Origin: an uncultured Agathobacter sp.
Lineage (GTDB): Bacteria; Bacillota; Clostridia; Lachnospirales; Lachnospiraceae
Reading direction: 5' to 3'
NCBI GenBank assembly: GCA_945910395.1
Contig: CAMDYX010000016.1
Location: 1 to 50,667 of the forward strand
DNA length: 50,667 nucleotides
The position numbers and the translations under genes are program-made. The notes beneath the pieces are model-generated. The model had not been told where the DNA came from. It searched no databases and was given only the letters and a program-made list of their open reading frames with translations. Shown in pieces: positions 1-50,667 of this stretch (within the stretch, counting starts at the first letter, position 1; each line of letters starts with the position of its first letter).

Positions 1-54
1 GAGGACAGAATGAAGAATTTAATACGTCAGGAAGTGGTTGCCGGCAATTTCTAA
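1..54 (+). CDS. C-terminal tail of a TnpW-like protein (cut by window edge)
   Basis: An open frame runs from base 1 to a TAA at 52-54 and encodes 17 residues with the pattern E-D-R-M-K-N-L-I-R-Q-E. This resembles the C-terminal pattern of the TnpW protein at 7055-7216 (E-K-L-K-R-M-M-K-T-E). Right after it, GTGGTTGC at 35-42 recurs at 7231-7238 beside the right end of the intact element. I infer the end of a second Tn4451-like element. The fragment is short, so the call is tentative. Confidence 0.35.
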   Translation, partial: EDRMKNLIRQEVVAGNF

Positions 55-119
55 GCCAGTCCATCATAAAACAATCATTTTTTTAGTGAATTATCATTCT
101 CTGTATTGACAAAACGCTT

Positions 120-556
120 CCTAAAGGCACCGTCTTAATCGAGTGCGGGAAGCTCTTACAGCGGGGCGGGTACAAAATCAAAGTGCTGAATACGATTAAC
201 TTCAAAAAATCCATGAAATACAATCCCTTTGCCTATCTGCGGAGCGAAAAGGATATTTTGAAGTTAGTCAATACCATTATCGCCAACACCAAAGGCGACG
301 GGGAGAAATCCGGCGAGGATTTTTGGGTAAAAGCTGAAAAGCTCTACTATACCGCGCTTATCGGCTATATCTGGTACGAAGCCCCCGACGAGGAAAAGAA
401 CTTTACGACGCTGCTTGAAATGATAAATGCGTCGGAAGCCCGCGAGGACGACGAGGATTTTAAGAACCCGGTAGACCTCATGTTTGAACGTCTGGAAGAA
501 AAAGACCCGGAACATTTTGCGGTCAAGCAGTACAAGAAGTACAAACTTGCGGCAGG
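120..556 (+). pseudogene. virD4 coupling protein, middle fragment (interrupted)
   Basis: The frame encodes the part of a VirD4/TraG-type coupling ATPase (CD1115 family) that follows the Walker A region: P-K-G-T-V-L-I-E-C-G, then N-T-I-N-F-K-K-S-M, up to Y-K-L-A-A-G. Coupling proteins bring the relaxase-DNA complex to the mating channel and sit in the inner membrane. The family normally has T-D-P-K-G here; upstream of base 120 the sequence no longer fits, so there is a junction close to 119. On the right, similarity stops at GCAGG (552-556) and resumes in the same frame at 7237. After the junction the frame reads unrelated residues to a stop at 597-599. The N-terminal Walker A part is not in the window. 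Confidence 0.85.
552..556 (+). other. Left junction (core GCAGG) of the serine-recombinase element
   Basis: GCAGG here is the last sequence shared with the intact coupling-protein frame (codons for A and G). It is repeated at 7237-7241. The crossover must fall inside these five bases. Confidence 0.75.
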
Positions 557-636
557 TGTTATAACCTATAAGCGTCTTCTTATGATGTTTATAGGTTAGA
601 ATATCTGCTAACAGTGAAAAATAGCCATTTGTAAGA

Positions 637-667
637 AGATTGAGAAATACATCTCAGTCTTTTTTTG
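637..667 (+). terminator. Leader terminator before the serine recombinase gene
   Basis: A 9-bp stem (637-645 with 652-660, one G-U pair) closes a six-base loop and is followed by a T run. It lies 25 bases before the recombinase start. It could insulate the recombinase from virD4 transcription or work as an attenuator. Three other genes of this element have the same arrangement. Confidence 0.6.
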
Positions 668-691
668 TTAAGAAGGCAGAAAGGAGTTTAC

Positions 692-2554
692 ATGAAACAG
701 AACAGCAATTTGACAGTAGCACTTTATGAAAGACTTTCACATGATGATGAACAACAAGGGGAATCATTTAGCATTTCCAACCAGAAACTATTGTTGGAAA
801 CCTATGCAAGAGAGCATGGAATGAATAACTACAAGCATTTCTTTGATGATGGTATTTCTGGAACAAGATTTGACCGCCCTGGCTTTATGGCAATGATGAA
901 TGGAATCAAAGATGGAGAGATTGGAACTGTCATTGTGAAGGATATGAGCCGACTGGGAAGAGATTATCTGATGGTTGGTCAGATTCAGGAAATGCTAAGA
1001 CAGAAGAATGTCCGATTGATTGCTATCAATGATAACCACGATAGTATTCATGGGGATGATGATTTGTTGCCATTCAAAAATATCATGAATGAATGGTATG
1101 CCAAAGATACAAGCAAGAAGATTCGTTCCACATTTCAAGCCAAAGGAAAAGCAGGAAAACATGTTGCCAGTTCCCCAGTTTATGGATATATCAAAAATCC
1201 AGAGAACAAAGAGGAATGGATTGTTGACCGAGAAGCTGCTGAGGTAGTAAAGAGAATTTATCGCAGGACAGTTGAGGGTGCAGGACCTTATCAGATAGCA
1301 AGGGAACTTGAAGCTGATAAGATTGATATTCCTGCCGTACATCTTCAAAAATTAGGTTTTGGATTACATCAGAAAGTCAAATTTGATGAACCTTATCATT
1401 GGTGGGGTTCAACAGTAACACACCTTCTTGATAAAAGAGAATATCTTGGTCACACAGTTAATTTTAAGACCAGAAAGCACTTCAAGGACAAGAAAAGTCA
1501 TTACGTGGATGAAAGTGAGTGGTTGATATTTGAGAACACTCATGAGCCGATAATTGACGAGGAAACTTGGAATATCGTTCATAGAATTCGTGGTAACTGT
1601 AAAAGATACCCGAATGGATGGGGCGAGGTAAATCCACTTACTGGGATTGTTGTATGTGCCGATTGTGGAAGACCTATGCACCAACATAGGACAAGCAATG
1701 GAAAAAGAGAGTGCAATTATGTATGTGCGAACTACTCAAAATCACCAGTCGGAACTGTTTGCCCTTCTGGTCACAGAGTAAAAGGTGAAGCTGTTCTTGA
1801 ACTTGTTAAACAGACACTTAGAGATATTCGAGCCTACGTAGACCTTGATGAAGAAGGTTTTTTGAAGGAAATGGAGAAGGGTGTAGAGGATGAACACAGG
1901 GATGAAATCATTCTTGCACAGAGAAAGATAGATAGTAATAACAAGCGATTAGGTGAGATTGAAAGCCTATTTTGTAGGATGTATGAGGATAACATACTGG
2001 GAAAACTTCCAGACAGCAGATACGAAGCACTTTCAAAACAATATGACGCCGAGCAGGAAAGGTTAAGGCACGAAATCTGTGAAATCGAGAAGACACTTGC
2101 AGGATTCCATACAGAAACAAAGGATGGAAAGAAATTCCTAAACATCATCAAGAAATATGACAATTTTGATGAACTGACACCTTATATGCTGAATGAACTG
2201 GTTGAAAAGATTGCGGTTCATGAGAGGGATAGAAAGGGAAGCAGAGATACGACACAGAAGATTGATATTTATTTCAGCTTTATCGGTTGTTATCTGCCAC
2301 CACAAGAAGAACCCGATCCAGAGGAGCAGGCGAGACTTGCAGAGGAACTTGCCAAGAGGGAAGAATGGAAAGACAAATGCCATGAACGTTACATGAAATA
2401 CCGTAAAAGTGGCAAATATAAAGCCTATGAAAAGAGTTATGAAGGACGAAGAAGGGCATTGATGGCAGAGAAAAAAGCCAATAATCCCAATCCTTATGGT
2501 ATCAGTATCGCAGAATATCGAGAGCAGATTGGAGAACCCAAAGTTGCAAAATAA
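692..2554 (+). CDS. Large serine recombinase (TnpX/TndX type)
   Basis: This 620-residue protein should excise and integrate the element that contains it. The N-terminal resolvase domain has the catalytic serine in Y-E-R-L-S-H (Ser16), followed by D-D-G-I-S-G-T and the conserved K-D-M-S-R-L-G-R-D motif. The recombinase domain follows (S-P-V-Y-G-Y), then a zinc ribbon with C-A-D-C-G and later C-x3-C and a third cysteine before P-S-G-H, then a coiled-coil stretch and a basic C-terminal DUF4368-type tail. Length fits the TndX/TnpX family (about 530-710 residues). I chose the ATG at 692 because AAGGAG sits just upstream; a TTG at 665 is in frame but lacks a site. It lies 135 bases from the left junction, as expected. 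Confidence 0.93.
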   Translation: MKQNSNLTVALYERLSHDDEQQGESFSISNQKLLLETYAREHGMNNYKHFFDDGISGTRFDRPGFMAMMNGIKDGEIGTVIVKDMSRLGRDYLMVGQIQEMLRQKNVRLIAINDNHDSIHGDDDLLPFKNIMNEWYAKDTSKKIRSTFQAKGKAGKHVASSPVYGYIKNPENKEEWIVDREAAEVVKRIYRRTVEGAGPYQIARELEADKIDIPAVHLQKLGFGLHQKVKFDEPYHWWGSTVTHLLDKREYLGHTVNFKTRKHFKDKKSHYVDESEWLIFENTHEPIIDEETWNIVHRIRGNCKRYPNGWGEVNPLTGIVVCADCGRPMHQHRTSNGKRECNYVCANYSKSPVGTVCPSGHRVKGEAVLELVKQTLRDIRAYVDLDEEGFLKEMEKGVEDEHRDEIILAQRKIDSNNKRLGEIESLFCRMYEDNILGKLPDSRYEALSKQYDAEQERLRHEICEIEKTLAGFHTETKDGKKFLNIIKKYDNFDELTPYMLNELVEKIAVHERDRKGSRDTTQKIDIYFSFIGCYLPPQEEPDPEEQARLAEELAKREEWKDKCHERYMKYRKSGKYKAYEKSYEGRRRALMAEKKANNPNPYGISIAEYREQIGEPKVAK

Positions 2555-2672
2555 ATCATTCGATAATTATTGTGAATCTGAATTGCAAGAAAGCATAGTG
2601 AAGGAAATTATCACATAACAGAATATAGAAATGGTTCATTCGGCAATTATCGGATGAACTGGAGTAAAAAGG

Positions 2673-2721
2673 ACATCAGAGAGAATCATTTGAACAAGTG
2701 ATTTGCTTTGATGTTTTTTTG
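2673..2721 (+). terminator. Hairpin and T-run after the recombinase, leader of the next operon
   Basis: An outer 6-bp stem (2673-2678 with 2709-2714) and an inner 7-bp stem (2684-2690 with 2697-2703) are followed by a T7 run. It can end recombinase transcription or attenuate the gene at 2971. Confidence 0.6.
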
Positions 2722-2767
2722 TGTGTAAAAAGTGCAATTCCAGTCCTGTAAAAAGTACAGTCGGTTT

Positions 2768-2890
2768 TGTTTTCTTCCTTCCCTGCCTTCCCTTCTCTTT
2801 TCTTCCTTCCTTCTTCCTCCTTAGAAAGAAAAGCAGAAAAAGAAAAAGAAAGAACCAAAGAAAAATAAAAAGAATAAAAGAAAGATATAC
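2768..2890. repeat. Polypyrimidine block next to a polypurine block
   Basis: The 416 bases between the recombinase and the gene at 2971 contain no convincing gene. About 55 bases made almost only of C and T are followed directly by about 65 bases made almost only of A and G. The two can pair imperfectly as a long hairpin. A 60-codon open frame through it is low-complexity and I reject it. At 2942-2954 a small perfect hairpin (GGGTT, loop TACG, AACCC) lies just before the ribosome site of the next gene. Confidence 0.7.
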
Positions 2891-2970
2891 CTCTATTAAC
2901 TAACTATCATATCTTATCCTATCCATCCTATCCATCATTCGGGTTTACGAACCCACGAAAGGAGCATGAA

Positions 2971-3579
2971 ATGCAGGAAAATCAAATACAAACAATACTT
3001 GGTTTTTATGACCAGAATCAAGAATTTCAGAAGAATGACAGATACTCAGACAGATACCAGAGTGTCTATACGAAACCAGATGATAATTTACATTGGTTGG
3101 TGGCAATTCCACACGATAACAATCGTCTGGAAATACACCAGACAGATGAACATGGAGTGATTATTACCAGAGATACCTATGAGAGCAAAGGCAATACAGT
3201 ATCGTGTCTAAGCGTTGAGAGGTTGCAAGAGGATAGTAGGAGAATGGTTGATTTTTCAGCTGATGAAATCAATCTGATTTATCAGTTTGGGGAAAATGGA
3301 AAATCTGCAACAATTGCAGGGCTTCATGAGATTTTACCTAAAATCAAAGACACAGATACATACAGAACCGTTAGACTAACAATGGACAAATTGTCTTCAC
3401 TATCACCAGAAGTATGCTCTATGCTGATTTCATCCGTTAAGTGTCGAAAGGTTTATGAGCGTGACCATTCTATCAGAGAAAGACTTGCCAAAGCAAAGAA
3501 ACAATTAAAACAATCGATAACTGATGAGCAGAAAATCAACAGAGAAAGGCATAGGAAGAGAGGTGGACAGATACGATGA
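2971..3579 (+). CDS. Conserved accessory protein of the mobilizable element, unknown function
   Basis: The 202-residue product is hydrophilic, has no signal peptide or membrane segment, and ends in a strongly basic tail (H-R-K-R-G-G). I do not recognise a named domain. AAGGAG at 2959-2964 is placed for the ATG at 2971; another ATG at 2966 is in a different frame. The stop overlaps the next start (ATGA), so the two genes are translationally coupled. Its position between recombinase and relaxase is that of accessory orfs in Tn4451-like elements, which suggests a role in transfer or control; this is inference. Confidence 0.7.
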   Translation: MQENQIQTILGFYDQNQEFQKNDRYSDRYQSVYTKPDDNLHWLVAIPHDNNRLEIHQTDEHGVIITRDTYESKGNTVSCLSVERLQEDSRRMVDFSADEINLIYQFGENGKSATIAGLHEILPKIKDTDTYRTVRLTMDKLSSLSPEVCSMLISSVKCRKVYERDHSIRERLAKAKKQLKQSITDEQKINRERHRKRGGQIR

Positions 3580-3848
3580 ATCTTACCAAGTATGAGCAGG
3601 AAACAATCATCAATTTCAATGCAGGAGAAAAAAACGCTACTGTTTTCACTATGGATTCCACTGTTATTAGACAGTTAGATACGTTAGTTAATGAATATCC
3701 CAATACATTTCATTGCATAAAGGAAACAGATATTTCAAAGACCTATGAAATGCCTAAAACATCCATTACTTATCGTAAACCAAGGAGACTATCTGATGAA
3801 CAGAGGGAGCAAGCAAGACAACGAATGAAGAAAATCAATCAACAATAA
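3576..3848 (+). CDS. Small conserved mobile-element protein, unknown function
   Basis: The 90-residue product begins with N-L-T-K-Y-E-Q-E-T-I-I-N-F-N, a start I associate with a widespread small protein family of Firmicutes mobile elements that is sometimes labelled molecular chaperone without good reason. The C-terminal third is basic (Y-R-K-P-R-R, later Q-A-R-Q-R-M-K-K). It overlaps the preceding gene by four bases. No catalytic motif is visible. Confidence 0.65.
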   Translation: MNLTKYEQETIINFNAGEKNATVFTMDSTVIRQLDTLVNEYPNTFHCIKETDISKTYEMPKTSITYRKPRRLSDEQREQARQRMKKINQQ

Positions 3849-3974
3849 GTTATAAAAAGAAGTGTGATATTAAGTGAATTATTATACAAATTAGTGCTAT
3901 TCTGTGATATAGTTAGAGTTGGGAAAAATTCATATTGTGAATTTGACAAATTTGAATTTGCGGAGGTGATTAGT

Positions 3975-4280
3975 ATGATAGCTTTTAGTATAATGATGTG
4001 GTTTGTTTCCATTACACTCGTGTTTTTGAGCATTTCTTTATTACGAGGAAATTATGCAAGCGTGCATGGAAAAGTATTAGATAGCACAGATGATAAGAAA
4101 GGGTATGCAAAGGCTCTCGGAAAACCTATTTTATTATTAGGAGTTGGTTTGGCTGTGGTGGGAATAACAGCTGTTGTATTACCGCAGAAGTATTCAATAC
4201 TGATCTCTGTTGCATTTATAGTGATTATATCGATGATTGCTGTAACATGGGGTGGTAAGATTTCGAATAAATTTTCGTAA
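3975..4280 (+). CDS. Small membrane protein, DUF3784-like
   Basis: From the ATG at 3975 the product has 101 residues and three hydrophobic segments (about residues 3-22, 46-63 and 68-87). GGAGGTGAT at 3962-3970 fixes this start; a longer frame from 3864 has no ribosome site. The next gene is also a small multi-span membrane protein of recognisable DUF3784 type, and the layout of helices and loop is similar, so the two may be diverged paralogues. Function unknown. Confidence 0.65.
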   Translation: MIAFSIMMWFVSITLVFLSISLLRGNYASVHGKVLDSTDDKKGYAKALGKPILLLGVGLAVVGITAVVLPQKYSILISVAFIVIISMIAVTWGGKISNKFS

Positions 4281-4307
4281 ATCGGTATTTTTGAAGGAGG
4301 CATATAT

Positions 4308-4643
4308 ATGAATATAGGATTTTGGCTTTGTGGAGTTTTGGTTATCCCGTTTTCGATTATAGGAGTTTTATTCGCAATATTTAAAGAAAAAGCAGCTAAA
4401 TTCGTTTCGGGATTTAATTCATTGTCTAAAGAAGAACAAGCATTGTATGATAAAGCTTATATTTCTCGTGATATAAGAAATCAGTGTTTTATATGGGCTG
4501 TCATAATGTTAATCGGGGCAGTGTTATCTTATTTTTTAACACCATATATGTCTATCCCTACTTTTGTTATTTGGTTGATTTTATTCATTAAAGATGTTCA
4601 CTTTGACACTCATAAAGCATTTGAAAAATATTTATTAAAATAA
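4308..4643 (+). CDS. DUF3784 family membrane protein
   Basis: The 111-residue product has an N-terminal helix (G-F-W-L-C-G-V-L), a cytoplasmic segment with K-A-A-K-F-V-S-G-F-N-S-L-S-K-E-E, then two helices and the end motif I-K-D-V-H-F-D-T-H-K-A-F-E-K-Y. This pattern matches DUF3784. GAAGGAGG precedes the ATG. Such proteins are common on Firmicutes genomes and mobile elements; no function is established that I know of. With the upstream gene it forms a small, very AT-rich cargo pair inside the element. Confidence 0.75.
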   Translation: MNIGFWLCGVLVIPFSIIGVLFAIFKEKAAKFVSGFNSLSKEEQALYDKAYISRDIRNQCFIWAVIMLIGAVLSYFLTPYMSIPTFVIWLILFIKDVHFDTHKAFEKYLLK

Positions 4644-4737
4644 ATTCAAGTTTGTAGGGATGACGACTAAATTGCTGTTTAGTATCCACCACGAACTAAT
4701 GAATTTATTAACAAATTGAATATAGAATTGATGATAG

Positions 4738-4772
4738 AAAGGCATTTAGGTTATTTCCTAGGTGCTTTTTTG
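4738..4772 (+). terminator. Leader terminator before the DUF3847 gene
   Basis: A 13-bp stem with a few G-U pairs (4738-4750 with 4757-4769) closes a six-base loop, and its right arm ends in a T run. It separates the DUF3784 pair from the mobilization genes. Confidence 0.6.
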
Positions 4773-4804
4773 TTGTAAAAAATGAAAAGAAAGGAAGAAC
4801 AACA

Positions 4805-5137
4805 ATGATTCAAAATGAAACAAAGTCACCAGAAATCTTGAAAGCAGAAAGACAAGTCGAGCAAGCAAAAGCAAGACTTGCAGAAGCCAAAAGAAAGGAG
4901 TCAGCAAAGAAAAGGTCAGATGAAAACAAGCATAAGTACATGATGGGGGGAATTGTTCATAAGTATTTTCCAGAGTGTTATGGATTTGATGAGCATGAAT
5001 TAAATCGAATTCTTGCAGCTGCAATCAAGTCAGAGCAATGCCAGAGAATTATTGAAATCGTTAAGAGAGAAAGTGCAGGAAATGCAGGAAATGAAACGCA
5101 TATTTCACAAAATTATGGGACAAATCAAAGTGATTAG
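4805..5137 (+). CDS. DUF3847 family protein upstream of the relaxase
   Basis: The 110-residue product has a charged coiled-coil N-terminus (A-E-R-Q-V-E-Q-A-K-A-R-L-A-E-A) and a C-terminal part with H-K-Y-M-M-G-G and F-D-E-H-E-L-N-R-I-L. This pattern fits DUF3847, which regularly lies directly before MobA/MobL relaxase genes in such elements. The position beside the hairpin cluster suggests an auxiliary relaxosome protein similar in role to MobC, which is inference. The gene starts 33 bases after a leader hairpin. Confidence 0.7.
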   Translation: MIQNETKSPEILKAERQVEQAKARLAEAKRKESAKKRSDENKHKYMMGGIVHKYFPECYGFDEHELNRILAAAIKSEQCQRIIEIVKRESAGNAGNETHISQNYGTNQSD

Positions 5138-5159
5138 AGAAAGTGACGACCAGTGCACA

Positions 5160-5352
5160 TCCTTTCACCGAGATTTTCTCGGTGCGCACAGATATACCAC
5201 CGAGGGTGGTATGTGCGCTCTTCGAGGACCATTGCATGGAGCAGGATGTCTGACGGTGTCAGCCATAAGGGGAAATAATCTTTCCCCTTCGCTTCGCTAC
5301 CCTTTTATGTACTTTGCGTCTGATGAAGGTCTAAAGAGCAGACCTTCATCAA
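5160..5352 (+). other. Hairpin cluster, probable oriT of the mobilizable element
   Basis: The 266 bases between the DUF3847 gene and the relaxase hold several perfect or near-perfect inverted repeats: ACCGAG/CTCGGT (5167-5172, 5178-5183); a composite stem with GCGCACA/TGTGCGC outside (5184-5190, 5212-5218) and TACCACC/GGTGGTA inside (5195-5201, 5205-5211); CTGAC/GTCAG near 5250; AAGGGGAAA/TTTCCCCTT near 5270-5290; and a 12-bp stem at 5321-5332 with 5340-5351. The position directly upstream of MobA/MobL is typical of oriT. The nic site cannot be assigned from sequence alone. Confidence 0.65.
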
Positions 5353-5403
5353 CCACAAAGTCTTTTCTTAATCGCAATCCTTTACAGAAAGTGAGGTGGT
5401 TGA

Positions 5404-6996
5404 TTGGCAATTAAGAATATCAGTACAAGAGCACAGATTTGTGGCAGGAGTGCAAAGTGTCATGGTGGTCATTCAGCTGTAGAACAATCATCCTATATCA
5501 GCAGGGAGAAAATGTATAATGAATATGATGGGAAAACATATTATCCAAAGTATAGTGAAGACTTGGTACATACCGAGGTTATGCTACCAGAGAATGCACC
5601 AAAGGAATACGAAGACGCTAGCATACTATGGAATTCAGTAGAAATGATAGAAAAGAGTTCTGACGCACAGCTTGCTAGAACCTATAAAGTGGAATTGCCG
5701 AATGAATGGAGTTATGAACTTGCAACAGAAGTCATGAGGGATTATGTGAAAAGAAACTTTGTTGATTTGGGTATGTGTGCCCAGTTTGCTATTCATGATT
5801 CTGAAAATGAAAAAACAGGGCAGAGAAATCTGCATTGTCATATCTTGCTTACCATGAGAAGCATTGATGAAAATGGAAAATGGATGGCAAAACAGAAAAA
5901 GGTTTATTTAACTGACGAAAACGGAGAACGAATTCCTATCATAGACAAAAAGACTGGAGTGCAGAAAGTAGATAAGCAGAATCGAAAACAATGGAAATGC
6001 AAAACGATAGATACGAATGATTGGAACAGTAGGGAGAATGCGAAAAAATGGCGAAAGGATATTACTGATACAATCAATTCTGTTAATCAGAAAATGGGTA
6101 TGACAGAGAACTTTTGGGAATATCGTTCTTTCAAAGAGCAGGGACTTGATATTATTCCAGAGATTCACTTGGGAGAGAAAGCAAGTGCATTGGAAAAATC
6201 AGGCATTCAATCCATACGTGGAAATATCAACAGAGAGATTAGAAAACAGAATGCAATTATTCTGCAAGCAAAAGCAACCTACACACAAGCAAAGAAATCA
6301 CTTGCCAGTGCTAAGTTGTTTTCTGCTATGGCAATGAAAAAGGTTAAGAATGAAATCATTGATATGATTCAAGAGGTTGCAAAGAGAAATCATGACAGAT
6401 TGAAATTGCCAGTGTTAGGAACAAAATATTTGCGACAAGTAACAGACAGAGCAACATTACAGAGCAGGGAGAGAATGGAACAGTTTGTGCATGAGCATGA
6501 ACTTACATCATTTGATACTTTGAAAGAATTTAGATTAACTAACGAGCAGAAATATAATGAAATGCAGGCCAAAAGGGAATATGTATCTGACAGAATGCAG
6601 TACTTAGAAGCATTGCTTTATTTGTATGAATCCTATGAGCCATTTATCAAGTATCATAAGGAACAATGGGAACTAAAAGGATTTGCTAGAAAAGCGTATG
6701 AAAGAAAGCATATCTATGAATTGGAATCTTATGATTTATACAGAAATAAAATTAAGCAAAGTATTGTTGAGCCAGATAAGAAGATTACCCCGAAAGCATG
6801 GAAAAAGGAACTTGCTCAACTGGAAAAGGAACTTGATGAAACCAGAGAACCATTAGGGAAAGTAATCGTTAATCTTTCCAGTATTGAACTACTGGAATAT
6901 AACAAAAAGGAGCTTGGAAGAATGATGGAAAATGAGAAACACCAGAAAGAATTATCCATCAATCAATCCAGAAAGAAAAATGAACAATCATTGTAA
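5404..6996 (+). CDS. MobA/MobL family relaxase of the mobilizable element
   Basis: The protein (530 residues) should nick the element's oriT and pilot the strand into a recipient, borrowing a conjugation apparatus. The N-terminal relaxase domain shows H-S-A-V-E-Q-S-S-Y-I-S-R-E-K, probably with the catalytic tyrosine, and the metal-binding histidines in N-L-H-C-H-I-L-L-T (His144, His146). The rest is charged and coiled-coil-like. The start is TTG at 5404 behind a GAGGTGG site; no ATG fits. The ICE has its own different relaxase at 19679, so the window contains two relaxases of different families. Confidence 0.88.
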   Translation: MAIKNISTRAQICGRSAKCHGGHSAVEQSSYISREKMYNEYDGKTYYPKYSEDLVHTEVMLPENAPKEYEDASILWNSVEMIEKSSDAQLARTYKVELPNEWSYELATEVMRDYVKRNFVDLGMCAQFAIHDSENEKTGQRNLHCHILLTMRSIDENGKWMAKQKKVYLTDENGERIPIIDKKTGVQKVDKQNRKQWKCKTIDTNDWNSRENAKKWRKDITDTINSVNQKMGMTENFWEYRSFKEQGLDIIPEIHLGEKASALEKSGIQSIRGNINREIRKQNAIILQAKATYTQAKKSLASAKLFSAMAMKKVKNEIIDMIQEVAKRNHDRLKLPVLGTKYLRQVTDRATLQSRERMEQFVHEHELTSFDTLKEFRLTNEQKYNEMQAKREYVSDRMQYLEALLYLYESYEPFIKYHKEQWELKGFARKAYERKHIYELESYDLYRNKIKQSIVEPDKKITPKAWKKELAQLEKELDETREPLGKVIVNLSSIELLEYNKKELGRMMENEKHQKELSINQSRKKNEQSL

Positions 6997-7002
6997 TTAT
7001 TC

Positions 7003-7038
7003 GGTGGAGTGCAATCCAGATATTGCCCCACCTTTTTT
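7003..7038 (+). terminator. Leader terminator before tnpW
   Basis: GGTGG/CCACC (7003-7007, 7028-7032) and GCAAT/ATTGC (7011-7015, 7022-7026) form a stacked hairpin followed by a T run, 17 bases before the tnpW start. It lies just after the relaxase stop. Confidence 0.6.
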
Positions 7039-7054
7039 AGTGGAGGAAAACAGA

Positions 7055-7216
7055 ATGAACGAAGATAAAATGATAACAGAAAAGAGAATTGCTAGAAAAA
7101 TCGGTGGAATTACATACCTTGTTGGGATTCATTTCAACGAAGGAGCAACAGAAACAGTAGGCGAAAAGCTGAAAAGAATGATGAAAACCGAGTGTGAAAG
7201 AGCAAAATGTGTATAA
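7055..7216 (+). CDS. tnpW: TnpW family transposon-encoded protein
   Basis: The 53-residue product contains the family core I-T-E-K-R-I-A-R-K-I-G-G-I-T-Y, then H-F-N-E-G-A and a charged C-terminal helix. This matches the small TnpW proteins at the ends of Tn4451-like elements; their role is not established. The ATG at 7055 follows GTGGAGG. A longer frame from 6932 overlaps the relaxase and is not supported. The gene ends 23 bases before the right junction, the expected place. Confidence 0.8.
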   Translation: MNEDKMITEKRIARKIGGITYLVGIHFNEGATETVGEKLKRMMKTECERAKCV

Positions 7217-7236
7217 GAAGACCTTGACAAGTGGTT

Positions 7237-7241
7237 GCAGG
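7237..7241 (+). other. Right junction (core GCAGG) of the serine-recombinase element
   Basis: The second GCAGG copy. The coupling-protein frame resumes here as A-G-K-T-A-K-S in phase with the left fragment ending A-A-G. Confidence 0.75.
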
Positions 7242-8052
7242 GAAGACAGCGAAATCCATCCTGGTTTCCTGTGGTGCAAGGCTCGCTCCGTTTGATATTA
7301 AGGAGCTTCGGGACATTACAAAAGAGGATGATCTGGAGCTGGATCTGCTGGGGGATAAGAAGACGGCACTGTTTCTGATCATGTCAGATACGGATGCAAC
7401 CTTTAACTTTCTCATCAGTATGATCTACACCCAGTTGTTCAATCTGTTATGCGAAAAGGCGGATGATAAATATGGTGGAAGGCTACCCGTACATGTACGG
7501 TGCCTGATAGACGAGGCCGCCAATATCGGACAGATTCCGAACCTGGAGAAACTCATGGCAACCATCCGAAGCCGTGAAATATCGGCAGTTTTGGTGCTGC
7601 AGGCTAAATCGCAGCTCAAAGCGATTTACAAAGACAATGCAGATACCATTATCGGTAACTGCGATTCCCAGATCTTTCTGGGAGGCTCGGAACAGACGAC
7701 CCTTAAGGATCTCAACGCCACGCTCGGCAAAGAGACGATTGATATGTATAACACGGGAGAGACCAGGGGAACGAGTCAGAGTTACAACATGAATTATCAG
7801 AAGTTGGGTCATGATCTTATGAGCATCGATGAACTGGCTGTTATGGACGGTGGCAAGTGTATTGTCCAGGTCAGAGGAGTAAGACCTTTTCTGTCGAATA
7901 AGTATGACCTGACAGGGCATCCAAATTATCCGCTCACCGCGGATGCGGACAAAAGGAACTGGTTCGACATAGAGAAGTTCCTGAAGAAAAACCACAACTT
8001 AATATTGAGAGCAAATGACGAATACGAAGTCATCGAAATGAACGAGGACTAA
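7237..8052 (+). pseudogene. virD4 coupling protein, C-terminal fragment (interrupted)
   Basis: This is the C-terminal half of the VirD4/TraG-type ATPase (CD1115 family). It starts at A-G-K-T-A-K-S-I-L-V-S-C-G-A-R-L-A-P-F and includes the Walker B region V-R-C-L-I-D-E-A-A-N-I-G-Q-I-P, then R-S-R-E-I-S-A-V-L-V-L-Q-A-K-S-Q-L and L-G-G-S-E-Q-T-T. The frame is intact to the stop at 8052. A GTG at 7231 could start translation but no ribosome site precedes it. Joined to 120-556 it would give a continuous coupling protein lacking only what is left of base 120. As it stands the ICE lacks a working coupling protein unless the inserts leave. Confidence 0.9.
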
Positions 8053-8089
8053 GCCCTTAAGCATGTAAAAGCGTGCATAAGGGCTTTTT
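8052..8089 (+). terminator. Terminator after virD4
   Basis: AGCCCTTA at 8052-8059 pairs with TAAGGGCT at 8078-8085, extended by GCATG/CGTGC, and is followed by a T5 run. It begins at the virD4 stop codon. Confidence 0.8.
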
Positions 8090-8092
8090 CTA

Positions 8093-8127
8093 TGCCACAA
8101 ATTCGGAAAAATTCGAGATTTGTGGCA
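8093..8127. promoter_or_regulatory. Inverted repeat between virD4 and the pilin-like gene
   Basis: TGCCACAAAT at 8093-8102 is exactly complementary to ATTTGTGGCA at 8118-8127, with a 15-base spacer. There is no T run, so it looks more like an operator or RNA stem in the leader of the transfer operon than a terminator. No convincing promoter boxes are visible. Confidence 0.4.
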
Positions 8128-8244
8128 CATGTGGCCACATGGCGAAGGTCAGTCGACGGGCTTTCGCATGCAACTTATAAACCCGAATCGGCAGCATAAG
8201 GAACTGCCAGAAACCAAAAACAACTTTTATGGAGGAATTATATC

Positions 8245-8457
8245 ATGGGATTTTTTAACAGCGCAGTAGGCGTACTTCAGACACTTGTAATCGCACTTGG
8301 TGCAGGTCTTGGCATTTGGGGTGTAGTAAACCTCATGGAGGGCTACGGCAACGATAACCCCGGTGCGAAGAGCCAGGGTATGAAGCAGCTCATGGCTGGT
8401 GGCGGAGTTGCTCTCATCGGTACTACTCTGGTACCTCTTCTTGCCGGACTTTTCTAA
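8245..8457 (+). CDS. Maff2 family protein, pilin-like (VirB2-type) membrane protein
   Basis: The 70-residue product has two hydrophobic helices (about residues 8-31 and 48-69) joined by a polar loop with E-G-Y-G-N-D-N-P-G-A-K-S. This matches the Maff2 family, found at the head of mating-pore operons in Firmicutes ICEs. Size and two-helix layout resemble VirB2 pilins and TrbC; the pilin role is inference. TATGGAGG precedes the ATG. A run of hairpins follows the gene, fitting a product needed in larger amount than its neighbours. Confidence 0.8.
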   Translation: MGFFNSAVGVLQTLVIALGAGLGIWGVVNLMEGYGNDNPGAKSQGMKQLMAGGGVALIGTTLVPLLAGLF

Positions 8458-8462
8458 GGTGC

Positions 8463-8584
8463 CGCAGGCTATATGCCTGCGCCCCTTGGGGCAGGAGAGA
8501 AATACAATTTCATATGGAGCAGGGGAGGTCAGACGGCCTCCCCATTATTTAAGCAATTATAGGTAAAAAAACGAGTTTTACCTA
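8463..8584 (+). other. Three intercistronic hairpins between maff2 and virB6
   Basis: Perfect stems: CGCAGGC/GCCTGCG (8463-8469, 8475-8481), GGGGAGG/CCTCCCC (8522-8528, 8537-8543) and AGGTAAAA/TTTTACCT (8561-8568, 8577-8584). None has a long T run. They may stabilise the upstream mRNA or limit read-through, raising Maff2 output over VirB6; this is inference. Confidence 0.55.
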
Positions 8585-8608
8585 GGTTTTGTGAAAACGG
8601 AGGAATAC

Positions 8609-9475
8609 ATGGACAGCATACTTCAGTCAATAGAAGACTGGCTGAGGGAAGTTCTTGTATCAGGCATTATGAACAACCTGACGAATACCTTTGATTCGGT
8701 AAACGCACAGGTAGGGCAGATTGCGACAGAGGTAGGCCAGACACCGGCAAACTTTTCACCCGGAGTGTTTGCCATGATCCGGACACTTTCGGAGAATGTG
8801 ATCATGCCCATAGCAGGAATCATCCTGACATTCATTGCCTGTTATGAGCTGATTCAGCTGGTCATCAGCCGTAATAATCTGGCGCATTTCGAGACCTGGA
8901 TATTCTTCAAGTGGGTTTTCAAAACATTCATTGCAGTTACACTGATCAGCAACACCATGAACATCACGATGGCGGTCTTTGACGTGGCACAGTACGTGGT
9001 ACAGCAGTCCGGAGGCATCATATCCGGCAGCACGGCAATCGATGCCAGTACCCTGGCTACAATGCAGGCAAACCTTGAGGCGATGGACATCGGTCCGCTT
9101 ATAGGCATCCTGCTTCAGTCCATTATCGTACAGTTCCTGGTCTATCTGTTATCAGCGCTCATCTTTGTGATTGTATATGCACGAATGATAGAAATCTACC
9201 TGATGGTATCGCTGGCACCGATTCCCTTTGCAACCTTTGGAAACAAAGAGCAGAGCATGATCGGGCAGAATTACCTACGGTCCTTGTTTGCAATCGGATT
9301 TCAGGGCTTTTTGATCATGGTCTGTGTCGGTATCTATGCGGTGCTGATACAGAACATAGCATTTACATCAGATATTATCGGTACCCTCTGGGGTATCGTT
9401 GGTTATACCGTCCTGCTGGCATTTACGCTCTTTAAGACAGGTTCGGTTGCTAAGTCAGTGCTTCATGCACATTAA
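8609..9475 (+). CDS. VirB6/TrbL-like conjugal transfer membrane protein
   Basis: The 288-residue product has a short amphipathic N-terminus and several membrane helices, beginning near residue 70 with M-P-I-A-G-I-I-L-T-F-I-A and ending with a pair before the C-terminus. The conserved P-I-P-F-A-T-F-G lies between helices near residue 208. This is the layout of VirB6/TrbL proteins, which form the inner-membrane channel of the mating pore. I chose the ATG at 8609 because CGGAGG at 8598-8603 is its ribosome site; the upstream GTG at 8591 would put that site inside the gene. Confidence 0.82.
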   Translation: MDSILQSIEDWLREVLVSGIMNNLTNTFDSVNAQVGQIATEVGQTPANFSPGVFAMIRTLSENVIMPIAGIILTFIACYELIQLVISRNNLAHFETWIFFKWVFKTFIAVTLISNTMNITMAVFDVAQYVVQQSGGIISGSTAIDASTLATMQANLEAMDIGPLIGILLQSIIVQFLVYLLSALIFVIVYARMIEIYLMVSLAPIPFATFGNKEQSMIGQNYLRSLFAIGFQGFLIMVCVGIYAVLIQNIAFTSDIIGTLWGIVGYTVLLAFTLFKTGSVAKSVLHAH

Positions 9476-9489
9476 GGAGGGAAACATAA

Positions 9490-9918
9490 ATGGCAGCATC
9501 CTATATCTCGGTACCAAGGGATCTTACCAAGGTCAAGAGTAAAGTGATGTTCAATCTTACAAAAAGACAGCTGATCTGCTTTGGGATGGCGGCACTCATC
9601 GGAGTTCCGTCTTTCTTTTTGCTAAAGCACTTTGGTTCCGTCAGCATGGCAGCCATGGGAATGATGGTGGTCATGATGCCTTTTTTCTTTCTGGCCATGT
9701 ACCAGAAAAACGGGCAACATCTGGAAGTCTTTTTGAAGCACTTTATTCAGGCCATGTTTGTAAGGCCGAAGGTACGACCATATAAGACAGACAATTACTA
9801 CGCCGCCCTCGCGCGGCAGGCGGACGCAGAGCAGGAAATCGCTGAGATCATCATGTACAGCGAGGCAATGCGACCTGAGAAAAAGAAAAGAGGTGAAGAT
9901 CTTGATTACACTTTTTAA
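9490..9918 (+). CDS. PrgI family mating-pore protein
   Basis: The 142-residue product begins with the family pattern Y-I-S-V-P-R-D-L-T-K-V-K-S-K-V, then two membrane helices (about 29-45 and 49-67) and a polar tail with R-P-K-V-R-P-Y. PrgI proteins are VirB3-like partners of the VirB4 ATPase in Gram-positive type IV secretion. AAGGAGG precedes the ATG. Its 3' end overlaps the start of virB4 by 17 bases, so the two are coupled. Confidence 0.85.
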   Translation: MAASYISVPRDLTKVKSKVMFNLTKRQLICFGMAALIGVPSFFLLKHFGSVSMAAMGMMVVMMPFFFLAMYQKNGQHLEVFLKHFIQAMFVRPKVRPYKTDNYYAALARQADAEQEIAEIIMYSEAMRPEKKKRGEDLDYTF

Positions 9919-12358
9919 GAAAGAACCTGACTCAGACATAAAGATGCCTGCAGGGCTCACCCGTGCGGAGAAGAAGGAAGTGCGCGAGGTTATAAAGCGT
10001 GCAAAGAGAAATGACGGGATTCCCAGAACCGCACAGCAGAGCATTCCTTTTGACAGGATGTTCCAGGACGGCATCTGCAGAGTGGGGCAGGATTATTACA
10101 CGAAGACGCTTGTCTTCCAGGACATCAACTATCAGTTGGCTCTTCAGGAGGATAAGACAGAAATCTTTGAAGAGTGGTGCAGCTTCCTTAACTTCTTCGA
10201 CAGCTCCGTGCATTTCGAGCTTTCGTTCATGAACATGGCTACGGATGTGGAGAGCTTCAGGACAGGAATCGCCATTCCCCACAGGAAGGATGGTTTCGAT
10301 GAAGTGAGGGACGAATACAGCACCATGCTCTTTCATCAGATGGAGGCGGGCAATAACGGCCTTACCAAGACCAAGTTCCTGACCTTCGGAATTCATGCCG
10401 AGAATATGAGATCGGCAAAACCGAGACTGATCCATATCGAAACGGATCTTCTCAACAACTTTAAGCGCCTGGGCGTAAGGGCCAAGACGTTAAACGGCTA
10501 TGAGCGTCTGGAGCTCATGCATAAGCAGTTTCATATGGGAGATAACGATAAGTTCATCTTCGACTGGAAGTATCTGGTAGGATCCGGGCTTTCAGTAAAG
10601 GACTTTATCGCTCCCAGCAGCTTCGAGTTTCCCAATGGAAGACGCTTTAAGATGGGAAGTCTCCACTGTGCGGTCAGCTTCTTATCCATCGATGCATCGG
10701 ATATCAGTGACAGGCTTTTGGCAGATTTCCTTGGGATGGAATCCAGTCAGATCGTAACGATGCAGATCCATTCCATCGATCAGAATGAGGCGATCAAAAC
10801 CGTAAAACACACCATCACGGAGCTCGACCGTAGCAAGATCGAAGAGCAGAAGAAGGCTGTGAGAGCAGGCTACGATATGGACATCATCCCCTCGGACCTT
10901 GCCACCTACGGAAGAGATGCAAAAGATCTTCTTAAGGAGCTTCAGAGTCAGAATGAGAGAATGTTCCTTTTAACCTTTCTGATCCTGAATACCGGAAGGA
11001 CGGAGCAGGAGCTTGAAAACAATGTATTCCAGGCTCGTTCCATCGCACAAAAGCATAACTGCAATCTGGTCCGTCTTGATTTCCAGCAGGAGCAGGGTCT
11101 TATGAGCAGCCTTCCGCTTGCAAACAATCTCATCGAGATCCAGCGCGGAATGACGACTTCGAGTACGGCTATTTTCGTACCATTCACAACACAGGAGCTT
11201 TTTCAGGACGGAACGGAGAGCCTTTACTACGGCCTCAATGCTCTTTCCAACAACCTGATCATGGTAGACAGGAAGCTTCTGAAGAACCCGAACGGACTGA
11301 TACTTGGAACTCCAGGTTCCGGTAAGTCTTTTGCCGCAAAGAGGGAGATTGCCAATGCATTCCTCGTAACGGATGATGATGTCATCATATCGGATCCTGA
11401 GGCAGAATACGCTCCACTGGTAAAGAGATTTGGTGGGCAGGTTATTAAGATCAGTCCCACCAGTACGCAGTACATCAACCCGATGGACATCAACATGAAC
11501 TATTCCGATGATGATAACCCGATCGCACTGAAGGCCGACTTCATTCTTTCACTCTGCGAGCTGATCGTAGGCGGCAAGGAAGGACTTCACCCTGTGGAAA
11601 AAACGGTCATCGACCGTTCAATCCATCAGATTTATCACAGGTATTTTGAGAACCCGGTGCCGGAAAACATGCCGCTTCTGGAGGATCTCTATAATGAGCT
11701 TTTAAAGCAGGATGAACCGGAAGCAAAGCATGTAGCAACCGCACTTGAGATTTATGTATCCGGATCGCTCAATGTGTTTAACCACAGAACCAACGTGGAT
11801 ATCACGAACCGCCTGGTGTGCTATGACATCAAGGATCTTGGTAAGCAGCTGAAGAAGATAGGCATGCTGGTCGTGCAGGATCAGGTATGGGGTAGAGTTA
11901 CCCAGAACCGAAGTGAAGGCCGATCCACCAGATACTACATGGATGAGATGCACCTGCTTCTTCGTGAAGATCAGACAGCAGCCTACACCGTGGAGATCTG
12001 GAAGAGATTCCGTAAATGGGGTGGTATTCCTACCGGCATCACCCAGAACGTAAAGGATCTTCTGGCATCAAAGGAGGTCGAGAATATCTTTGAAAACTCG
12101 GACTTCATCTATATGTTAAACCAGGCGGTCGGAGACAGGCAGATCCTGGCAAAGCAGCTGAATATCAGCCCTCATCAGCTCTCGTATGTAACCCATTCGG
12201 GAGAAGGTGAAGGGCTTTTATTTTACGGCAATGTGATTCTGCCCTTCGTGGACAGATTCCCGACGAACCTTGAGCTCTATAAGATCATGACAACCAAACT
12301 GTCTGAGGTTCAGGAGGCCAAAGAGGAGGCTGAGAGTAAAGAGAAAGGAAAGCGCTGA
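9902..12358 (+). CDS. VirB4-type conjugation ATPase
   Basis: The protein (818 residues) powers DNA transfer through the mating pore from the cytoplasmic face. Walker A is L-G-T-P-G-S-G-K-S (Lys475) and Walker B is R-Y-Y-M-D-E-M-H (Asp681, Glu682). The N-terminal half is the usual VirB4/TraE domain with R-T-G-I-A-I-P-H. I prefer the TTG at 9902, about eight bases after AGAGGTG; the in-frame GTG at 9893 lies inside that site. Its stop overlaps the next start as TGATG. No frame damage is seen. Confidence 0.92.
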   Translation: MITLFKKEPDSDIKMPAGLTRAEKKEVREVIKRAKRNDGIPRTAQQSIPFDRMFQDGICRVGQDYYTKTLVFQDINYQLALQEDKTEIFEEWCSFLNFFDSSVHFELSFMNMATDVESFRTGIAIPHRKDGFDEVRDEYSTMLFHQMEAGNNGLTKTKFLTFGIHAENMRSAKPRLIHIETDLLNNFKRLGVRAKTLNGYERLELMHKQFHMGDNDKFIFDWKYLVGSGLSVKDFIAPSSFEFPNGRRFKMGSLHCAVSFLSIDASDISDRLLADFLGMESSQIVTMQIHSIDQNEAIKTVKHTITELDRSKIEEQKKAVRAGYDMDIIPSDLATYGRDAKDLLKELQSQNERMFLLTFLILNTGRTEQELENNVFQARSIAQKHNCNLVRLDFQQEQGLMSSLPLANNLIEIQRGMTTSSTAIFVPFTTQELFQDGTESLYYGLNALSNNLIMVDRKLLKNPNGLILGTPGSGKSFAAKREIANAFLVTDDDVIISDPEAEYAPLVKRFGGQVIKISPTSTQYINPMDINMNYSDDDNPIALKADFILSLCELIVGGKEGLHPVEKTVIDRSIHQIYHRYFENPVPENMPLLEDLYNELLKQDEPEAKHVATALEIYVSGSLNVFNHRTNVDITNRLVCYDIKDLGKQLKKIGMLVVQDQVWGRVTQNRSEGRSTRYYMDEMHLLLREDQTAAYTVEIWKRFRKWGGIPTGITQNVKDLLASKEVENIFENSDFIYMLNQAVGDRQILAKQLNISPHQLSYVTHSGEGEGLLFYGNVILPFVDRFPTNLELYKIMTTKLSEVQEAKEEAESKEKGKR

Positions 12359-14115
12359 TGAATGAAGAATATACGAGAGATCAGGCGAAGCCCTCCACGC
12401 GGAGGGTTGAGCCTGAGAAGACAACTAAGCAGAAATCTCCCGGCGATAAGCTGAAAAATGAAACATCTGCCGGTGAAAGCTACCGCAGAAAGCTCCGTCA
12501 CGGAAAAGCTGACAATGCGGAAACACTGCAGGAAAGAAAGCACCGGAAAAAGATCAAGCGCCAGGGGCGTAAGAAAATATATGCCGATGCAGTTGCAGTA
12601 TCCGAAATCAGAAGACATATCGCAGAGAAGAATGATGACGGGAACGCAGGCGGTGATGCAATCGAAGCCGGGATTGGAGCCATTCACGGTGCAGAGGTAC
12701 GGGTGAAGAGTGAGCTCTATGCTGCTAAGGCAAAATCACATGACAAAGCGTCCGAAGGGTATGGTAAGAAGCTTCACAAGAAGCAGCATTCGGAAGCCGC
12801 AAAGCAGGCCAGATCCACTGAGAGTGCAAAGGGTGATATCAATGCTACTTCCAAAACGCTGCAAAAAAGTCAGATGAAAAAGGAGATTCAGCGAAACGCG
12901 ATACGGGCGCGGGAAAAGGAGGCCGCGAACGGAGCCGGAAGTCTTACAAAGAAATTCGTGGACAGGGCAGAGGATCTACTCGGAAGACTGGCTGAAGCAG
13001 TGGCTGAGTTTCTGAAGGAACATCCCATGGCGATAGTTATTGCAGGTGCCATCCTTCTGATCATTCTGGTAATTGCCGGAAGTCTTACTTCCTGTTCGGC
13101 TATGGGAGGAGGTGTCGGAAATGTGACACTGGCGACCTCATTTACAGCACAGGACGATGATATTCTCGCGGTAGAAGATGATTATAAGGACCTGGAGACT
13201 GAGCTTCAGAGGAAGATCGACAATATCGAAACAGATTATCCGGACTACGATGAATACCGCTACAATCTGGCGGAAATCGGGCATAACCCATATGAACTGG
13301 CAGCACTTCTTACAGTTCTCTATGAGGATTACACCGAGGCTGAAGTACAGGCGATGCTTGAAACTATCTTTGAAAAGGAGTACAAACTCACAACACAGAG
13401 AGTGGTGGAGACCAGAACACGTACAGAGACCAGGACCGGCACACGTACCGTAACGGATCCTGATACCGGCGAGGAATATGAGGAAGAGTATGAATACGAG
13501 GTGGAAGTTGAATATGAATACTACATCCTCAATGTCACGCTCACCAACGGAAGTATTCAGGCTGCGGTAGACGCCCTGGGGCTTACAGCGGATCAGCTGG
13601 AACGTTATCAGATCCTTCTTGAAACCAAAGGAAACAAACCGTATCTCTTCGGAGAATATGTCAATGGTGGCGGAATAGTTCCCGGTTCCTATGAGGACTA
13701 TGACATTCCTGCAGAGTACCTGACAGATGCAGAATTTGCCAACATGATGCGGGAGGCTGAGAAATATCTTGGCTATCCGTATGTATGGGGCGGTTCCAAT
13801 CCCGACACCAGCTTTGACTGTAGCGGCTTTGTGAGCTACGTAATCAATCATTGTGGAAATGGATGGAACGTGGGCAGGCAGACCGCTAACGGATTGCTTG
13901 GTAAGTGCAGCCGGGTTTCGAGATCCGATGCACAGCCGGGAGATCTTATCTTTTTCAAAGGAACTTACTCGGGAGCAGGGAACGGCGCAAGTCATGTCGG
14001 AATCTATGTCGGAGACGGCATGATGATCCACTGCGGCGACCCGATCCACTATTCATCAATTGACACGAGCTATTGGCAGAATCACTTCTATACGTTCGGA
14101 AGACTGAACCAATAG
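12358..14115 (+). CDS. CD1108-family NlpC/P60 cell-wall hydrolase
   Basis: The product (585 residues) should open peptidoglycan for the mating channel. Residues 1-210 are very basic and cytoplasmic, with many K, R, Q and E. One membrane helix (about 223-245, A-I-V-I-A-G-A-I-L-L-I-I) follows. The outer part contains an acidic and repetitive region, with T-R-T-R-T-E-T-R-T-G-T-R-T near 350, and a C-terminal NlpC/P60 domain with P-Y-V-W-G-G, F-D-C-S-G-F (catalytic Cys488) and S-H-V-G-I-Y (His546). This is the CD1108 layout of C. difficile elements. The start overlaps the virB4 stop. Confidence 0.9.
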   Translation: MNEEYTRDQAKPSTRRVEPEKTTKQKSPGDKLKNETSAGESYRRKLRHGKADNAETLQERKHRKKIKRQGRKKIYADAVAVSEIRRHIAEKNDDGNAGGDAIEAGIGAIHGAEVRVKSELYAAKAKSHDKASEGYGKKLHKKQHSEAAKQARSTESAKGDINATSKTLQKSQMKKEIQRNAIRAREKEAANGAGSLTKKFVDRAEDLLGRLAEAVAEFLKEHPMAIVIAGAILLIILVIAGSLTSCSAMGGGVGNVTLATSFTAQDDDILAVEDDYKDLETELQRKIDNIETDYPDYDEYRYNLAEIGHNPYELAALLTVLYEDYTEAEVQAMLETIFEKEYKLTTQRVVETRTRTETRTGTRTVTDPDTGEEYEEEYEYEVEVEYEYYILNVTLTNGSIQAAVDALGLTADQLERYQILLETKGNKPYLFGEYVNGGGIVPGSYEDYDIPAEYLTDAEFANMMREAEKYLGYPYVWGGSNPDTSFDCSGFVSYVINHCGNGWNVGRQTANGLLGKCSRVSRSDAQPGDLIFFKGTYSGAGNGASHVGIYVGDGMMIHCGDPIHYSSIDTSYWQNHFYTFGRLNQ

Positions 14116-14136
14116 CTTTTTTTATGGAGGAAAAAC

Positions 14137-14484
14137 ATGGCAGACAAATATGACAAGCTTGAGCGCATGAGAGCGGACATTCAACGCGACAAGGATAAGG
14201 TCGCAAAGCTCCTTGAGCAGATCAAGCACAAAGAAGCACGACTTAAGGTGGCCGAGAATTCCCAGATTGTTGCGGATGTCGGCGCACTGAAGCTCTCACC
14301 GGAGCAGCTGGGCGAGTTCCTGGCACTGATTGAATCCGGTAAGATCTCCGCCTTTATGAATGGCGGAACCGAATCACCTGTAGAACCGGAAAAGAAATAC
14401 GGGGCCGAGGATAACGAGGATGAAGATCCTGAAAACGAAGATTTTGATAATGAGTCAGAGGAGGATGACGATGAAGAGAATTAA
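14137..14484 (+). CDS. DUF4315 family protein
   Basis: The 115-residue product starts with a charged coiled coil ([12 protein letters not shown], then [11 protein letters not shown]) and ends with a long acidic tail. This fits DUF4315, always found between the NlpC/P60 and DUF4366 genes of these transfer modules. Function unknown; a cytoplasmic accessory role in the mating machine is likely. It overlaps the next gene by 14 bases. Confidence 0.8.
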
Positions 14485-15196
14485 TTTGGCAAAGATTAAG
14501 GTTAGGGCTGCAGGGGGAATCCTTGCAGCTCTTGCAACTATGATGATGTTTTCACCCATGACCGCTTATGCGCAGAGTCATGAGGATGAAGCAGAAGAGG
14601 AACCTGTGGTTGAAGAAGTGACAGAGGAACCCGAAGAGGAGCCGGAAGAGCCTATGGGTCCGCTCACTCCCGACGGAAATCTCACCCTGGTGGATGACTA
14701 TGGCAGTCCTGATAAGTCCGGAAAGCAGTTCATTACTGTGGTAACGAAGTCCGGTAATTACTTTTATATCATCATCGACCGTGATGATGAAGGGGAAGAG
14801 ACAGTTCACTTCTTGAATATGGTGGATGAAGCAGACTTGCTTGCTCTTATGGATGATGAGCAGGTGGAGGAATATCTTGCCGCAACGCAGCCGAAGGAAG
14901 AACCAGCGCCTGTTGTTGAGGAACCCAAGGAGGATCCCGAACCCGAGGAACCGGAAGAGCCCAAGGAGAAACCCAAGAGCCCTGTCGGTAAGCTGGTTCT
15001 TGTGATTATTCTGATCGCTGGTGGTGCTGCAGGTTATATGTTCTTTAAGAAGAGCAAGCAGGTAAAGCCCAAGACCGGAGGTCCCGATCCCGATGCAGAC
15101 TATGATGAAAGTGATGAGGACTACCTGAACAGTCTTCCGGATGATGATGACATCCCCGAGCCCGAGGAGTCTGATGAGGAGGACGAAGAGGAATAA
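14471..15196 (+). CDS. CD1107/DUF4366 family surface-exposed transfer protein
   Basis: From the ATG at 14471 the product has 241 residues with a signal peptide (M-K-R-I-N-L-A-K, hydrophobic stretch, cleavage likely after A-Y-A near residue 34). An acidic proline/glutamate-rich linker follows, then a folded core with [21 protein letters not shown] and [11 protein letters not shown], a second P-E-E-P-rich linker, a membrane helix (about 174-195) and an acidic tail. This is the DUF4366/CD1107 pattern. GAGGAGG inside the DUF4315 gene is its ribosome site. It probably supports the mating pore outside the membrane. Confidence 0.85.
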
Positions 15197-15207
15197 GCAA
15201 AAACATC

Positions 15208-15231
15208 AGAGGCGGCCAGTCGGTCGCCTCT
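15208..15231 (+). other. Intercistronic hairpin after the CD1107-type gene
   Basis: AGAGGCG at 15208-15214 pairs with CGCCTCT at 15225-15231. The T run is short, so it is a weak terminator or an mRNA-stabilising stem. Confidence 0.5.
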
Positions 15232-15252
15232 TTGCATGAAAGGAGAAATCAG

Positions 15253-15387
15253 ATGGGTAAGAAATCAAGATATACGAGTTATTTGAACGGCATCAACCAG
15301 GTCGGTAAGAAGATGCCCAAAAAGAATCAGCAGACTTCTGTTCTGAATAGGTTGAAAACACTGAAGGGAGGAAAGGCGAATGGCTGA
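15253..15387 (+). CDS. Small basic protein, unknown function
   Basis: A 44-residue frame begins at an ATG behind AAGGAG and is rich in K, N, Q and G (M-G-K-K-S-R-Y-T-S-Y-L-N-G-I-N-Q). Its last codons overlap the start of the ArdC-like gene by eight bases, which points to translational coupling. No domain recognised. A real but unnamed small gene is more likely than chance, given the ribosome site and overlap. Confidence 0.6.
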   Translation: MGKKSRYTSYLNGINQVGKKMPKKNQQTSVLNRLKTLKGGKANG

Positions 15388-16567
15388 TCAAAAAGAGAAT
15401 GTCAAAGAATTTGACGCTGAAGCATGGAAAAAGAGCAAAGCGGATGAACTGAACGAAGTGATGGGAAAGCTGGAACAAGGCGTGCAGGAAGTATTCGGCA
15501 GCGAGAAGTACAAGGAATATCTGGATGTCTGTGCAAAGCTTCCGAGGTATTCCCTCAACAACCAGCTTCTGATTGCGATGCAGACCAAGGGACAGGCCAC
15601 CATGGTTCAGAGCTTTACCAACTGGAAGGAGATGGGCCGCTATGTGAAGAAGGGCGAGAAGGGAATCAAGATCCTGGCTCCTGCACCTTACAAGGTGGAA
15701 AGAGAACAGGACAAGATTGGTGCTGATGGCAAACCGGTTCTCGATTCCGATGGTGAGCATGTGAAGGAAACGGTGGAAGTGAATGTCACTGCCTTTAAGG
15801 TGGTGAACACATTCGATATCTCCCAGACGGATGGAAAAGAGGTTCCGACTCTTGGTGTGGCTGAGCTTGTCGGCACTGTGGAAGGATTTGCTGCCTTTAC
15901 CGAAGCGCTGAAAAGTACCTGCCCCGTTCCTATAACCTTTGAGAATATTGAGTCCGGAGCAAAGGGATATTTCCATACGGAGGATAACCGGATCGCAATT
16001 CAGGAAGGTATGAGTGAGGTGCAGACCGTGAAGACCATGATCCATGAGATGGCACATCAAAAGCTTCATTCTACTGTGGAGGGCGAGCGTAACAAACAGT
16101 CCGCGAACAGTAAGGAAGTGGAAGCCGAAAGTGTTGCTTACGTGGTTTGTCAGCGTTATGGGATTGATACCTCAGATTATTCCTTCGGCTATGTGGCAGG
16201 GTGGTCCCAGGGAAAAGAGACACCTGAGCTTCGTGAATCACTTGATACAATCCGCAAAGCTGCATCGGAGATCATTGCTTCGGTTGATGAGAAACTGGAA
16301 ACCCTCACAAAGGATCAGATGAAGGAGCAGGCTAAGGAGAACCCTTTCGAACAGGGACAGGTCATTGGGACTGTGAAGATCAAACCGGAGGAGCCTGTGA
16401 ACATTGCCGGTGATAAGCCCATCAGGGTCACGATGGAGCAACCGGAGGAAAAGAAGGCAGATAAGAAGATTTCCGTAAAAGAGAAACTTGCTGAAAACAA
16501 AGAAAAAGCAGCCAAGACACCCAAATCGAAGAAGACGGTGGATAAAAGTCTTGGCGAAGCAATTTAA
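15380..16567 (+). CDS. ArdC-like antirestriction protein with zincin domain
   Basis: The 395-residue product starts with an ArdC N-terminal domain (DUF1738 type: Y-L-D-V-C-A-K-L-P-R-Y-S-L-N-N-Q-L-L-I, then W-K-E-M-G-R-Y-V-K-K-G-E-K-G-I), which in relatives binds single-stranded DNA and protects incoming DNA. A metallopeptidase-like domain follows with H-E-M-A-H (His222, Glu223, His226) and a downstream E-A-E-S-V-A-Y that can supply the third ligand. The C-terminus is a long lysine-rich tail. It lies in the transfer operon, so it would be made as DNA enters a recipient. Antirestriction activity is inferred from family. Confidence 0.82.
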   Translation: MADQKENVKEFDAEAWKKSKADELNEVMGKLEQGVQEVFGSEKYKEYLDVCAKLPRYSLNNQLLIAMQTKGQATMVQSFTNWKEMGRYVKKGEKGIKILAPAPYKVEREQDKIGADGKPVLDSDGEHVKETVEVNVTAFKVVNTFDISQTDGKEVPTLGVAELVGTVEGFAAFTEALKSTCPVPITFENIESGAKGYFHTEDNRIAIQEGMSEVQTVKTMIHEMAHQKLHSTVEGERNKQSANSKEVEAESVAYVVCQRYGIDTSDYSFGYVAGWSQGKETPELRESLDTIRKAASEIIASVDEKLETLTKDQMKEQAKENPFEQGQVIGTVKIKPEEPVNIAGDKPIRVTMEQPEEKKADKKISVKEKLAENKEKAAKTPKSKKTVDKSLGEAI

Positions 16568-16582
16568 AACACAAAGGAGAGG

Positions 16583-16897
16583 ATGAACATGAATATGAAA
16601 AATATCATTATCGGAGCAGTTGCAGGTACCGGAGTAATCGGTTTGATTGTGGGTCTTGCAATGAAGGCTCACAAGTATAAGAAAACATGCTATGAGGCGT
16701 GTGAAATAACGGATGAGGCACTTTGTGCGTTGAGAGAGTACAAAAAATTGAATGACAGATGTCTGGAGGTTGCAGACAAAGCAGTCCGTCTGGCGGCGGG
16801 GGAGTTTGACTATCTTGATGAGGATTATGATTTCCCTGATGAGGATATCGATGACGACTATGAGGATGATTTCGATGATGAGGAGGACGAAGATTGA
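16583..16897 (+). CDS. Small membrane-anchored acidic protein
   Basis: The 104-residue product has one N-terminal membrane helix (I-I-I-G-A-V-A-G-T-G-V-I-G-L-I-V-G-L), a helical middle with two cysteines and a strongly acidic tail of D and E. AGGAGAGG lies before the ATG; an in-frame ATG at 16589 is also possible. Family not recognised. Its acidic end overlaps the TopoIII start (TTGA), so the two are coupled. Confidence 0.65.
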   Translation: MNMNMKNIIIGAVAGTGVIGLIVGLAMKAHKYKKTCYEACEITDEALCALREYKKLNDRCLEVADKAVRLAAGEFDYLDEDYDFPDEDIDDDYEDDFDDEEDED

Positions 16898-18981
16898 AAC
16901 TGGTAATTGCTGAGAAGCCGTCGGTTGCTCAGTCCATTGCCAAAGTCATCGGTGCAAACCAAAGAGCTGATGGGTACCTGGAGGGATCCGGGTACCTTGT
17001 CAGCTGGTGTGTAGGTCATCTGGTGGAGCTGGCAGAACCTGAGGAATACGATTCGCGATATCAAAAATGGAACAAGGAAGATCTTCCGATCATTCCGGAT
17101 GACTGGAAGTACAGGGTATCTTCTGCCACAAAGGCACAGTTTAAGATTCTGAAGGATCTCATGGACCGGGATGATGTGGAAAGCCTTGTGGAGGCAACCG
17201 ATGCCGGACGCGAGGGAGAACTTATCTTCCGACTGGTCTACAACCAGGCAAAATGCAAAAAACCGTTTGAGAGATTATGGATTTCTTCGATGGAGGATGA
17301 TGCAATCCTGAATGGCTTTGCGACTCTGAGGCCCGGAAAGGATTATGACGATCTGTATGAAGCGGCGCTATGCCGAGAACGTGCAGACTGGATCGTCGGC
17401 ATCAATGCCACGAGACTGTTTTCGTTCCTCTACGGGCAGACATTGAATGTCGGCAGAGTCATGACACCGACACTTGCGCTTGCGGTGGAGCGGGAGGCAA
17501 ATATCAAAGCTTTCAAACCTGAGAAATTCTACACTGTGATGCTCATGACGGAGGGACTTAACCTTACCAGTGAGCGGATCCCGGATAAGGAATCGGCGGT
17601 CAGCCTGGAAAAAGCCTGTATGGCTTCCGGTAAGGCAGTGATCACTAAGGCAGAGAAAAAGGAAAAACAGGAAAAGGCTCCGGCGCTTTTTGATCTCACA
17701 ACCTTACAGAGAGAAGCCAATAAAAAACTTGGCTATACTGCACAGCAGACTCTGGATTACACACAGAGCCTCTATGAGAAAAAGCTTTGCTCTTACCCGA
17801 GAACTGACAGCAGATATCTGACGGATGACATGGCCGGTACGGTAGCGACCCTTCTTGAGCAGGTGGAAGCAGCCTACGGTACCCATGCTACTGACCAGAG
17901 AGATATTTCCAGAATCATCAATGGAAAGAAGGTATCAGATCACCATGCAATCATTCCAACAGCGCAGATTACAAAGCAGAACCTGAAGGAGCTTCCGACA
18001 GGAGAACAGGAGATCTTAAAGCTCCTTGCAACGAGACTGGCTGAAGGTGTATCTGCTCCCTGCCGTTATGCACAGACCGAGATTGAGGCGGAATGTGCCG
18101 GTGCCATATTCAAGGCAAAAGGGAAGCAGATCCTGGATCCCGGTTGGAAATCCGTATCCGGAATCAAAGAATCCGAGGAAGGTGGATCCGATGATGAAGG
18201 TGTAATCTCCATTGATGTAAAAGAGGGCGAAGAGATTGAATTTGCAAAAACCAACTGTAAGGAAGGTCAGACGACTCCACCCAAATCCTTTACGGAGGAT
18301 ACACTTCTGGCTGCGATGGAAAAAGCCGGTGCCGAAGAGACTCCGAATGAAGCGGAGCGAAAAGGCCTCGGCACTCCGGCGACGAGAGCAGGCATCATAG
18401 AGAAGCTGGTCAGGACCGGATTCATGGAAAGGAAAGGTGATAAGAAAACCAAATATCTGATTCCGACCGGGAAGGGTGAGGCACTTATCACCGTGGTTCC
18501 GGAATCCATTCAATCACCGATCATGACAGCCGAATGGGAGCAGAAGCTTCTGGAAATTGAAAAAAGAAACTTTGAAGCAGACGAGTTCATGCGTGAGATT
18601 AAAGAAATGATAAAAGAACTCACGGAGACCTACGAGCCTGTGGAGGCATCTGACATTCTGATGCATCCGGTATATGAGCCTGTAGGAATCTGTCCCTGTT
18701 GCGGGGCAAGCGTCGTGGAAAAGTCCAAGGGGTTCTTCTGCGATGACAAGGCATGCAGGTTTGCGCTCTGGAAGGACAACCGCTTTTTTGAAAGTCTGTC
18801 CAAGAAGATCACGAAGCAGGTAGCACAGCAGCTCCTTGCAAAGGGTAAGGTGAAACTCAAAAGATGCAGATCCGTGAAAACCGGAAAGACCTATGACTGC
18901 ACAGTAACGATGAGCGTGAATGCTTCAGGAACACCGCAGTTTGGTCTGGAATTTGAAAAGAAGCGCGGATATGAGAGATAG
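16894..18981 (+). CDS. topB: Type IA DNA topoisomerase III
   Basis: The 695-residue protein has the Toprim domain (V-I-A-E-K-P-S-V-A near residue 4; E-A-T-D-A-G-R-E-G-E near 103), the R-L-W-I-S-S-M motif, G-R-V-M-T-P-T-L-A, and the catalytic tyrosine in S-Y-P-R-T-D-S-R-Y (Tyr301). A zinc-ribbon-like C-terminus follows (C-P-C-C-G, later C-D-D-K-A-C). TopoIII enzymes are standard in this ICE family and presumably resolve DNA intermediates in transfer. The start is TTG at 16894 behind GAGGAGG, overlapping the upstream stop. Confidence 0.93.
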   Translation: MKLVIAEKPSVAQSIAKVIGANQRADGYLEGSGYLVSWCVGHLVELAEPEEYDSRYQKWNKEDLPIIPDDWKYRVSSATKAQFKILKDLMDRDDVESLVEATDAGREGELIFRLVYNQAKCKKPFERLWISSMEDDAILNGFATLRPGKDYDDLYEAALCRERADWIVGINATRLFSFLYGQTLNVGRVMTPTLALAVEREANIKAFKPEKFYTVMLMTEGLNLTSERIPDKESAVSLEKACMASGKAVITKAEKKEKQEKAPALFDLTTLQREANKKLGYTAQQTLDYTQSLYEKKLCSYPRTDSRYLTDDMAGTVATLLEQVEAAYGTHATDQRDISRIINGKKVSDHHAIIPTAQITKQNLKELPTGEQEILKLLATRLAEGVSAPCRYAQTEIEAECAGAIFKAKGKQILDPGWKSVSGIKESEEGGSDDEGVISIDVKEGEEIEFAKTNCKEGQTTPPKSFTEDTLLAAMEKAGAEETPNEAERKGLGTPATRAGIIEKLVRTGFMERKGDKKTKYLIPTGKGEALITVVPESIQSPIMTAEWEQKLLEIEKRNFEADEFMREIKEMIKELTETYEPVEASDILMHPVYEPVGICPCCGASVVEKSKGFFCDDKACRFALWKDNRFFESLSKKITKQVAQQLLAKGKVKLKRCRSVKTGKTYDCTVTMSVNASGTPQFGLEFEKKRGYER

Positions 18982-18992
18982 GAGGTGGCGAC

Positions 18993-19325
18993 ATGCGAGA
19001 AGAAAGAAAAGGAAAGGCGATTGAAAAATGGGATGAGGTAACCGGACGCGCTGCAGTCGATACGACGGTGCAGGATGTCACCAAAGATCCCAGAGCCCTG
19101 GGCAGTCAGATGCGGAACATCGAAGATGTCGTAGAGCAGAATGATAACAACTTCGACGGGATTATCAACAATGCTCCTGCATCCGAGACTCCGGTTGAGC
19201 AGGCTGTAAAGGAAGAAGAAAAGCGAAGATCCGTGATTGGAAAGCTGAAGGAGAATGAGAAGATCATGGGTGGTCAGTATGAATATCTTGCGAGAAATAT
19301 CCGCTGTGATGTTCCGGTGAGGTGA
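18993..19325 (+). CDS. Transfer-region protein, possibly DUF4316-like
   Basis: The 110-residue hydrophilic product contains N-N-F-D-G-I-I-N-N-A-P, which recalls the D-G-I-I-N-N signature I associate with DUF4316 proteins beside relaxases; the rest is charged. A GGAGGTGG site precedes the ATG. It lies between topoisomerase and mobC with short gaps, so it is cotranscribed. Function unknown. Confidence 0.6.
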   Translation: MREERKGKAIEKWDEVTGRAAVDTTVQDVTKDPRALGSQMRNIEDVVEQNDNNFDGIINNAPASETPVEQAVKEEEKRRSVIGKLKENEKIMGGQYEYLARNIRCDVPVR

Positions 19326-19329
19326 GCCT

Positions 19330-19659
19330 ATGGCATCTGAAAAAGTTCGTATGTTTATCAAAATGACACCTGATGAAAAAGCAAAGATCCGTGAGCGAAT
19401 GGCTGAGGCAGGCTTTGGAAATATGAGTGCCTATGCGCGAAGGATGCTCTTAAACGGATATGTGGTCAAGCTGGACTTAAGTGATGTGAAGGAGGTTCTT
19501 CGCCTCCTTCGTATCAGCAGCAATAACTTAAATCAATATGCAAAGCGTGCCAATGAAACCGGAAATATCTATCTCACAGACATTCAGGACCTGAAGAAAA
19601 ATCAGAAGGCAATCCTCGAATCGGTCGGAGATATTCTGGAGCGTCTGGCCACTTTGTAA
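19330..19659 (+). CDS. mobC: MobC-type relaxosome accessory protein
   Basis: The 109-residue product has a ribbon-helix-helix-like N-terminus (V-R-M-F-I-K-M-T-P-D-E-K-A-K-I, then M-S-A-Y-A-R-R-M-L-L-N-G) and the MobC core L-R-I-S-S-N-N-L-N-Q-Y-A-K-R-A-N-E-T-G. MobC proteins bind oriT and help the relaxase open DNA at nic. The gene lies four bases after its neighbour and 19 bases before the relaxase. Confidence 0.9.
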   Translation: MASEKVRMFIKMTPDEKAKIRERMAEAGFGNMSAYARRMLLNGYVVKLDLSDVKEVLRLLRISSNNLNQYAKRANETGNIYLTDIQDLKKNQKAILESVGDILERLATL

Positions 19660-19678
19660 GGGAAGGGCAGGTGATAAA

Positions 19679-21076
19679 ATGGCGGCGACCCGGCTGATCT
19701 CCATGCATCAGAATAAAGAAAAATCCATAGTGCAATCGCTTCATGACAGGACGGAATATGCCATGAACGGAGAGAAGACAGAAGACGGAGAATTTATTTC
19801 TTCGTATGAATGCAACGCCGGGATTGCCGACCAGGAATTCCTGTCAGCAAGAAGCGAATATCTGAGATTTCATCACAGTTACACCGGCGACATCATCGCT
19901 TATCAGATTCGGCAGTCCTTTAAGCCGGGAGAGATTACCCCGGAGGAAGCAAACCGTGTCGGCTATGAAACAGCCATGCGATTTACCAAGGGGAAGCATG
20001 CGTTCTTTGTAGCAACTCACACAGACAGAGCCCATATTCATAATCACATCATTTTCAATTCTGTGGATCTTGAATGCAGGAGGAAATTCCGGGACTTCTT
20101 TTTTTCAGGAATCGCTCTTCAGAGAGTAAGCGACCTGGTATGTCTGGAGCATGGCCTGTCCGTTATACAGAAGCGAAAACCCAGCGAACGTGAGAAACGG
20201 ACGACCTATCCAAGGAAGGAATCCTATCGCTCCGTAATACGTGAGAAGATTGATGATATCCTGTCGGAGGGACCGGCAAGTTTTGAGGATTTCTTAAAGC
20301 GCCTGGAGGAAGAATACTATGTGATCAAGCGTGGAAAGAATACAGCGCTCCGCGGTAGAAATCAGAAGCGATTCATTCGTTTATCCTCTCTCGGAGAAGA
20401 CTATTCGGAAGATCACATCCGGAAAATCATTGAAGGAGACGAGAAGTCCTACAGCAGTCCGGAGATTAAGAAACAGGAGAAGAGCTTTGACATGCTCCTG
20501 GATATTCAGGCCATCATTGCCAAAGGAAAGGGCGCCGGATATGAAAGATGGGCTAAGGTCTATAACATCAAGCAGGTGGCGAAGGTTCTTCTTTTCCTGC
20601 AGGAGCACGACTGCAGAGATTACGAGACTCTGGCAAAGCGGGCGGAGGAGACCTCGACAAGATTTTCAGAACTATCCAAAGAGATCAAGGATGCTGAAGC
20701 CAGGATGGCAGAAATCGCTATCCTTCGAACTCATATCATAAACTATGGCAAGACCAAGGAAGTCTATGCGCAGTACAAGCAATATGGCTTTTCCAGAAAG
20801 TTCTTCGAGGCCCACAGAGAAGAAATCACTCTTCACAAGGCGGCGAAGGATGCATTCAGTAAGCTTCCGGCAGTTCCGAAGCTGAAGGATCTGAATGTGG
20901 AATACAGTGAGCTGCTGGCAAAGAAAAAAGCATTGTATGCAGAATATCGGCAGGCCAAGCAGGAGATGCGAGACTATCAGACAGCCAAGTATGATATCGA
21001 CAGAATTCTGAATATGAGTGCTGAGGAAGAACAGCAGCAAAAAGATAATCAGAAGAAGCGGGAGAGAGTCCGCTAA
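19679..21076 (+). CDS. ICE relaxase (MobA/VirD2, MOBP type)
   Basis: The 465-residue protein nicks the ICE oriT and leads the strand into the recipient. The N-terminal domain has L-H-D-R-T-E-Y-A-M-N-G, a possible tyrosine motif, and the metal site H-I-H-N-H-I-I-F-N (His119, His121, His123). The C-terminal half is helical and basic. GGGCAGGTG precedes the ATG. It differs from the MobA/MobL enzyme at 5404. A strong terminator follows. Confidence 0.92.
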   Translation: MAATRLISMHQNKEKSIVQSLHDRTEYAMNGEKTEDGEFISSYECNAGIADQEFLSARSEYLRFHHSYTGDIIAYQIRQSFKPGEITPEEANRVGYETAMRFTKGKHAFFVATHTDRAHIHNHIIFNSVDLECRRKFRDFFFSGIALQRVSDLVCLEHGLSVIQKRKPSEREKRTTYPRKESYRSVIREKIDDILSEGPASFEDFLKRLEEEYYVIKRGKNTALRGRNQKRFIRLSSLGEDYSEDHIRKIIEGDEKSYSSPEIKKQEKSFDMLLDIQAIIAKGKGAGYERWAKVYNIKQVAKVLLFLQEHDCRDYETLAKRAEETSTRFSELSKEIKDAEARMAEIAILRTHIINYGKTKEVYAQYKQYGFSRKFFEAHREEITLHKAAKDAFSKLPAVPKLKDLNVEYSELLAKKKALYAEYRQAKQEMRDYQTAKYDIDRILNMSAEEEQQQKDNQKKRERVR

Positions 21077-21082
21077 AGTTTT

Positions 21083-21120
21083 GGGGCATTTACCATTTCG
21101 GTGAGTGCCCCGCTTTTTTT
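21083..21120 (+). terminator. Terminator of the transfer operon
   Basis: GGGGCA at 21083-21088 pairs with TGCCCC at 21106-21111, extended by TTACC/GGTGA, and is followed by a T7 run. It starts shortly after the relaxase stop. Confidence 0.85.
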
Positions 21121-21300
21121 ATTTCTGCCAATTGCAGGAACTGCAACTCTGTGCCGGAACGGCACGTAGCCCGGACTGAGAATCAGCCCGATCAAGGGGA
21201 TTGGGGCGATTTCCCCAACGAGCTAAAAAAGCATGCGGTGCGCACCCATGCACTGCTCGCCACTTTGTGAAACGGACAGAAAAGAGCTGTCCGTTAAAAA
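21121..21300 (+). other. Non-coding stretch with inverted repeats, candidate ICE oriT or operator
   Basis: Between the relaxase terminator and the WYL gene lie several inverted repeats: GCCG/CGGC near 21155, TTGGGG/CCCCAA near 21200-21219, a GCATG...GGTGC/GCACC...ATGC double repeat at about 21231-21251, and a perfect 9-bp repeat AACGGACAG/CTGTCCGTT at 21271-21295. A non-coding, stem-rich stretch beside a relaxase is a usual place for oriT; oriT could equally lie upstream of mobC. The last repeat could be an operator for the WYL gene. Confidence 0.4.
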
Positions 21301-21385
21301 GGAACTAATTGACATGAAACGCTGGACTAATGCGCAGAAAAATGCGAAAATACAGAAAGAGATATTTTGGAAGGAGGCACAGGTT

Positions 21386-22378
21386 ATGTCCAGAGGAAGC
21401 AATCAGAAATTCAAGTTCACATACCTGATGAAGGTCATGCTCGAGAAGACCGATGATGAACATGCACTCACTATGTCCCAGATCATGGACGAGCTTGAAA
21501 AATATGACGTGACCGCAGAACGAAAAAGTATCTATGCAGACTTTGCCGATATGACTGAGAAGTTCGGCGTGGAGATTATCAAGGAACAGATCGGAAGAGA
21601 AACCTATTATCATGTTGGCGCCAGAGAATTTGAACTGGCTGAGGTGAAGCTCTTGATCGACGCAATCCAGTCCTCCAAGTTTATCACGCAGACCAAGTCA
21701 CGTGAGCTCATCTCCAAAATCAAAGGATTTGTCAGTGAGCATCAGGCCGGTCAGCTGCAACGTCAGGTTTATATCAACGACAGAGTAAAGGCGATGAACG
21801 AATCTGTTTATTACAATGTTGATGATATTCATACAGCTATCAATGAGAATAAAAAGATCCGGTTCAAATATTACAAGTGGAATATCGATAAGAAGCTTGT
21901 CGCCAGAAATAATGGCGAGTGGTTCGTCGTAAGCCCCTGGGCTCTGACATGGGATGACGAGAACTATTACATGATTGCCTATGACAGCTGGGATGGAAAG
22001 ATCAAGCATTACCGTGTGGACAAGATGATGAGACTTTCCGTTACGGATGAAAAACGAGAAGGTAAGAATCTATTCAAGGACTTCGACATGGCCACATACT
22101 CCAAAGCCACTTTCGGAATGTACAACGGGATCAAGAAGAAGGTAAAAATCCACTTTGCCAATTATATGTGCGGCGTGTTCCTGGACAGATTCGGCAAGGA
22201 TATCACTTTCCATAAGCTCGATGCTGATCACAGTGAGCTGAACGTGGATGTAAATATCAGCCCTCAGTTCTTCGGCTGGATCTTCAGCCTGGGGAAGGAT
22301 GTGAAGGTAGTCGGACCGGAAGAAGTTGTGGAGGAAATGAAGAAAGAGGCCAAAGCCTTCCTCGACAATATGAAATAG
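21386..22378 (+). CDS. WYL-domain transcriptional regulator
   Basis: The 330-residue product has an N-terminal winged helix (T-Y-L-M-K-V-M-L-E-K-T-D-D, T-A-E-R-K-S-I-Y-A-D) and a WYL domain (I-R-F-K-Y-Y-K-W, W-F-V-V-S-P-W-A-L-T-W-D-D-E-N-Y-Y-M-I-A-Y, K-H-Y-R-V-D-K-M). WYL regulators often control defence and mobile-element genes and may sense nucleic acid ligands. I chose the ATG at 21386 behind AAGGAGG; the frame is open from 21233 but no ribosome site supports an earlier start. It is transcribed alone, with terminators on both sides, at the border between transfer genes and cargo. Confidence 0.88.
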   Translation: MSRGSNQKFKFTYLMKVMLEKTDDEHALTMSQIMDELEKYDVTAERKSIYADFADMTEKFGVEIIKEQIGRETYYHVGAREFELAEVKLLIDAIQSSKFITQTKSRELISKIKGFVSEHQAGQLQRQVYINDRVKAMNESVYYNVDDIHTAINENKKIRFKYYKWNIDKKLVARNNGEWFVVSPWALTWDDENYYMIAYDSWDGKIKHYRVDKMMRLSVTDEKREGKNLFKDFDMATYSKATFGMYNGIKKKVKIHFANYMCGVFLDRFGKDITFHKLDADHSELNVDVNISPQFFGWIFSLGKDVKVVGPEEVVEEMKKEAKAFLDNMK

Positions 22379-22393
22379 ATAAAAGCGATCATT

Positions 22394-22437
22394 CGGGTGA
22401 TCACTGCAGAAAACGTTGCAGTGGTTGCCCGTTTTTT
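22394..22437 (+). terminator. Terminator after the WYL gene
   Basis: ACTGCA/TGCAGT (22403-22408, 22417-22422) extended by CGGG/CCCG (22394-22397, 22428-22431) and followed by a T6 run. Confidence 0.8.
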
Positions 22438-22466
22438 GTTGGAAATAGGGAAATAGGGCAAAAATC

Positions 22467-22491
22467 AGCTGGCGTTTTTAAGGGACACCTC
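22467..22491 (+). repeat. Cargo-leader repeat, copy 1 (left of defence island)
   Basis: These 25 bases match 44661-44685 at 23 positions; shared cores are AGCTGG, GTTTTTAA and GGACACCTC. The copy contains an imperfect inverted repeat GGCGT/ACACC (22471-22475, 22485-22489). It precedes the microprotein genes at 22547. It may be an operator or the scar of cargo exchange. Confidence 0.6.
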
Positions 22492-22546
22492 GCGAGGTAC
22501 AGTAAGGTCAGAAAACAAAAATCATGTTTTTCAAGGAGGACTGACC

Positions 22547-22636
22547 ATGATTATTTTATTATGTATCGTACTTTTCCCATTTGTTGTTTTATCAGAACTG
22601 ATGAAGCTTAATGACGGGAAAGGACACAGAAGATGA
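22547..22636 (+). CDS. 29-residue membrane microprotein
   Basis: An ATG behind AAGGAGG opens a frame for 29 residues: one hydrophobic helix (M-I-I-L-L-C-I-V-L-F-P-F-V-V-L) and a short polar tail. The stop overlaps the next ATG (ATGA). Family not recognised. The ribosome site and overlap argue for a real gene. Confidence 0.55.
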   Translation: MIILLCIVLFPFVVLSELMKLNDGKGHRR

Positions 22637-22740
22637 AGAGAATCATATATTGGCTTCAGAGAAAAAGACGAATCAAGGAGAAGAGATGTGGGCAGTGTTG
22701 CCTGACTTGTCCGTATTATAGCGAGTGCAGCGGAGAATAA
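22633..22740 (+). CDS. 35-residue cysteine-rich basic microprotein
   Basis: The frame encodes a basic N-terminus (M-K-R-I-I-Y-W-L-Q-R-K-R-R) and five cysteines in a short C-terminus (C-G-Q-C-C-L-T-C-P-Y-Y-S-E-C), which could bind zinc or an iron-sulfur cluster. It is coupled by ATGA to the membrane microprotein. No family recognised. Confidence 0.55.
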   Translation: MKRIIYWLQRKRRIKEKRCGQCCLTCPYYSECSGE

Positions 22741-22813
22741 TTCTGTGATTTTATCTTAGATGTGGCACGGCTTTACTTTGACGTTACTGTAACAAAAAAG
22801 ATGCTGATATAAC

Positions 22814-22846
22814 AATAAAAAGTTTTGAAATATCAAAACTTTTATT
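22814..22846. promoter_or_regulatory. Inverted repeat touching the defence-operon promoter
   Basis: AATAAAA then GTTTTG (22814-22827) mirrors CAAAAC then TTTTATT (22834-22846). It ends inside the -35 box at 22845. It could be the operator for the XRE protein or a terminator for the upstream microproteins. The 203 bases from 22741 to 22943 hold no gene. Confidence 0.5.
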
Positions 22847-22873
22847 GAGATTTAGGGGCTCATGTGTTAAAAT
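22845..22873 (+). promoter_or_regulatory. Promoter of the defence operon
   Basis: TTGAGA at 22845-22850 and TAAAAT at 22868-22873 are 17 bases apart, and TG one base before the -10 box makes it an extended -10 promoter. It lies 70 bases before the XRE gene. No other promoter of this quality is seen before the terminator at 44536. Confidence 0.65.
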
Positions 22874-22943
22874 TTTATAGTCCGATTGGCATTTTGTTGC
22901 TTTTTCAAATGAGCATCATTGTTTCATAACGGAGGAAAGACAA

Positions 22944-23153
22944 ATGGCAGTAAGCTATAAAAAATTGTGGCACATGTTACTCGATAAAGATATGAAGAAG
23001 AAGGATCTACAAGAACTCGCAGAATTAACACCATATGCTATGAATAAACTGAGTAGGGACGAAGATGTCACAACAGAGACTTTAGGAAAAATATGTAAGG
23101 CACTTCAATGTACAACAGACGATATTATGGAGTTCACAGATGATTCAAAATAA
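22944..23153 (+). CDS. XRE-type HTH regulator of the defence operon
   Basis: The 69-residue protein is one Cro/C1-type helix-turn-helix domain (M-K-K-K-D-L-Q-E-L-A-E-L-T-P-Y-A-M-N-K-L-S-R, then T-L-G-K-I-C-K-A-L-Q-C). CGGAGG precedes the ATG. Single-domain XRE proteins at the head of defence operons usually repress their own promoter; the inverted repeat at 22814 is a candidate site. It lies 27 bases before sspD. Confidence 0.85.
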   Translation: MAVSYKKLWHMLLDKDMKKKDLQELAELTPYAMNKLSRDEDVTTETLGKICKALQCTTDDIMEFTDDSK

Positions 23154-23180
23154 TTAGTCCCACATGAAAGGAATTATGTA

Positions 23181-24929
23181 ATGATTCGGTATCACTGTCC
23201 TAAATGTGATTTGGATATAAATAAAAGTGAGTGTTCAATTTGTGGAAGCAGAGCAACCGTTGAAAGCAAATTATATTGGTGTCCAACATGTAATATTCCG
23301 CTGTATGATGAGGAATGCTCAATTTGCCATGAGAGGGGATCATATTTTACTTCGGACGCTAGACCTGTTTTTCCAGAGGAAAGGCTCCTTCTGGAAATAC
23401 TAATTGGGAAACCGCTTTGCTTTTTGAAAGATTCAGTATGGAATGGAACCGGTAATAGATATTACGTCAATGGAAAAAAGATATCTGTTTCAATAAGTGA
23501 TTTGATAAAAAAAGATCCTGATGATATTAGACAACAGCTTGAAAAATATAGTTTAGAGAATACATATAGATATTTTGACGAATATATATCAAAATGGGTA
23601 GCCGCTAATACGGAACATTTTGACTTTATCACTACAGAAGCAAAACAATATATTAATGATTTTTCGGCTCGCTTTATAAACAACGATGTAAATGCTGCTT
23701 TTGTTTCTTTTTCCGGAGGTAAAGATTCCACAGTAGTAAGCGATTTGGTCCGTAAAGCCCTTGGAAATCCATCCATCATTCATATTTTTGGAAATACTAC
23801 TTTGGAATTTCCTCAGACATATGATTACATTGAAAGATTTAAAAAAATAAATCGTAAGACTCCGGTTTTACGCGCAGAGAATAAGGAACAAGATTTTTTT
23901 AACTTGTGTGAATCCTTTGGACCGCCCAGCAGATCTTTGAGATGGTGCTGTACCATTTTTAAGACAGGTTTCATTGGTGACAAGATAAAAAAGACTTTCG
24001 ATGACAAAAAAACTGTACTTACTTTTTACGGGATACGTAGGAGTGAGTCTGCAAGTAGAAGTAATTATGAACGTTCGTCTGAGGGAAAGAAAATTAGTAA
24101 ACAACTAGTTGCGTCTCCTATTATCGACTGGATGGACTTTGATATTTGGTTATATCTACTTACTACGAAGATTGATTTTAATACGGCATACAGACAGGGA
24201 TATACAAGAGTAGGATGCTGGTGCTGTCCAAATAATAGTTCGTGGTCGCAATTTTTGGCCTCTATTTATATGCCTGAGCAGTATAAGAGATTCAATGGTA
24301 TGCTCATTGATTTTGCTAAGAAAATGGGAAAGAGCGATCCAGAAGAATATGTTACTAGTGGTGGCTGGAAGGCTAGGCAAGGTGGTGCTGGAATTGAATT
24401 AAGCAAAAATGTGGCTATCGAGTTTAAACCATGTGCAACGGATGCTTCTAGTTTTAATTATTCGTTGAATAAGCCGATTACGAAAGAAATGTATGAATTC
24501 TTTAAGCCTTTTGGCGTCCTGAATTTTGAAATGGGTAAGGCAAGACTGGGCGAAGTATACATTTTAGATGCGCATAGTCAACAACCAATTATGAAATTGC
24601 AGGGAAGAATAGGAACAAAAGATTTAAGAATTAGTATTTTGAACACGCCTATTGCTGCACGAACTAAAACGGTTGAGATAGAACTGAAATTCAAATGCCA
24701 GATTACAAAATACCAGCTCTGTGTTGGTTGCCATGCATGTGAAAACGCTTGTAAGCATAACGCTATAAAACTTATTAAGAATGGCCCGGGCGATAGCGAT
24801 TATGAATACAAGATTGATGAAGATAAATGCGTTCACTGTTTTGAATGTATCAATCATTATCCTGGTGGATGCTTTATGAGAAGAGTATTGTTGCCTCGGG
24901 GAAAGGGATATTTAGAAGATGACAAATAA
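23181..24929 (+). CDS. sspD: SspD-like PP-loop sulfurtransferase (PAPS reductase family) with ferredoxin domain
   Basis: The 582-residue protein has three visible parts. Residues 1-50 form a double zinc ribbon (Cys6, 9, 18, 21, 34, 37, 46, 49). The central PAPS-reductase/PP-loop domain has S-F-S-G-G-K-D-S (176-183), W-C-C (256-257) and C-W-C-C (346-349), so it may also hold a cluster as DndC does. Residues 514-564 form a two-cluster ferredoxin-like domain (C-V-G-C-H-A-C, then C-V-H-C-F-E-C). SspD and DndC are ATP pyrophosphatases that activate the DNA backbone for sulfur insertion. Context decides for SspD over a metabolic PAPS reductase or BREX type 4 BrxP. It overlaps the DUF4007 gene by 11 bases. 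Confidence 0.82.
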   Translation: MIRYHCPKCDLDINKSECSICGSRATVESKLYWCPTCNIPLYDEECSICHERGSYFTSDARPVFPEERLLLEILIGKPLCFLKDSVWNGTGNRYYVNGKKISVSISDLIKKDPDDIRQQLEKYSLENTYRYFDEYISKWVAANTEHFDFITTEAKQYINDFSARFINNDVNAAFVSFSGGKDSTVVSDLVRKALGNPSIIHIFGNTTLEFPQTYDYIERFKKINRKTPVLRAENKEQDFFNLCESFGPPSRSLRWCCTIFKTGFIGDKIKKTFDDKKTVLTFYGIRRSESASRSNYERSSEGKKISKQLVASPIIDWMDFDIWLYLLTTKIDFNTAYRQGYTRVGCWCCPNNSSWSQFLASIYMPEQYKRFNGMLIDFAKKMGKSDPEEYVTSGGWKARQGGAGIELSKNVAIEFKPCATDASSFNYSLNKPITKEMYEFFKPFGVLNFEMGKARLGEVYILDAHSQQPIMKLQGRIGTKDLRISILNTPIAARTKTVEIELKFKCQITKYQLCVGCHACENACKHNAIKLIKNGPGDSDYEYKIDEDKCVHCFECINHYPGGCFMRRVLLPRGKGYLEDDK

Positions 24930-25821
24930 TCTAAGCAAAGTCCGATTAAAAGGTAATGAATCCTTTAACTTTAGAGAGGGTTGGTTACGAAAAGGTGTCC
25001 GGTGCATTGAGGAACACCCTGATCTGTTCTCACGTGATGATGTGATGGAACGTCTTGGTGTCGGAAGTAAAATGGTGAAATCCATTAAGTATTGGCTATT
25101 GGCCACTAATTTATGTCGCGAAAAAATAGAAAAGAATGGTCACAAATTTTACCTTACAGAAGATTTTGGTCAGATTATTGACAAGCATGATAAGTATTTT
25201 GACGATTTATCAACCTTGTTTTTTATTCATTATCAGATGATATCCAATGACAATCTATGCATGATATGGAACATATTTTTTAATGAGTATTCTGGCAAGG
25301 ATTTCACAAAAGAAGATATGGTTTCTTCTTGCAAAGAATTGCTTAACAGGAAGATGGCGGAGGGAGCAACTTATTCCGAAAAACTTTTAGAAGATGATTG
25401 TTCCAGTGTTTTAAAAATGTATCTTCCGTCAACAAATACGGATGATCCAGAAGACAGTTTATCTTGTCCACTTGGTGAACTAGGCTTGTTACAGAAGAGC
25501 GCTGAAAAGAAGGGCTCATATGTGAAAATGTCCCCAAGTAAAGGAACACTCGATAAGTTGGTAGTGCTGTATGTCATGACGAAAAACATGCCTGAAGGCA
25601 AGAATTCGGTCAGTATCGATGATTTAATATCTGCTCCCAATAATATTGGTAGAGTTTTTAACTTAGACCGAGCACAAATAAATGAGTACTTGGATGAACT
25701 TAGAGTTACAGGTCACTTGACTATTAATCGAACTGCCGGATTGGATATGGTTTATTTTGATAACATTTTAGAGCCGTCCAAGATAATGGAACAATACTAT
25801 AAGACTGTCCAGGAGATGTGA
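24919..25821 (+). CDS. sspB: SspB-like DUF4007 protein
   Basis: The 300-residue protein matches DUF4007 well: F-N-F-R-E-G-W-L-R-K-G, L-G-V-G-S-K-M-V-K-S-I-K-Y-W-L-L-A-T, L-F-F-I-H-Y-Q-M-I-S, W-N-I-F-F-N-E-Y and E-D-S-L-S-C-P-L-G-E-L-G-L. In the known Ssp system SspB is the DUF4007 protein with DNA-nicking activity needed for single-strand phosphorothioation. The N-terminal part looks like a winged helix for DNA binding. It overlaps sspD and sits four bases before the ATPase gene, the sspB-sspC order. A diverged second copy is at 39470. Confidence 0.82.
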   Translation: MTNNLSKVRLKGNESFNFREGWLRKGVRCIEEHPDLFSRDDVMERLGVGSKMVKSIKYWLLATNLCREKIEKNGHKFYLTEDFGQIIDKHDKYFDDLSTLFFIHYQMISNDNLCMIWNIFFNEYSGKDFTKEDMVSSCKELLNRKMAEGATYSEKLLEDDCSSVLKMYLPSTNTDDPEDSLSCPLGELGLLQKSAEKKGSYVKMSPSKGTLDKLVVLYVMTKNMPEGKNSVSIDDLISAPNNIGRVFNLDRAQINEYLDELRVTGHLTINRTAGLDMVYFDNILEPSKIMEQYYKTVQEM

Positions 25822-25825
25822 TTAT

Positions 25826-28800
25826 ATGAAGTATTCTAAGATTATAGAAACAAATCAAGGTTTTCAGGCGTCAGTCAATCTTGAATTGGATCTGAATAAA
25901 AAAGAAAAAGTAAGTGGATATATTCCTACTGAACAGTCAGTTAAGGTTCTAGGGGAGTTTTTACATTCCTTTTATTATGATACAGACACACAATCAAGAG
26001 CCAATGTACTTATCGGACCTTATGGAAGAGGAAAGACTCATCTTTTACTTGTGCTTACGGCACTAACTTCGATGGATGTCTATGCTTCGAGCGAGTATAC
26101 ACCCAAAGAAGCAAAGGCTATGCAGAAAAAGCTTTGCAGTAAGATCTCATCGGTGGATAAAGAGGTAGGAGCATTAGCTAAAGCCGTTGTTGAGACAGGA
26201 ATTAGGACTCTTCCTGTAGTGATTAACAGCAATTCAAGAGATATCAACCAGTCATTTTTGGTTGCTCTTCATAACGCTTTATCTGCTGCTCAACTGGATG
26301 ATTTATTGCCGAAGACTTACTTTGATTCGGCTTATGATGTTGTGAAGAAATGGGAAAATGAAATCCCTGAAGCATACGACAGGTTTTGCGGAGAATTAAA
26401 AGAATACAAAACGACTGCGGAAAACATATGCATGGGTTTGCAGCAATTTAATAACGATGCATATGATCTGTTTTGTGAAGTATATCCTAAAGTTGCAGCG
26501 GGTATGAAGTTTAGCCCGTTGATGAGCATGGATGTTGTGAAACTATATATGTCTGTTGTCGATGCTTTATGTGAGCAGACTAAGTATTCTGGGATAAACA
26601 TTATATTTGATGAGTTTAGCAAATTTCTTGAGAGCAACCTTGAAAAAAGTCAGATGTACAACATGAAGATTATTCAGGATTTAGCAGAGGCTGCATCTCG
26701 TAGCGGGAAGAAACAAATTCATTTTACTTGCATTACACATAAGGATATTTTGGAGTATTCGACTAGTGACAGTTTTAAGACAGTAGAGGGAAGATTCTCC
26801 AAAATATACTTTGTCGCATCGTCTGAGCAAAGTTATGAATTGATTTCAAACGCAATTATCAAGAAAGATGCATATGAAGATTTTGTAAAGGATAATGCAA
26901 CCGGATTTGGAAATGTGATGAGTCTTTCATCACGCGTAAATGTCTTTAGAGATATAGATGAGTCATCATTTGAAAAGAAGGTTGTTTTTGGGTGCTTTCC
27001 GCTGGCTCCCCTGACAGCATATTCATTGCTGAAAATAAGTGAATTAGTTGGTCAAAATGAGAGGACGCTTTTTACGTTCCTTGCAAATAATAGCGCGAAT
27101 ACATTAGGGGAATTTTTGAACAAAAACCACAAAACCCTTTCATTTATTACGGTTGATTTTATTTTTGATTATTTTGAGGAGTTGTTCCGTAAAGAGGTAT
27201 TCAATGCTCCAGTGCATAGTTTCTGGGCGAAGGCAGATTCTGCTATTAAACAACTGGATGATCCAGCTCAGATACAAATTATCAAGGCAGTAGCAATTAT
27301 AAATATGATTAAGGAAGATGCATTTAAGGCGATTCCTAGTCATATTAAAGCGTCAATATTGATGGGTGATGAAGCTTTTGATCATGCTAGTCAAGAGCTT
27401 CAACGTCAGCATATAATGACCCAACGCGATTCATCAGAATATGTTCTGCTCACTGCTAACGGTGTTGACGTTCAGAAGAGTATTGATAATCAAGTTGAGA
27501 CAAAAGCTATAAAGGTAGATGTTTGCCAAGAACTGAATGATCGTTGTGATTTGGGATATGTAATTCCACATGAGCATAATGATAAAAATTGTTTGCTGAG
27601 ATGCTTTAAAAAAGTATTTATTGCAGCTGATACATTTTGCAAATACAAGAATGCTCAACAAATCTTGGATGAGTATACATATGACGGCGTGATACTTTAT
27701 ATTGTGGATCCTCAGGGTGATTATGCGGAAAAAGTGAAGACCAAAGTCCGCTCTTTCAAAAAGTTCCCTCAAGTTGTTGTTTGCATCTCAAAGGAAGTGT
27801 TTCATGGTGAAGCGATATTAAAGAAGCTTGTTGCCGCTGGTCAGCTTAAGGAGATAGCAGCAAAGAATAATGATATTCATTACTTAGAAGAAATAGAATA
27901 CTTTGAAGAGGATTTGCAAAAACAGGTACAGAGCTTAGTTAATTATCTATATGCTCCATCGTCTGTTAATAGTGCTTTTTTCAATGTGGAAGGCGAACTG
28001 AAGATTACTAGACAAGCTGCATTGATAAGTAGGGTGTCTGAAATTTGCGATTCAGTGTACAAAGCCACTCCAATCGTTAATAACGAGATGGTTAACAAAA
28101 GCCTGTTAAACACACAAAATCTGAAAGGCAGAGATATTGTTGTTGAATGGATACTTAATCATTCTGAAGATTCGGTTATTCCCTGCATGGATGGTTTTGG
28201 ACCTGAAGTCAGTATTTTTAAGTCTGCATTCAAATTCACGGGACTGGATAAAGGAGCCACTGCTAACAATGATGGGCTTAATAAGGTGTTGGCAGAGATA
28301 AAAGCATTTGTTACAAATTGTGAAAATGAAAAGGGGAATTTTAATACTCTTTATGAGAAATTGCTCGGCAAACCTTATGGAATGCGTAAGGGAATCATTC
28401 CGTTATACATTGCATATGTTTTGAGGCCTTATAAAGAGAATGTGGTTTTCTATCATTCCGGAAAAGAGGTTGAGTTATCGGCAGCTGTATTAAGCAATCT
28501 TAATGATTCTCCTGAAAAATATGATCTGCTGATGGAGATGGGTACGCAGGAGCGTGAAAACTATCTTGATGAACTTGATTTAGCTTTTGCAGATTATTCT
28601 GATACTAAAACAGGAAGTGCCAATCGAATTTATTCTATCATGCGTAGCATGCAGAACTGGTACAGAGCGTTGCCGGAGTACTCTAAGAGGTATACCGATT
28701 TTCTTGAATCTGGACAAAAAAGAACGGTTCCAGAATACTACAAAATTTTACGCAGCGATCTTGCAAAGTATGATTTGAATGCAAGAGAGATAATATTTGT

Positions 28801-29416
28801 TCAATGGCGAGATGCCCTTTCAGATGATGGGAATTTGGAGGAATGTGCGGAGAAAATCATGCAATTTAGGCAGGATTTAGATAAGCATATCCAAACATTT
28901 AAGAATGAGTTGTCTGCTATTTTGGTTGCTATGTTTGCTCCTGGATATCAAGGCGGTTTGCCAGTAGCAGTGAGCGCTTGGTATAAAAAGCTACCAGAGA
29001 CAACGAGGCAACATGTTTTTGATGCTAATACGAACGCCCTTCTTACTTTGGCTGGAAGCAAGGCTACATATAATGAAACCGATTTTCTTGATCAGTTAGT
29101 CGAATCATTTGAAGCAATCGGGATTGAAGATTGGAACGATACAACGGCGGATCAATTCAGAAATGACATAGAAGCATCATTACATAAAATAGTAAGCTAC
29201 CGAGAATCCAAGAGCGAAGATCGTGCCGAATGTAAGGTTGCTATCTCAATGCCTGGTATGGTAGTAGAGAAAAACTTTTCTGCTGAAGATATCTCACCTT
29301 TGGCGACCACGGCGTTAAATAACCTTTCGTCTATTTTTGACGAATATAATGATTCACTTGAACCAGATGAGAAAATAGCGATTTTAGCAAAACTTATAGG
29401 GAAAGTAATTCAGTGA
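25826..29416 (+). CDS. sspC: SspC-like large P-loop ATPase
   Basis: The protein (1196 residues) has Walker A near its start (G-P-Y-G-R-G-K-T, Lys70) and Walker B I-N-I-I-F-D-E-F (257-264, Asp262, Glu263). The remainder is a long alpha-helical region without a recognised enzyme motif. Layout and size fit the BrxC/PglY/SspC-type ATPases. In the Ssp system SspC is the ATPase that works with SspB and SspD in modification. The first 60 residues include T-N-Q-G-F-Q-A-S-V-N-L. It follows the DUF4007 gene closely. BREX BrxC is the main alternative, but no pglZ or brxL is present. Confidence 0.75.
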   Translation: MKYSKIIETNQGFQASVNLELDLNKKEKVSGYIPTEQSVKVLGEFLHSFYYDTDTQSRANVLIGPYGRGKTHLLLVLTALTSMDVYASSEYTPKEAKAMQKKLCSKISSVDKEVGALAKAVVETGIRTLPVVINSNSRDINQSFLVALHNALSAAQLDDLLPKTYFDSAYDVVKKWENEIPEAYDRFCGELKEYKTTAENICMGLQQFNNDAYDLFCEVYPKVAAGMKFSPLMSMDVVKLYMSVVDALCEQTKYSGINIIFDEFSKFLESNLEKSQMYNMKIIQDLAEAASRSGKKQIHFTCITHKDILEYSTSDSFKTVEGRFSKIYFVASSEQSYELISNAIIKKDAYEDFVKDNATGFGNVMSLSSRVNVFRDIDESSFEKKVVFGCFPLAPLTAYSLLKISELVGQNERTLFTFLANNSANTLGEFLNKNHKTLSFITVDFIFDYFEELFRKEVFNAPVHSFWAKADSAIKQLDDPAQIQIIKAVAIINMIKEDAFKAIPSHIKASILMGDEAFDHASQELQRQHIMTQRDSSEYVLLTANGVDVQKSIDNQVETKAIKVDVCQELNDRCDLGYVIPHEHNDKNCLLRCFKKVFIAADTFCKYKNAQQILDEYTYDGVILYIVDPQGDYAEKVKTKVRSFKKFPQVVVCISKEVFHGEAILKKLVAAGQLKEIAAKNNDIHYLEEIEYFEEDLQKQVQSLVNYLYAPSSVNSAFFNVEGELKITRQAALISRVSEICDSVYKATPIVNNEMVNKSLLNTQNLKGRDIVVEWILNHSEDSVIPCMDGFGPEVSIFKSAFKFTGLDKGATANNDGLNKVLAEIKAFVTNCENEKGNFNTLYEKLLGKPYGMRKGIIPLYIAYVLRPYKENVVFYHSGKEVELSAAVLSNLNDSPEKYDLLMEMGTQERENYLDELDLAFADYSDTKTGSANRIYSIMRSMQNWYRALPEYSKRYTDFLESGQKRTVPEYYKILRSDLAKYDLNAREIIFVQWRDALSDDGNLEECAEKIMQFRQDLDKHIQTFKNELSAILVAMFAPGYQGGLPVAVSAWYKKLPETTRQHVFDANTNALLTLAGSKATYNETDFLDQLVESFEAIGIEDWNDTTADQFRNDIEASLHKIVSYRESKSEDRAECKVAISMPGMVVEKNFSAEDISPLATTALNNLSSIFDEYNDSLEPDEKIAILAKLIGKVIQ

Positions 29417-29428
29417 TAGGAGCACCAT

Positions 29429-30556
29429 ATGATTTATCTTGATAATGCAGCGACAACATTTCCCAAACCTGACGCTGTTTACAATTATGTTGATTGGGTA
29501 CAACGAAATATTGCGGTTAATACAGGACGGGGAAGTTATCATGTTGCTAGAGAAGCAATGGATATTGTTGAATCCGCGAAAGGAAAGCTGGCAAGGCTTG
29601 TTCATGCTAACTCAAGTGAATCTGTAGTTATTACCCCTTCAGCAACAATTGCAGCAAATGAAATTATTGGGGGTATGACTTGGGATAATTTTAAAAATGT
29701 ATACGTCACGCCATTTGAACATAATGCAGTAATGAGACCGCTGGAGCGAATGAAGAATCTATATGGTGCAAATGTTTTTATATTACCATTTGATCCAAAA
29801 ACACAAGAACTCGATGAAGATGAAATGAATAGATTATTTACTATTCATACTCCAGATTATGTATTTATCAACCAAGTCAGCAATGTTACGGGAGTAATCA
29901 TTCCGGTTGAAAAGATTGCAGCAACAGCTAAGAACTATGATGCAGTTGTGGTGGTAGATGGTTCCCAATCTGTAGGGCTATTGGATATAGATTTAAGGAA
30001 ACTGCCGGTTGATTTCTTGATATTTGCTGGTCATAAAAATATATATGCATCATGGGGGATAGGCGGCTTTGTAATTAACTCTGATAGCAGATTGCAACCG
30101 TTCATAACGGGCGGAACGGGATCTGATTCATTAAAGCTTTCGGTTGATGATTTGGAGGTCGGAAGTCCAAATATTATTTCCATAGCAAGTATGGACAAAG
30201 CAATTGATTGGCTTAATGAGATAGGAATTTCAAGTATAGCGACCCATAAGGATCGGATGATAAGAGAACTGATAGAAGGTCTGAAAGATTCAAAGGTGGA
30301 AATGTACCTACCTGGAGATTTGAAGAATCACACCTCTGTGGTCTCATTTAATATTCCAGAATATGAACCTTCTGAGGTAGGGATTATATTGGATCAGGAC
30401 TTTGATATTGCGGTTCGTACCGGATTTCATTGTGCACCTTTGATACATAAACTCATTGGAACAGAAACAAAGAAAGGTACCGTTCGAGTAAGTGTCGGAT
30501 ACTTTAATACAGATGACGATATACACAAGTTTGTAGCTGCAGTTAAAGACATATAG
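29429..30556 (+). CDS. sspA: SspA-like cysteine desulfurase
   Basis: The 375-residue class V aminotransferase has Y-L-D-N-A-A-T-T at its start, His98 in F-E-H-N-A, the cofactor aspartate in V-V-V-D-G-S-Q (Asp177), the PLP lysine in A-G-H-K-N (Lys203) and the persulfide cysteine in R-T-G-F-H-C-A-P (Cys335). It would take sulfur from cysteine and pass it to the PP-loop enzyme. Its place inside the operon, with no iron-sulfur scaffold gene nearby, argues for SspA/DndA rather than housekeeping IscS or SufS. Confidence 0.85.
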   Translation: MIYLDNAATTFPKPDAVYNYVDWVQRNIAVNTGRGSYHVAREAMDIVESAKGKLARLVHANSSESVVITPSATIAANEIIGGMTWDNFKNVYVTPFEHNAVMRPLERMKNLYGANVFILPFDPKTQELDEDEMNRLFTIHTPDYVFINQVSNVTGVIIPVEKIAATAKNYDAVVVVDGSQSVGLLDIDLRKLPVDFLIFAGHKNIYASWGIGGFVINSDSRLQPFITGGTGSDSLKLSVDDLEVGSPNIISIASMDKAIDWLNEIGISSIATHKDRMIRELIEGLKDSKVEMYLPGDLKNHTSVVSFNIPEYEPSEVGIILDQDFDIAVRTGFHCAPLIHKLIGTETKKGTVRVSVGYFNTDDDIHKFVAAVKDI

Positions 30557-30568
30557 GGAGGCTGTTTT

Positions 30569-32356
30569 ATGAACGATTTTATTAGTTATTTGAATTCCAC
30601 AAATAACATTGGCGGAAACTCAACAGGATCATTGGCTGAAGCACAGGTGAAAAGTCCGTTTTATGATTCGGTTAAGGTCGAAAGACGAGTTGGTACAACT
30701 ATCTCTGAGGAAGTCAAGACAGGAAATTATCGTTCATATATCTTGACGGGCCATGCCGGTGATGGAAAGACAAGCATATTAGTCCAGGTATTAAAGAGTT
30801 TAGGGCTTCTGGGTGCTGGAGAAGGACTTGAAATAGAGAAAGAGTATGAGCACTTTTTCTATGTTAAAGACATGAGTGAAATACCTGAGCAAAATCAGGT
30901 TGAATTACTAAGAAGAACATTATCTGCTCCGCAAAGGGGAAAGACTGGCTTACTAATCAGTAACACAGGACCTCTTCTAAAATCATTTACTACACTGGCA
31001 AAGGATAAGAAAACTGAGGAAGGACTTCCTTTCGAGGCGGAGGATCGTATAGAACTGCAATCAACTATCCTGACCCAGTTAGATAGAAACGAAGATAAAG
31101 AGATAACAGTTGCTGGGTACAACTTTGTTTTAGTTAACATCGCACGAGTTGATAATGTCTCATTTGCAACAAAAATACTGAGCAGAATTATTGAGCTAGA
31201 ACTGTGGGGAGCATGCGAATCATGTGCCGTTGCAGACAAATGCCCGATGTGCTGCAACAGAAATCTTTTGGTTCAGCATTTTGAACGTGTAAGTGCATTT
31301 ATAGATAATTATTATCGATACTTATTTGAAAATGATAAAAGAATGACCATCAGACAAATGGTTGGTCAAATCAGTTATGGTATAACAGGGAATTTAACAT
31401 GTGAAAAGGTTCTTGACTCTATGTTGAAGGAACCTCAGTTTACTTTTAATTTTGCTAATTTGTTTTTTGGATATAGAGGATTAGGAATTGACAAAAACAG
31501 TACGCAAATAAAGGGTATCCAACATATTCAGACTTTGGGATTAGATGGAATTGCCTTGGACGTGGACTATCGCCTTTTTGTAAATCATGACTATTCGTTC
31601 TTCCCTGCCGACATAAGAACAATAATTGAAGAATTGTCTCAAAAATCAAGAAAACATTTTCAAGTGGTAGAAGAAACAACGGAGGCGTTCTCAAATCAAC
31701 AGGCACGAACAGCCAGAATTAGAAAAGCGATTAGACGGTTTTATCTTGTGTTTGGAGTGGGAACTCAAGATTACCCAATAGAAGATATTTTTAACCAGAT
31801 TTACGGTTCCAATTATGTGGATTATAAAAAGATGATTACTTCTGTGCAACCTTCTTCGATGATTAGAAAGTTCCAGAATGTGGTCTTCAATGCGCTGTAT
31901 ATAAAGAATACGGGCTTTTTGCCTGCAAGTAGTTCAGAAAATCTACTACCCCTTACTCTAAGGCGAGAAGATGAGGTTTATCAAAGTGTACTTTTGGTAT
32001 TGGGCGAGGTGAATAAGTCGGATATTAAGATTATTACAGAAAAGATAGTTAACCAATTAGAAGATGCGGATGAAAAGTATGAAATCTATATCCAATTGAA
32101 GGATGAGAAGTTTAAAATTTCCCTTCCAATGATTAAGTACTTCAATGACTTAATTGATGGAGCAGTAACCTCCAACAACAATCCTGCATTAACACATGGT
32201 ATTGCATCACTTGATACTCTTTTGCTTGAGCAATATGGAGATGTTAATCCTGAGCCGGGTGAAGATTGTGAAATATCAGTAATTGTTAATACCACCCATG
32301 GGCAAAAGATAAAAAGATTCGATTTCAATGGAAATCGGATGCATTTAGTAGATTAG
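30569..32356 (+). CDS. sspF: SspF/DptF-like P-loop ATPase
   Basis: The 595-residue protein has Walker A T-G-H-A-G-D-G-K-T (Lys67); the unusual G-D-G-K pattern is one I associate with DptF/DndF proteins. A cysteine cluster follows at 216-229 (C-E-S-C, then C-P-M-C-C) and could bind zinc. Order and size (F, then a 500-residue G, then a giant HerA-type H) match sspFGH and dptFGH, the arm that attacks DNA without phosphorothioate. AGGGAGG precedes the ATG. The position-based part of the call is stronger than the sequence-based part. Confidence 0.7.
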   Translation: MNDFISYLNSTNNIGGNSTGSLAEAQVKSPFYDSVKVERRVGTTISEEVKTGNYRSYILTGHAGDGKTSILVQVLKSLGLLGAGEGLEIEKEYEHFFYVKDMSEIPEQNQVELLRRTLSAPQRGKTGLLISNTGPLLKSFTTLAKDKKTEEGLPFEAEDRIELQSTILTQLDRNEDKEITVAGYNFVLVNIARVDNVSFATKILSRIIELELWGACESCAVADKCPMCCNRNLLVQHFERVSAFIDNYYRYLFENDKRMTIRQMVGQISYGITGNLTCEKVLDSMLKEPQFTFNFANLFFGYRGLGIDKNSTQIKGIQHIQTLGLDGIALDVDYRLFVNHDYSFFPADIRTIIEELSQKSRKHFQVVEETTEAFSNQQARTARIRKAIRRFYLVFGVGTQDYPIEDIFNQIYGSNYVDYKKMITSVQPSSMIRKFQNVVFNALYIKNTGFLPASSSENLLPLTLRREDEVYQSVLLVLGEVNKSDIKIITEKIVNQLEDADEKYEIYIQLKDEKFKISLPMIKYFNDLIDGAVTSNNNPALTHGIASLDTLLLEQYGDVNPEPGEDCEISVIVNTTHGQKIKRFDFNGNRMHLVD

Positions 32357-32368
32357 AAAGGGGGAATA

Positions 32369-33877
32369 ATGATGTATCCAAGCGACTATAAGCCTGCAAA
32401 ACAGATACCTCTTCAAAGCTATTTGTTTGGACATCGTATTCAGGATAGCCAGACAAAGTATGAGTATTTAATCGAATTTCTTCAAGTAGCTATATCGCCA
32501 AAAGCCGTAGAATACAACAACAAGCATTATGATTGTATGTTTCCGGTTAATGAAGAGCATTGTGATAATAGAATGCAGTATTATCCTGTGTCACGGATAG
32601 GATTAAAGAGGTTTGTCTTTTTCCCAAAGAGCAAGCTGGATGGTAAGGCTGCTGTAGACAAGAAGGCATATGAAGAATGCCTTAAGGCACTCGAAGCAAG
32701 GATTGTCAATGGCAACACATCACAGATAAAAAATGCCCTGTTAATCATTCAGAATCTCTTGAATGGTTTTAGTGCTGTTAACCAAAACCGATCATGGTTT
32801 GACCAGAACATGTTGCCGGTTTGCCCTGAGGTAATTCTTCCAGAAGGAATGGGTATTAAATCATGGCGACAAGGGATGACTTTTCAGCAGTGTGATCCTG
32901 ATATAGATTCTAAATTTGATTTTAAAAAGTATACATATATGTGTAGAGGGGGTGAAGTATACTACCTCCATCTTTTGAATGCAATAAATCAATTTCCTGA
33001 GTATAAGGAACTTATTGAAAAGAGAATAAGAGAGATGATAACAAGTTTTCCGCAGTTCTCTTGTCTATGCAATTTTGTTCAGGATACTTGGGATGAGTTT
33101 ATGGCTGTATCCCCCGAAGACAAAAAGACATTAAGCAAAGATTTGGGTGCGATTCCCACATCTTTTGAAGTACGAAATAAATACACTTTGGAAGAACTAG
33201 AGAATTTTTTGAATAGTAAATGTCATCCGTTTGAAAAGATGGAAACCTTTGCAAATGGACTTATTCTACAAATGTTGAGAATGATGTATTTATCAGCCTC
33301 AACTGAAAAAAGCAGTAATTGCTGGCTTATTGATGTTAATTGTAAAGGATATGAAAACACAGAGATAAAAAAAGCTGCTATTTCCGCGTTTAAACGAAAT
33401 GAGGAGACGATAAGCACATATTTATATGATGGATTAGATGCTGATAAGCCGGAGTGGGTGGCTAATAATGGTGATGAAGTAAAGACTATTAAAGCCGCTG
33501 CTGATGATTCATATCGTCTTTTCAGAAAACTTGGTAAAAGTTTAGGTATTATTATTCCCAATACTGGAACGGGGATGCGTTTCTCTCTTTCAGAGGATAT
33601 CGTAAAGTTTTTAGTATTATCAATAATTCCGCCCAAGCATATGATTACACTAGATGAGTTTATGGATCTGTTACATGAACATTTTGGAATGGTAATAGGA
33701 GCTGCTCAGTACCGAAAAGAAATGGCAAATAATATGTTACCTCCTATTAGCGATTTGTCATTCATGGAAGAAAACAAAAATGCGTTTTCTGAGAAATTGA
33801 AGGAATGTGGTTTCTTAAGAGATTTATCCGATGCAACCTCAATTGTTGAGAATCCATACGACAAGGAGGAAGAGTAA
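32369..33877 (+). CDS. sspG: Probable SspG/DptG position protein
   Basis: The 502-residue product has no motif I can name. It is rich in aromatic and charged residues; Y-L-F-G-H-R-I-Q-D-S lies near the start and a W-R-Q-G-M-T-F-Q-Q-C segment in the middle. No Walker motif, membrane helix or nuclease motif is seen. The call rests on its place between the F-like ATPase and the HerA-like protein, the invariant order of dptFGH and sspFGH. It lies one base before the next gene. Confidence 0.55.
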   Translation: MMYPSDYKPAKQIPLQSYLFGHRIQDSQTKYEYLIEFLQVAISPKAVEYNNKHYDCMFPVNEEHCDNRMQYYPVSRIGLKRFVFFPKSKLDGKAAVDKKAYEECLKALEARIVNGNTSQIKNALLIIQNLLNGFSAVNQNRSWFDQNMLPVCPEVILPEGMGIKSWRQGMTFQQCDPDIDSKFDFKKYTYMCRGGEVYYLHLLNAINQFPEYKELIEKRIREMITSFPQFSCLCNFVQDTWDEFMAVSPEDKKTLSKDLGAIPTSFEVRNKYTLEELENFLNSKCHPFEKMETFANGLILQMLRMMYLSASTEKSSNCWLIDVNCKGYENTEIKKAAISAFKRNEETISTYLYDGLDADKPEWVANNGDEVKTIKAAADDSYRLFRKLGKSLGIIIPNTGTGMRFSLSEDIVKFLVLSIIPPKHMITLDEFMDLLHEHFGMVIGAAQYRKEMANNMLPPISDLSFMEENKNAFSEKLKECGFLRDLSDATSIVENPYDKEEE

Positions 33878-33878
33878 T

Positions 33879-36800
33879 ATGAAGCAGTTAATAGCTTTTT
33901 TGGACAAGCGCATAAAAGAACAAATTAGTGTAGGAAAGGCTAACATTGTACGACTCGAGAGCTTTGACAATCCAATAATATATAAGTCTGTATGTGAGGA
34001 ATTGAAAAAGGACAATCGTATAGACAAGCTCATAATGAAGCTTTCAAATGAGAAGTATAGCGAATATTCGCAAGAATCACGTACTGAATGGGAACATGCG
34101 CTTCAATATTTGCATCAAGGGCATAATTCTCTTTATTCGGAAAGCCTGAATGATATTTATATAGATAAGAGTTTTGTGGATTTTAATAATGCGCTGACGA
34201 AGTGGCGTAATGAGCTTGCCACAATTAGTGCCGGTGAAACGGCATTACTCTTGTTGATGGGCAGTGAGGCGGCTCCGGATACAGGTGGCCTTGCAGATAC
34301 TTCATTTGCTATAACGCCTAAGGAAGTCATTTCTGAGCTAAAGGATAATTACAGTAGTTGGTTTAAAACCGTTTTGGAGAACAATGGCATTGATGATTCA
34401 GATTCTGCTAAGGCCATTAATACTCTGTATCGAGCCATCTTCTCAAGTGTAAATATTGACTTACTTAGGTTGAGTGATTTTATCGATTCGCTTGAGGATA
34501 TGACGTTTACATCTAGTCAGGATTTGATTGCATACATATGTGAGACTCTCAATGAGACATGGGATATTCCGAGTATTGTAGATTATAAATCGGTTCCCAA
34601 AGTCCAAAATCTGGCTAAAGGAACACTTAAGAGTGCAAAGATTGTTACGGATGGTATTGGATTTATCGATAGAGTAGAGGATATCCCGACTCAGTCAGCC
34701 ATAGCAAAGCTTGAAAAGAAATTTGAAAAATATGCTAGCGATACAGGGATAAATATTGATATGCCGTTTCCGCCGGTGGATGTTATATTCGACGACTTCG
34801 GAGGGTTTAAAAACTGCGTCATCGATTTCATGTCTGGGAGAAATCTGGAGCAAAATAGAACCAGATTATTGAAAGTTGATTATGCATACATTTCTAAAAT
34901 TCTGGGTACAAAACTGAAGAAGGATCCTGGAAGCAAGACTGTCTTGATTTCAGGCGAGCCAATGGAAGCTATTGGAAAAATGGCTTGTAATGCAATGCTT
35001 CAATTTAGGGAAGGACATAATTGTTATCCAACCAGAGTGGTATATAGGATGGATCATGTATCGCTCTCTGACTGTACAGAAGAACAAAAAGATGATTCTT
35101 ATATGCACATATGTAATTATATGGGTGGATTGCTGGATTTTATCAGTAATGAAGTTGTAGCAGTAGAAGATCAAAGTGTGTCTTTTGAATATGATCAGGA
35201 TAAAGATCCCTTTGATTTTAATAATTTTGACGATTTTCAGAACAAGATTAAGTGTTCTGGGAAGTGGGGAGATCCTTGTAAGATATCATTTACTGTTACG
35301 GTTGTTTCTGAGGCTGGGGAAGAAGAAAGGTATGAGTATAAATGGGCCTTTTCACCAAATAGTCCTTGGCTGAATGCTTTTTCTTATTTGGGTAATGTTT
35401 TGTCGCGAGTCGGCGATAGTTATGTGCTGCCAACAATGGTGGTATGCAAGAATATTCAAGACTTTTTAAACTGTGAGAGTGAGGATGATTTTTATGCTCA
35501 ATTATCGCAGATTAGAGAGGATATTCCTTTTGAAGAGCATAGATCTGAACTCCGTAAATATTTTAATGATACAGAGCCGTTAGCTCTTTTTGATTCTTTG
35601 TGCGCTGAGTTTAAGAACTTTTCTGTTGGGCTAATAAAAAATGGATTATTCAATTCTCTAGAGTCTTTACGGAAGGTTGTGGATATTTATACAAAAATGA
35701 TGGACAGCACCTATCAAAAGTTTGATGGATTTAGTGATGTTCAGCGAGAGAAATTGTCTTTACTGGTTAATTGCTTCGTCATGACATCTAATGATGAAGT
35801 GATTAATACAGGTGAAATGAAGGAAGTTATAGTGCCGGCATATAATCCCATTATGCTTGAGAAGATTGACGCAAAAGTACTCTTCATAAGAGCTGGACTT
35901 AATGAGCTATTAGCTTCACTTTCGACCAAGAAAGCTGTGTGTGATAAGGAAATTGAGAATCTGATTCAGTTATCCTCGATTACACAAGCAATGGATACCA
36001 TTAATCATTCTGGGACAAATTATTTAATTTGCAGGGGCATGTGGGAATACTACGCCGTTTACTATGATGGAACGGTGGATATTGATAGTATATCTGGGAA
36101 TTCATTTGGCAGTTCGATTGTTACAGATGATGAAGACGCTTCTGCTATGCTTCATGTATCTCCGATGTCAAATATTGTAGTTAGAAATGTTCTGGACTAC
36201 ATTAGGACGTTTCCCGCAAGAATGGACGGATTAAAGGTTGCTTTTGTTGGACCTGAGGATATGCAACATATTGTGGCAGCAATACACGCCATAGCAAAGA
36301 ACCTTGAAAAGCAAGATATTAATGCAACTATAAATATTGAAATAATTTGTATCAACAGTAAGAAGAATTCAACGAGCTACCTTAGAAAGTGGCTTGATAG
36401 TTACTTTAGTGATGAGAAGTCAGTGAAGGTGAACACCTATTTAAAGAACCTTGTGATTAGATCAAAGGAAGATGTAGAAAACATTCGTGGTCTAATAAAA
36501 GAGTATGATCTTTGCTTTAATTACGACGTTTTAGGAACTGTGGGTGTAGAATTTGAGCCTAATATGGACGAAGAGATTGATAAGAATCTTATCAAGTTTC
36601 CTATGACTTTTACACCGGATACAATTCCGGCTACTCACGGAAAGTCGAGGAAGGTATGTATATCTCAATATCAGTTTTTGGCATCCAAGTCACAAACTCA
36701 GATTAGTCATGTTATTGGGAATCCGCACACAGTTAAAAAGACATATAAAGCATTTAAGAAGCTAGAACTCTCAGAAACTTCATCGAAGCTTATCGAAATA

Positions 36801-39470
36801 TCTCATGAGTGCTGTAAGTGGGTTGTTTGTGTAGATTCAGCTATTGATAGACATATGCTGGAGACAAATAAGAGTAAAATTATAGGTTTTACTACCGGTG
36901 AAGGTAGTTATGGGGAATTAAATGTAACAGTTTCTGCTCGAAAGGATATATTGGCAGACATCAAGCAGATGCTTCGAAAGAGAATAACGGAGAAGTTTGC
37001 TAATTGGGATGAAAACAGACTCCAAGAAGCAGCCAATTATTGCGTGGATGAACTTTCTCAATATATGGATGGTAGTCGTATTCTAAAAGCTCTTAATCCA
37101 TATGATTATGAGATTCACAGCTTTTTGGCTTATTTGTTGACATTGCAAATGTTGGGAATTCCGGAGAAGGATGATAAGTACTTACTTCGTTCACTTATTA
37201 GTCTTGATTCCTATAAACACTGGTTCGAAGAAGATGATATTTTGAATCCGGATAATAAAAGACCAGACTTTATGCTGCTTGAGATCCCAAATACTCAGGA
37301 TAATCTTGATCCCAATAAAAAACTGCATCTGGATGTAAAGATAATTGAATGCAAGATGGGGTATAAGAGTGAAGGACATTTAGCAAAAGCTCAGACACAG
37401 CTAGAAAAAGGCATAAAAACAATGAGCTCTAACTGGAATCCTAATAACGAAGATATAATGCATCGTTATTGGCTGAACCAGCTGTATAGAGCCATAATCT
37501 TTACACAATTGGATATGGATAATACCTCAACAGAGTACGCTATTATTCGAGATAAAATCTATGGGATATTACGTGGGAATTATAGTATTACTTGGTCGGG
37601 GGATATTTTTGCCTTTTGGCTTGATTCTAATGCAGATAAGCCTGACGAATGGACTATCGAATCAGCGGAGTTAGATAGAATTGTAGATATAGAGTTGGGC
37701 GATTTAATATGCCATAACTGCGGGCAGATGTTTATTCAGAAGATGCTTTTGCCTTCTGAAAAGCGAAATGAAAATTTTGTATATAACGATATTTCCGATC
37801 CCAATCTCGAGGAACCTGAGGAGGAAATGATAGGGGAAGAAGATGCTGTTGAAGGAACCGTGGAACCGCAAAATGGAAATGGACAATCCATCCCTAAATT
37901 GGCGGATGTATTAGGACCATTTGTTGCGGCTCTTAATGATGGTCAATTACATTCACGCAGAAATGATTTGGTATGGTTCTCGGAATATTTCCACATTTTG
38001 CCTCAGGATAAGCATGTAATGTATGAGAGCAATGGGCATCCGAAGTGGGAAACTGTTTTAGACTTTGCCATTACTGAATTGCGAAAAGACGGATTAATTG
38101 AGAATACTGAGATAGGAAAGTATTCGTTGACCACATTTGGTATGACGCTGGCTGAACATATGGAAGCCAAGAGCGAAGAAGAAACATTTTCTAAATTCGT
38201 AGAGAGGATCAAGAATGAAGCACATGCAGAGGATGTGCTAGTTACAGAAACTGAGACTAATGTTGTTAATCAGAAAGAAGATAATAATGATAAAACAGAA
38301 GTACCGGTTCCTGAACCAGAAGCAATTGATAAAAAACCTGAAGGCGTTGAAGGAGTTCGACTGTTAATCGGAGAAGATTTACGAACAAAAGAAAAGTATT
38401 ATTGGGAATTTGGTAATAAAAATCTTAATAATAGACATCTATTGATTAACGGAAATTCTGGCTGCGGAAAAACGTATTGTATCCAGACGCTACTTATGGA
38501 AGCCGCTCAACAGGGAGTATCTTCAGTTGTGTTTGATTATACGGGCGGTTTTGCGAGTAGTAAACTGGACCCGATTTTCAAGGAAACATTAGGTGACAAA
38601 ATAAAGCAGCGTGTGGTTAAAATAGCGAAAATACCTGTGAATCCGTTTGAGAAGAATGATATACAAATTGATGAAGATATTTTCGTACCGGAAGAAGATG
38701 CAGATGTTGCGGACAAAATAGCAGAAATCTTTAAAGCTGTTTATGATTTGGGTGATCAGCAGAAAAGTGCAGTTTATTCTGCAGTTCTGAATGGATTGAA
38801 GATTCACGGAAGCAATATGTCTTTTCCGGTGATGGTAGAGGAACTTGAGAACATAGGTACTAATTACGCAAAGACTGTAATAAGTAAGATTCAAGCGTTC
38901 TCAGATTTTAATCCTTTTGCAGTCGATGAGTCGTTTAGCTGGTCAGATATTCGCGACTCTGAGGGTATGGTTTATGTATTTCAACTTGCGGGATATGGAC
39001 GAGACATTCAGGTACTTCTTACAGAAATCCTACTGTGGGATATCTGGAATTTCTGTGTCAAAAATGGAGATGAATCCAAGCCTTTTATTCTGGTGATGGA
39101 TGAGGCTCAGAATCTGAGTCATGGTGAGAAGTCCCCTAGTGCCAAGATTCTTACTGAAGGCCGCAAATTTGGAATTTCAGGTTGGTACGCTACTCAGTTT
39201 ATGAAACCTCAGCTTAGTGACGATGAAATCCAAAGGTTACAGCAGGCCGGCCAAAAACTCTATTTTTGCCCGCCGGATGATGGGGTGACGACTATCGCAA
39301 AAAATATTGACATTACGGCACAAGGAGCTAAAGAGTGGGCAGACCGTCTTAAGAAGCTCAAAAAGGGTGAATGCGTTACTTGCGGAAACATGGTACGTAA
39401 CGGAAAGTGGTCTAAGTATGAGCCAAGGATTGTTAAGATATCAAGTTTGCAAGAGAGGACGGAGAGTTAA
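33879..39470 (+). CDS. sspH: SspH/DptH-like giant protein with nuclease-like and HerA ATPase domains
   Basis: From the ATG at 33879 (behind AAGGAGG) the protein has 1863 residues; a frame open from 33831 overlaps sspG and lacks a site. The C-terminal HerA/FtsK-like ATPase has Walker A G-N-S-G-C-G-K-T (1525-1532) and Walker B I-L-V-M-D-E-A-Q-N (Asp1741, Glu1742). Upstream, R-P-D-F-M-L-L-E (Asp1130) and I-I-E-C-K-M-G (Glu1157, Lys1159) form a PD-(D/E)xK nuclease pattern with normal spacing. An acidic linker joins the two. This would be the DNA-damaging, DNA-moving subunit. It overlaps the next start by one base. Confidence 0.78.
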   Translation: MKQLIAFLDKRIKEQISVGKANIVRLESFDNPIIYKSVCEELKKDNRIDKLIMKLSNEKYSEYSQESRTEWEHALQYLHQGHNSLYSESLNDIYIDKSFVDFNNALTKWRNELATISAGETALLLLMGSEAAPDTGGLADTSFAITPKEVISELKDNYSSWFKTVLENNGIDDSDSAKAINTLYRAIFSSVNIDLLRLSDFIDSLEDMTFTSSQDLIAYICETLNETWDIPSIVDYKSVPKVQNLAKGTLKSAKIVTDGIGFIDRVEDIPTQSAIAKLEKKFEKYASDTGINIDMPFPPVDVIFDDFGGFKNCVIDFMSGRNLEQNRTRLLKVDYAYISKILGTKLKKDPGSKTVLISGEPMEAIGKMACNAMLQFREGHNCYPTRVVYRMDHVSLSDCTEEQKDDSYMHICNYMGGLLDFISNEVVAVEDQSVSFEYDQDKDPFDFNNFDDFQNKIKCSGKWGDPCKISFTVTVVSEAGEEERYEYKWAFSPNSPWLNAFSYLGNVLSRVGDSYVLPTMVVCKNIQDFLNCESEDDFYAQLSQIREDIPFEEHRSELRKYFNDTEPLALFDSLCAEFKNFSVGLIKNGLFNSLESLRKVVDIYTKMMDSTYQKFDGFSDVQREKLSLLVNCFVMTSNDEVINTGEMKEVIVPAYNPIMLEKIDAKVLFIRAGLNELLASLSTKKAVCDKEIENLIQLSSITQAMDTINHSGTNYLICRGMWEYYAVYYDGTVDIDSISGNSFGSSIVTDDEDASAMLHVSPMSNIVVRNVLDYIRTFPARMDGLKVAFVGPEDMQHIVAAIHAIAKNLEKQDINATINIEIICINSKKNSTSYLRKWLDSYFSDEKSVKVNTYLKNLVIRSKEDVENIRGLIKEYDLCFNYDVLGTVGVEFEPNMDEEIDKNLIKFPMTFTPDTIPATHGKSRKVCISQYQFLASKSQTQISHVIGNPHTVKKTYKAFKKLELSETSSKLIEISHECCKWVVCVDSAIDRHMLETNKSKIIGFTTGEGSYGELNVTVSARKDILADIKQMLRKRITEKFANWDENRLQEAANYCVDELSQYMDGSRILKALNPYDYEIHSFLAYLLTLQMLGIPEKDDKYLLRSLISLDSYKHWFEEDDILNPDNKRPDFMLLEIPNTQDNLDPNKKLHLDVKIIECKMGYKSEGHLAKAQTQLEKGIKTMSSNWNPNNEDIMHRYWLNQLYRAIIFTQLDMDNTSTEYAIIRDKIYGILRGNYSITWSGDIFAFWLDSNADKPDEWTIESAELDRIVDIELGDLICHNCGQMFIQKMLLPSEKRNENFVYNDISDPNLEEPEEEMIGEEDAVEGTVEPQNGNGQSIPKLADVLGPFVAALNDGQLHSRRNDLVWFSEYFHILPQDKHVMYESNGHPKWETVLDFAITELRKDGLIENTEIGKYSLTTFGMTLAEHMEAKSEEETFSKFVERIKNEAHAEDVLVTETETNVVNQKEDNNDKTEVPVPEPEAIDKKPEGVEGVRLLIGEDLRTKEKYYWEFGNKNLNNRHLLINGNSGCGKTYCIQTLLMEAAQQGVSSVVFDYTGGFASSKLDPIFKETLGDKIKQRVVKIAKIPVNPFEKNDIQIDEDIFVPEEDADVADKIAEIFKAVYDLGDQQKSAVYSAVLNGLKIHGSNMSFPVMVEELENIGTNYAKTVISKIQAFSDFNPFAVDESFSWSDIRDSEGMVYVFQLAGYGRDIQVLLTEILLWDIWNFCVKNGDESKPFILVMDEAQNLSHGEKSPSAKILTEGRKFGISGWYATQFMKPQLSDDEIQRLQQAGQKLYFCPPDDGVTTIAKNIDITAQGAKEWADRLKKLKKGECVTCGNMVRNGKWSKYEPRIVKISSLQERTES

Positions 39471-40297
39471 TGGCAGCAAATAACTTGTTATTCCATGAGA
39501 CATTTCAACCTGAAACGACTTATATTGCCAAAATATTAGAGCTTAGTATAAATGGTTTTTCAGGAGATAAGTTTACCATTAGTGAACTCACTGGAATACC
39601 TACAGGGGATAAAAAAGGAAAAGTTGAGCCACATATAAAATACGCGAAATATATGGGGTTGGTTGATTATTCTTACAGTCGTGGAAATTATGATTTATCT
39701 GCTACAGAACTTGGGAGAGAAGTCTGGGATCAGGACAGATACTTACATGAAACACTTACCTTGTGGCTGATGCATTATATGATTTCACGACCAAACACAG
39801 GAGCGCAACAATGGGCTTACATTGTAAGAGAAATAAACCAAGGCTTTACGGATGATATGTCCTCAACGCATATGGCCGGTTTAATTCAAAAGGAATTTGG
39901 ATTATCGTCAGCAGATGCTACGAAGGCGTTTGGAGTAGTTAAAGGAAGTTACTCGACTGGATGCTTTTCTAATCTGTTCTATTTGACCTGGGAGGATAGA
40001 ATTCAATTTGAGGAAAAAACTGAAAAAATAGAATTTGGATATTTGTATGCATTTGCCTTGCTGAATAGTTGGGATGAGCTCTTTCCGGAGAAGAAAGAGA
40101 TAACTTTCAACGAGGTAATGGAGAATATAGCTTTTGGAAAAGTATTTGGATTAAATGATGAGGACGTTGATTCTGTCCTTAGCACACTTGAAAAAATGGA
40201 TATTATCAGCTTAAACCGTCAACTATATCCGGTTACTATTGTCCGTATGTCGGATGTCGAATCCGTTATTTCCAACTTGTATAGTATGCTGATGTAA
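39470..40297 (+). CDS. Second DUF4007-like protein (SspB paralogue)
   Basis: The 275-residue product resembles DUF4007: F-H-E-T-F at the N-terminus, L-T-L-W-L-M-H-Y-M-I-S in the place of L-S-T-L-F-F-I-H-Y-Q-M-I-S, and a C-terminus with F-G-Y-L-Y-A-F-A-L-L-N-S-W and F-G-K-V-F-G-L-N-D-E-D-V. It is clearly diverged from the copy at 24919, and the C-P-L-x-E-L-G-L motif is absent. Start and stop of neighbours overlap at TAATG. It precedes a giant ATPase, repeating the sspB-sspC order. Whether it nicks DNA, reads the modification or recognises another sequence is unknown. Confidence 0.68.
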   Translation: MAANNLLFHETFQPETTYIAKILELSINGFSGDKFTISELTGIPTGDKKGKVEPHIKYAKYMGLVDYSYSRGNYDLSATELGREVWDQDRYLHETLTLWLMHYMISRPNTGAQQWAYIVREINQGFTDDMSSTHMAGLIQKEFGLSSADATKAFGVVKGSYSTGCFSNLFYLTWEDRIQFEEKTEKIEFGYLYAFALLNSWDELFPEKKEITFNEVMENIAFGKVFGLNDEDVDSVLSTLEKMDIISLNRQLYPVTIVRMSDVESVISNLYSMLM

Positions 40298-40319
40298 TTG
40301 TAATAATGTGAGGTGGATT

Positions 40320-43300
40320 ATGCTCGTAAAAGACTTAGTAAGATTCAACCGAGAAAACTATTATAATGGAGCGGTTCAAACTGACTGGTTTTATGATAAA
40401 AGCAAAGTCAAAAATATAGCTCAAAGCTATGTTTTTCATGGGCCCAAGTATTATGGTGTATCTGATAAAGATGTTAAGTCTGGTGAGCATAAACTAATCG
40501 ATACAGCTTCTTTTTCAAAAATAGTGGTAGAAAAGCTATATGAAAAAGAAGTGGAGAATAATTTCGTTTTAACAATTGCCGGATATGGAACCGGTAAATC
40601 ACATTTGGCTGTTACTTTGGGCGCTTTATTATCTGGAAATTCTGAGCTGCAAAAGGCTGTGGTTAAGAATATTGCCTCAGTAGATAGTCAAATAGCTTCA
40701 GAAATAGAAAAAAGGATTGGAAAAAACAATTTAGTTATAGCTCTGAATGGAATGAAGAATTTCAATCTTGATGCTGAAGTCCTTAGTTCAGTGCGACTTG
40801 CTTTAGAGCAGAATGGTGAAAGTGATGACGTCTTGAAATCACTTACCAAAACTTATGACGTCGCAAAGTATTTTATAAATGAAAACTATGAAAAAAACAT
40901 AGAATTATTTGAAACTGCTGCAGAACAAGTGGGAATCAAGAAACAGGGAAATTCATTAAAGAATTATCTTGAGAAGAACATTGAATCTGATCCAAGTGCA
41001 ATAGATATAGTAAATGTGGTCTTCAAAAAAGTGACAGGAGATTCGCTTCACTGGGAACAGGGTGTTTCTGCAGGTGATATTATCCTTAAAGTGAGCAAAG
41101 AGCTTTGTGGAGAAGGAAAACCTTTTAATAAAGTTCTGATACTATTTGATGAATTTGGTAGATACATTGAATATGTTGCAGCTAACCCTGTTGTGGCTGG
41201 AGATGCTTCTTTACAGCAGATATTCGAAGCTGTTCAGAGCTCTGAAGGCAATGCGGTATTTGTTGGATTTGTTCAGTATGAATTAGAGGCGTACTTAACG
41301 CATATTGACAAGACATCAAATGTCATCAGATATGTCGGCCGATATAGTGCAAGCGAAAAGTATTATCTTTCTTCTAACTTTGAGACTATTCTAGCCAATC
41401 TGCTTGAAAAGCAAGATGAAGGACGCTTTACTCAGTATATTGGCAAGGCTCTTGATAGGTATGTGAATTTCCATAAGAAGGTTCATTCTGCACTTGATAG
41501 ATGGACGGATAATTCTATTCAGAAAAATGTTTGGAAATCAGATGCATTATATCGAAAAGTAATTATGGAAGGATGCTATCCACTGCATCCAATTACCGTA
41601 TGGTTACTATCTAATTCTTCTGGCTGGATGCAGCAGCGTTCAACCATAGCATTTTGTGCTGAAATGTTTGAGGATGTTAGCGACCAAGAAATATCAAATG
41701 ACTGGCTTCCATATGTATATCCTGTAGATATTATAGATTCAGGAATATACTCTGAAATGCTCAATTCTGAAGAAAAAGGGTTAGTTAAGAGTCAGAATTG
41801 TATGCTTTACAATGAAATAATTGTCAAGATAGGCGATAAACTGACGGATGAAGAAAGCCAGATTCTAAAAGCCGTTTTGATAGCACGAATTGCTGGCTTT
41901 AAATTTCATGACAAAGAAGAGGCATTTACTGCGTTCCGTTATTTTACCAATCTTCGAGAAGAAGCTATAAAGCCGGCAGTTAAGAATCTTGAAGATAGAC
42001 ATGGGGTTATTGCCTATGACGACCAAGCAAAGACATATGACTTAATTGCAGAGGCAAATGGATTTAACGAATTTAAGAGAGTGTTTGCTAGGTATAGAAC
42101 AGGAAATTCAGCTGTTATTGATGATATGGACGAGGACCTTATGAAAGAACTGGGTCTGACAGATCCAGTTGATACAGCTTTTGGACAGGATAATCATATT
42201 TCCAGCATGGAATGGAAATTTGAAAAGGAACTGGTTTCGTCGGATGAGATTGATAAAGCTTTTTTGGACAGCGCTATAAGAAATGTCGACTCGGCTAATG
42301 ATGGAGAAGCATACAGAGGATTACTGCTTTATGCATATTGTTCAGAAGACACAGAAAACGAGATTAATCGCTTGGCTGCTCTTTATAATTCATTAGAGAT
42401 GGATAAAGTACCTATTATCATTCTATTTCTTGATGATTCTGAAGGAGAGATCCTTAGAGCTTTAACAGTAAAAAAGACAATGCTCAGATTTTCCTTAGCT
42501 GACAATGAACGTTTCTCGAAACACTTAATGTCCCAAAAAAGGAGTCAAAATAAGAAGATTATACAAACGTTCAATACCATGGTTATGGAGAGAAAGCGAA
42601 TATCCGGTGAAGGGCTTCTTACATATGATGTAAGATTAAATATGCTGTGTTCACGTAAGTTTGCAGAAGTATATTCTACGCCAGTTCCATTTGCGTTTGA
42701 TGGATTTGAAAGTAAACGTTCTGTTCAAGCAAAGAAAACATTTTCAACTCTTTGCATTAAAATGTTTGATCAGACTTTGATGAATGTTCAGAGCTATCAG
42801 GCATTGAACACCGCTGATAAGAATAGAGTGCAGTCATGTCTCTCTGTTGCTGGTAATTCGTCTTGGAAAGTATTTAATAAGGATTGCCAGCTTGTATTGC
42901 CGCAAAATGAACTTATAAAAAAGATTTATTCCGAAGTAGACAGTAGCATTCCTGAAGAAGGAAGCTTTACCGTGGGAAGGTTATTCGGTAAATATCTTCA
43001 TGCCCCTTATGGGATGAATATATACTCATATACTCTTTTCGTAATCTATTTTATTCAAAAGCATGAAAATAAATTAGTATGCTTTTTAGGAAATGAAAAG
43101 CTATCAGCATCGAATCTAAACAGCAATATATTAAAAGATGGAAAACTAAAATTTTCAGAATTACAGCGTATAACGATACAGCGTAATCACAACATGGATG
43201 TTGATGTGGTGGCCGAAATATGCAATGAAATTCTTGAGAATACAGATGTTAACAAGTGTGGAGTCCTTAGAAAACGTTTATCAGATACAATTAGAGTAGA

Positions 43301-44525
43301 GGGAGGTAGTCCACAGAACCAGATAGCAATTGGTCAGGCCGAAATGCGCTTGGATGATGGAGATAGGATAAAAAACAGACTTGATGATCGCCAGATCAAA
43401 ATCAAACAGTACCTAGATGATGCTTTAGCAAAGATGGTTATTCATAAGTTTGTTGGAGTGTTTGACTATCTTCAGGCTGCGACAGGAGTGATAGAAGAGG
43501 GGTTACCTTATACATATTCTTCAGAGTATGTTGAGTTTATGGGAGAATCTATATCCAGAGTAGGTAATTTCCTTGGGGCGCCATTTGAAAAAGCATTAAC
43601 GGTTTTGAGGTGTCCAGATATAACTCAACTGAGTAGTTTTAAAAATGCATACTCCCGCGTTGTAAAAGTATTGAGAGAGCAGGGATATGATAAACAGGCT
43701 GACGCTGCAGAAATTAGAGTCGAAGAGGTTGAGGCCGAGATAAAAGCCAGAAACCAGTATAATCAAGCATTGGGTGAATGCGAAAAGGATATTGCAATCA
43801 ATAATGATGTCTCGAAGTATAGCTATGGTGAATGTGATTCTGTTGCAAGCAAATTAGAAGGCTGGAAGAAGTTTTTTGCAGAAACAGACATGCCGACTTC
43901 ACTATCAGCACCATTATTAGAAAAAGTCGAGGAACTATTAAAACGTGTTGATGGACGGAAAAAGGAGATTCTTTCAGAGGTTTCTGAAATAGAGAATGAC
44001 ATTTCCTCTGCAGAAACTTTGGATGATTTATTAAGCGAAGCTGATTCTGCAGAAAATCTATTGTTAGATAATCTACCGGAAGAGATTGAAGAAAAAATTA
44101 AAAATATCATTTCTGCTATATACGACCTGCGGTCTCGAGTTGATAACCTACCGGATTCAATAGATGAATTAGAGGTTGCCGAGAATTATAAAGATGGAGA
44201 ATCGGTATACGATCAGGTGTATTCTGCAGAAGCTGCAAGCAAGAAGGCTAAGCTTATAAGAAAAGAAGAAGAGTGGATTAGAAAAGTTATTATCCCTGTT
44301 GAAGAAGGTGAAGAATTAGATGCACAGAAGTGTACTTCTATGATTGAAAAGCTTCATAATATTCCTGACTTTGCATCAAAAGGAACAGTTGCACGGGCAA
44401 GAGAAGCTTTGGATATTGTAGATAAGAAACTTCACGAGTGTAAAGTACAAGGAGTACTTTCTCTATATAATAGTTTGACTGAAGAAGAAAAAGAAGAATT
44501 CAAAAGTATTATAAGTAAACAGTGA
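40320..44525 (+). CDS. Second giant P-loop ATPase (SspC/BrxC-like) with coiled-coil tail
   Basis: From the ATG at 40320, behind GTGAGGTGG, the protein has 1401 residues. Walker A is I-A-G-Y-G-T-G-K-S-H (Lys93) and Walker B I-L-F-D-E-F-G-R-Y (Asp277, Glu278), a close match in layout to the ATPase at 25826. The Y-G-T-G-K-S-H-L form is also seen in BrxC/PglY and related ATPases. The last third is charged and predicted coiled coil (long runs of E, K, L, D). It is the last gene of the operon and is followed by a terminator. It is not the usual fourth member of an FGH arm as I know it. Confidence 0.7.
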   Translation: MLVKDLVRFNRENYYNGAVQTDWFYDKSKVKNIAQSYVFHGPKYYGVSDKDVKSGEHKLIDTASFSKIVVEKLYEKEVENNFVLTIAGYGTGKSHLAVTLGALLSGNSELQKAVVKNIASVDSQIASEIEKRIGKNNLVIALNGMKNFNLDAEVLSSVRLALEQNGESDDVLKSLTKTYDVAKYFINENYEKNIELFETAAEQVGIKKQGNSLKNYLEKNIESDPSAIDIVNVVFKKVTGDSLHWEQGVSAGDIILKVSKELCGEGKPFNKVLILFDEFGRYIEYVAANPVVAGDASLQQIFEAVQSSEGNAVFVGFVQYELEAYLTHIDKTSNVIRYVGRYSASEKYYLSSNFETILANLLEKQDEGRFTQYIGKALDRYVNFHKKVHSALDRWTDNSIQKNVWKSDALYRKVIMEGCYPLHPITVWLLSNSSGWMQQRSTIAFCAEMFEDVSDQEISNDWLPYVYPVDIIDSGIYSEMLNSEEKGLVKSQNCMLYNEIIVKIGDKLTDEESQILKAVLIARIAGFKFHDKEEAFTAFRYFTNLREEAIKPAVKNLEDRHGVIAYDDQAKTYDLIAEANGFNEFKRVFARYRTGNSAVIDDMDEDLMKELGLTDPVDTAFGQDNHISSMEWKFEKELVSSDEIDKAFLDSAIRNVDSANDGEAYRGLLLYAYCSEDTENEINRLAALYNSLEMDKVPIIILFLDDSEGEILRALTVKKTMLRFSLADNERFSKHLMSQKRSQNKKIIQTFNTMVMERKRISGEGLLTYDVRLNMLCSRKFAEVYSTPVPFAFDGFESKRSVQAKKTFSTLCIKMFDQTLMNVQSYQALNTADKNRVQSCLSVAGNSSWKVFNKDCQLVLPQNELIKKIYSEVDSSIPEEGSFTVGRLFGKYLHAPYGMNIYSYTLFVIYFIQKHENKLVCFLGNEKLSASNLNSNILKDGKLKFSELQRITIQRNHNMDVDVVAEICNEILENTDVNKCGVLRKRLSDTIRVEGGSPQNQIAIGQAEMRLDDGDRIKNRLDDRQIKIKQYLDDALAKMVIHKFVGVFDYLQAATGVIEEGLPYTYSSEYVEFMGESISRVGNFLGAPFEKALTVLRCPDITQLSSFKNAYSRVVKVLREQGYDKQADAAEIRVEEVEAEIKARNQYNQALGECEKDIAINNDVSKYSYGECDSVASKLEGWKKFFAETDMPTSLSAPLLEKVEELLKRVDGRKKEILSEVSEIENDISSAETLDDLLSEADSAENLLLDNLPEEIEEKIKNIISAIYDLRSRVDNLPDSIDELEVAENYKDGESVYDQVYSAEAASKKAKLIRKEEEWIRKVIIPVEEGEELDAQKCTSMIEKLHNIPDFASKGTVARAREALDIVDKKLHECKVQGVLSLYNSLTEEEKEEFKSIISKQ

Positions 44526-44535
44526 TTTTATAGCG

Positions 44536-44567
44536 AATAGCCGCTTCCAGGTTTGAAAGCGGCTATT
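44536..44567 (+). terminator. Terminator of the defence operon
   Basis: AATAGCCGCTT at 44536-44546 pairs perfectly with AAGCGGCTATT at 44557-44567. The T run after it is short. It lies 10 bases after the last stop. Confidence 0.7.
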
Positions 44568-44660
44568 TAGTGTCTTAAGAAGCGACAGGAAAAATTGATG
44601 TAGTGGACCGGCAGACAACCGGCAGACTGGCTGAATGAACACGCCGAAGACTCTTGATTG

Positions 44661-44685
44661 AGCTGGTGTTTTTAACGGACACCTC
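44661..44685 (+). repeat. Cargo-leader repeat, copy 2 (right of defence island)
   Basis: Matches 22467-22491 at 23 of 25 positions. It holds a perfect GGTGT/ACACC inverted repeat (44665-44669, 44679-44683). TATAGT at 44697-44702 is a possible -10 box for the HIRAN gene. Confidence 0.6.
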
Positions 44686-44750
44686 CTTTGGTAATGTATA
44701 GTCAGATGAAACTCAGTGACTGGCATACATTCAGAAGGAGGTGTTTTCTT

Positions 44751-45062
44751 ATGTCAGAGATTTATTTCACGATTGCCGGGACGAATCACCACCACGGGCA
44801 GGAGTTCATTGAGCCGGATATGCCGGTGAAGCTCATCAAGGAACCGGACAACGAAGTTGACAGCGAAGCCATCAAGGTGGAAATGCGAGGGATCGGACAG
44901 ATCGGATATGTGGCCAACAGTCCTTATACCGTTCTGGGCGAAAGCATGAGTGCCGGTCGTCTCTATGACAAGATCGGAGACGAGGCTTCGGGTAAGGTTC
45001 TGTATGTTCTTCCGAGGGGCGTACTCTGCGTTCTTGACGAAGAATCTGTTGCTAAGGAGTAG
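44751..45062 (+). CDS. HIRAN-like domain protein
   Basis: The 103-residue product begins F-T-I-A-G-T-N-H-H-H-G-Q-E-F and continues L-I-K-E-P-D-N-E-V-D-S-E-A-I-K-V and I-G-Q-I-G-Y-V-A-N-S, the pattern of HIRAN domains, which bind single-stranded or damaged DNA ends in SWI/SNF helicases. Stand-alone copies occur on mobile elements; function unknown. AAGGAGG precedes the ATG at 44751; the frame open from 44688 has no site. Confidence 0.78.
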   Translation: MSEIYFTIAGTNHHHGQEFIEPDMPVKLIKEPDNEVDSEAIKVEMRGIGQIGYVANSPYTVLGESMSAGRLYDKIGDEASGKVLYVLPRGVLCVLDEESVAKE

Positions 45063-45090
45063 GTGTTTTGCATATAGGAGCGTGTGAAAA

Positions 45091-45294
45091 TTGGAGAAGT
45101 TTAAATCGACTCTTAGAGAGCTCCGGATCGAAGCGGGGCTCACCCAGGATGAGCTGGCTGATGCCATCGGTGTTGGCAGGCGGACGATCATTACGATTGA
45201 AAATGAGGAGGGAGCCAACCCTTCAGTGGGAACGGTTAAGCGTCTGCTGAAATATTTTGAGATTACCTTCGAGGAGCTGTACCCCCAGGATTAA
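45091..45294 (+). CDS. XRE-family transcriptional regulator
   Basis: The 67-residue protein is a single helix-turn-helix domain (R-I-E-A-G-L-T-Q-D-E-L-A-D-A-I-G-V-G-R-R, then T-I-E-N-E-E-G-A-N-P-S). The start is TTG at 45091 with AGGAG eleven bases upstream, so translation may be weak. A promoter flanked by palindromes lies directly downstream (45307-45379) and is the natural target. Confidence 0.85.
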   Translation: MEKFKSTLRELRIEAGLTQDELADAIGVGRRTIITIENEEGANPSVGTVKRLLKYFEITFEELYPQD

Positions 45295-45306
45295 CTCAGG
45301 AGGAAT

Positions 45307-45379
45307 GGGTTACGAAATCAAGTGCATTATGCTGCACTTGTACTTATACTCGGACAGAGTTATAGTATATATGTAACCC
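45307..45379 (+). promoter_or_regulatory. Promoter with palindromic operators
   Basis: TTGTAC at 45338-45343 and TATAGT at 45361-45366 are 17 bases apart. The -35 box overlaps the end of an 8-bp palindrome CAAGTGCA/TGCACTTG (45319-45326, 45333-45340). A second pair GGGTTAC/GTAACCC (45307-45313, 45373-45379) brackets the whole. It would drive the leader peptide and zinc-ribbon genes under repression by a nearby XRE protein. A folded leader RNA is less likely because transcription should start near 45373. Confidence 0.6.
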
Positions 45380-45413
45380 GAACACATGTTCTTTTCTTAT
45401 TGGGAGGTAATTG

Positions 45414-45473
45414 ATGAAAGCAGTATTCCAAGAGGCAGTACTCAAATTTCTCGACACACGTCGGAAGGGATGA
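45414..45473 (+). CDS. 19-residue leader peptide
   Basis: A GGGAGG site and ATG open a 19-residue frame (M-K-A-V-F-Q-E-A-V-L-K-F-L-D-T-R-R-K-G) whose stop overlaps the start of the next gene (ATGA). It is probably there to couple translation. No family known. Confidence 0.5.
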   Translation: MKAVFQEAVLKFLDTRRKG

Positions 45474-45721
45474 ACAACAGGTTCTTTCGACGAGAACAGC
45501 GGATTGCAGTTCCGATGAAACCGCGGCAGATTGTTTTTTATTGTAAGAACTGCAAATGTAGCACTAAGATCAGTTATGACATTTCCGGGGATCCGGATAA
45601 ACCTGTATTGGATGGAGTGAGAATTAAGTGTCACAGATGCAAGCGTGTTATTTCGCTGAAGGACACTACGGAGGGTAAGGTTGTAGCCCGGGCCGATGAA
45701 GCCGGGAAGCTTTATTGGTAA
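45470..45721 (+). CDS. Small zinc-ribbon protein
   Basis: The 83-residue product has two C-x2-C pairs (F-Y-C-K-N-C-K-C and I-K-C-H-R-C-K), a zinc ribbon fold, with a basic N-terminus. It may bind nucleic acid. I place the start at the ATG at 45470, coupled to the leader peptide; the frame is open from 45386 but an earlier start has no ribosome site. Family not recognised. Confidence 0.65.
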   Translation: MNNRFFRREQRIAVPMKPRQIVFYCKNCKCSTKISYDISGDPDKPVLDGVRIKCHRCKRVISLKDTTEGKVVARADEAGKLYW

Positions 45722-45807
45722 ATATAGCCAAATATAAAGAATGGTACCGTCATCATTCGGTTAGGACAATTAAATTATGGCTCTCATGATAAAGGAGGCA
45801 TCCTTTG

Positions 45808-45918
45808 ATGCCAATCCTAGCGACGCGTGAGAAAGATAATCAGCGGAGAACTGTGGTCTTTCTTGCCCGTCGTTATTTTTTGCGCTTTTCCCTGATTATC
45901 ATTTTGGGGAAGAAGTGA
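45808..45918 (+). CDS. 36-residue peptide upstream of an XRE gene
   Basis: AAGGAGG and an ATG open a 36-residue frame with a basic first half and a hydrophobic end (F-S-L-I-I-I-L-G-K-K). It contains a GATAATCAG/CTGATTATC inverted repeat (45834-45842, 45892-45900), so it may be a leader whose translation affects folding before the XRE gene at 45924. Real expression is uncertain. Confidence 0.4.
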   Translation: MPILATREKDNQRRTVVFLARRYFLRFSLIIILGKK

Positions 45919-45923
45919 TTTAG

Positions 45924-46259
45924 ATGGAAACAGAAACAATCGGATCGAGAATTCGTGCAGCCCGAAAGGAGATGGGCTATTCCCAGGAAGAACTGGCTGC
46001 ACTTCTATATATGAAGAAAACCACTATATGCAAATATGAGAAGGATCTGCATGACATACCATCCAGCGTAATCGTTCAGCTGGCAAGGATCCTGCACACA
46101 AGCCCTAATTATTTACTACTGGGAGAAGGTAAAGCAAATCGGTGGAAAGATGATATGATATGCATAATTGAAGAGATAAACTCGCCGATAATGAGACAAC
46201 TTGCGATGGAACAAATGAGAAGTATAGTAAAATATGCGGATAAAAGCATATCAATATAA
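45924..46259 (+). CDS. XRE-family regulator with C-terminal extension
   Basis: The 111-residue protein has an N-terminal helix-turn-helix (I-R-A-A-R-K-E-M-G-Y-S-Q-E-E-L-A-A-L-L) and a C-terminal helical part (E-E-I-N-S-P-I-M-R-Q-L-A-M-E-Q-M) probably for dimerisation. It lies just before the CBASS-like pair and may control it through the palindrome at 46304-46323. Confidence 0.82.
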   Translation: METETIGSRIRAARKEMGYSQEELAALLYMKKTTICKYEKDLHDIPSSVIVQLARILHTSPNYLLLGEGKANRWKDDMICIIEEINSPIMRQLAMEQMRSIVKYADKSISI

Positions 46260-46303
46260 TCTGAAAGAAGAAATGTTCCAAATATCAAATATCATTATGG
46301 TGA

Positions 46304-46338
46304 GTGTACTTTTTAACGTACACCCCGTATGCTATTAT
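46304..46338 (+). promoter_or_regulatory. Operator-promoter of the CBASS-like pair
   Basis: GTGTAC/GTACAC (46304-46309, 46318-46323) is a perfect inverted repeat around TTTTTAAC. TATTAT at 46333-46338 is a possible -10 box, 17 bases after a weak -35 inside the repeat. The TTTTTAAC core and ACACC flank resemble the two cargo-leader repeats at 22467 and 44661. Confidence 0.45.
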
Positions 46339-46387
46339 CTATAGGAAGATTGAAAACAGTAATGATTTATATCGGGAGGAACAAAAG

Positions 46388-47200
46388 ATGAGTTCAAAAG
46401 TAAGCAAACATCCGATTAGTCAGGACAAAAGGGCTAATATATCAGCAAGATATAAGAGAATTACTAAATCCATAAATCAAACCTTTTGGAATTCTGAAAG
46501 TGAGACATTACATAGTATATACGTTGGATCTTATGGGAGAGGGACTGCCATAGATACAAGTGATCTGGACGTTTTATTCGAATTACCGTCAGACGAATAC
46601 GATCACTTTACGGGATTGTCTGGAAATGGCCAATCGCGATTGTTGCAATCTGTGAAGAATGCAATTTTAGATACATACCCAAGATCTGATGTAAAAGGGG
46701 ATGGGCAGGTTGTGGTTGTGAAGTTCTCTGATGGAATGGTTTTTGAGATACTGCCCGCTTTTAGAAACGAGACATATTTAGGCTGGGACGGTACATATAA
46801 ATATCCAGATACTCATATGGGAGGAAATTGGCTTTCTACCAATCCAAAGACAGAGATTGATGCTATGAAAGAAAAAAATGAAGATAGTAATGGCCTACTT
46901 TATGCAACGTGCCAGCATATAAGATATATTAGAGATAATCAGTATACAAGCTACCATTTGTCGGGTATACTTATCGATTCTTTTGTATATAAAGCTATAG
47001 GCGGTTGGCATTTTCTGCGTGAGGGTGAGGAAAAAAGTAGTGGAGGTTCATCATTTGAAGAGATACTTCTTTCAAAGTATAATGAAATGGACTTCTCTGT
47101 TAATTTGGGGGCTCATTTAAATGCCCCTGGAAGCAATATGAATGTTGATCCAAACCAAGGCTGGGATGTCTTGGGAAAAGTTTTAAAATATATGGCGTGA
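46388..47200 (+). CDS. CBASS-type nucleotidyltransferase (CD-NTase/SMODS)
   Basis: The 270-residue protein has the nucleotidyltransferase signature V-G-S-Y-G-R-G-T-A-I-D-T-S-D-L-D (Gly47-Ser48, Asp59, Asp61) with a later acidic position in F-E-I-L-P-A (Glu120 where aspartate is usual). CD-NTases make cyclic oligonucleotides when phage is sensed. GGGAGG supports the ATG at 46388 rather than the frame opening at 46304. Its neighbour is a SLATT membrane protein, a known effector partner. HORMA, Cap2 and Cap3 genes are absent, so the unit is of the minimal kind. Confidence 0.85.
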   Translation: MSSKVSKHPISQDKRANISARYKRITKSINQTFWNSESETLHSIYVGSYGRGTAIDTSDLDVLFELPSDEYDHFTGLSGNGQSRLLQSVKNAILDTYPRSDVKGDGQVVVVKFSDGMVFEILPAFRNETYLGWDGTYKYPDTHMGGNWLSTNPKTEIDAMKEKNEDSNGLLYATCQHIRYIRDNQYTSYHLSGILIDSFVYKAIGGWHFLREGEEKSSGGSSFEEILLSKYNEMDFSVNLGAHLNAPGSNMNVDPNQGWDVLGKVLKYMA

Positions 47201-47210
47201 GGTATTGAGC

Positions 47211-47756
47211 ATGAGTAATAAAATACAAGAAGATGAAAAAGAAAAGCTTAAGAAGCAATTAGTGGCTGCACATGGAAAGGTCGAATATACATACACGGCT
47301 CATCACAAAATTGAGAACAGATTAGAGAAACGTGATAAGCTCATTAGAACCCTACAGATTATTTTAACTGCAGTATCAACAGTTGGATTCTTGGCTACCG
47401 TCATCACAAACCAGATTCTGTTGAGTTGGGTAGGCGGAGTATTTGCTGCGCTATCACTTGGATTGAATATATATTCTAAGGACTTCAAACTTGTTACTGA
47501 GGCAAGAGCACATAAAGATGCAGCAGATGAATTGTGGGTAATAAAGAATGAATACGAAAATTTGATAACCGATATAGATGGATTGGATCTGGATGCTATT
47601 CGTGAAAAGCGAAACAAGTTACAAACCGATACGGCTATAGTTAATAAGCGTTACCCAGGAACAGATCGAAGGGGATATAGAGCGGCACAAAAGGCCTTGC
47701 AAGAGGAAGATGAACAGACATTTGATGACGGAGAGGCAGAGAGATTTTTGCCATAA
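47211..47756 (+). CDS. SLATT-domain membrane effector
   Basis: The 181-residue protein has an N-terminal amphipathic helix (K-V-E-Y-T-Y-T-A-H-H-K-I-E-N-R-L), two membrane helices (about 45-65 and 69-88) and a soluble helical C-terminus (A-R-A-H-K-D-A-A-D-E-L-W). This is the SLATT layout, predicted to form pores in the membrane when paired with a SMODS nucleotidyltransferase. The ATG at 47211 follows GTGAGG and lies 10 bases after the CD-NTase stop. A strong terminator ends the unit. Confidence 0.82.
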   Translation: MSNKIQEDEKEKLKKQLVAAHGKVEYTYTAHHKIENRLEKRDKLIRTLQIILTAVSTVGFLATVITNQILLSWVGGVFAALSLGLNIYSKDFKLVTEARAHKDAADELWVIKNEYENLITDIDGLDLDAIREKRNKLQTDTAIVNKRYPGTDRRGYRAAQKALQEEDEQTFDDGEAERFLP

Positions 47757-47797
47757 TGCAAAGTAGTACAAGAAAGGCAGATTATTACGAAGTAAGG

Positions 47798-47833
47798 AGA
47801 TCGTCTAAACTGAAGTTTAGATGATCTTTTTTT
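47798..47833 (+). terminator. Terminator after the CBASS-like pair
   Basis: AGATC then TCTAAAC (47798-47810) pairs with GTTTAGA then GATCT (47815-47827), a four-base loop, followed by a T7 run. Confidence 0.88.
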
Positions 47834-47910
47834 ATCATATTGTTTCCTGAGAGGAAACTTTTGTTGCCATAAGGGGCCTCGTAGCTTCCTGTTATCACCG
47901 ATAGAATAAT

Positions 47911-47943
47911 ACTTGTCAGTGACAGACAGGCAAACCGGTTTGC
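47911..47943. promoter_or_regulatory. Palindromes before the recombination module
   Basis: GCAAACCGGTTTGC at 47930-47943 is a perfect 14-bp palindrome. TGTCAGTGACA lies just upstream (47914-47924). They sit 30 bases before the ribosome site of the gene at 47974 and could be operators. Confidence 0.5.
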
Positions 47944-47973
47944 TTCAGACTCAGACGTTCAAAGGAGGAAGCG

Positions 47974-48573
47974 ATGAGAGAAGAAGCAAATATTGTAGAA
48001 CAGTATGCGGATGCAGACACATCCGGGCGGATAGATATTCTGATCAAATACTATCCCAACTTCCTTCGGTTGGTTGAAGGGTACGAACAGTCATTAAGTT
48101 TCATTATTAAGCAGGAGAAGGAATATAAGCACCGTGCATCACGAGGGGATCTCGGAGTACGGGTGCAGACTTCCGGCATATCGGACCCGACCGCCAGGGA
48201 GGCAATCGACAATATCATGATCATGGATGCAATACGGTCAGGAGACTTAAAGAGCATCATCAAAGATCTGGATGAAGAAGTCATGCAGCTGCATGAAACG
48301 GAGGTAAGGACGCTCCGGAATATGAAAGAAGACTTCAGTATTTTCAAGAACAGCTTCTTTTATCTGGAGCCGGAAAGCGCAGAGCTTTTTGAAAAATATC
48401 TTATGACCTGCAGGAGAGTGGAGCGCTTGGCTACAGAGCTGGATATCCCGACGGAAGCCTTAAAGCAGCAGGTGCATCGAATGAAGAGAGTTGTAGTCGA
48501 GCAAACAAGCGGAGTTTTGAACAGAAAATATCAGTTTATGGGAGGAATGCAAAAATGTCATACAGCAGAGTAA
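47974..48573 (+). CDS. Conserved-position ICE protein upstream of the integrase, unknown function
   Basis: The 199-residue product is helical and charged, without membrane segment or catalytic motif that I recognise. AAAGGAGG precedes the ATG. It overlaps the next gene by 19 bases, so it belongs to the recombination operon. A regulatory or excision-control role is a guess from position. Confidence 0.65.
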   Translation: MREEANIVEQYADADTSGRIDILIKYYPNFLRLVEGYEQSLSFIIKQEKEYKHRASRGDLGVRVQTSGISDPTAREAIDNIMIMDAIRSGDLKSIIKDLDEEVMQLHETEVRTLRNMKEDFSIFKNSFFYLEPESAELFEKYLMTCRRVERLATELDIPTEALKQQVHRMKRVVVEQTSGVLNRKYQFMGGMQKCHTAE

Positions 48574-48752
48574 GAGGAAGTCTCAGACCGGAGTACTTAA
48601 GATTAAAGGAAGCCATGCTGGTGTTCTCCATGGGACCGGAGAAGATCGAAGCACTGGCAAGGGAATGCGGAGCATATTACAAGGTCGATCGTGTCGTTTT
48701 AATCAACTATGGGGAGCTAAGGGACTACATAGAGACATTTAGGGAAAATTAA
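48555..48752 (+). CDS. Excisionase-like small protein (DUF6462-like)
   Basis: The 65-residue product contains Y-L-R-L-K-E-A-M-L-V-F-S-M-G-P-E-K-I-E-A and Y-K-V-D-R-V-V-L-I-N, a compact winged-helix-like pattern that I associate with DUF6462 proteins found directly before ICE integrases. This is the usual place of the excisionase. GGGAGG precedes the ATG. The family name is from memory and should be searched. Confidence 0.65.
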   Translation: MSYSRVRGSLRPEYLRLKEAMLVFSMGPEKIEALARECGAYYKVDRVVLINYGELRDYIETFREN

Positions 48753-48780
48753 CGGACAAAGTCAGAGGATAGAAATACGG

Positions 48781-48902
48781 AAAATACGGACTTTGGGGAT
48801 ATACATTAAAAATTACTTGATTTTTATGTGCGCACTATGCGATAATAGGTTCAGGATGATTTTGGAGCCTGTTAAGGATGTGCATCCCCACTTTCGTATT
48901 TT
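48781..48902 (+). promoter_or_regulatory. Integrase leader: spaced inverted repeat and promoter
   Basis: AAAATACG then GGGGA (48781-48799) mirrors TCCCC then CGTATTTT (48885-48902), about 85 bases apart. Between them TTGATT at 48817-48822 and GATAAT at 48841-48846 form a promoter with an 18-base spacer, with the palindrome GTGCGCAC inside the spacer. This could be a control region for integrase expression and an Xis-binding site. Confidence 0.5.
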
Positions 48903-48917
48903 GAAAGGAGAGATATT

Positions 48918-50162
48918 ATGGCACAATCCAGAAAGGACCCAAGAGGCAGAGTACTGCGAAAAGGAGAGTCCTGGAGAGAGAAGGATAAGAGGTATACATA
49001 TACCTACACGGATCCCCTTGGGAGACGCAAGTGGATATATGCTACCGATCTGATGATACTTCGTGAGAAGGAAAAGAAGCTCATGAAGGACCAGCTCGAC
49101 GGACTTGACCTGTATGCCGCAGGAAAGGCTACGGTCAACAACACATTTGACAGGTACATTTCAACCAAATATGATCTGAGAGATACGACCAGAAGCAACT
49201 ATCTTTATACTTACAATAAGTTTGTCCGTGAGACCTTCGGCAAGAAGAGGCTTGTGGATGTGAAGTATTCGGATGTGATGCACTTCTACCTTCATTTACT
49301 GAACGTGGATGATCTGGCCATCGCAACGGTTGACAATGTTCATTGCATTCTGCACCCGACCTTCGAGCTTGCGGTTCGCGACGATATCATACGTAAGAAC
49401 CCGACTGATGGAGTTATGAGGGAGCTGACGAAGAAGTCCGGCAAGAACAAGGGCATCAGAAGGGCCTTGACCAGAGACCAGCAGAGGATCTTCATGGAGT
49501 ATATCGCGGGACATCCGATCTATTATCACTGGTGGCCGCTCTTTACGGTACTCCTCGGAACCGGCTGCCGTATCGGAGAATGCCTGGGACTTCGCTGGGA
49601 GGATCTGGATTTTGAGCACAAGGTGATCAGCATCAATCATGCGATTACCTACTACAGAAGCGTAGAGCACAAGAGACAGACTGTCAGCGTTTCGCTTCCG
49701 AAGACTGAAGCGGGTATCCGCACCGTTCCGATGCTGGATGTGGTGAAGGAAGCCTTTGAGATGGAGAAGGAGCAGCAGTTCGACATGCTGGGTGGTCTCA
49801 ATACTCAGATCATCGACGGAATGAGTGGGTTCGTCTTTCAGAATGCGGAAGGCAATGTACCCAATCCGCAGACCGTGAACCAGACCATCAAGAGAATTGT
49901 TTCGAGCTATAATGCAGAGGAGCTTTTAAAGGCGGCGAAGGAAAAGAGAGAGCCGACCATCTTGCCGGAGTTCTCGTGTCACGTACTTAGGCACACCTTT
50001 GCGACGCGCCTTTGCGAAGCGGAGAGCAATCTGAAGGTCATTCAGTCCGTCATGGGACATCGTAACGTTGAGACGACGATGGACATTTACGCAGAAGCAA
50101 CGGAGGAAAAGAAACAGCAGTCGTTTGAAGGCTTGGCCGACAAGCTGGATAACTTGTTTTAG
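48918..50162 (+). CDS. int: Tyrosine integrase of the ICE (Tn916 Int type)
   Basis: The 414-residue protein has an N-terminal arm-binding part (residues 1-60), a core-binding domain and a catalytic domain with G-C-R-I-G-E (first Arg), S-L-P-K-T-E-A-G-I-R-T-V-P (Lys), H-V-L-R-H-T-F-A-T-R (His and Arg), G-H-R-N-V-E-T-T-M (His) and D-I-Y-A-E (nucleophilic Tyr). It excises and integrates the ICE. GAAAGGAGAG precedes the ATG. As usual it is the last gene before the element end. Confidence 0.93.
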   Translation: MAQSRKDPRGRVLRKGESWREKDKRYTYTYTDPLGRRKWIYATDLMILREKEKKLMKDQLDGLDLYAAGKATVNNTFDRYISTKYDLRDTTRSNYLYTYNKFVRETFGKKRLVDVKYSDVMHFYLHLLNVDDLAIATVDNVHCILHPTFELAVRDDIIRKNPTDGVMRELTKKSGKNKGIRRALTRDQQRIFMEYIAGHPIYYHWWPLFTVLLGTGCRIGECLGLRWEDLDFEHKVISINHAITYYRSVEHKRQTVSVSLPKTEAGIRTVPMLDVVKEAFEMEKEQQFDMLGGLNTQIIDGMSGFVFQNAEGNVPNPQTVNQTIKRIVSSYNAEELLKAAKEKREPTILPEFSCHVLRHTFATRLCEAESNLKVIQSVMGHRNVETTMDIYAEATEEKKQQSFEGLADKLDNLF

Positions 50163-50380
50163 AAAGTGGGCAGACCCTGAAAGTTTGACCACAGAAATCG
50201 CAAAAGACTATAAAATGACCTCAAACAGTCATCACGTAGTCGGTCGTAATCGGCAATGAAGCGCAGAGTTCGCAGTGCTTAATGGGGAGTAATCGGTACC
50301 CGTCGGACATCACTCTCGGGTGGTCCCGACAATGAAATCGCTTAATTAGACGGTTTTCTACGACATTGTACGGGGTCGGA

Positions 50381-50410
50381 TAAACCGATATAAACTGACA
50401 TAAACAGTCA
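50381..50410 (+). repeat. 10-bp-phased repeats, possible integrase arm sites
   Basis: TAAACCGATA, TAAACTGACA and TAAACAGTCA follow each other exactly 10 bases apart, one helical turn, so all face the same side of the DNA. A related AAACAGTCA lies at about 50224-50232. They fit arm-type or Xis sites of the ICE end. The 505 bases from 50163 to 50667 hold no gene that I can support. Confidence 0.5.
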
Positions 50411-50551
50411 ACAAAGCATCTAACAAATCACGTTCAATCTTGAGACGTGACGGTGAAAATGTGTTGTAGACTAGTCAAATTCACGGATGAAGACGTTCGT
50501 ATTGTTCAAGTAAATATAGTATCTTGAGGGATAGCTTAAGATAAAAATACA

Positions 50552-50592
50552 GACACTTTGTTACAGGTGAAAACCTGAAACAAGGTGTCTTC
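50552..50592. terminator. Strong hairpin at the right end
   Basis: GACAC, TTGTT and CAGGT (50552-50567) pair with ACCTG, AACAA and GTGTC (50572-50589), loop GAAA type. T-rich sequence follows on the + strand, and A-rich sequence precedes, so it may work both ways. It may lie at or beyond the ICE end. Confidence 0.6.
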
Positions 50593-50667
50593 TTATTTTC
50601 TCGGAACGCTCCATGCCTTCTCGTGGGATGATGACTATTAATGCACTTACAGCTGCAGATAGTGTGC

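Follow-up and report, generated by a model that had tools for sequence, protein, structure and literature searches.

A second SspB/SspC-like pair on the restriction side of a ten-gene Ssp-type locus from an uncultured Agathobacter sp.

Described relatives and layout of the locus

The SspABCD-SspFGH system of Vibrio anguillarum FF-93 joins sspBCD and a cysteine desulfurase to an F-G-H module with a P-loop F and a HerA/FtsK-like end on H; as described (PMC8092258), it has one SspB/SspC pair and works with just three restriction genes. In DndFGH/DptFGH, restriction is coupled to DndD and DndE. BREX type 4 (brxPCZL) contains a long PAPS enzyme, a DUF4007 protein, a BrxC/SspC-type ATPase and often a cysteine desulfurase, and BREX-related capture (BRC) systems combine a HerA translocase, a DUF4007 protein and a BrxC-like ATPase with PglZ, DUF6079 and a STAND NTPase, no PAPS enzyme being among the parts listed (PMC12839542). 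In the Dnd lineage of phosphorothioate (PT) systems, too, a second scanner pair paralogous to the first can be present, as PbeABCD shows (PMC10853773).

The window analysed here, a stretch of 50,667 nucleotides from an uncultured Agathobacter sp., carries ten genes in positions 22944-44525, all on the + strand. Both ORF calling and reading of the sequence confirmed the co-directional run of the initial annotation, the largest gap being 27 bases. The features are as follows.

22845..22873, + strand: promoter-like site (TTGAGA, 17 nt, TAAAAT, with TG; 10/12 matches)
22944..23153, + strand: small XRE/HTH_26 regulator, 69 aa (Pfam HTH_26 8.4e-18)
23181..24929, + strand: PAPS-reductase/PP-loop enzyme with C-terminal 4Fe-4S ferredoxin domain, BrxP/SspD-like, predicted sulfur transfer (PF01507 6.8e-34, Fer4_7 3.9e-8)
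24919..25821, + strand: SspB (DUF4007), predicted DNA-binding subunit of the modification side (PF13182 1.8e-78; PADLOC SspB 9e-58)
25826..29416, + strand: SspC, AAA+ ATPase of the modification side (PADLOC SspC 7e-112; Walker A and B motifs)
29429..30556, + strand: cysteine desulfurase, SspA/DndA role (Aminotran_5 3.7e-75; PADLOC DndA 4.7e-44, SspA 5.9e-44)
30569..32356, + strand: F, SspF-like P-loop NTPase (PADLOC SspF 1.8e-26; GHAGDGKT)
32369..33877, + strand: G, SspG-like protein (PADLOC SspG 7.5e-25)
33831..39470 (likely start 33879), + strand: H, SspH/DptH hybrid with PD..ECK nuclease motif, Mrr_N and DptH-type HerA translocase (PADLOC, Pfam, PDB)
39470..40297, + strand: B2, second DUF4007 protein, SspB fold, restriction side (predicted structure)
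40308..44525, + strand: C2, second SspC/BrxC-like AAA+ ATPase, restriction side (PADLOC SspC 4.8e-13; Walker A and B; tree clade 100/100)
44536..44567, + strand: hairpin directly after C2, terminator-like stem with T-poor tail (read from fold results)

As called, H shares 47 bases with G (33831 against the G end at 33877). Given the H alignments of three relatives begin at residue 13 or 17 of the called protein, the likelier start is 33879.

The run had been annotated with one promoter and one terminator, and both are retained here as candidates. A promoter-like site precedes the regulator, yet such sites are no more frequent in the region than in shuffles (11 observed against 12.8). A hairpin lies just past the C2 stop, within a 61-base stretch (44525-44585) that folds at -19.5 kcal/mol (z of -2.85), but its tail is T-poor and the terminator scan of the + strand was empty. 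A single transcript for all ten genes is plausible. Since a stretch similar to the XRE regulator was found by tblastn in only two of 40 relative loci (G741 and G549up), this gene is probably an accessory, non-core member.

Modification and restriction genes

Profile searches of each protein with Pfam and PADLOC confirmed the gene families, and support the presence of Ssp-like modification genes and FGH-like restriction genes in one run. Genes 2 to 5 form an Ssp-type phosphorothioation module in which all four components are present: PAPS/PP-loop enzyme, SspB, SspC and cysteine desulfurase. The PP-loop gene is Ssp-like but encodes a long, BrxP-like enzyme that bears a ferredoxin domain, matching BrxP in PADLOC with 1.5e-84 versus 2.7e-15 for SspD, and DndC only weakly (1.4e-11). 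Its SGGKDS motif is present in ten of ten loci.

SspF and SspG homologues lie beside sspBCD, as in SspFGH; G also matches the NCBIfam model MAD7 with 1.7e-8, far under that model's cut-off. Gene 8 had been taken for the nuclease-like/HerA giant of SspFGH, and this holds for its middle, where residues 968-1267 match SspH in PADLOC (1.1e-19). The SspH match is limited to that stretch, whereas the canonical SspH proteins of four loci (L109-L112) score 2135-2429 bits across the entire model. The C-terminus (residues 1444-1792) instead matches DndH (PADLOC, 7.3e-82), and its HerA domain presents 48% identity over 374 residues with a Priestia plasmid DptH. Together with a match to the DptH HerA structure 7es4 in the PDB (2.9e-5), the Pfam domains Mrr_N and DUF87, and an RPD..ECK motif present in ten of ten loci, this indicates H is a hybrid with a DptH-type HerA end.

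The locus thus differs from SspABCD-SspFGH in the HerA end of H and in a second DUF4007/ATPase pair at 39470-44525. It resembles DndFGH/DptFGH in the same HerA end, but without the coupling to DndD and DndE, as none of the ten proteins matches either profile in PADLOC. In comparison with BREX type 4, FGH stands where PglZ and BrxL would be, and the scan of the operon and of flanking genes matched neither PglZ nor BrxL. The likeness to PbeABCD is by analogy only, because its ABC ATPase and DndE families are unrelated to the AAA+ and DUF4007 families of the window; Pfam and PADLOC, the latter of which may hold no Pbe models, gave no ABC-ATPase, DndD or DndE match among the ten proteins, and hence no CxC ABC ATPase with a DndE cognate. 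DUF6079, a component of BRC, is absent from the Pfam list of C2.

Recurrence, ancestry and co-evolution of the second pair

A survey of the neighbourhoods of B2/C2 homologues indicates the pair recurs and is not a local oddity. The nine-gene order of the window is found in three other genomes (L006, L007 and L008), and C2 is encoded in all six genomes found via H. Among 398 genomes of the phylum, nine contain F, G, H, B2 and C2 together with sspBCD, so that the pair occurs in nine of the ten genomes having the sspBCD and FGH set, the other being a canonical SspFGH without it. In this sample the two-pair variant is the commoner (9 vs 1), with the canonical form sought only among the 34 DUF4007-bearing genomes. 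The nine genomes with C2 and enough sequence all have H (in the tenth, C2 is a fragment lying at the edge of a contig), and the pair adjoins H in all ten loci measured. Two of the HMM score sets are circular for the rows that built the models, the remaining rows being informative.

Searches in other collections yielded little. No relatives were found in genome contigs searched with C2 alone, in viral contigs searched with the C2 alignment, or in phages searched by tblastn with the C2 of G887. The family and order samples (200 and 392 genomes) returned for C2 only the window's own protein and four SspC-like ATPases, and plasmid searches with H and with G gave partial matches only.

Two plasmid loci resembling BREX type 4, of Pseudanabaena galeata (NZ_CP112879) and Thermomicrobium roseum (NC_011961), each hold two DUF4007/ATPase pairs, of which pair b has B2/C2 as its best match and falls in the same clade. 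BrxL serves as effector in these loci, joined in Thermomicrobium by an annotated PglZ, where the window has FGH; the Pseudanabaena gene at the PglZ place has no Pfam match and resembles the Thermomicrobium gene (23%, 4.6e-33). In L012 and L013, the effector genes follow immediately on the related pair, and SspB/SspC lie on the PAPS side. In the literature searched, as far as its sources were accessible, no description surfaced of this layout or of any second SspB/SspC pair, in agreement with the initial annotation; Yuan et al. 2026 (PMC12914056), who treat BREX type 4 of gut bacteria, lie outside that coverage.

The predicted structure of B2 is a full-length SspB fold. On the VIA list for B2, SspB scores 16, well ahead of the next entry at 8.7, the absence of other families from this list being uninformative. 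Profile-profile comparison of C2 with SspC gave 98.9% and 2.1e-17 over 778 columns. PADLOC 2.0 has no dedicated model for the pair, which scores best with the general models for SspB and SspC, and PDB sequence searches with B2 and with C2 returned no significant match. The AF2 model of C2 is too poor to be usable (pLDDT of 56), and a Foldseek search with it gave no match at E<=0.001; with this model, the similarity to BrxC in the PDB is not significant (E of 6.9e-3). Walker A and B residues are retained in C2 across the loci examined, and dN/dS is 0.11 for C2 and 0.09 for B2, within the range of F, G and H or slightly above it.

In trees built with 11 C2 rows, leaving out partial or near-identical sequences (G623, G749, L009, L010, L049), the second pair forms a clade of its own, with support of 100/100 for the ATPase and 100/99 for DUF4007. 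The second pair of G590 differs: its ATPase is outside the C2 clade, while its DUF4007 protein, on a long branch, falls within the clade of the second pairs. A recent local duplication of SspB/SspC was rejected for the ATPase (AU p of 7.7e-5) and by the trees. An origin of B2/C2 as plain imports of BREX-4 BrxC, with the Cb proteins of L012/L013 grouped with BREX-4 BrxC and G590_Cb, was likewise rejected (p of 3.3e-5). The initial annotation was right that a second SspB/SspC-like pair is present, but the pair was not added by copying of the neighbours: B2/C2 are, by these trees, an old separate lineage, distinct from the adjacent SspB/SspC.

Pairwise identities across ten loci (G774 and G623, on split contigs, were dropped, and the F gene was not used) correlate at 0.95 for C2-H, 0.95 for C2-G and 0.93 for B2-H, versus 0.64 for C2-SspC. 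In partial Mantel tests on these loci, C2 follows H given SspC (0.92, p of 0.0002) but not SspC given H (-0.20, p of 0.89), and with H accounted for, the partial r of C2 and B2 with PAPS, SspB and SspC ranges from -0.37 to -0.03. Two co-evolving blocks are thus obtained, {PAPS, SspB, SspC} and {G, H, B2, C2}, and membership of B2/C2 in the restriction module is well supported. In G678 and G887, G-H-B2-C2 are of one type and the sspBC genes beside them are divergent; the PAPS gene of G887, at 48-57% to its group, shows no such divergence. G678 has writer genes of another type, and its pair remains with F, G and H. These two loci appear to drive the contrast in the ten-locus partial Mantel test. 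The pair of the window is a second, restriction-side DUF4007/ATPase pair that has its own clade and co-evolves with G and H.

Candidate roles of the second pair

The gene cluster probably marks host DNA with sulfur and attacks DNA that bears no such mark. We infer the phosphorothioate chemistry, the attack on unmodified DNA and a reader or licensing role of B2/C2, and favour, with a probability of roughly 0.6, a two-module PT system in which one scanner pair writes PT and its paralogue reads it or licenses attack. Module 1 (cysteine desulfurase, PAPS/Fe-S enzyme, SspB, SspC) would write PT on host DNA, and module 2 (F, G, H, B2, C2) would attack DNA that lacks it. B2, as a DNA binder of the SspB fold, and C2, as an SspC/BrxC-type AAA+ protein, would form the scanner of module 2, binding and surveying DNA; where PT is too little, they may load or license FGH, to which H would bring a PD-(D/E)xK-type nuclease motif and the HerA translocase.

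Some observations count against this reading. B2/C2 are missing from L113 and G929, two DptFGH loci whose HerA is similar. In a six-frame profile search, the second pair was found in none of five canonical SspFGH loci (four on plasmids, and G606), which have one pair each, unlike the window. Given canonical SspFGH works with three restriction genes and a single pair, some systems do without a scanner of this kind. Also counted against the two-scanner reading were the ten-locus base of the Mantel test, the poor C2 model and the position of the G590 ATPase.

Alternatively, B2-C2 could be a second writer pair steering the same sulfur-transfer enzyme to another DNA motif, so that the host would have two PT motifs. 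The SspB fold of B2 and the SspC-like C2 agree with this, and a single PAPS enzyme might suffice for both pairs, yet we consider it quite unlikely: given H, the pair does not track PAPS, SspB and SspC, it adjoins H in every locus measured, and in G678 it stays with F, G and H beside writer genes of another type. The pair could also be an independent backup effector or phage sensor in a shared operon that does not read PT, e.g., an oligomerising AAA+ protein halting DNA replication. ORC/Cdc6-type ATPases are indeed frequent in defence systems (PMC10853773), and related pairs sit beside BrxL-type effectors; the tight co-evolution with G and H, and the presence of H in all nine C2 genomes with enough sequence, nevertheless make this role unlikely.

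That the pair is a structural scaffold, assembling FGH on DNA with no part in self/non-self recognition while G or H alone reads PT, would fit with canonical SspFGH discriminating PT without it (PMC8092258) and with DndG having been proposed as the DNA-recognising, modification-discriminating subunit (PMC10853773). A pure scaffold does not obviously require a conserved SspB-like partner and kept Walker A/B residues, a weak objection, and we regard it as very unlikely. Going beyond the favoured reader/licensing role, it is conceivable, though doubtful, that two unrelated PT lineages independently doubled their scanner pair, one for writing and one for attack (DndD-DndE with PbeC-PbeD, and SspB-SspC with B2-C2), and that B2-C2 is a dedicated reader, of a moving or ring type, which would sample PT along extended DNA and set FGH free only at places with too sparse PT.

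PT systems leave most target sites unmodified and yet tell self from foreign, which has been called a fundamental question (PMC8053081). In BREX type 1, one BrxC is involved in both jobs, dissected by point mutations that uncouple BrxC assemblies and affect methylation and restriction differently (PMC13326643); with separate, recognisable scanner pairs for the writer and the putative reader, the two jobs would be removable one at a time. Two such pairs, one seemingly of the tagging half and one of the attacking half, may help explain how self and foreign DNA are recognised and, if true, a reader of PT density would answer how hosts with mostly unmodified target sites are spared.

The ten-gene run and its surroundings

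ORF calling, sequence reading and translation recovered the ten co-directional genes that the initial annotation had placed at 22944-44525, with a maximum gap of 27 bases and several overlaps. Its reading of their functions was partly borne out by a profile check of each protein (Pfam, PADLOC), which yielded Ssp-type writer genes, an F/G/H set (i.e., SspF-, SspG- and SspH/DptH-like restriction genes) and a second, weak DUF4007/ATPase pair, here named B2 (39470..40297) and C2 (40308..44525). The proposed single promoter and single terminator fared less well: a promoter-like site exists, but such sites are no more numerous than expected by chance, and the terminator hairpin is stable but has a poor T tract.

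Table. Genes of the run at 22944-44525, in order, with the basis of each assignment.
Gene 1: XRE regulator (Pfam/PADLOC)
Gene 2: PAPS/PP-loop enzyme with a ferredoxin domain (BrxP model, 1.5e-84; SspD, 2.7e-15)
Gene 3: SspB (DUF4007, 1.8e-78)
Gene 4: SspC (PADLOC SspC, 7e-112)
Gene 5: cysteine desulfurase (Pfam/PADLOC)
Gene 6: SspF (1.8e-26)
Gene 7: SspG (7.5e-25)
Gene 8: H protein, 1,879 residues (SspH match in the middle part, DptH-type HerA end)
Gene 9: B2 (weak DUF4007 match, 3.4e-11)
Gene 10: C2, a 1,405-residue ATPase (weakly SspC-like, 4.8e-13)

The best SspH match of the H protein is limited to residues 968-1267 (1.1e-19, PADLOC), and its C-terminal end is a DptH-type HerA ATPase (DndH model, 7.3e-82; match to PDB 7es4). 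DptH from a Priestia plasmid is 48% identical to it over 374 residues.

By its gene content, the window, which makes up all of contig C16, resembles an element capable of conjugation or mobilisation. The backbone genes, located at 665-22378 and 48918-50162, encode a recombinase, MobA/MobL, TraG, TrbL, a VirB4/TraG-like P-loop protein, NlpC/P60, ArdC-N, a topoisomerase, a relaxase, a WYL regulator and a Tn916-type integrase. The TraG/VirD4-like coupling protein at 7231-8052 (273 aa) covers only positions 222-442 of the T4SS-DNA_transf profile, and may be truncated or broken. The element that carries the restriction operon also encodes, at 15380-16567, a protein whose N-terminal domain is of the ArdC anti-restriction type. 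Downstream of the operon, at 45924-47756, is a CBASS-like set: an HTH regulator, a SMODS nucleotidyltransferase (PF18144, 1.8e-41; PADLOC cyclase, 1.9e-132), and an effector of the 2TM SLATT_4 type (3.2e-45). ARAGORN calls a 97-base tRNA-Thr (anticodon AGT) at 8290-8386; given that Rfam has no match in the window at gathering score, this call is probably spurious.

Recurrence of the second pair

The neighbourhood survey of B2/C2 homologues suggested in the initial annotation was run, and the second pair occurs in 9 of 398 genomes, plus further loci. Searching genome contigs with H as query returned six loci, three of which have the full run from PAPS to C2 in unchanged order: L006 (Flavonifractor), L007 (a Ruminococcus MAG) and L008 (a Clostridia MAG), with C2 identities of 46%, 33% and 34-35%, respectively. 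C2 is encoded in all six genomes found via H, which are not all independent, since L007 and L009 have almost the same C2.

The census sample consisted of 398 genomes drawn evenly from a single phylum, that of the window. DUF4007 is present in 34 of them (window included), and loci were annotated for all 34. Nine (G000, G620, G714, G800, G887, G933, G678, G623 and G774) have F, G, H, B2 and C2 plus sspBCD, although these genes are scattered across separate contigs in G623 and G774; a later check confirmed F in G678 and an F fragment in G623. Canonical SspFGH without the second pair occurs in one of the 34 (G606), and another (G590) combines a second pair with PglZ and BrxL. Two others (G746, G781) are BREX type 4-like, with a PAPS-DUF4007 fusion, one ATPase, BrxL confirmed by similarity, and a gene without a match at the PglZ position. 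The 21 remaining genomes have a single pair, whole or in part, and no recognised FGH set, with several of their loci broken or ended by contig edges; two (G641, G754) contain short F-like pieces.

Across the 398 genomes, a C2 model found C2 in the nine, plus a contig-edge fragment in G749. A DptH-like H model (E<=1e-30) matched ten genomes, i.e., the nine and G929, the H of G606 being absent. G929 has a DptFGH locus (L130/L131) without Ssp genes or B2/C2; its dptG and dptH are fragmented, dptG and the first part of dptH being separate ORFs with others intervening. Hence, in this sample, every genome with both a DptH-type H and sspBCD also has B2/C2 (9/9, on separate contigs in G623 and G774).

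A six-frame profile search of the fetched stretches found the second pair in none of five canonical SspFGH loci (G606 and plasmid loci L109-L112), a small control in that four of the 19 plasmid records matched by G were fetched. In L109-L112, H aligns with the SspH model from end to end (2135-2429 bits). B2/C2 was also absent by profile search from the DptFGH locus of Priestia megaterium plasmid pBMG4 (L113). There, dptFGH is flanked on one side by dndBCDE-annotated genes and on the other by another gene annotated as dndD, next to a small gene; this arrangement is similar to the second scanner pair of Pbe.

Ancestry and related pairs

Plasmids of Pseudanabaena galeata and Thermomicrobium roseum each carry two DUF4007/ATPase pairs, the first best matching the window's SspB/SspC and the second B2/C2. 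A tree built from 46 ATPases places 11 C2 proteins and the second ATPases of both plasmids on one side of a branch (support 100/100), the two plasmid rows being less surely placed than the 11 C2 due to long branches; the second ATPase of G590 is not in the C2 clade. The DUF4007 tree splits all 14 second-pair proteins, that of G590 among them, from 24 SspB (support 100/99); the DUF4007 portions of two BREX-4 fusions lie on the SspB side. Judged from these sequences, C2/B2 and SspC/SspB are two old lineages.

Three other arrangements were rejected by AU tests: window-type C2 grouped with window-type SspC (p 7.7e-5), plasmid ATPases paired within their own locus, and plasmid second ATPases paired with BREX-4 BrxC.

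Behind the second pair come, in Thermomicrobium, a PglZ-type gene and then BrxL (as annotated); in Pseudanabaena, a gene without a Pfam match, which resembles the Thermomicrobium PglZ (4.6e-33), and then BrxL. B2/C2-related pairs thus adjoin two kinds of effector, FGH and PglZ/BrxL. The second DUF4007/ATPase pair of G590 (L062) occurs with sspBCD-type genes and with genes for a 205-aa protein, PglZ and BrxL (the last two by Pfam). In the Dnd lineage, PbeC-PbeD is described as a second ABC-ATPase/DndE pair (PMC10853773). Although this parallels B2/C2, the protein families are unrelated, so the likeness would be convergence of design without homology.

Module membership and proposed role

Pairwise identities were compared gene by gene over ten loci. 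PAPS, SspB and SspC are mutually correlated (r 0.87-0.98), as are G, H, B2 and C2 (r 0.93-0.98), with r of 0.54-0.75 between the two blocks. C2 follows H given SspC (partial r 0.92, p 0.0002) and does not follow SspC given H (partial r -0.20, p 0.89); SspB and PAPS are likewise not tracked, and B2 behaves as C2. The between-block contrast appears to be driven by two loci, G678 and G887. The G678 writer is of the long PAPS type (its PAPS is 45-47% identical to the window group), whereas its G, H, B2 and C2 belong to the other type (36-56% identity to that type), and its module order is switched (L063, L133), with F-G-H-B2-C2 preceding PAPS-SspB-SspC-cysteine desulfurase. In G887, SspB/SspC are 26-37% identical to their own group and G, H, B2 and C2 38-61%, with PAPS not divergent (48-57%). 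In all ten loci, H, B2 and C2 are consecutive and never more than 66 bases apart.

The order in G678 amounts to a naturally occurring exchange of the writer and restriction modules. In the other subtype, F reaches about 1,500 aa in G774 (L066:6375-10835), with similar lengths in G620, G800, G887 and G933; that of G774 has a NERD nuclease-like domain followed by two kinase domains and then an SspF-like NTPase, and matches PglW and MAD6 models.

From this co-variation and gene order, B2/C2 is read as part of the restriction module. SspB/SspC would guide sulfur insertion; SspB is reported as a DNA-nicking protein, possibly for phosphorothioate (PT) installation (PMC12707154). FGH would damage PT-free DNA, and Vibrio SspFGH was shown to damage DNA without PT (PMC8092258). 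Rival explanations would make B2-C2 a second writer, an independent effector or a scaffold. As part of the restriction module, B2-C2 would instead scan DNA on its behalf, licensing attack where PT is missing. Given that mutation uncoupled BrxC assemblies in BREX type 1, affecting methylation and restriction differently (PMC13326643), a split of labour between two BrxC/SspC-type ATPases is, by analogy, plausible.
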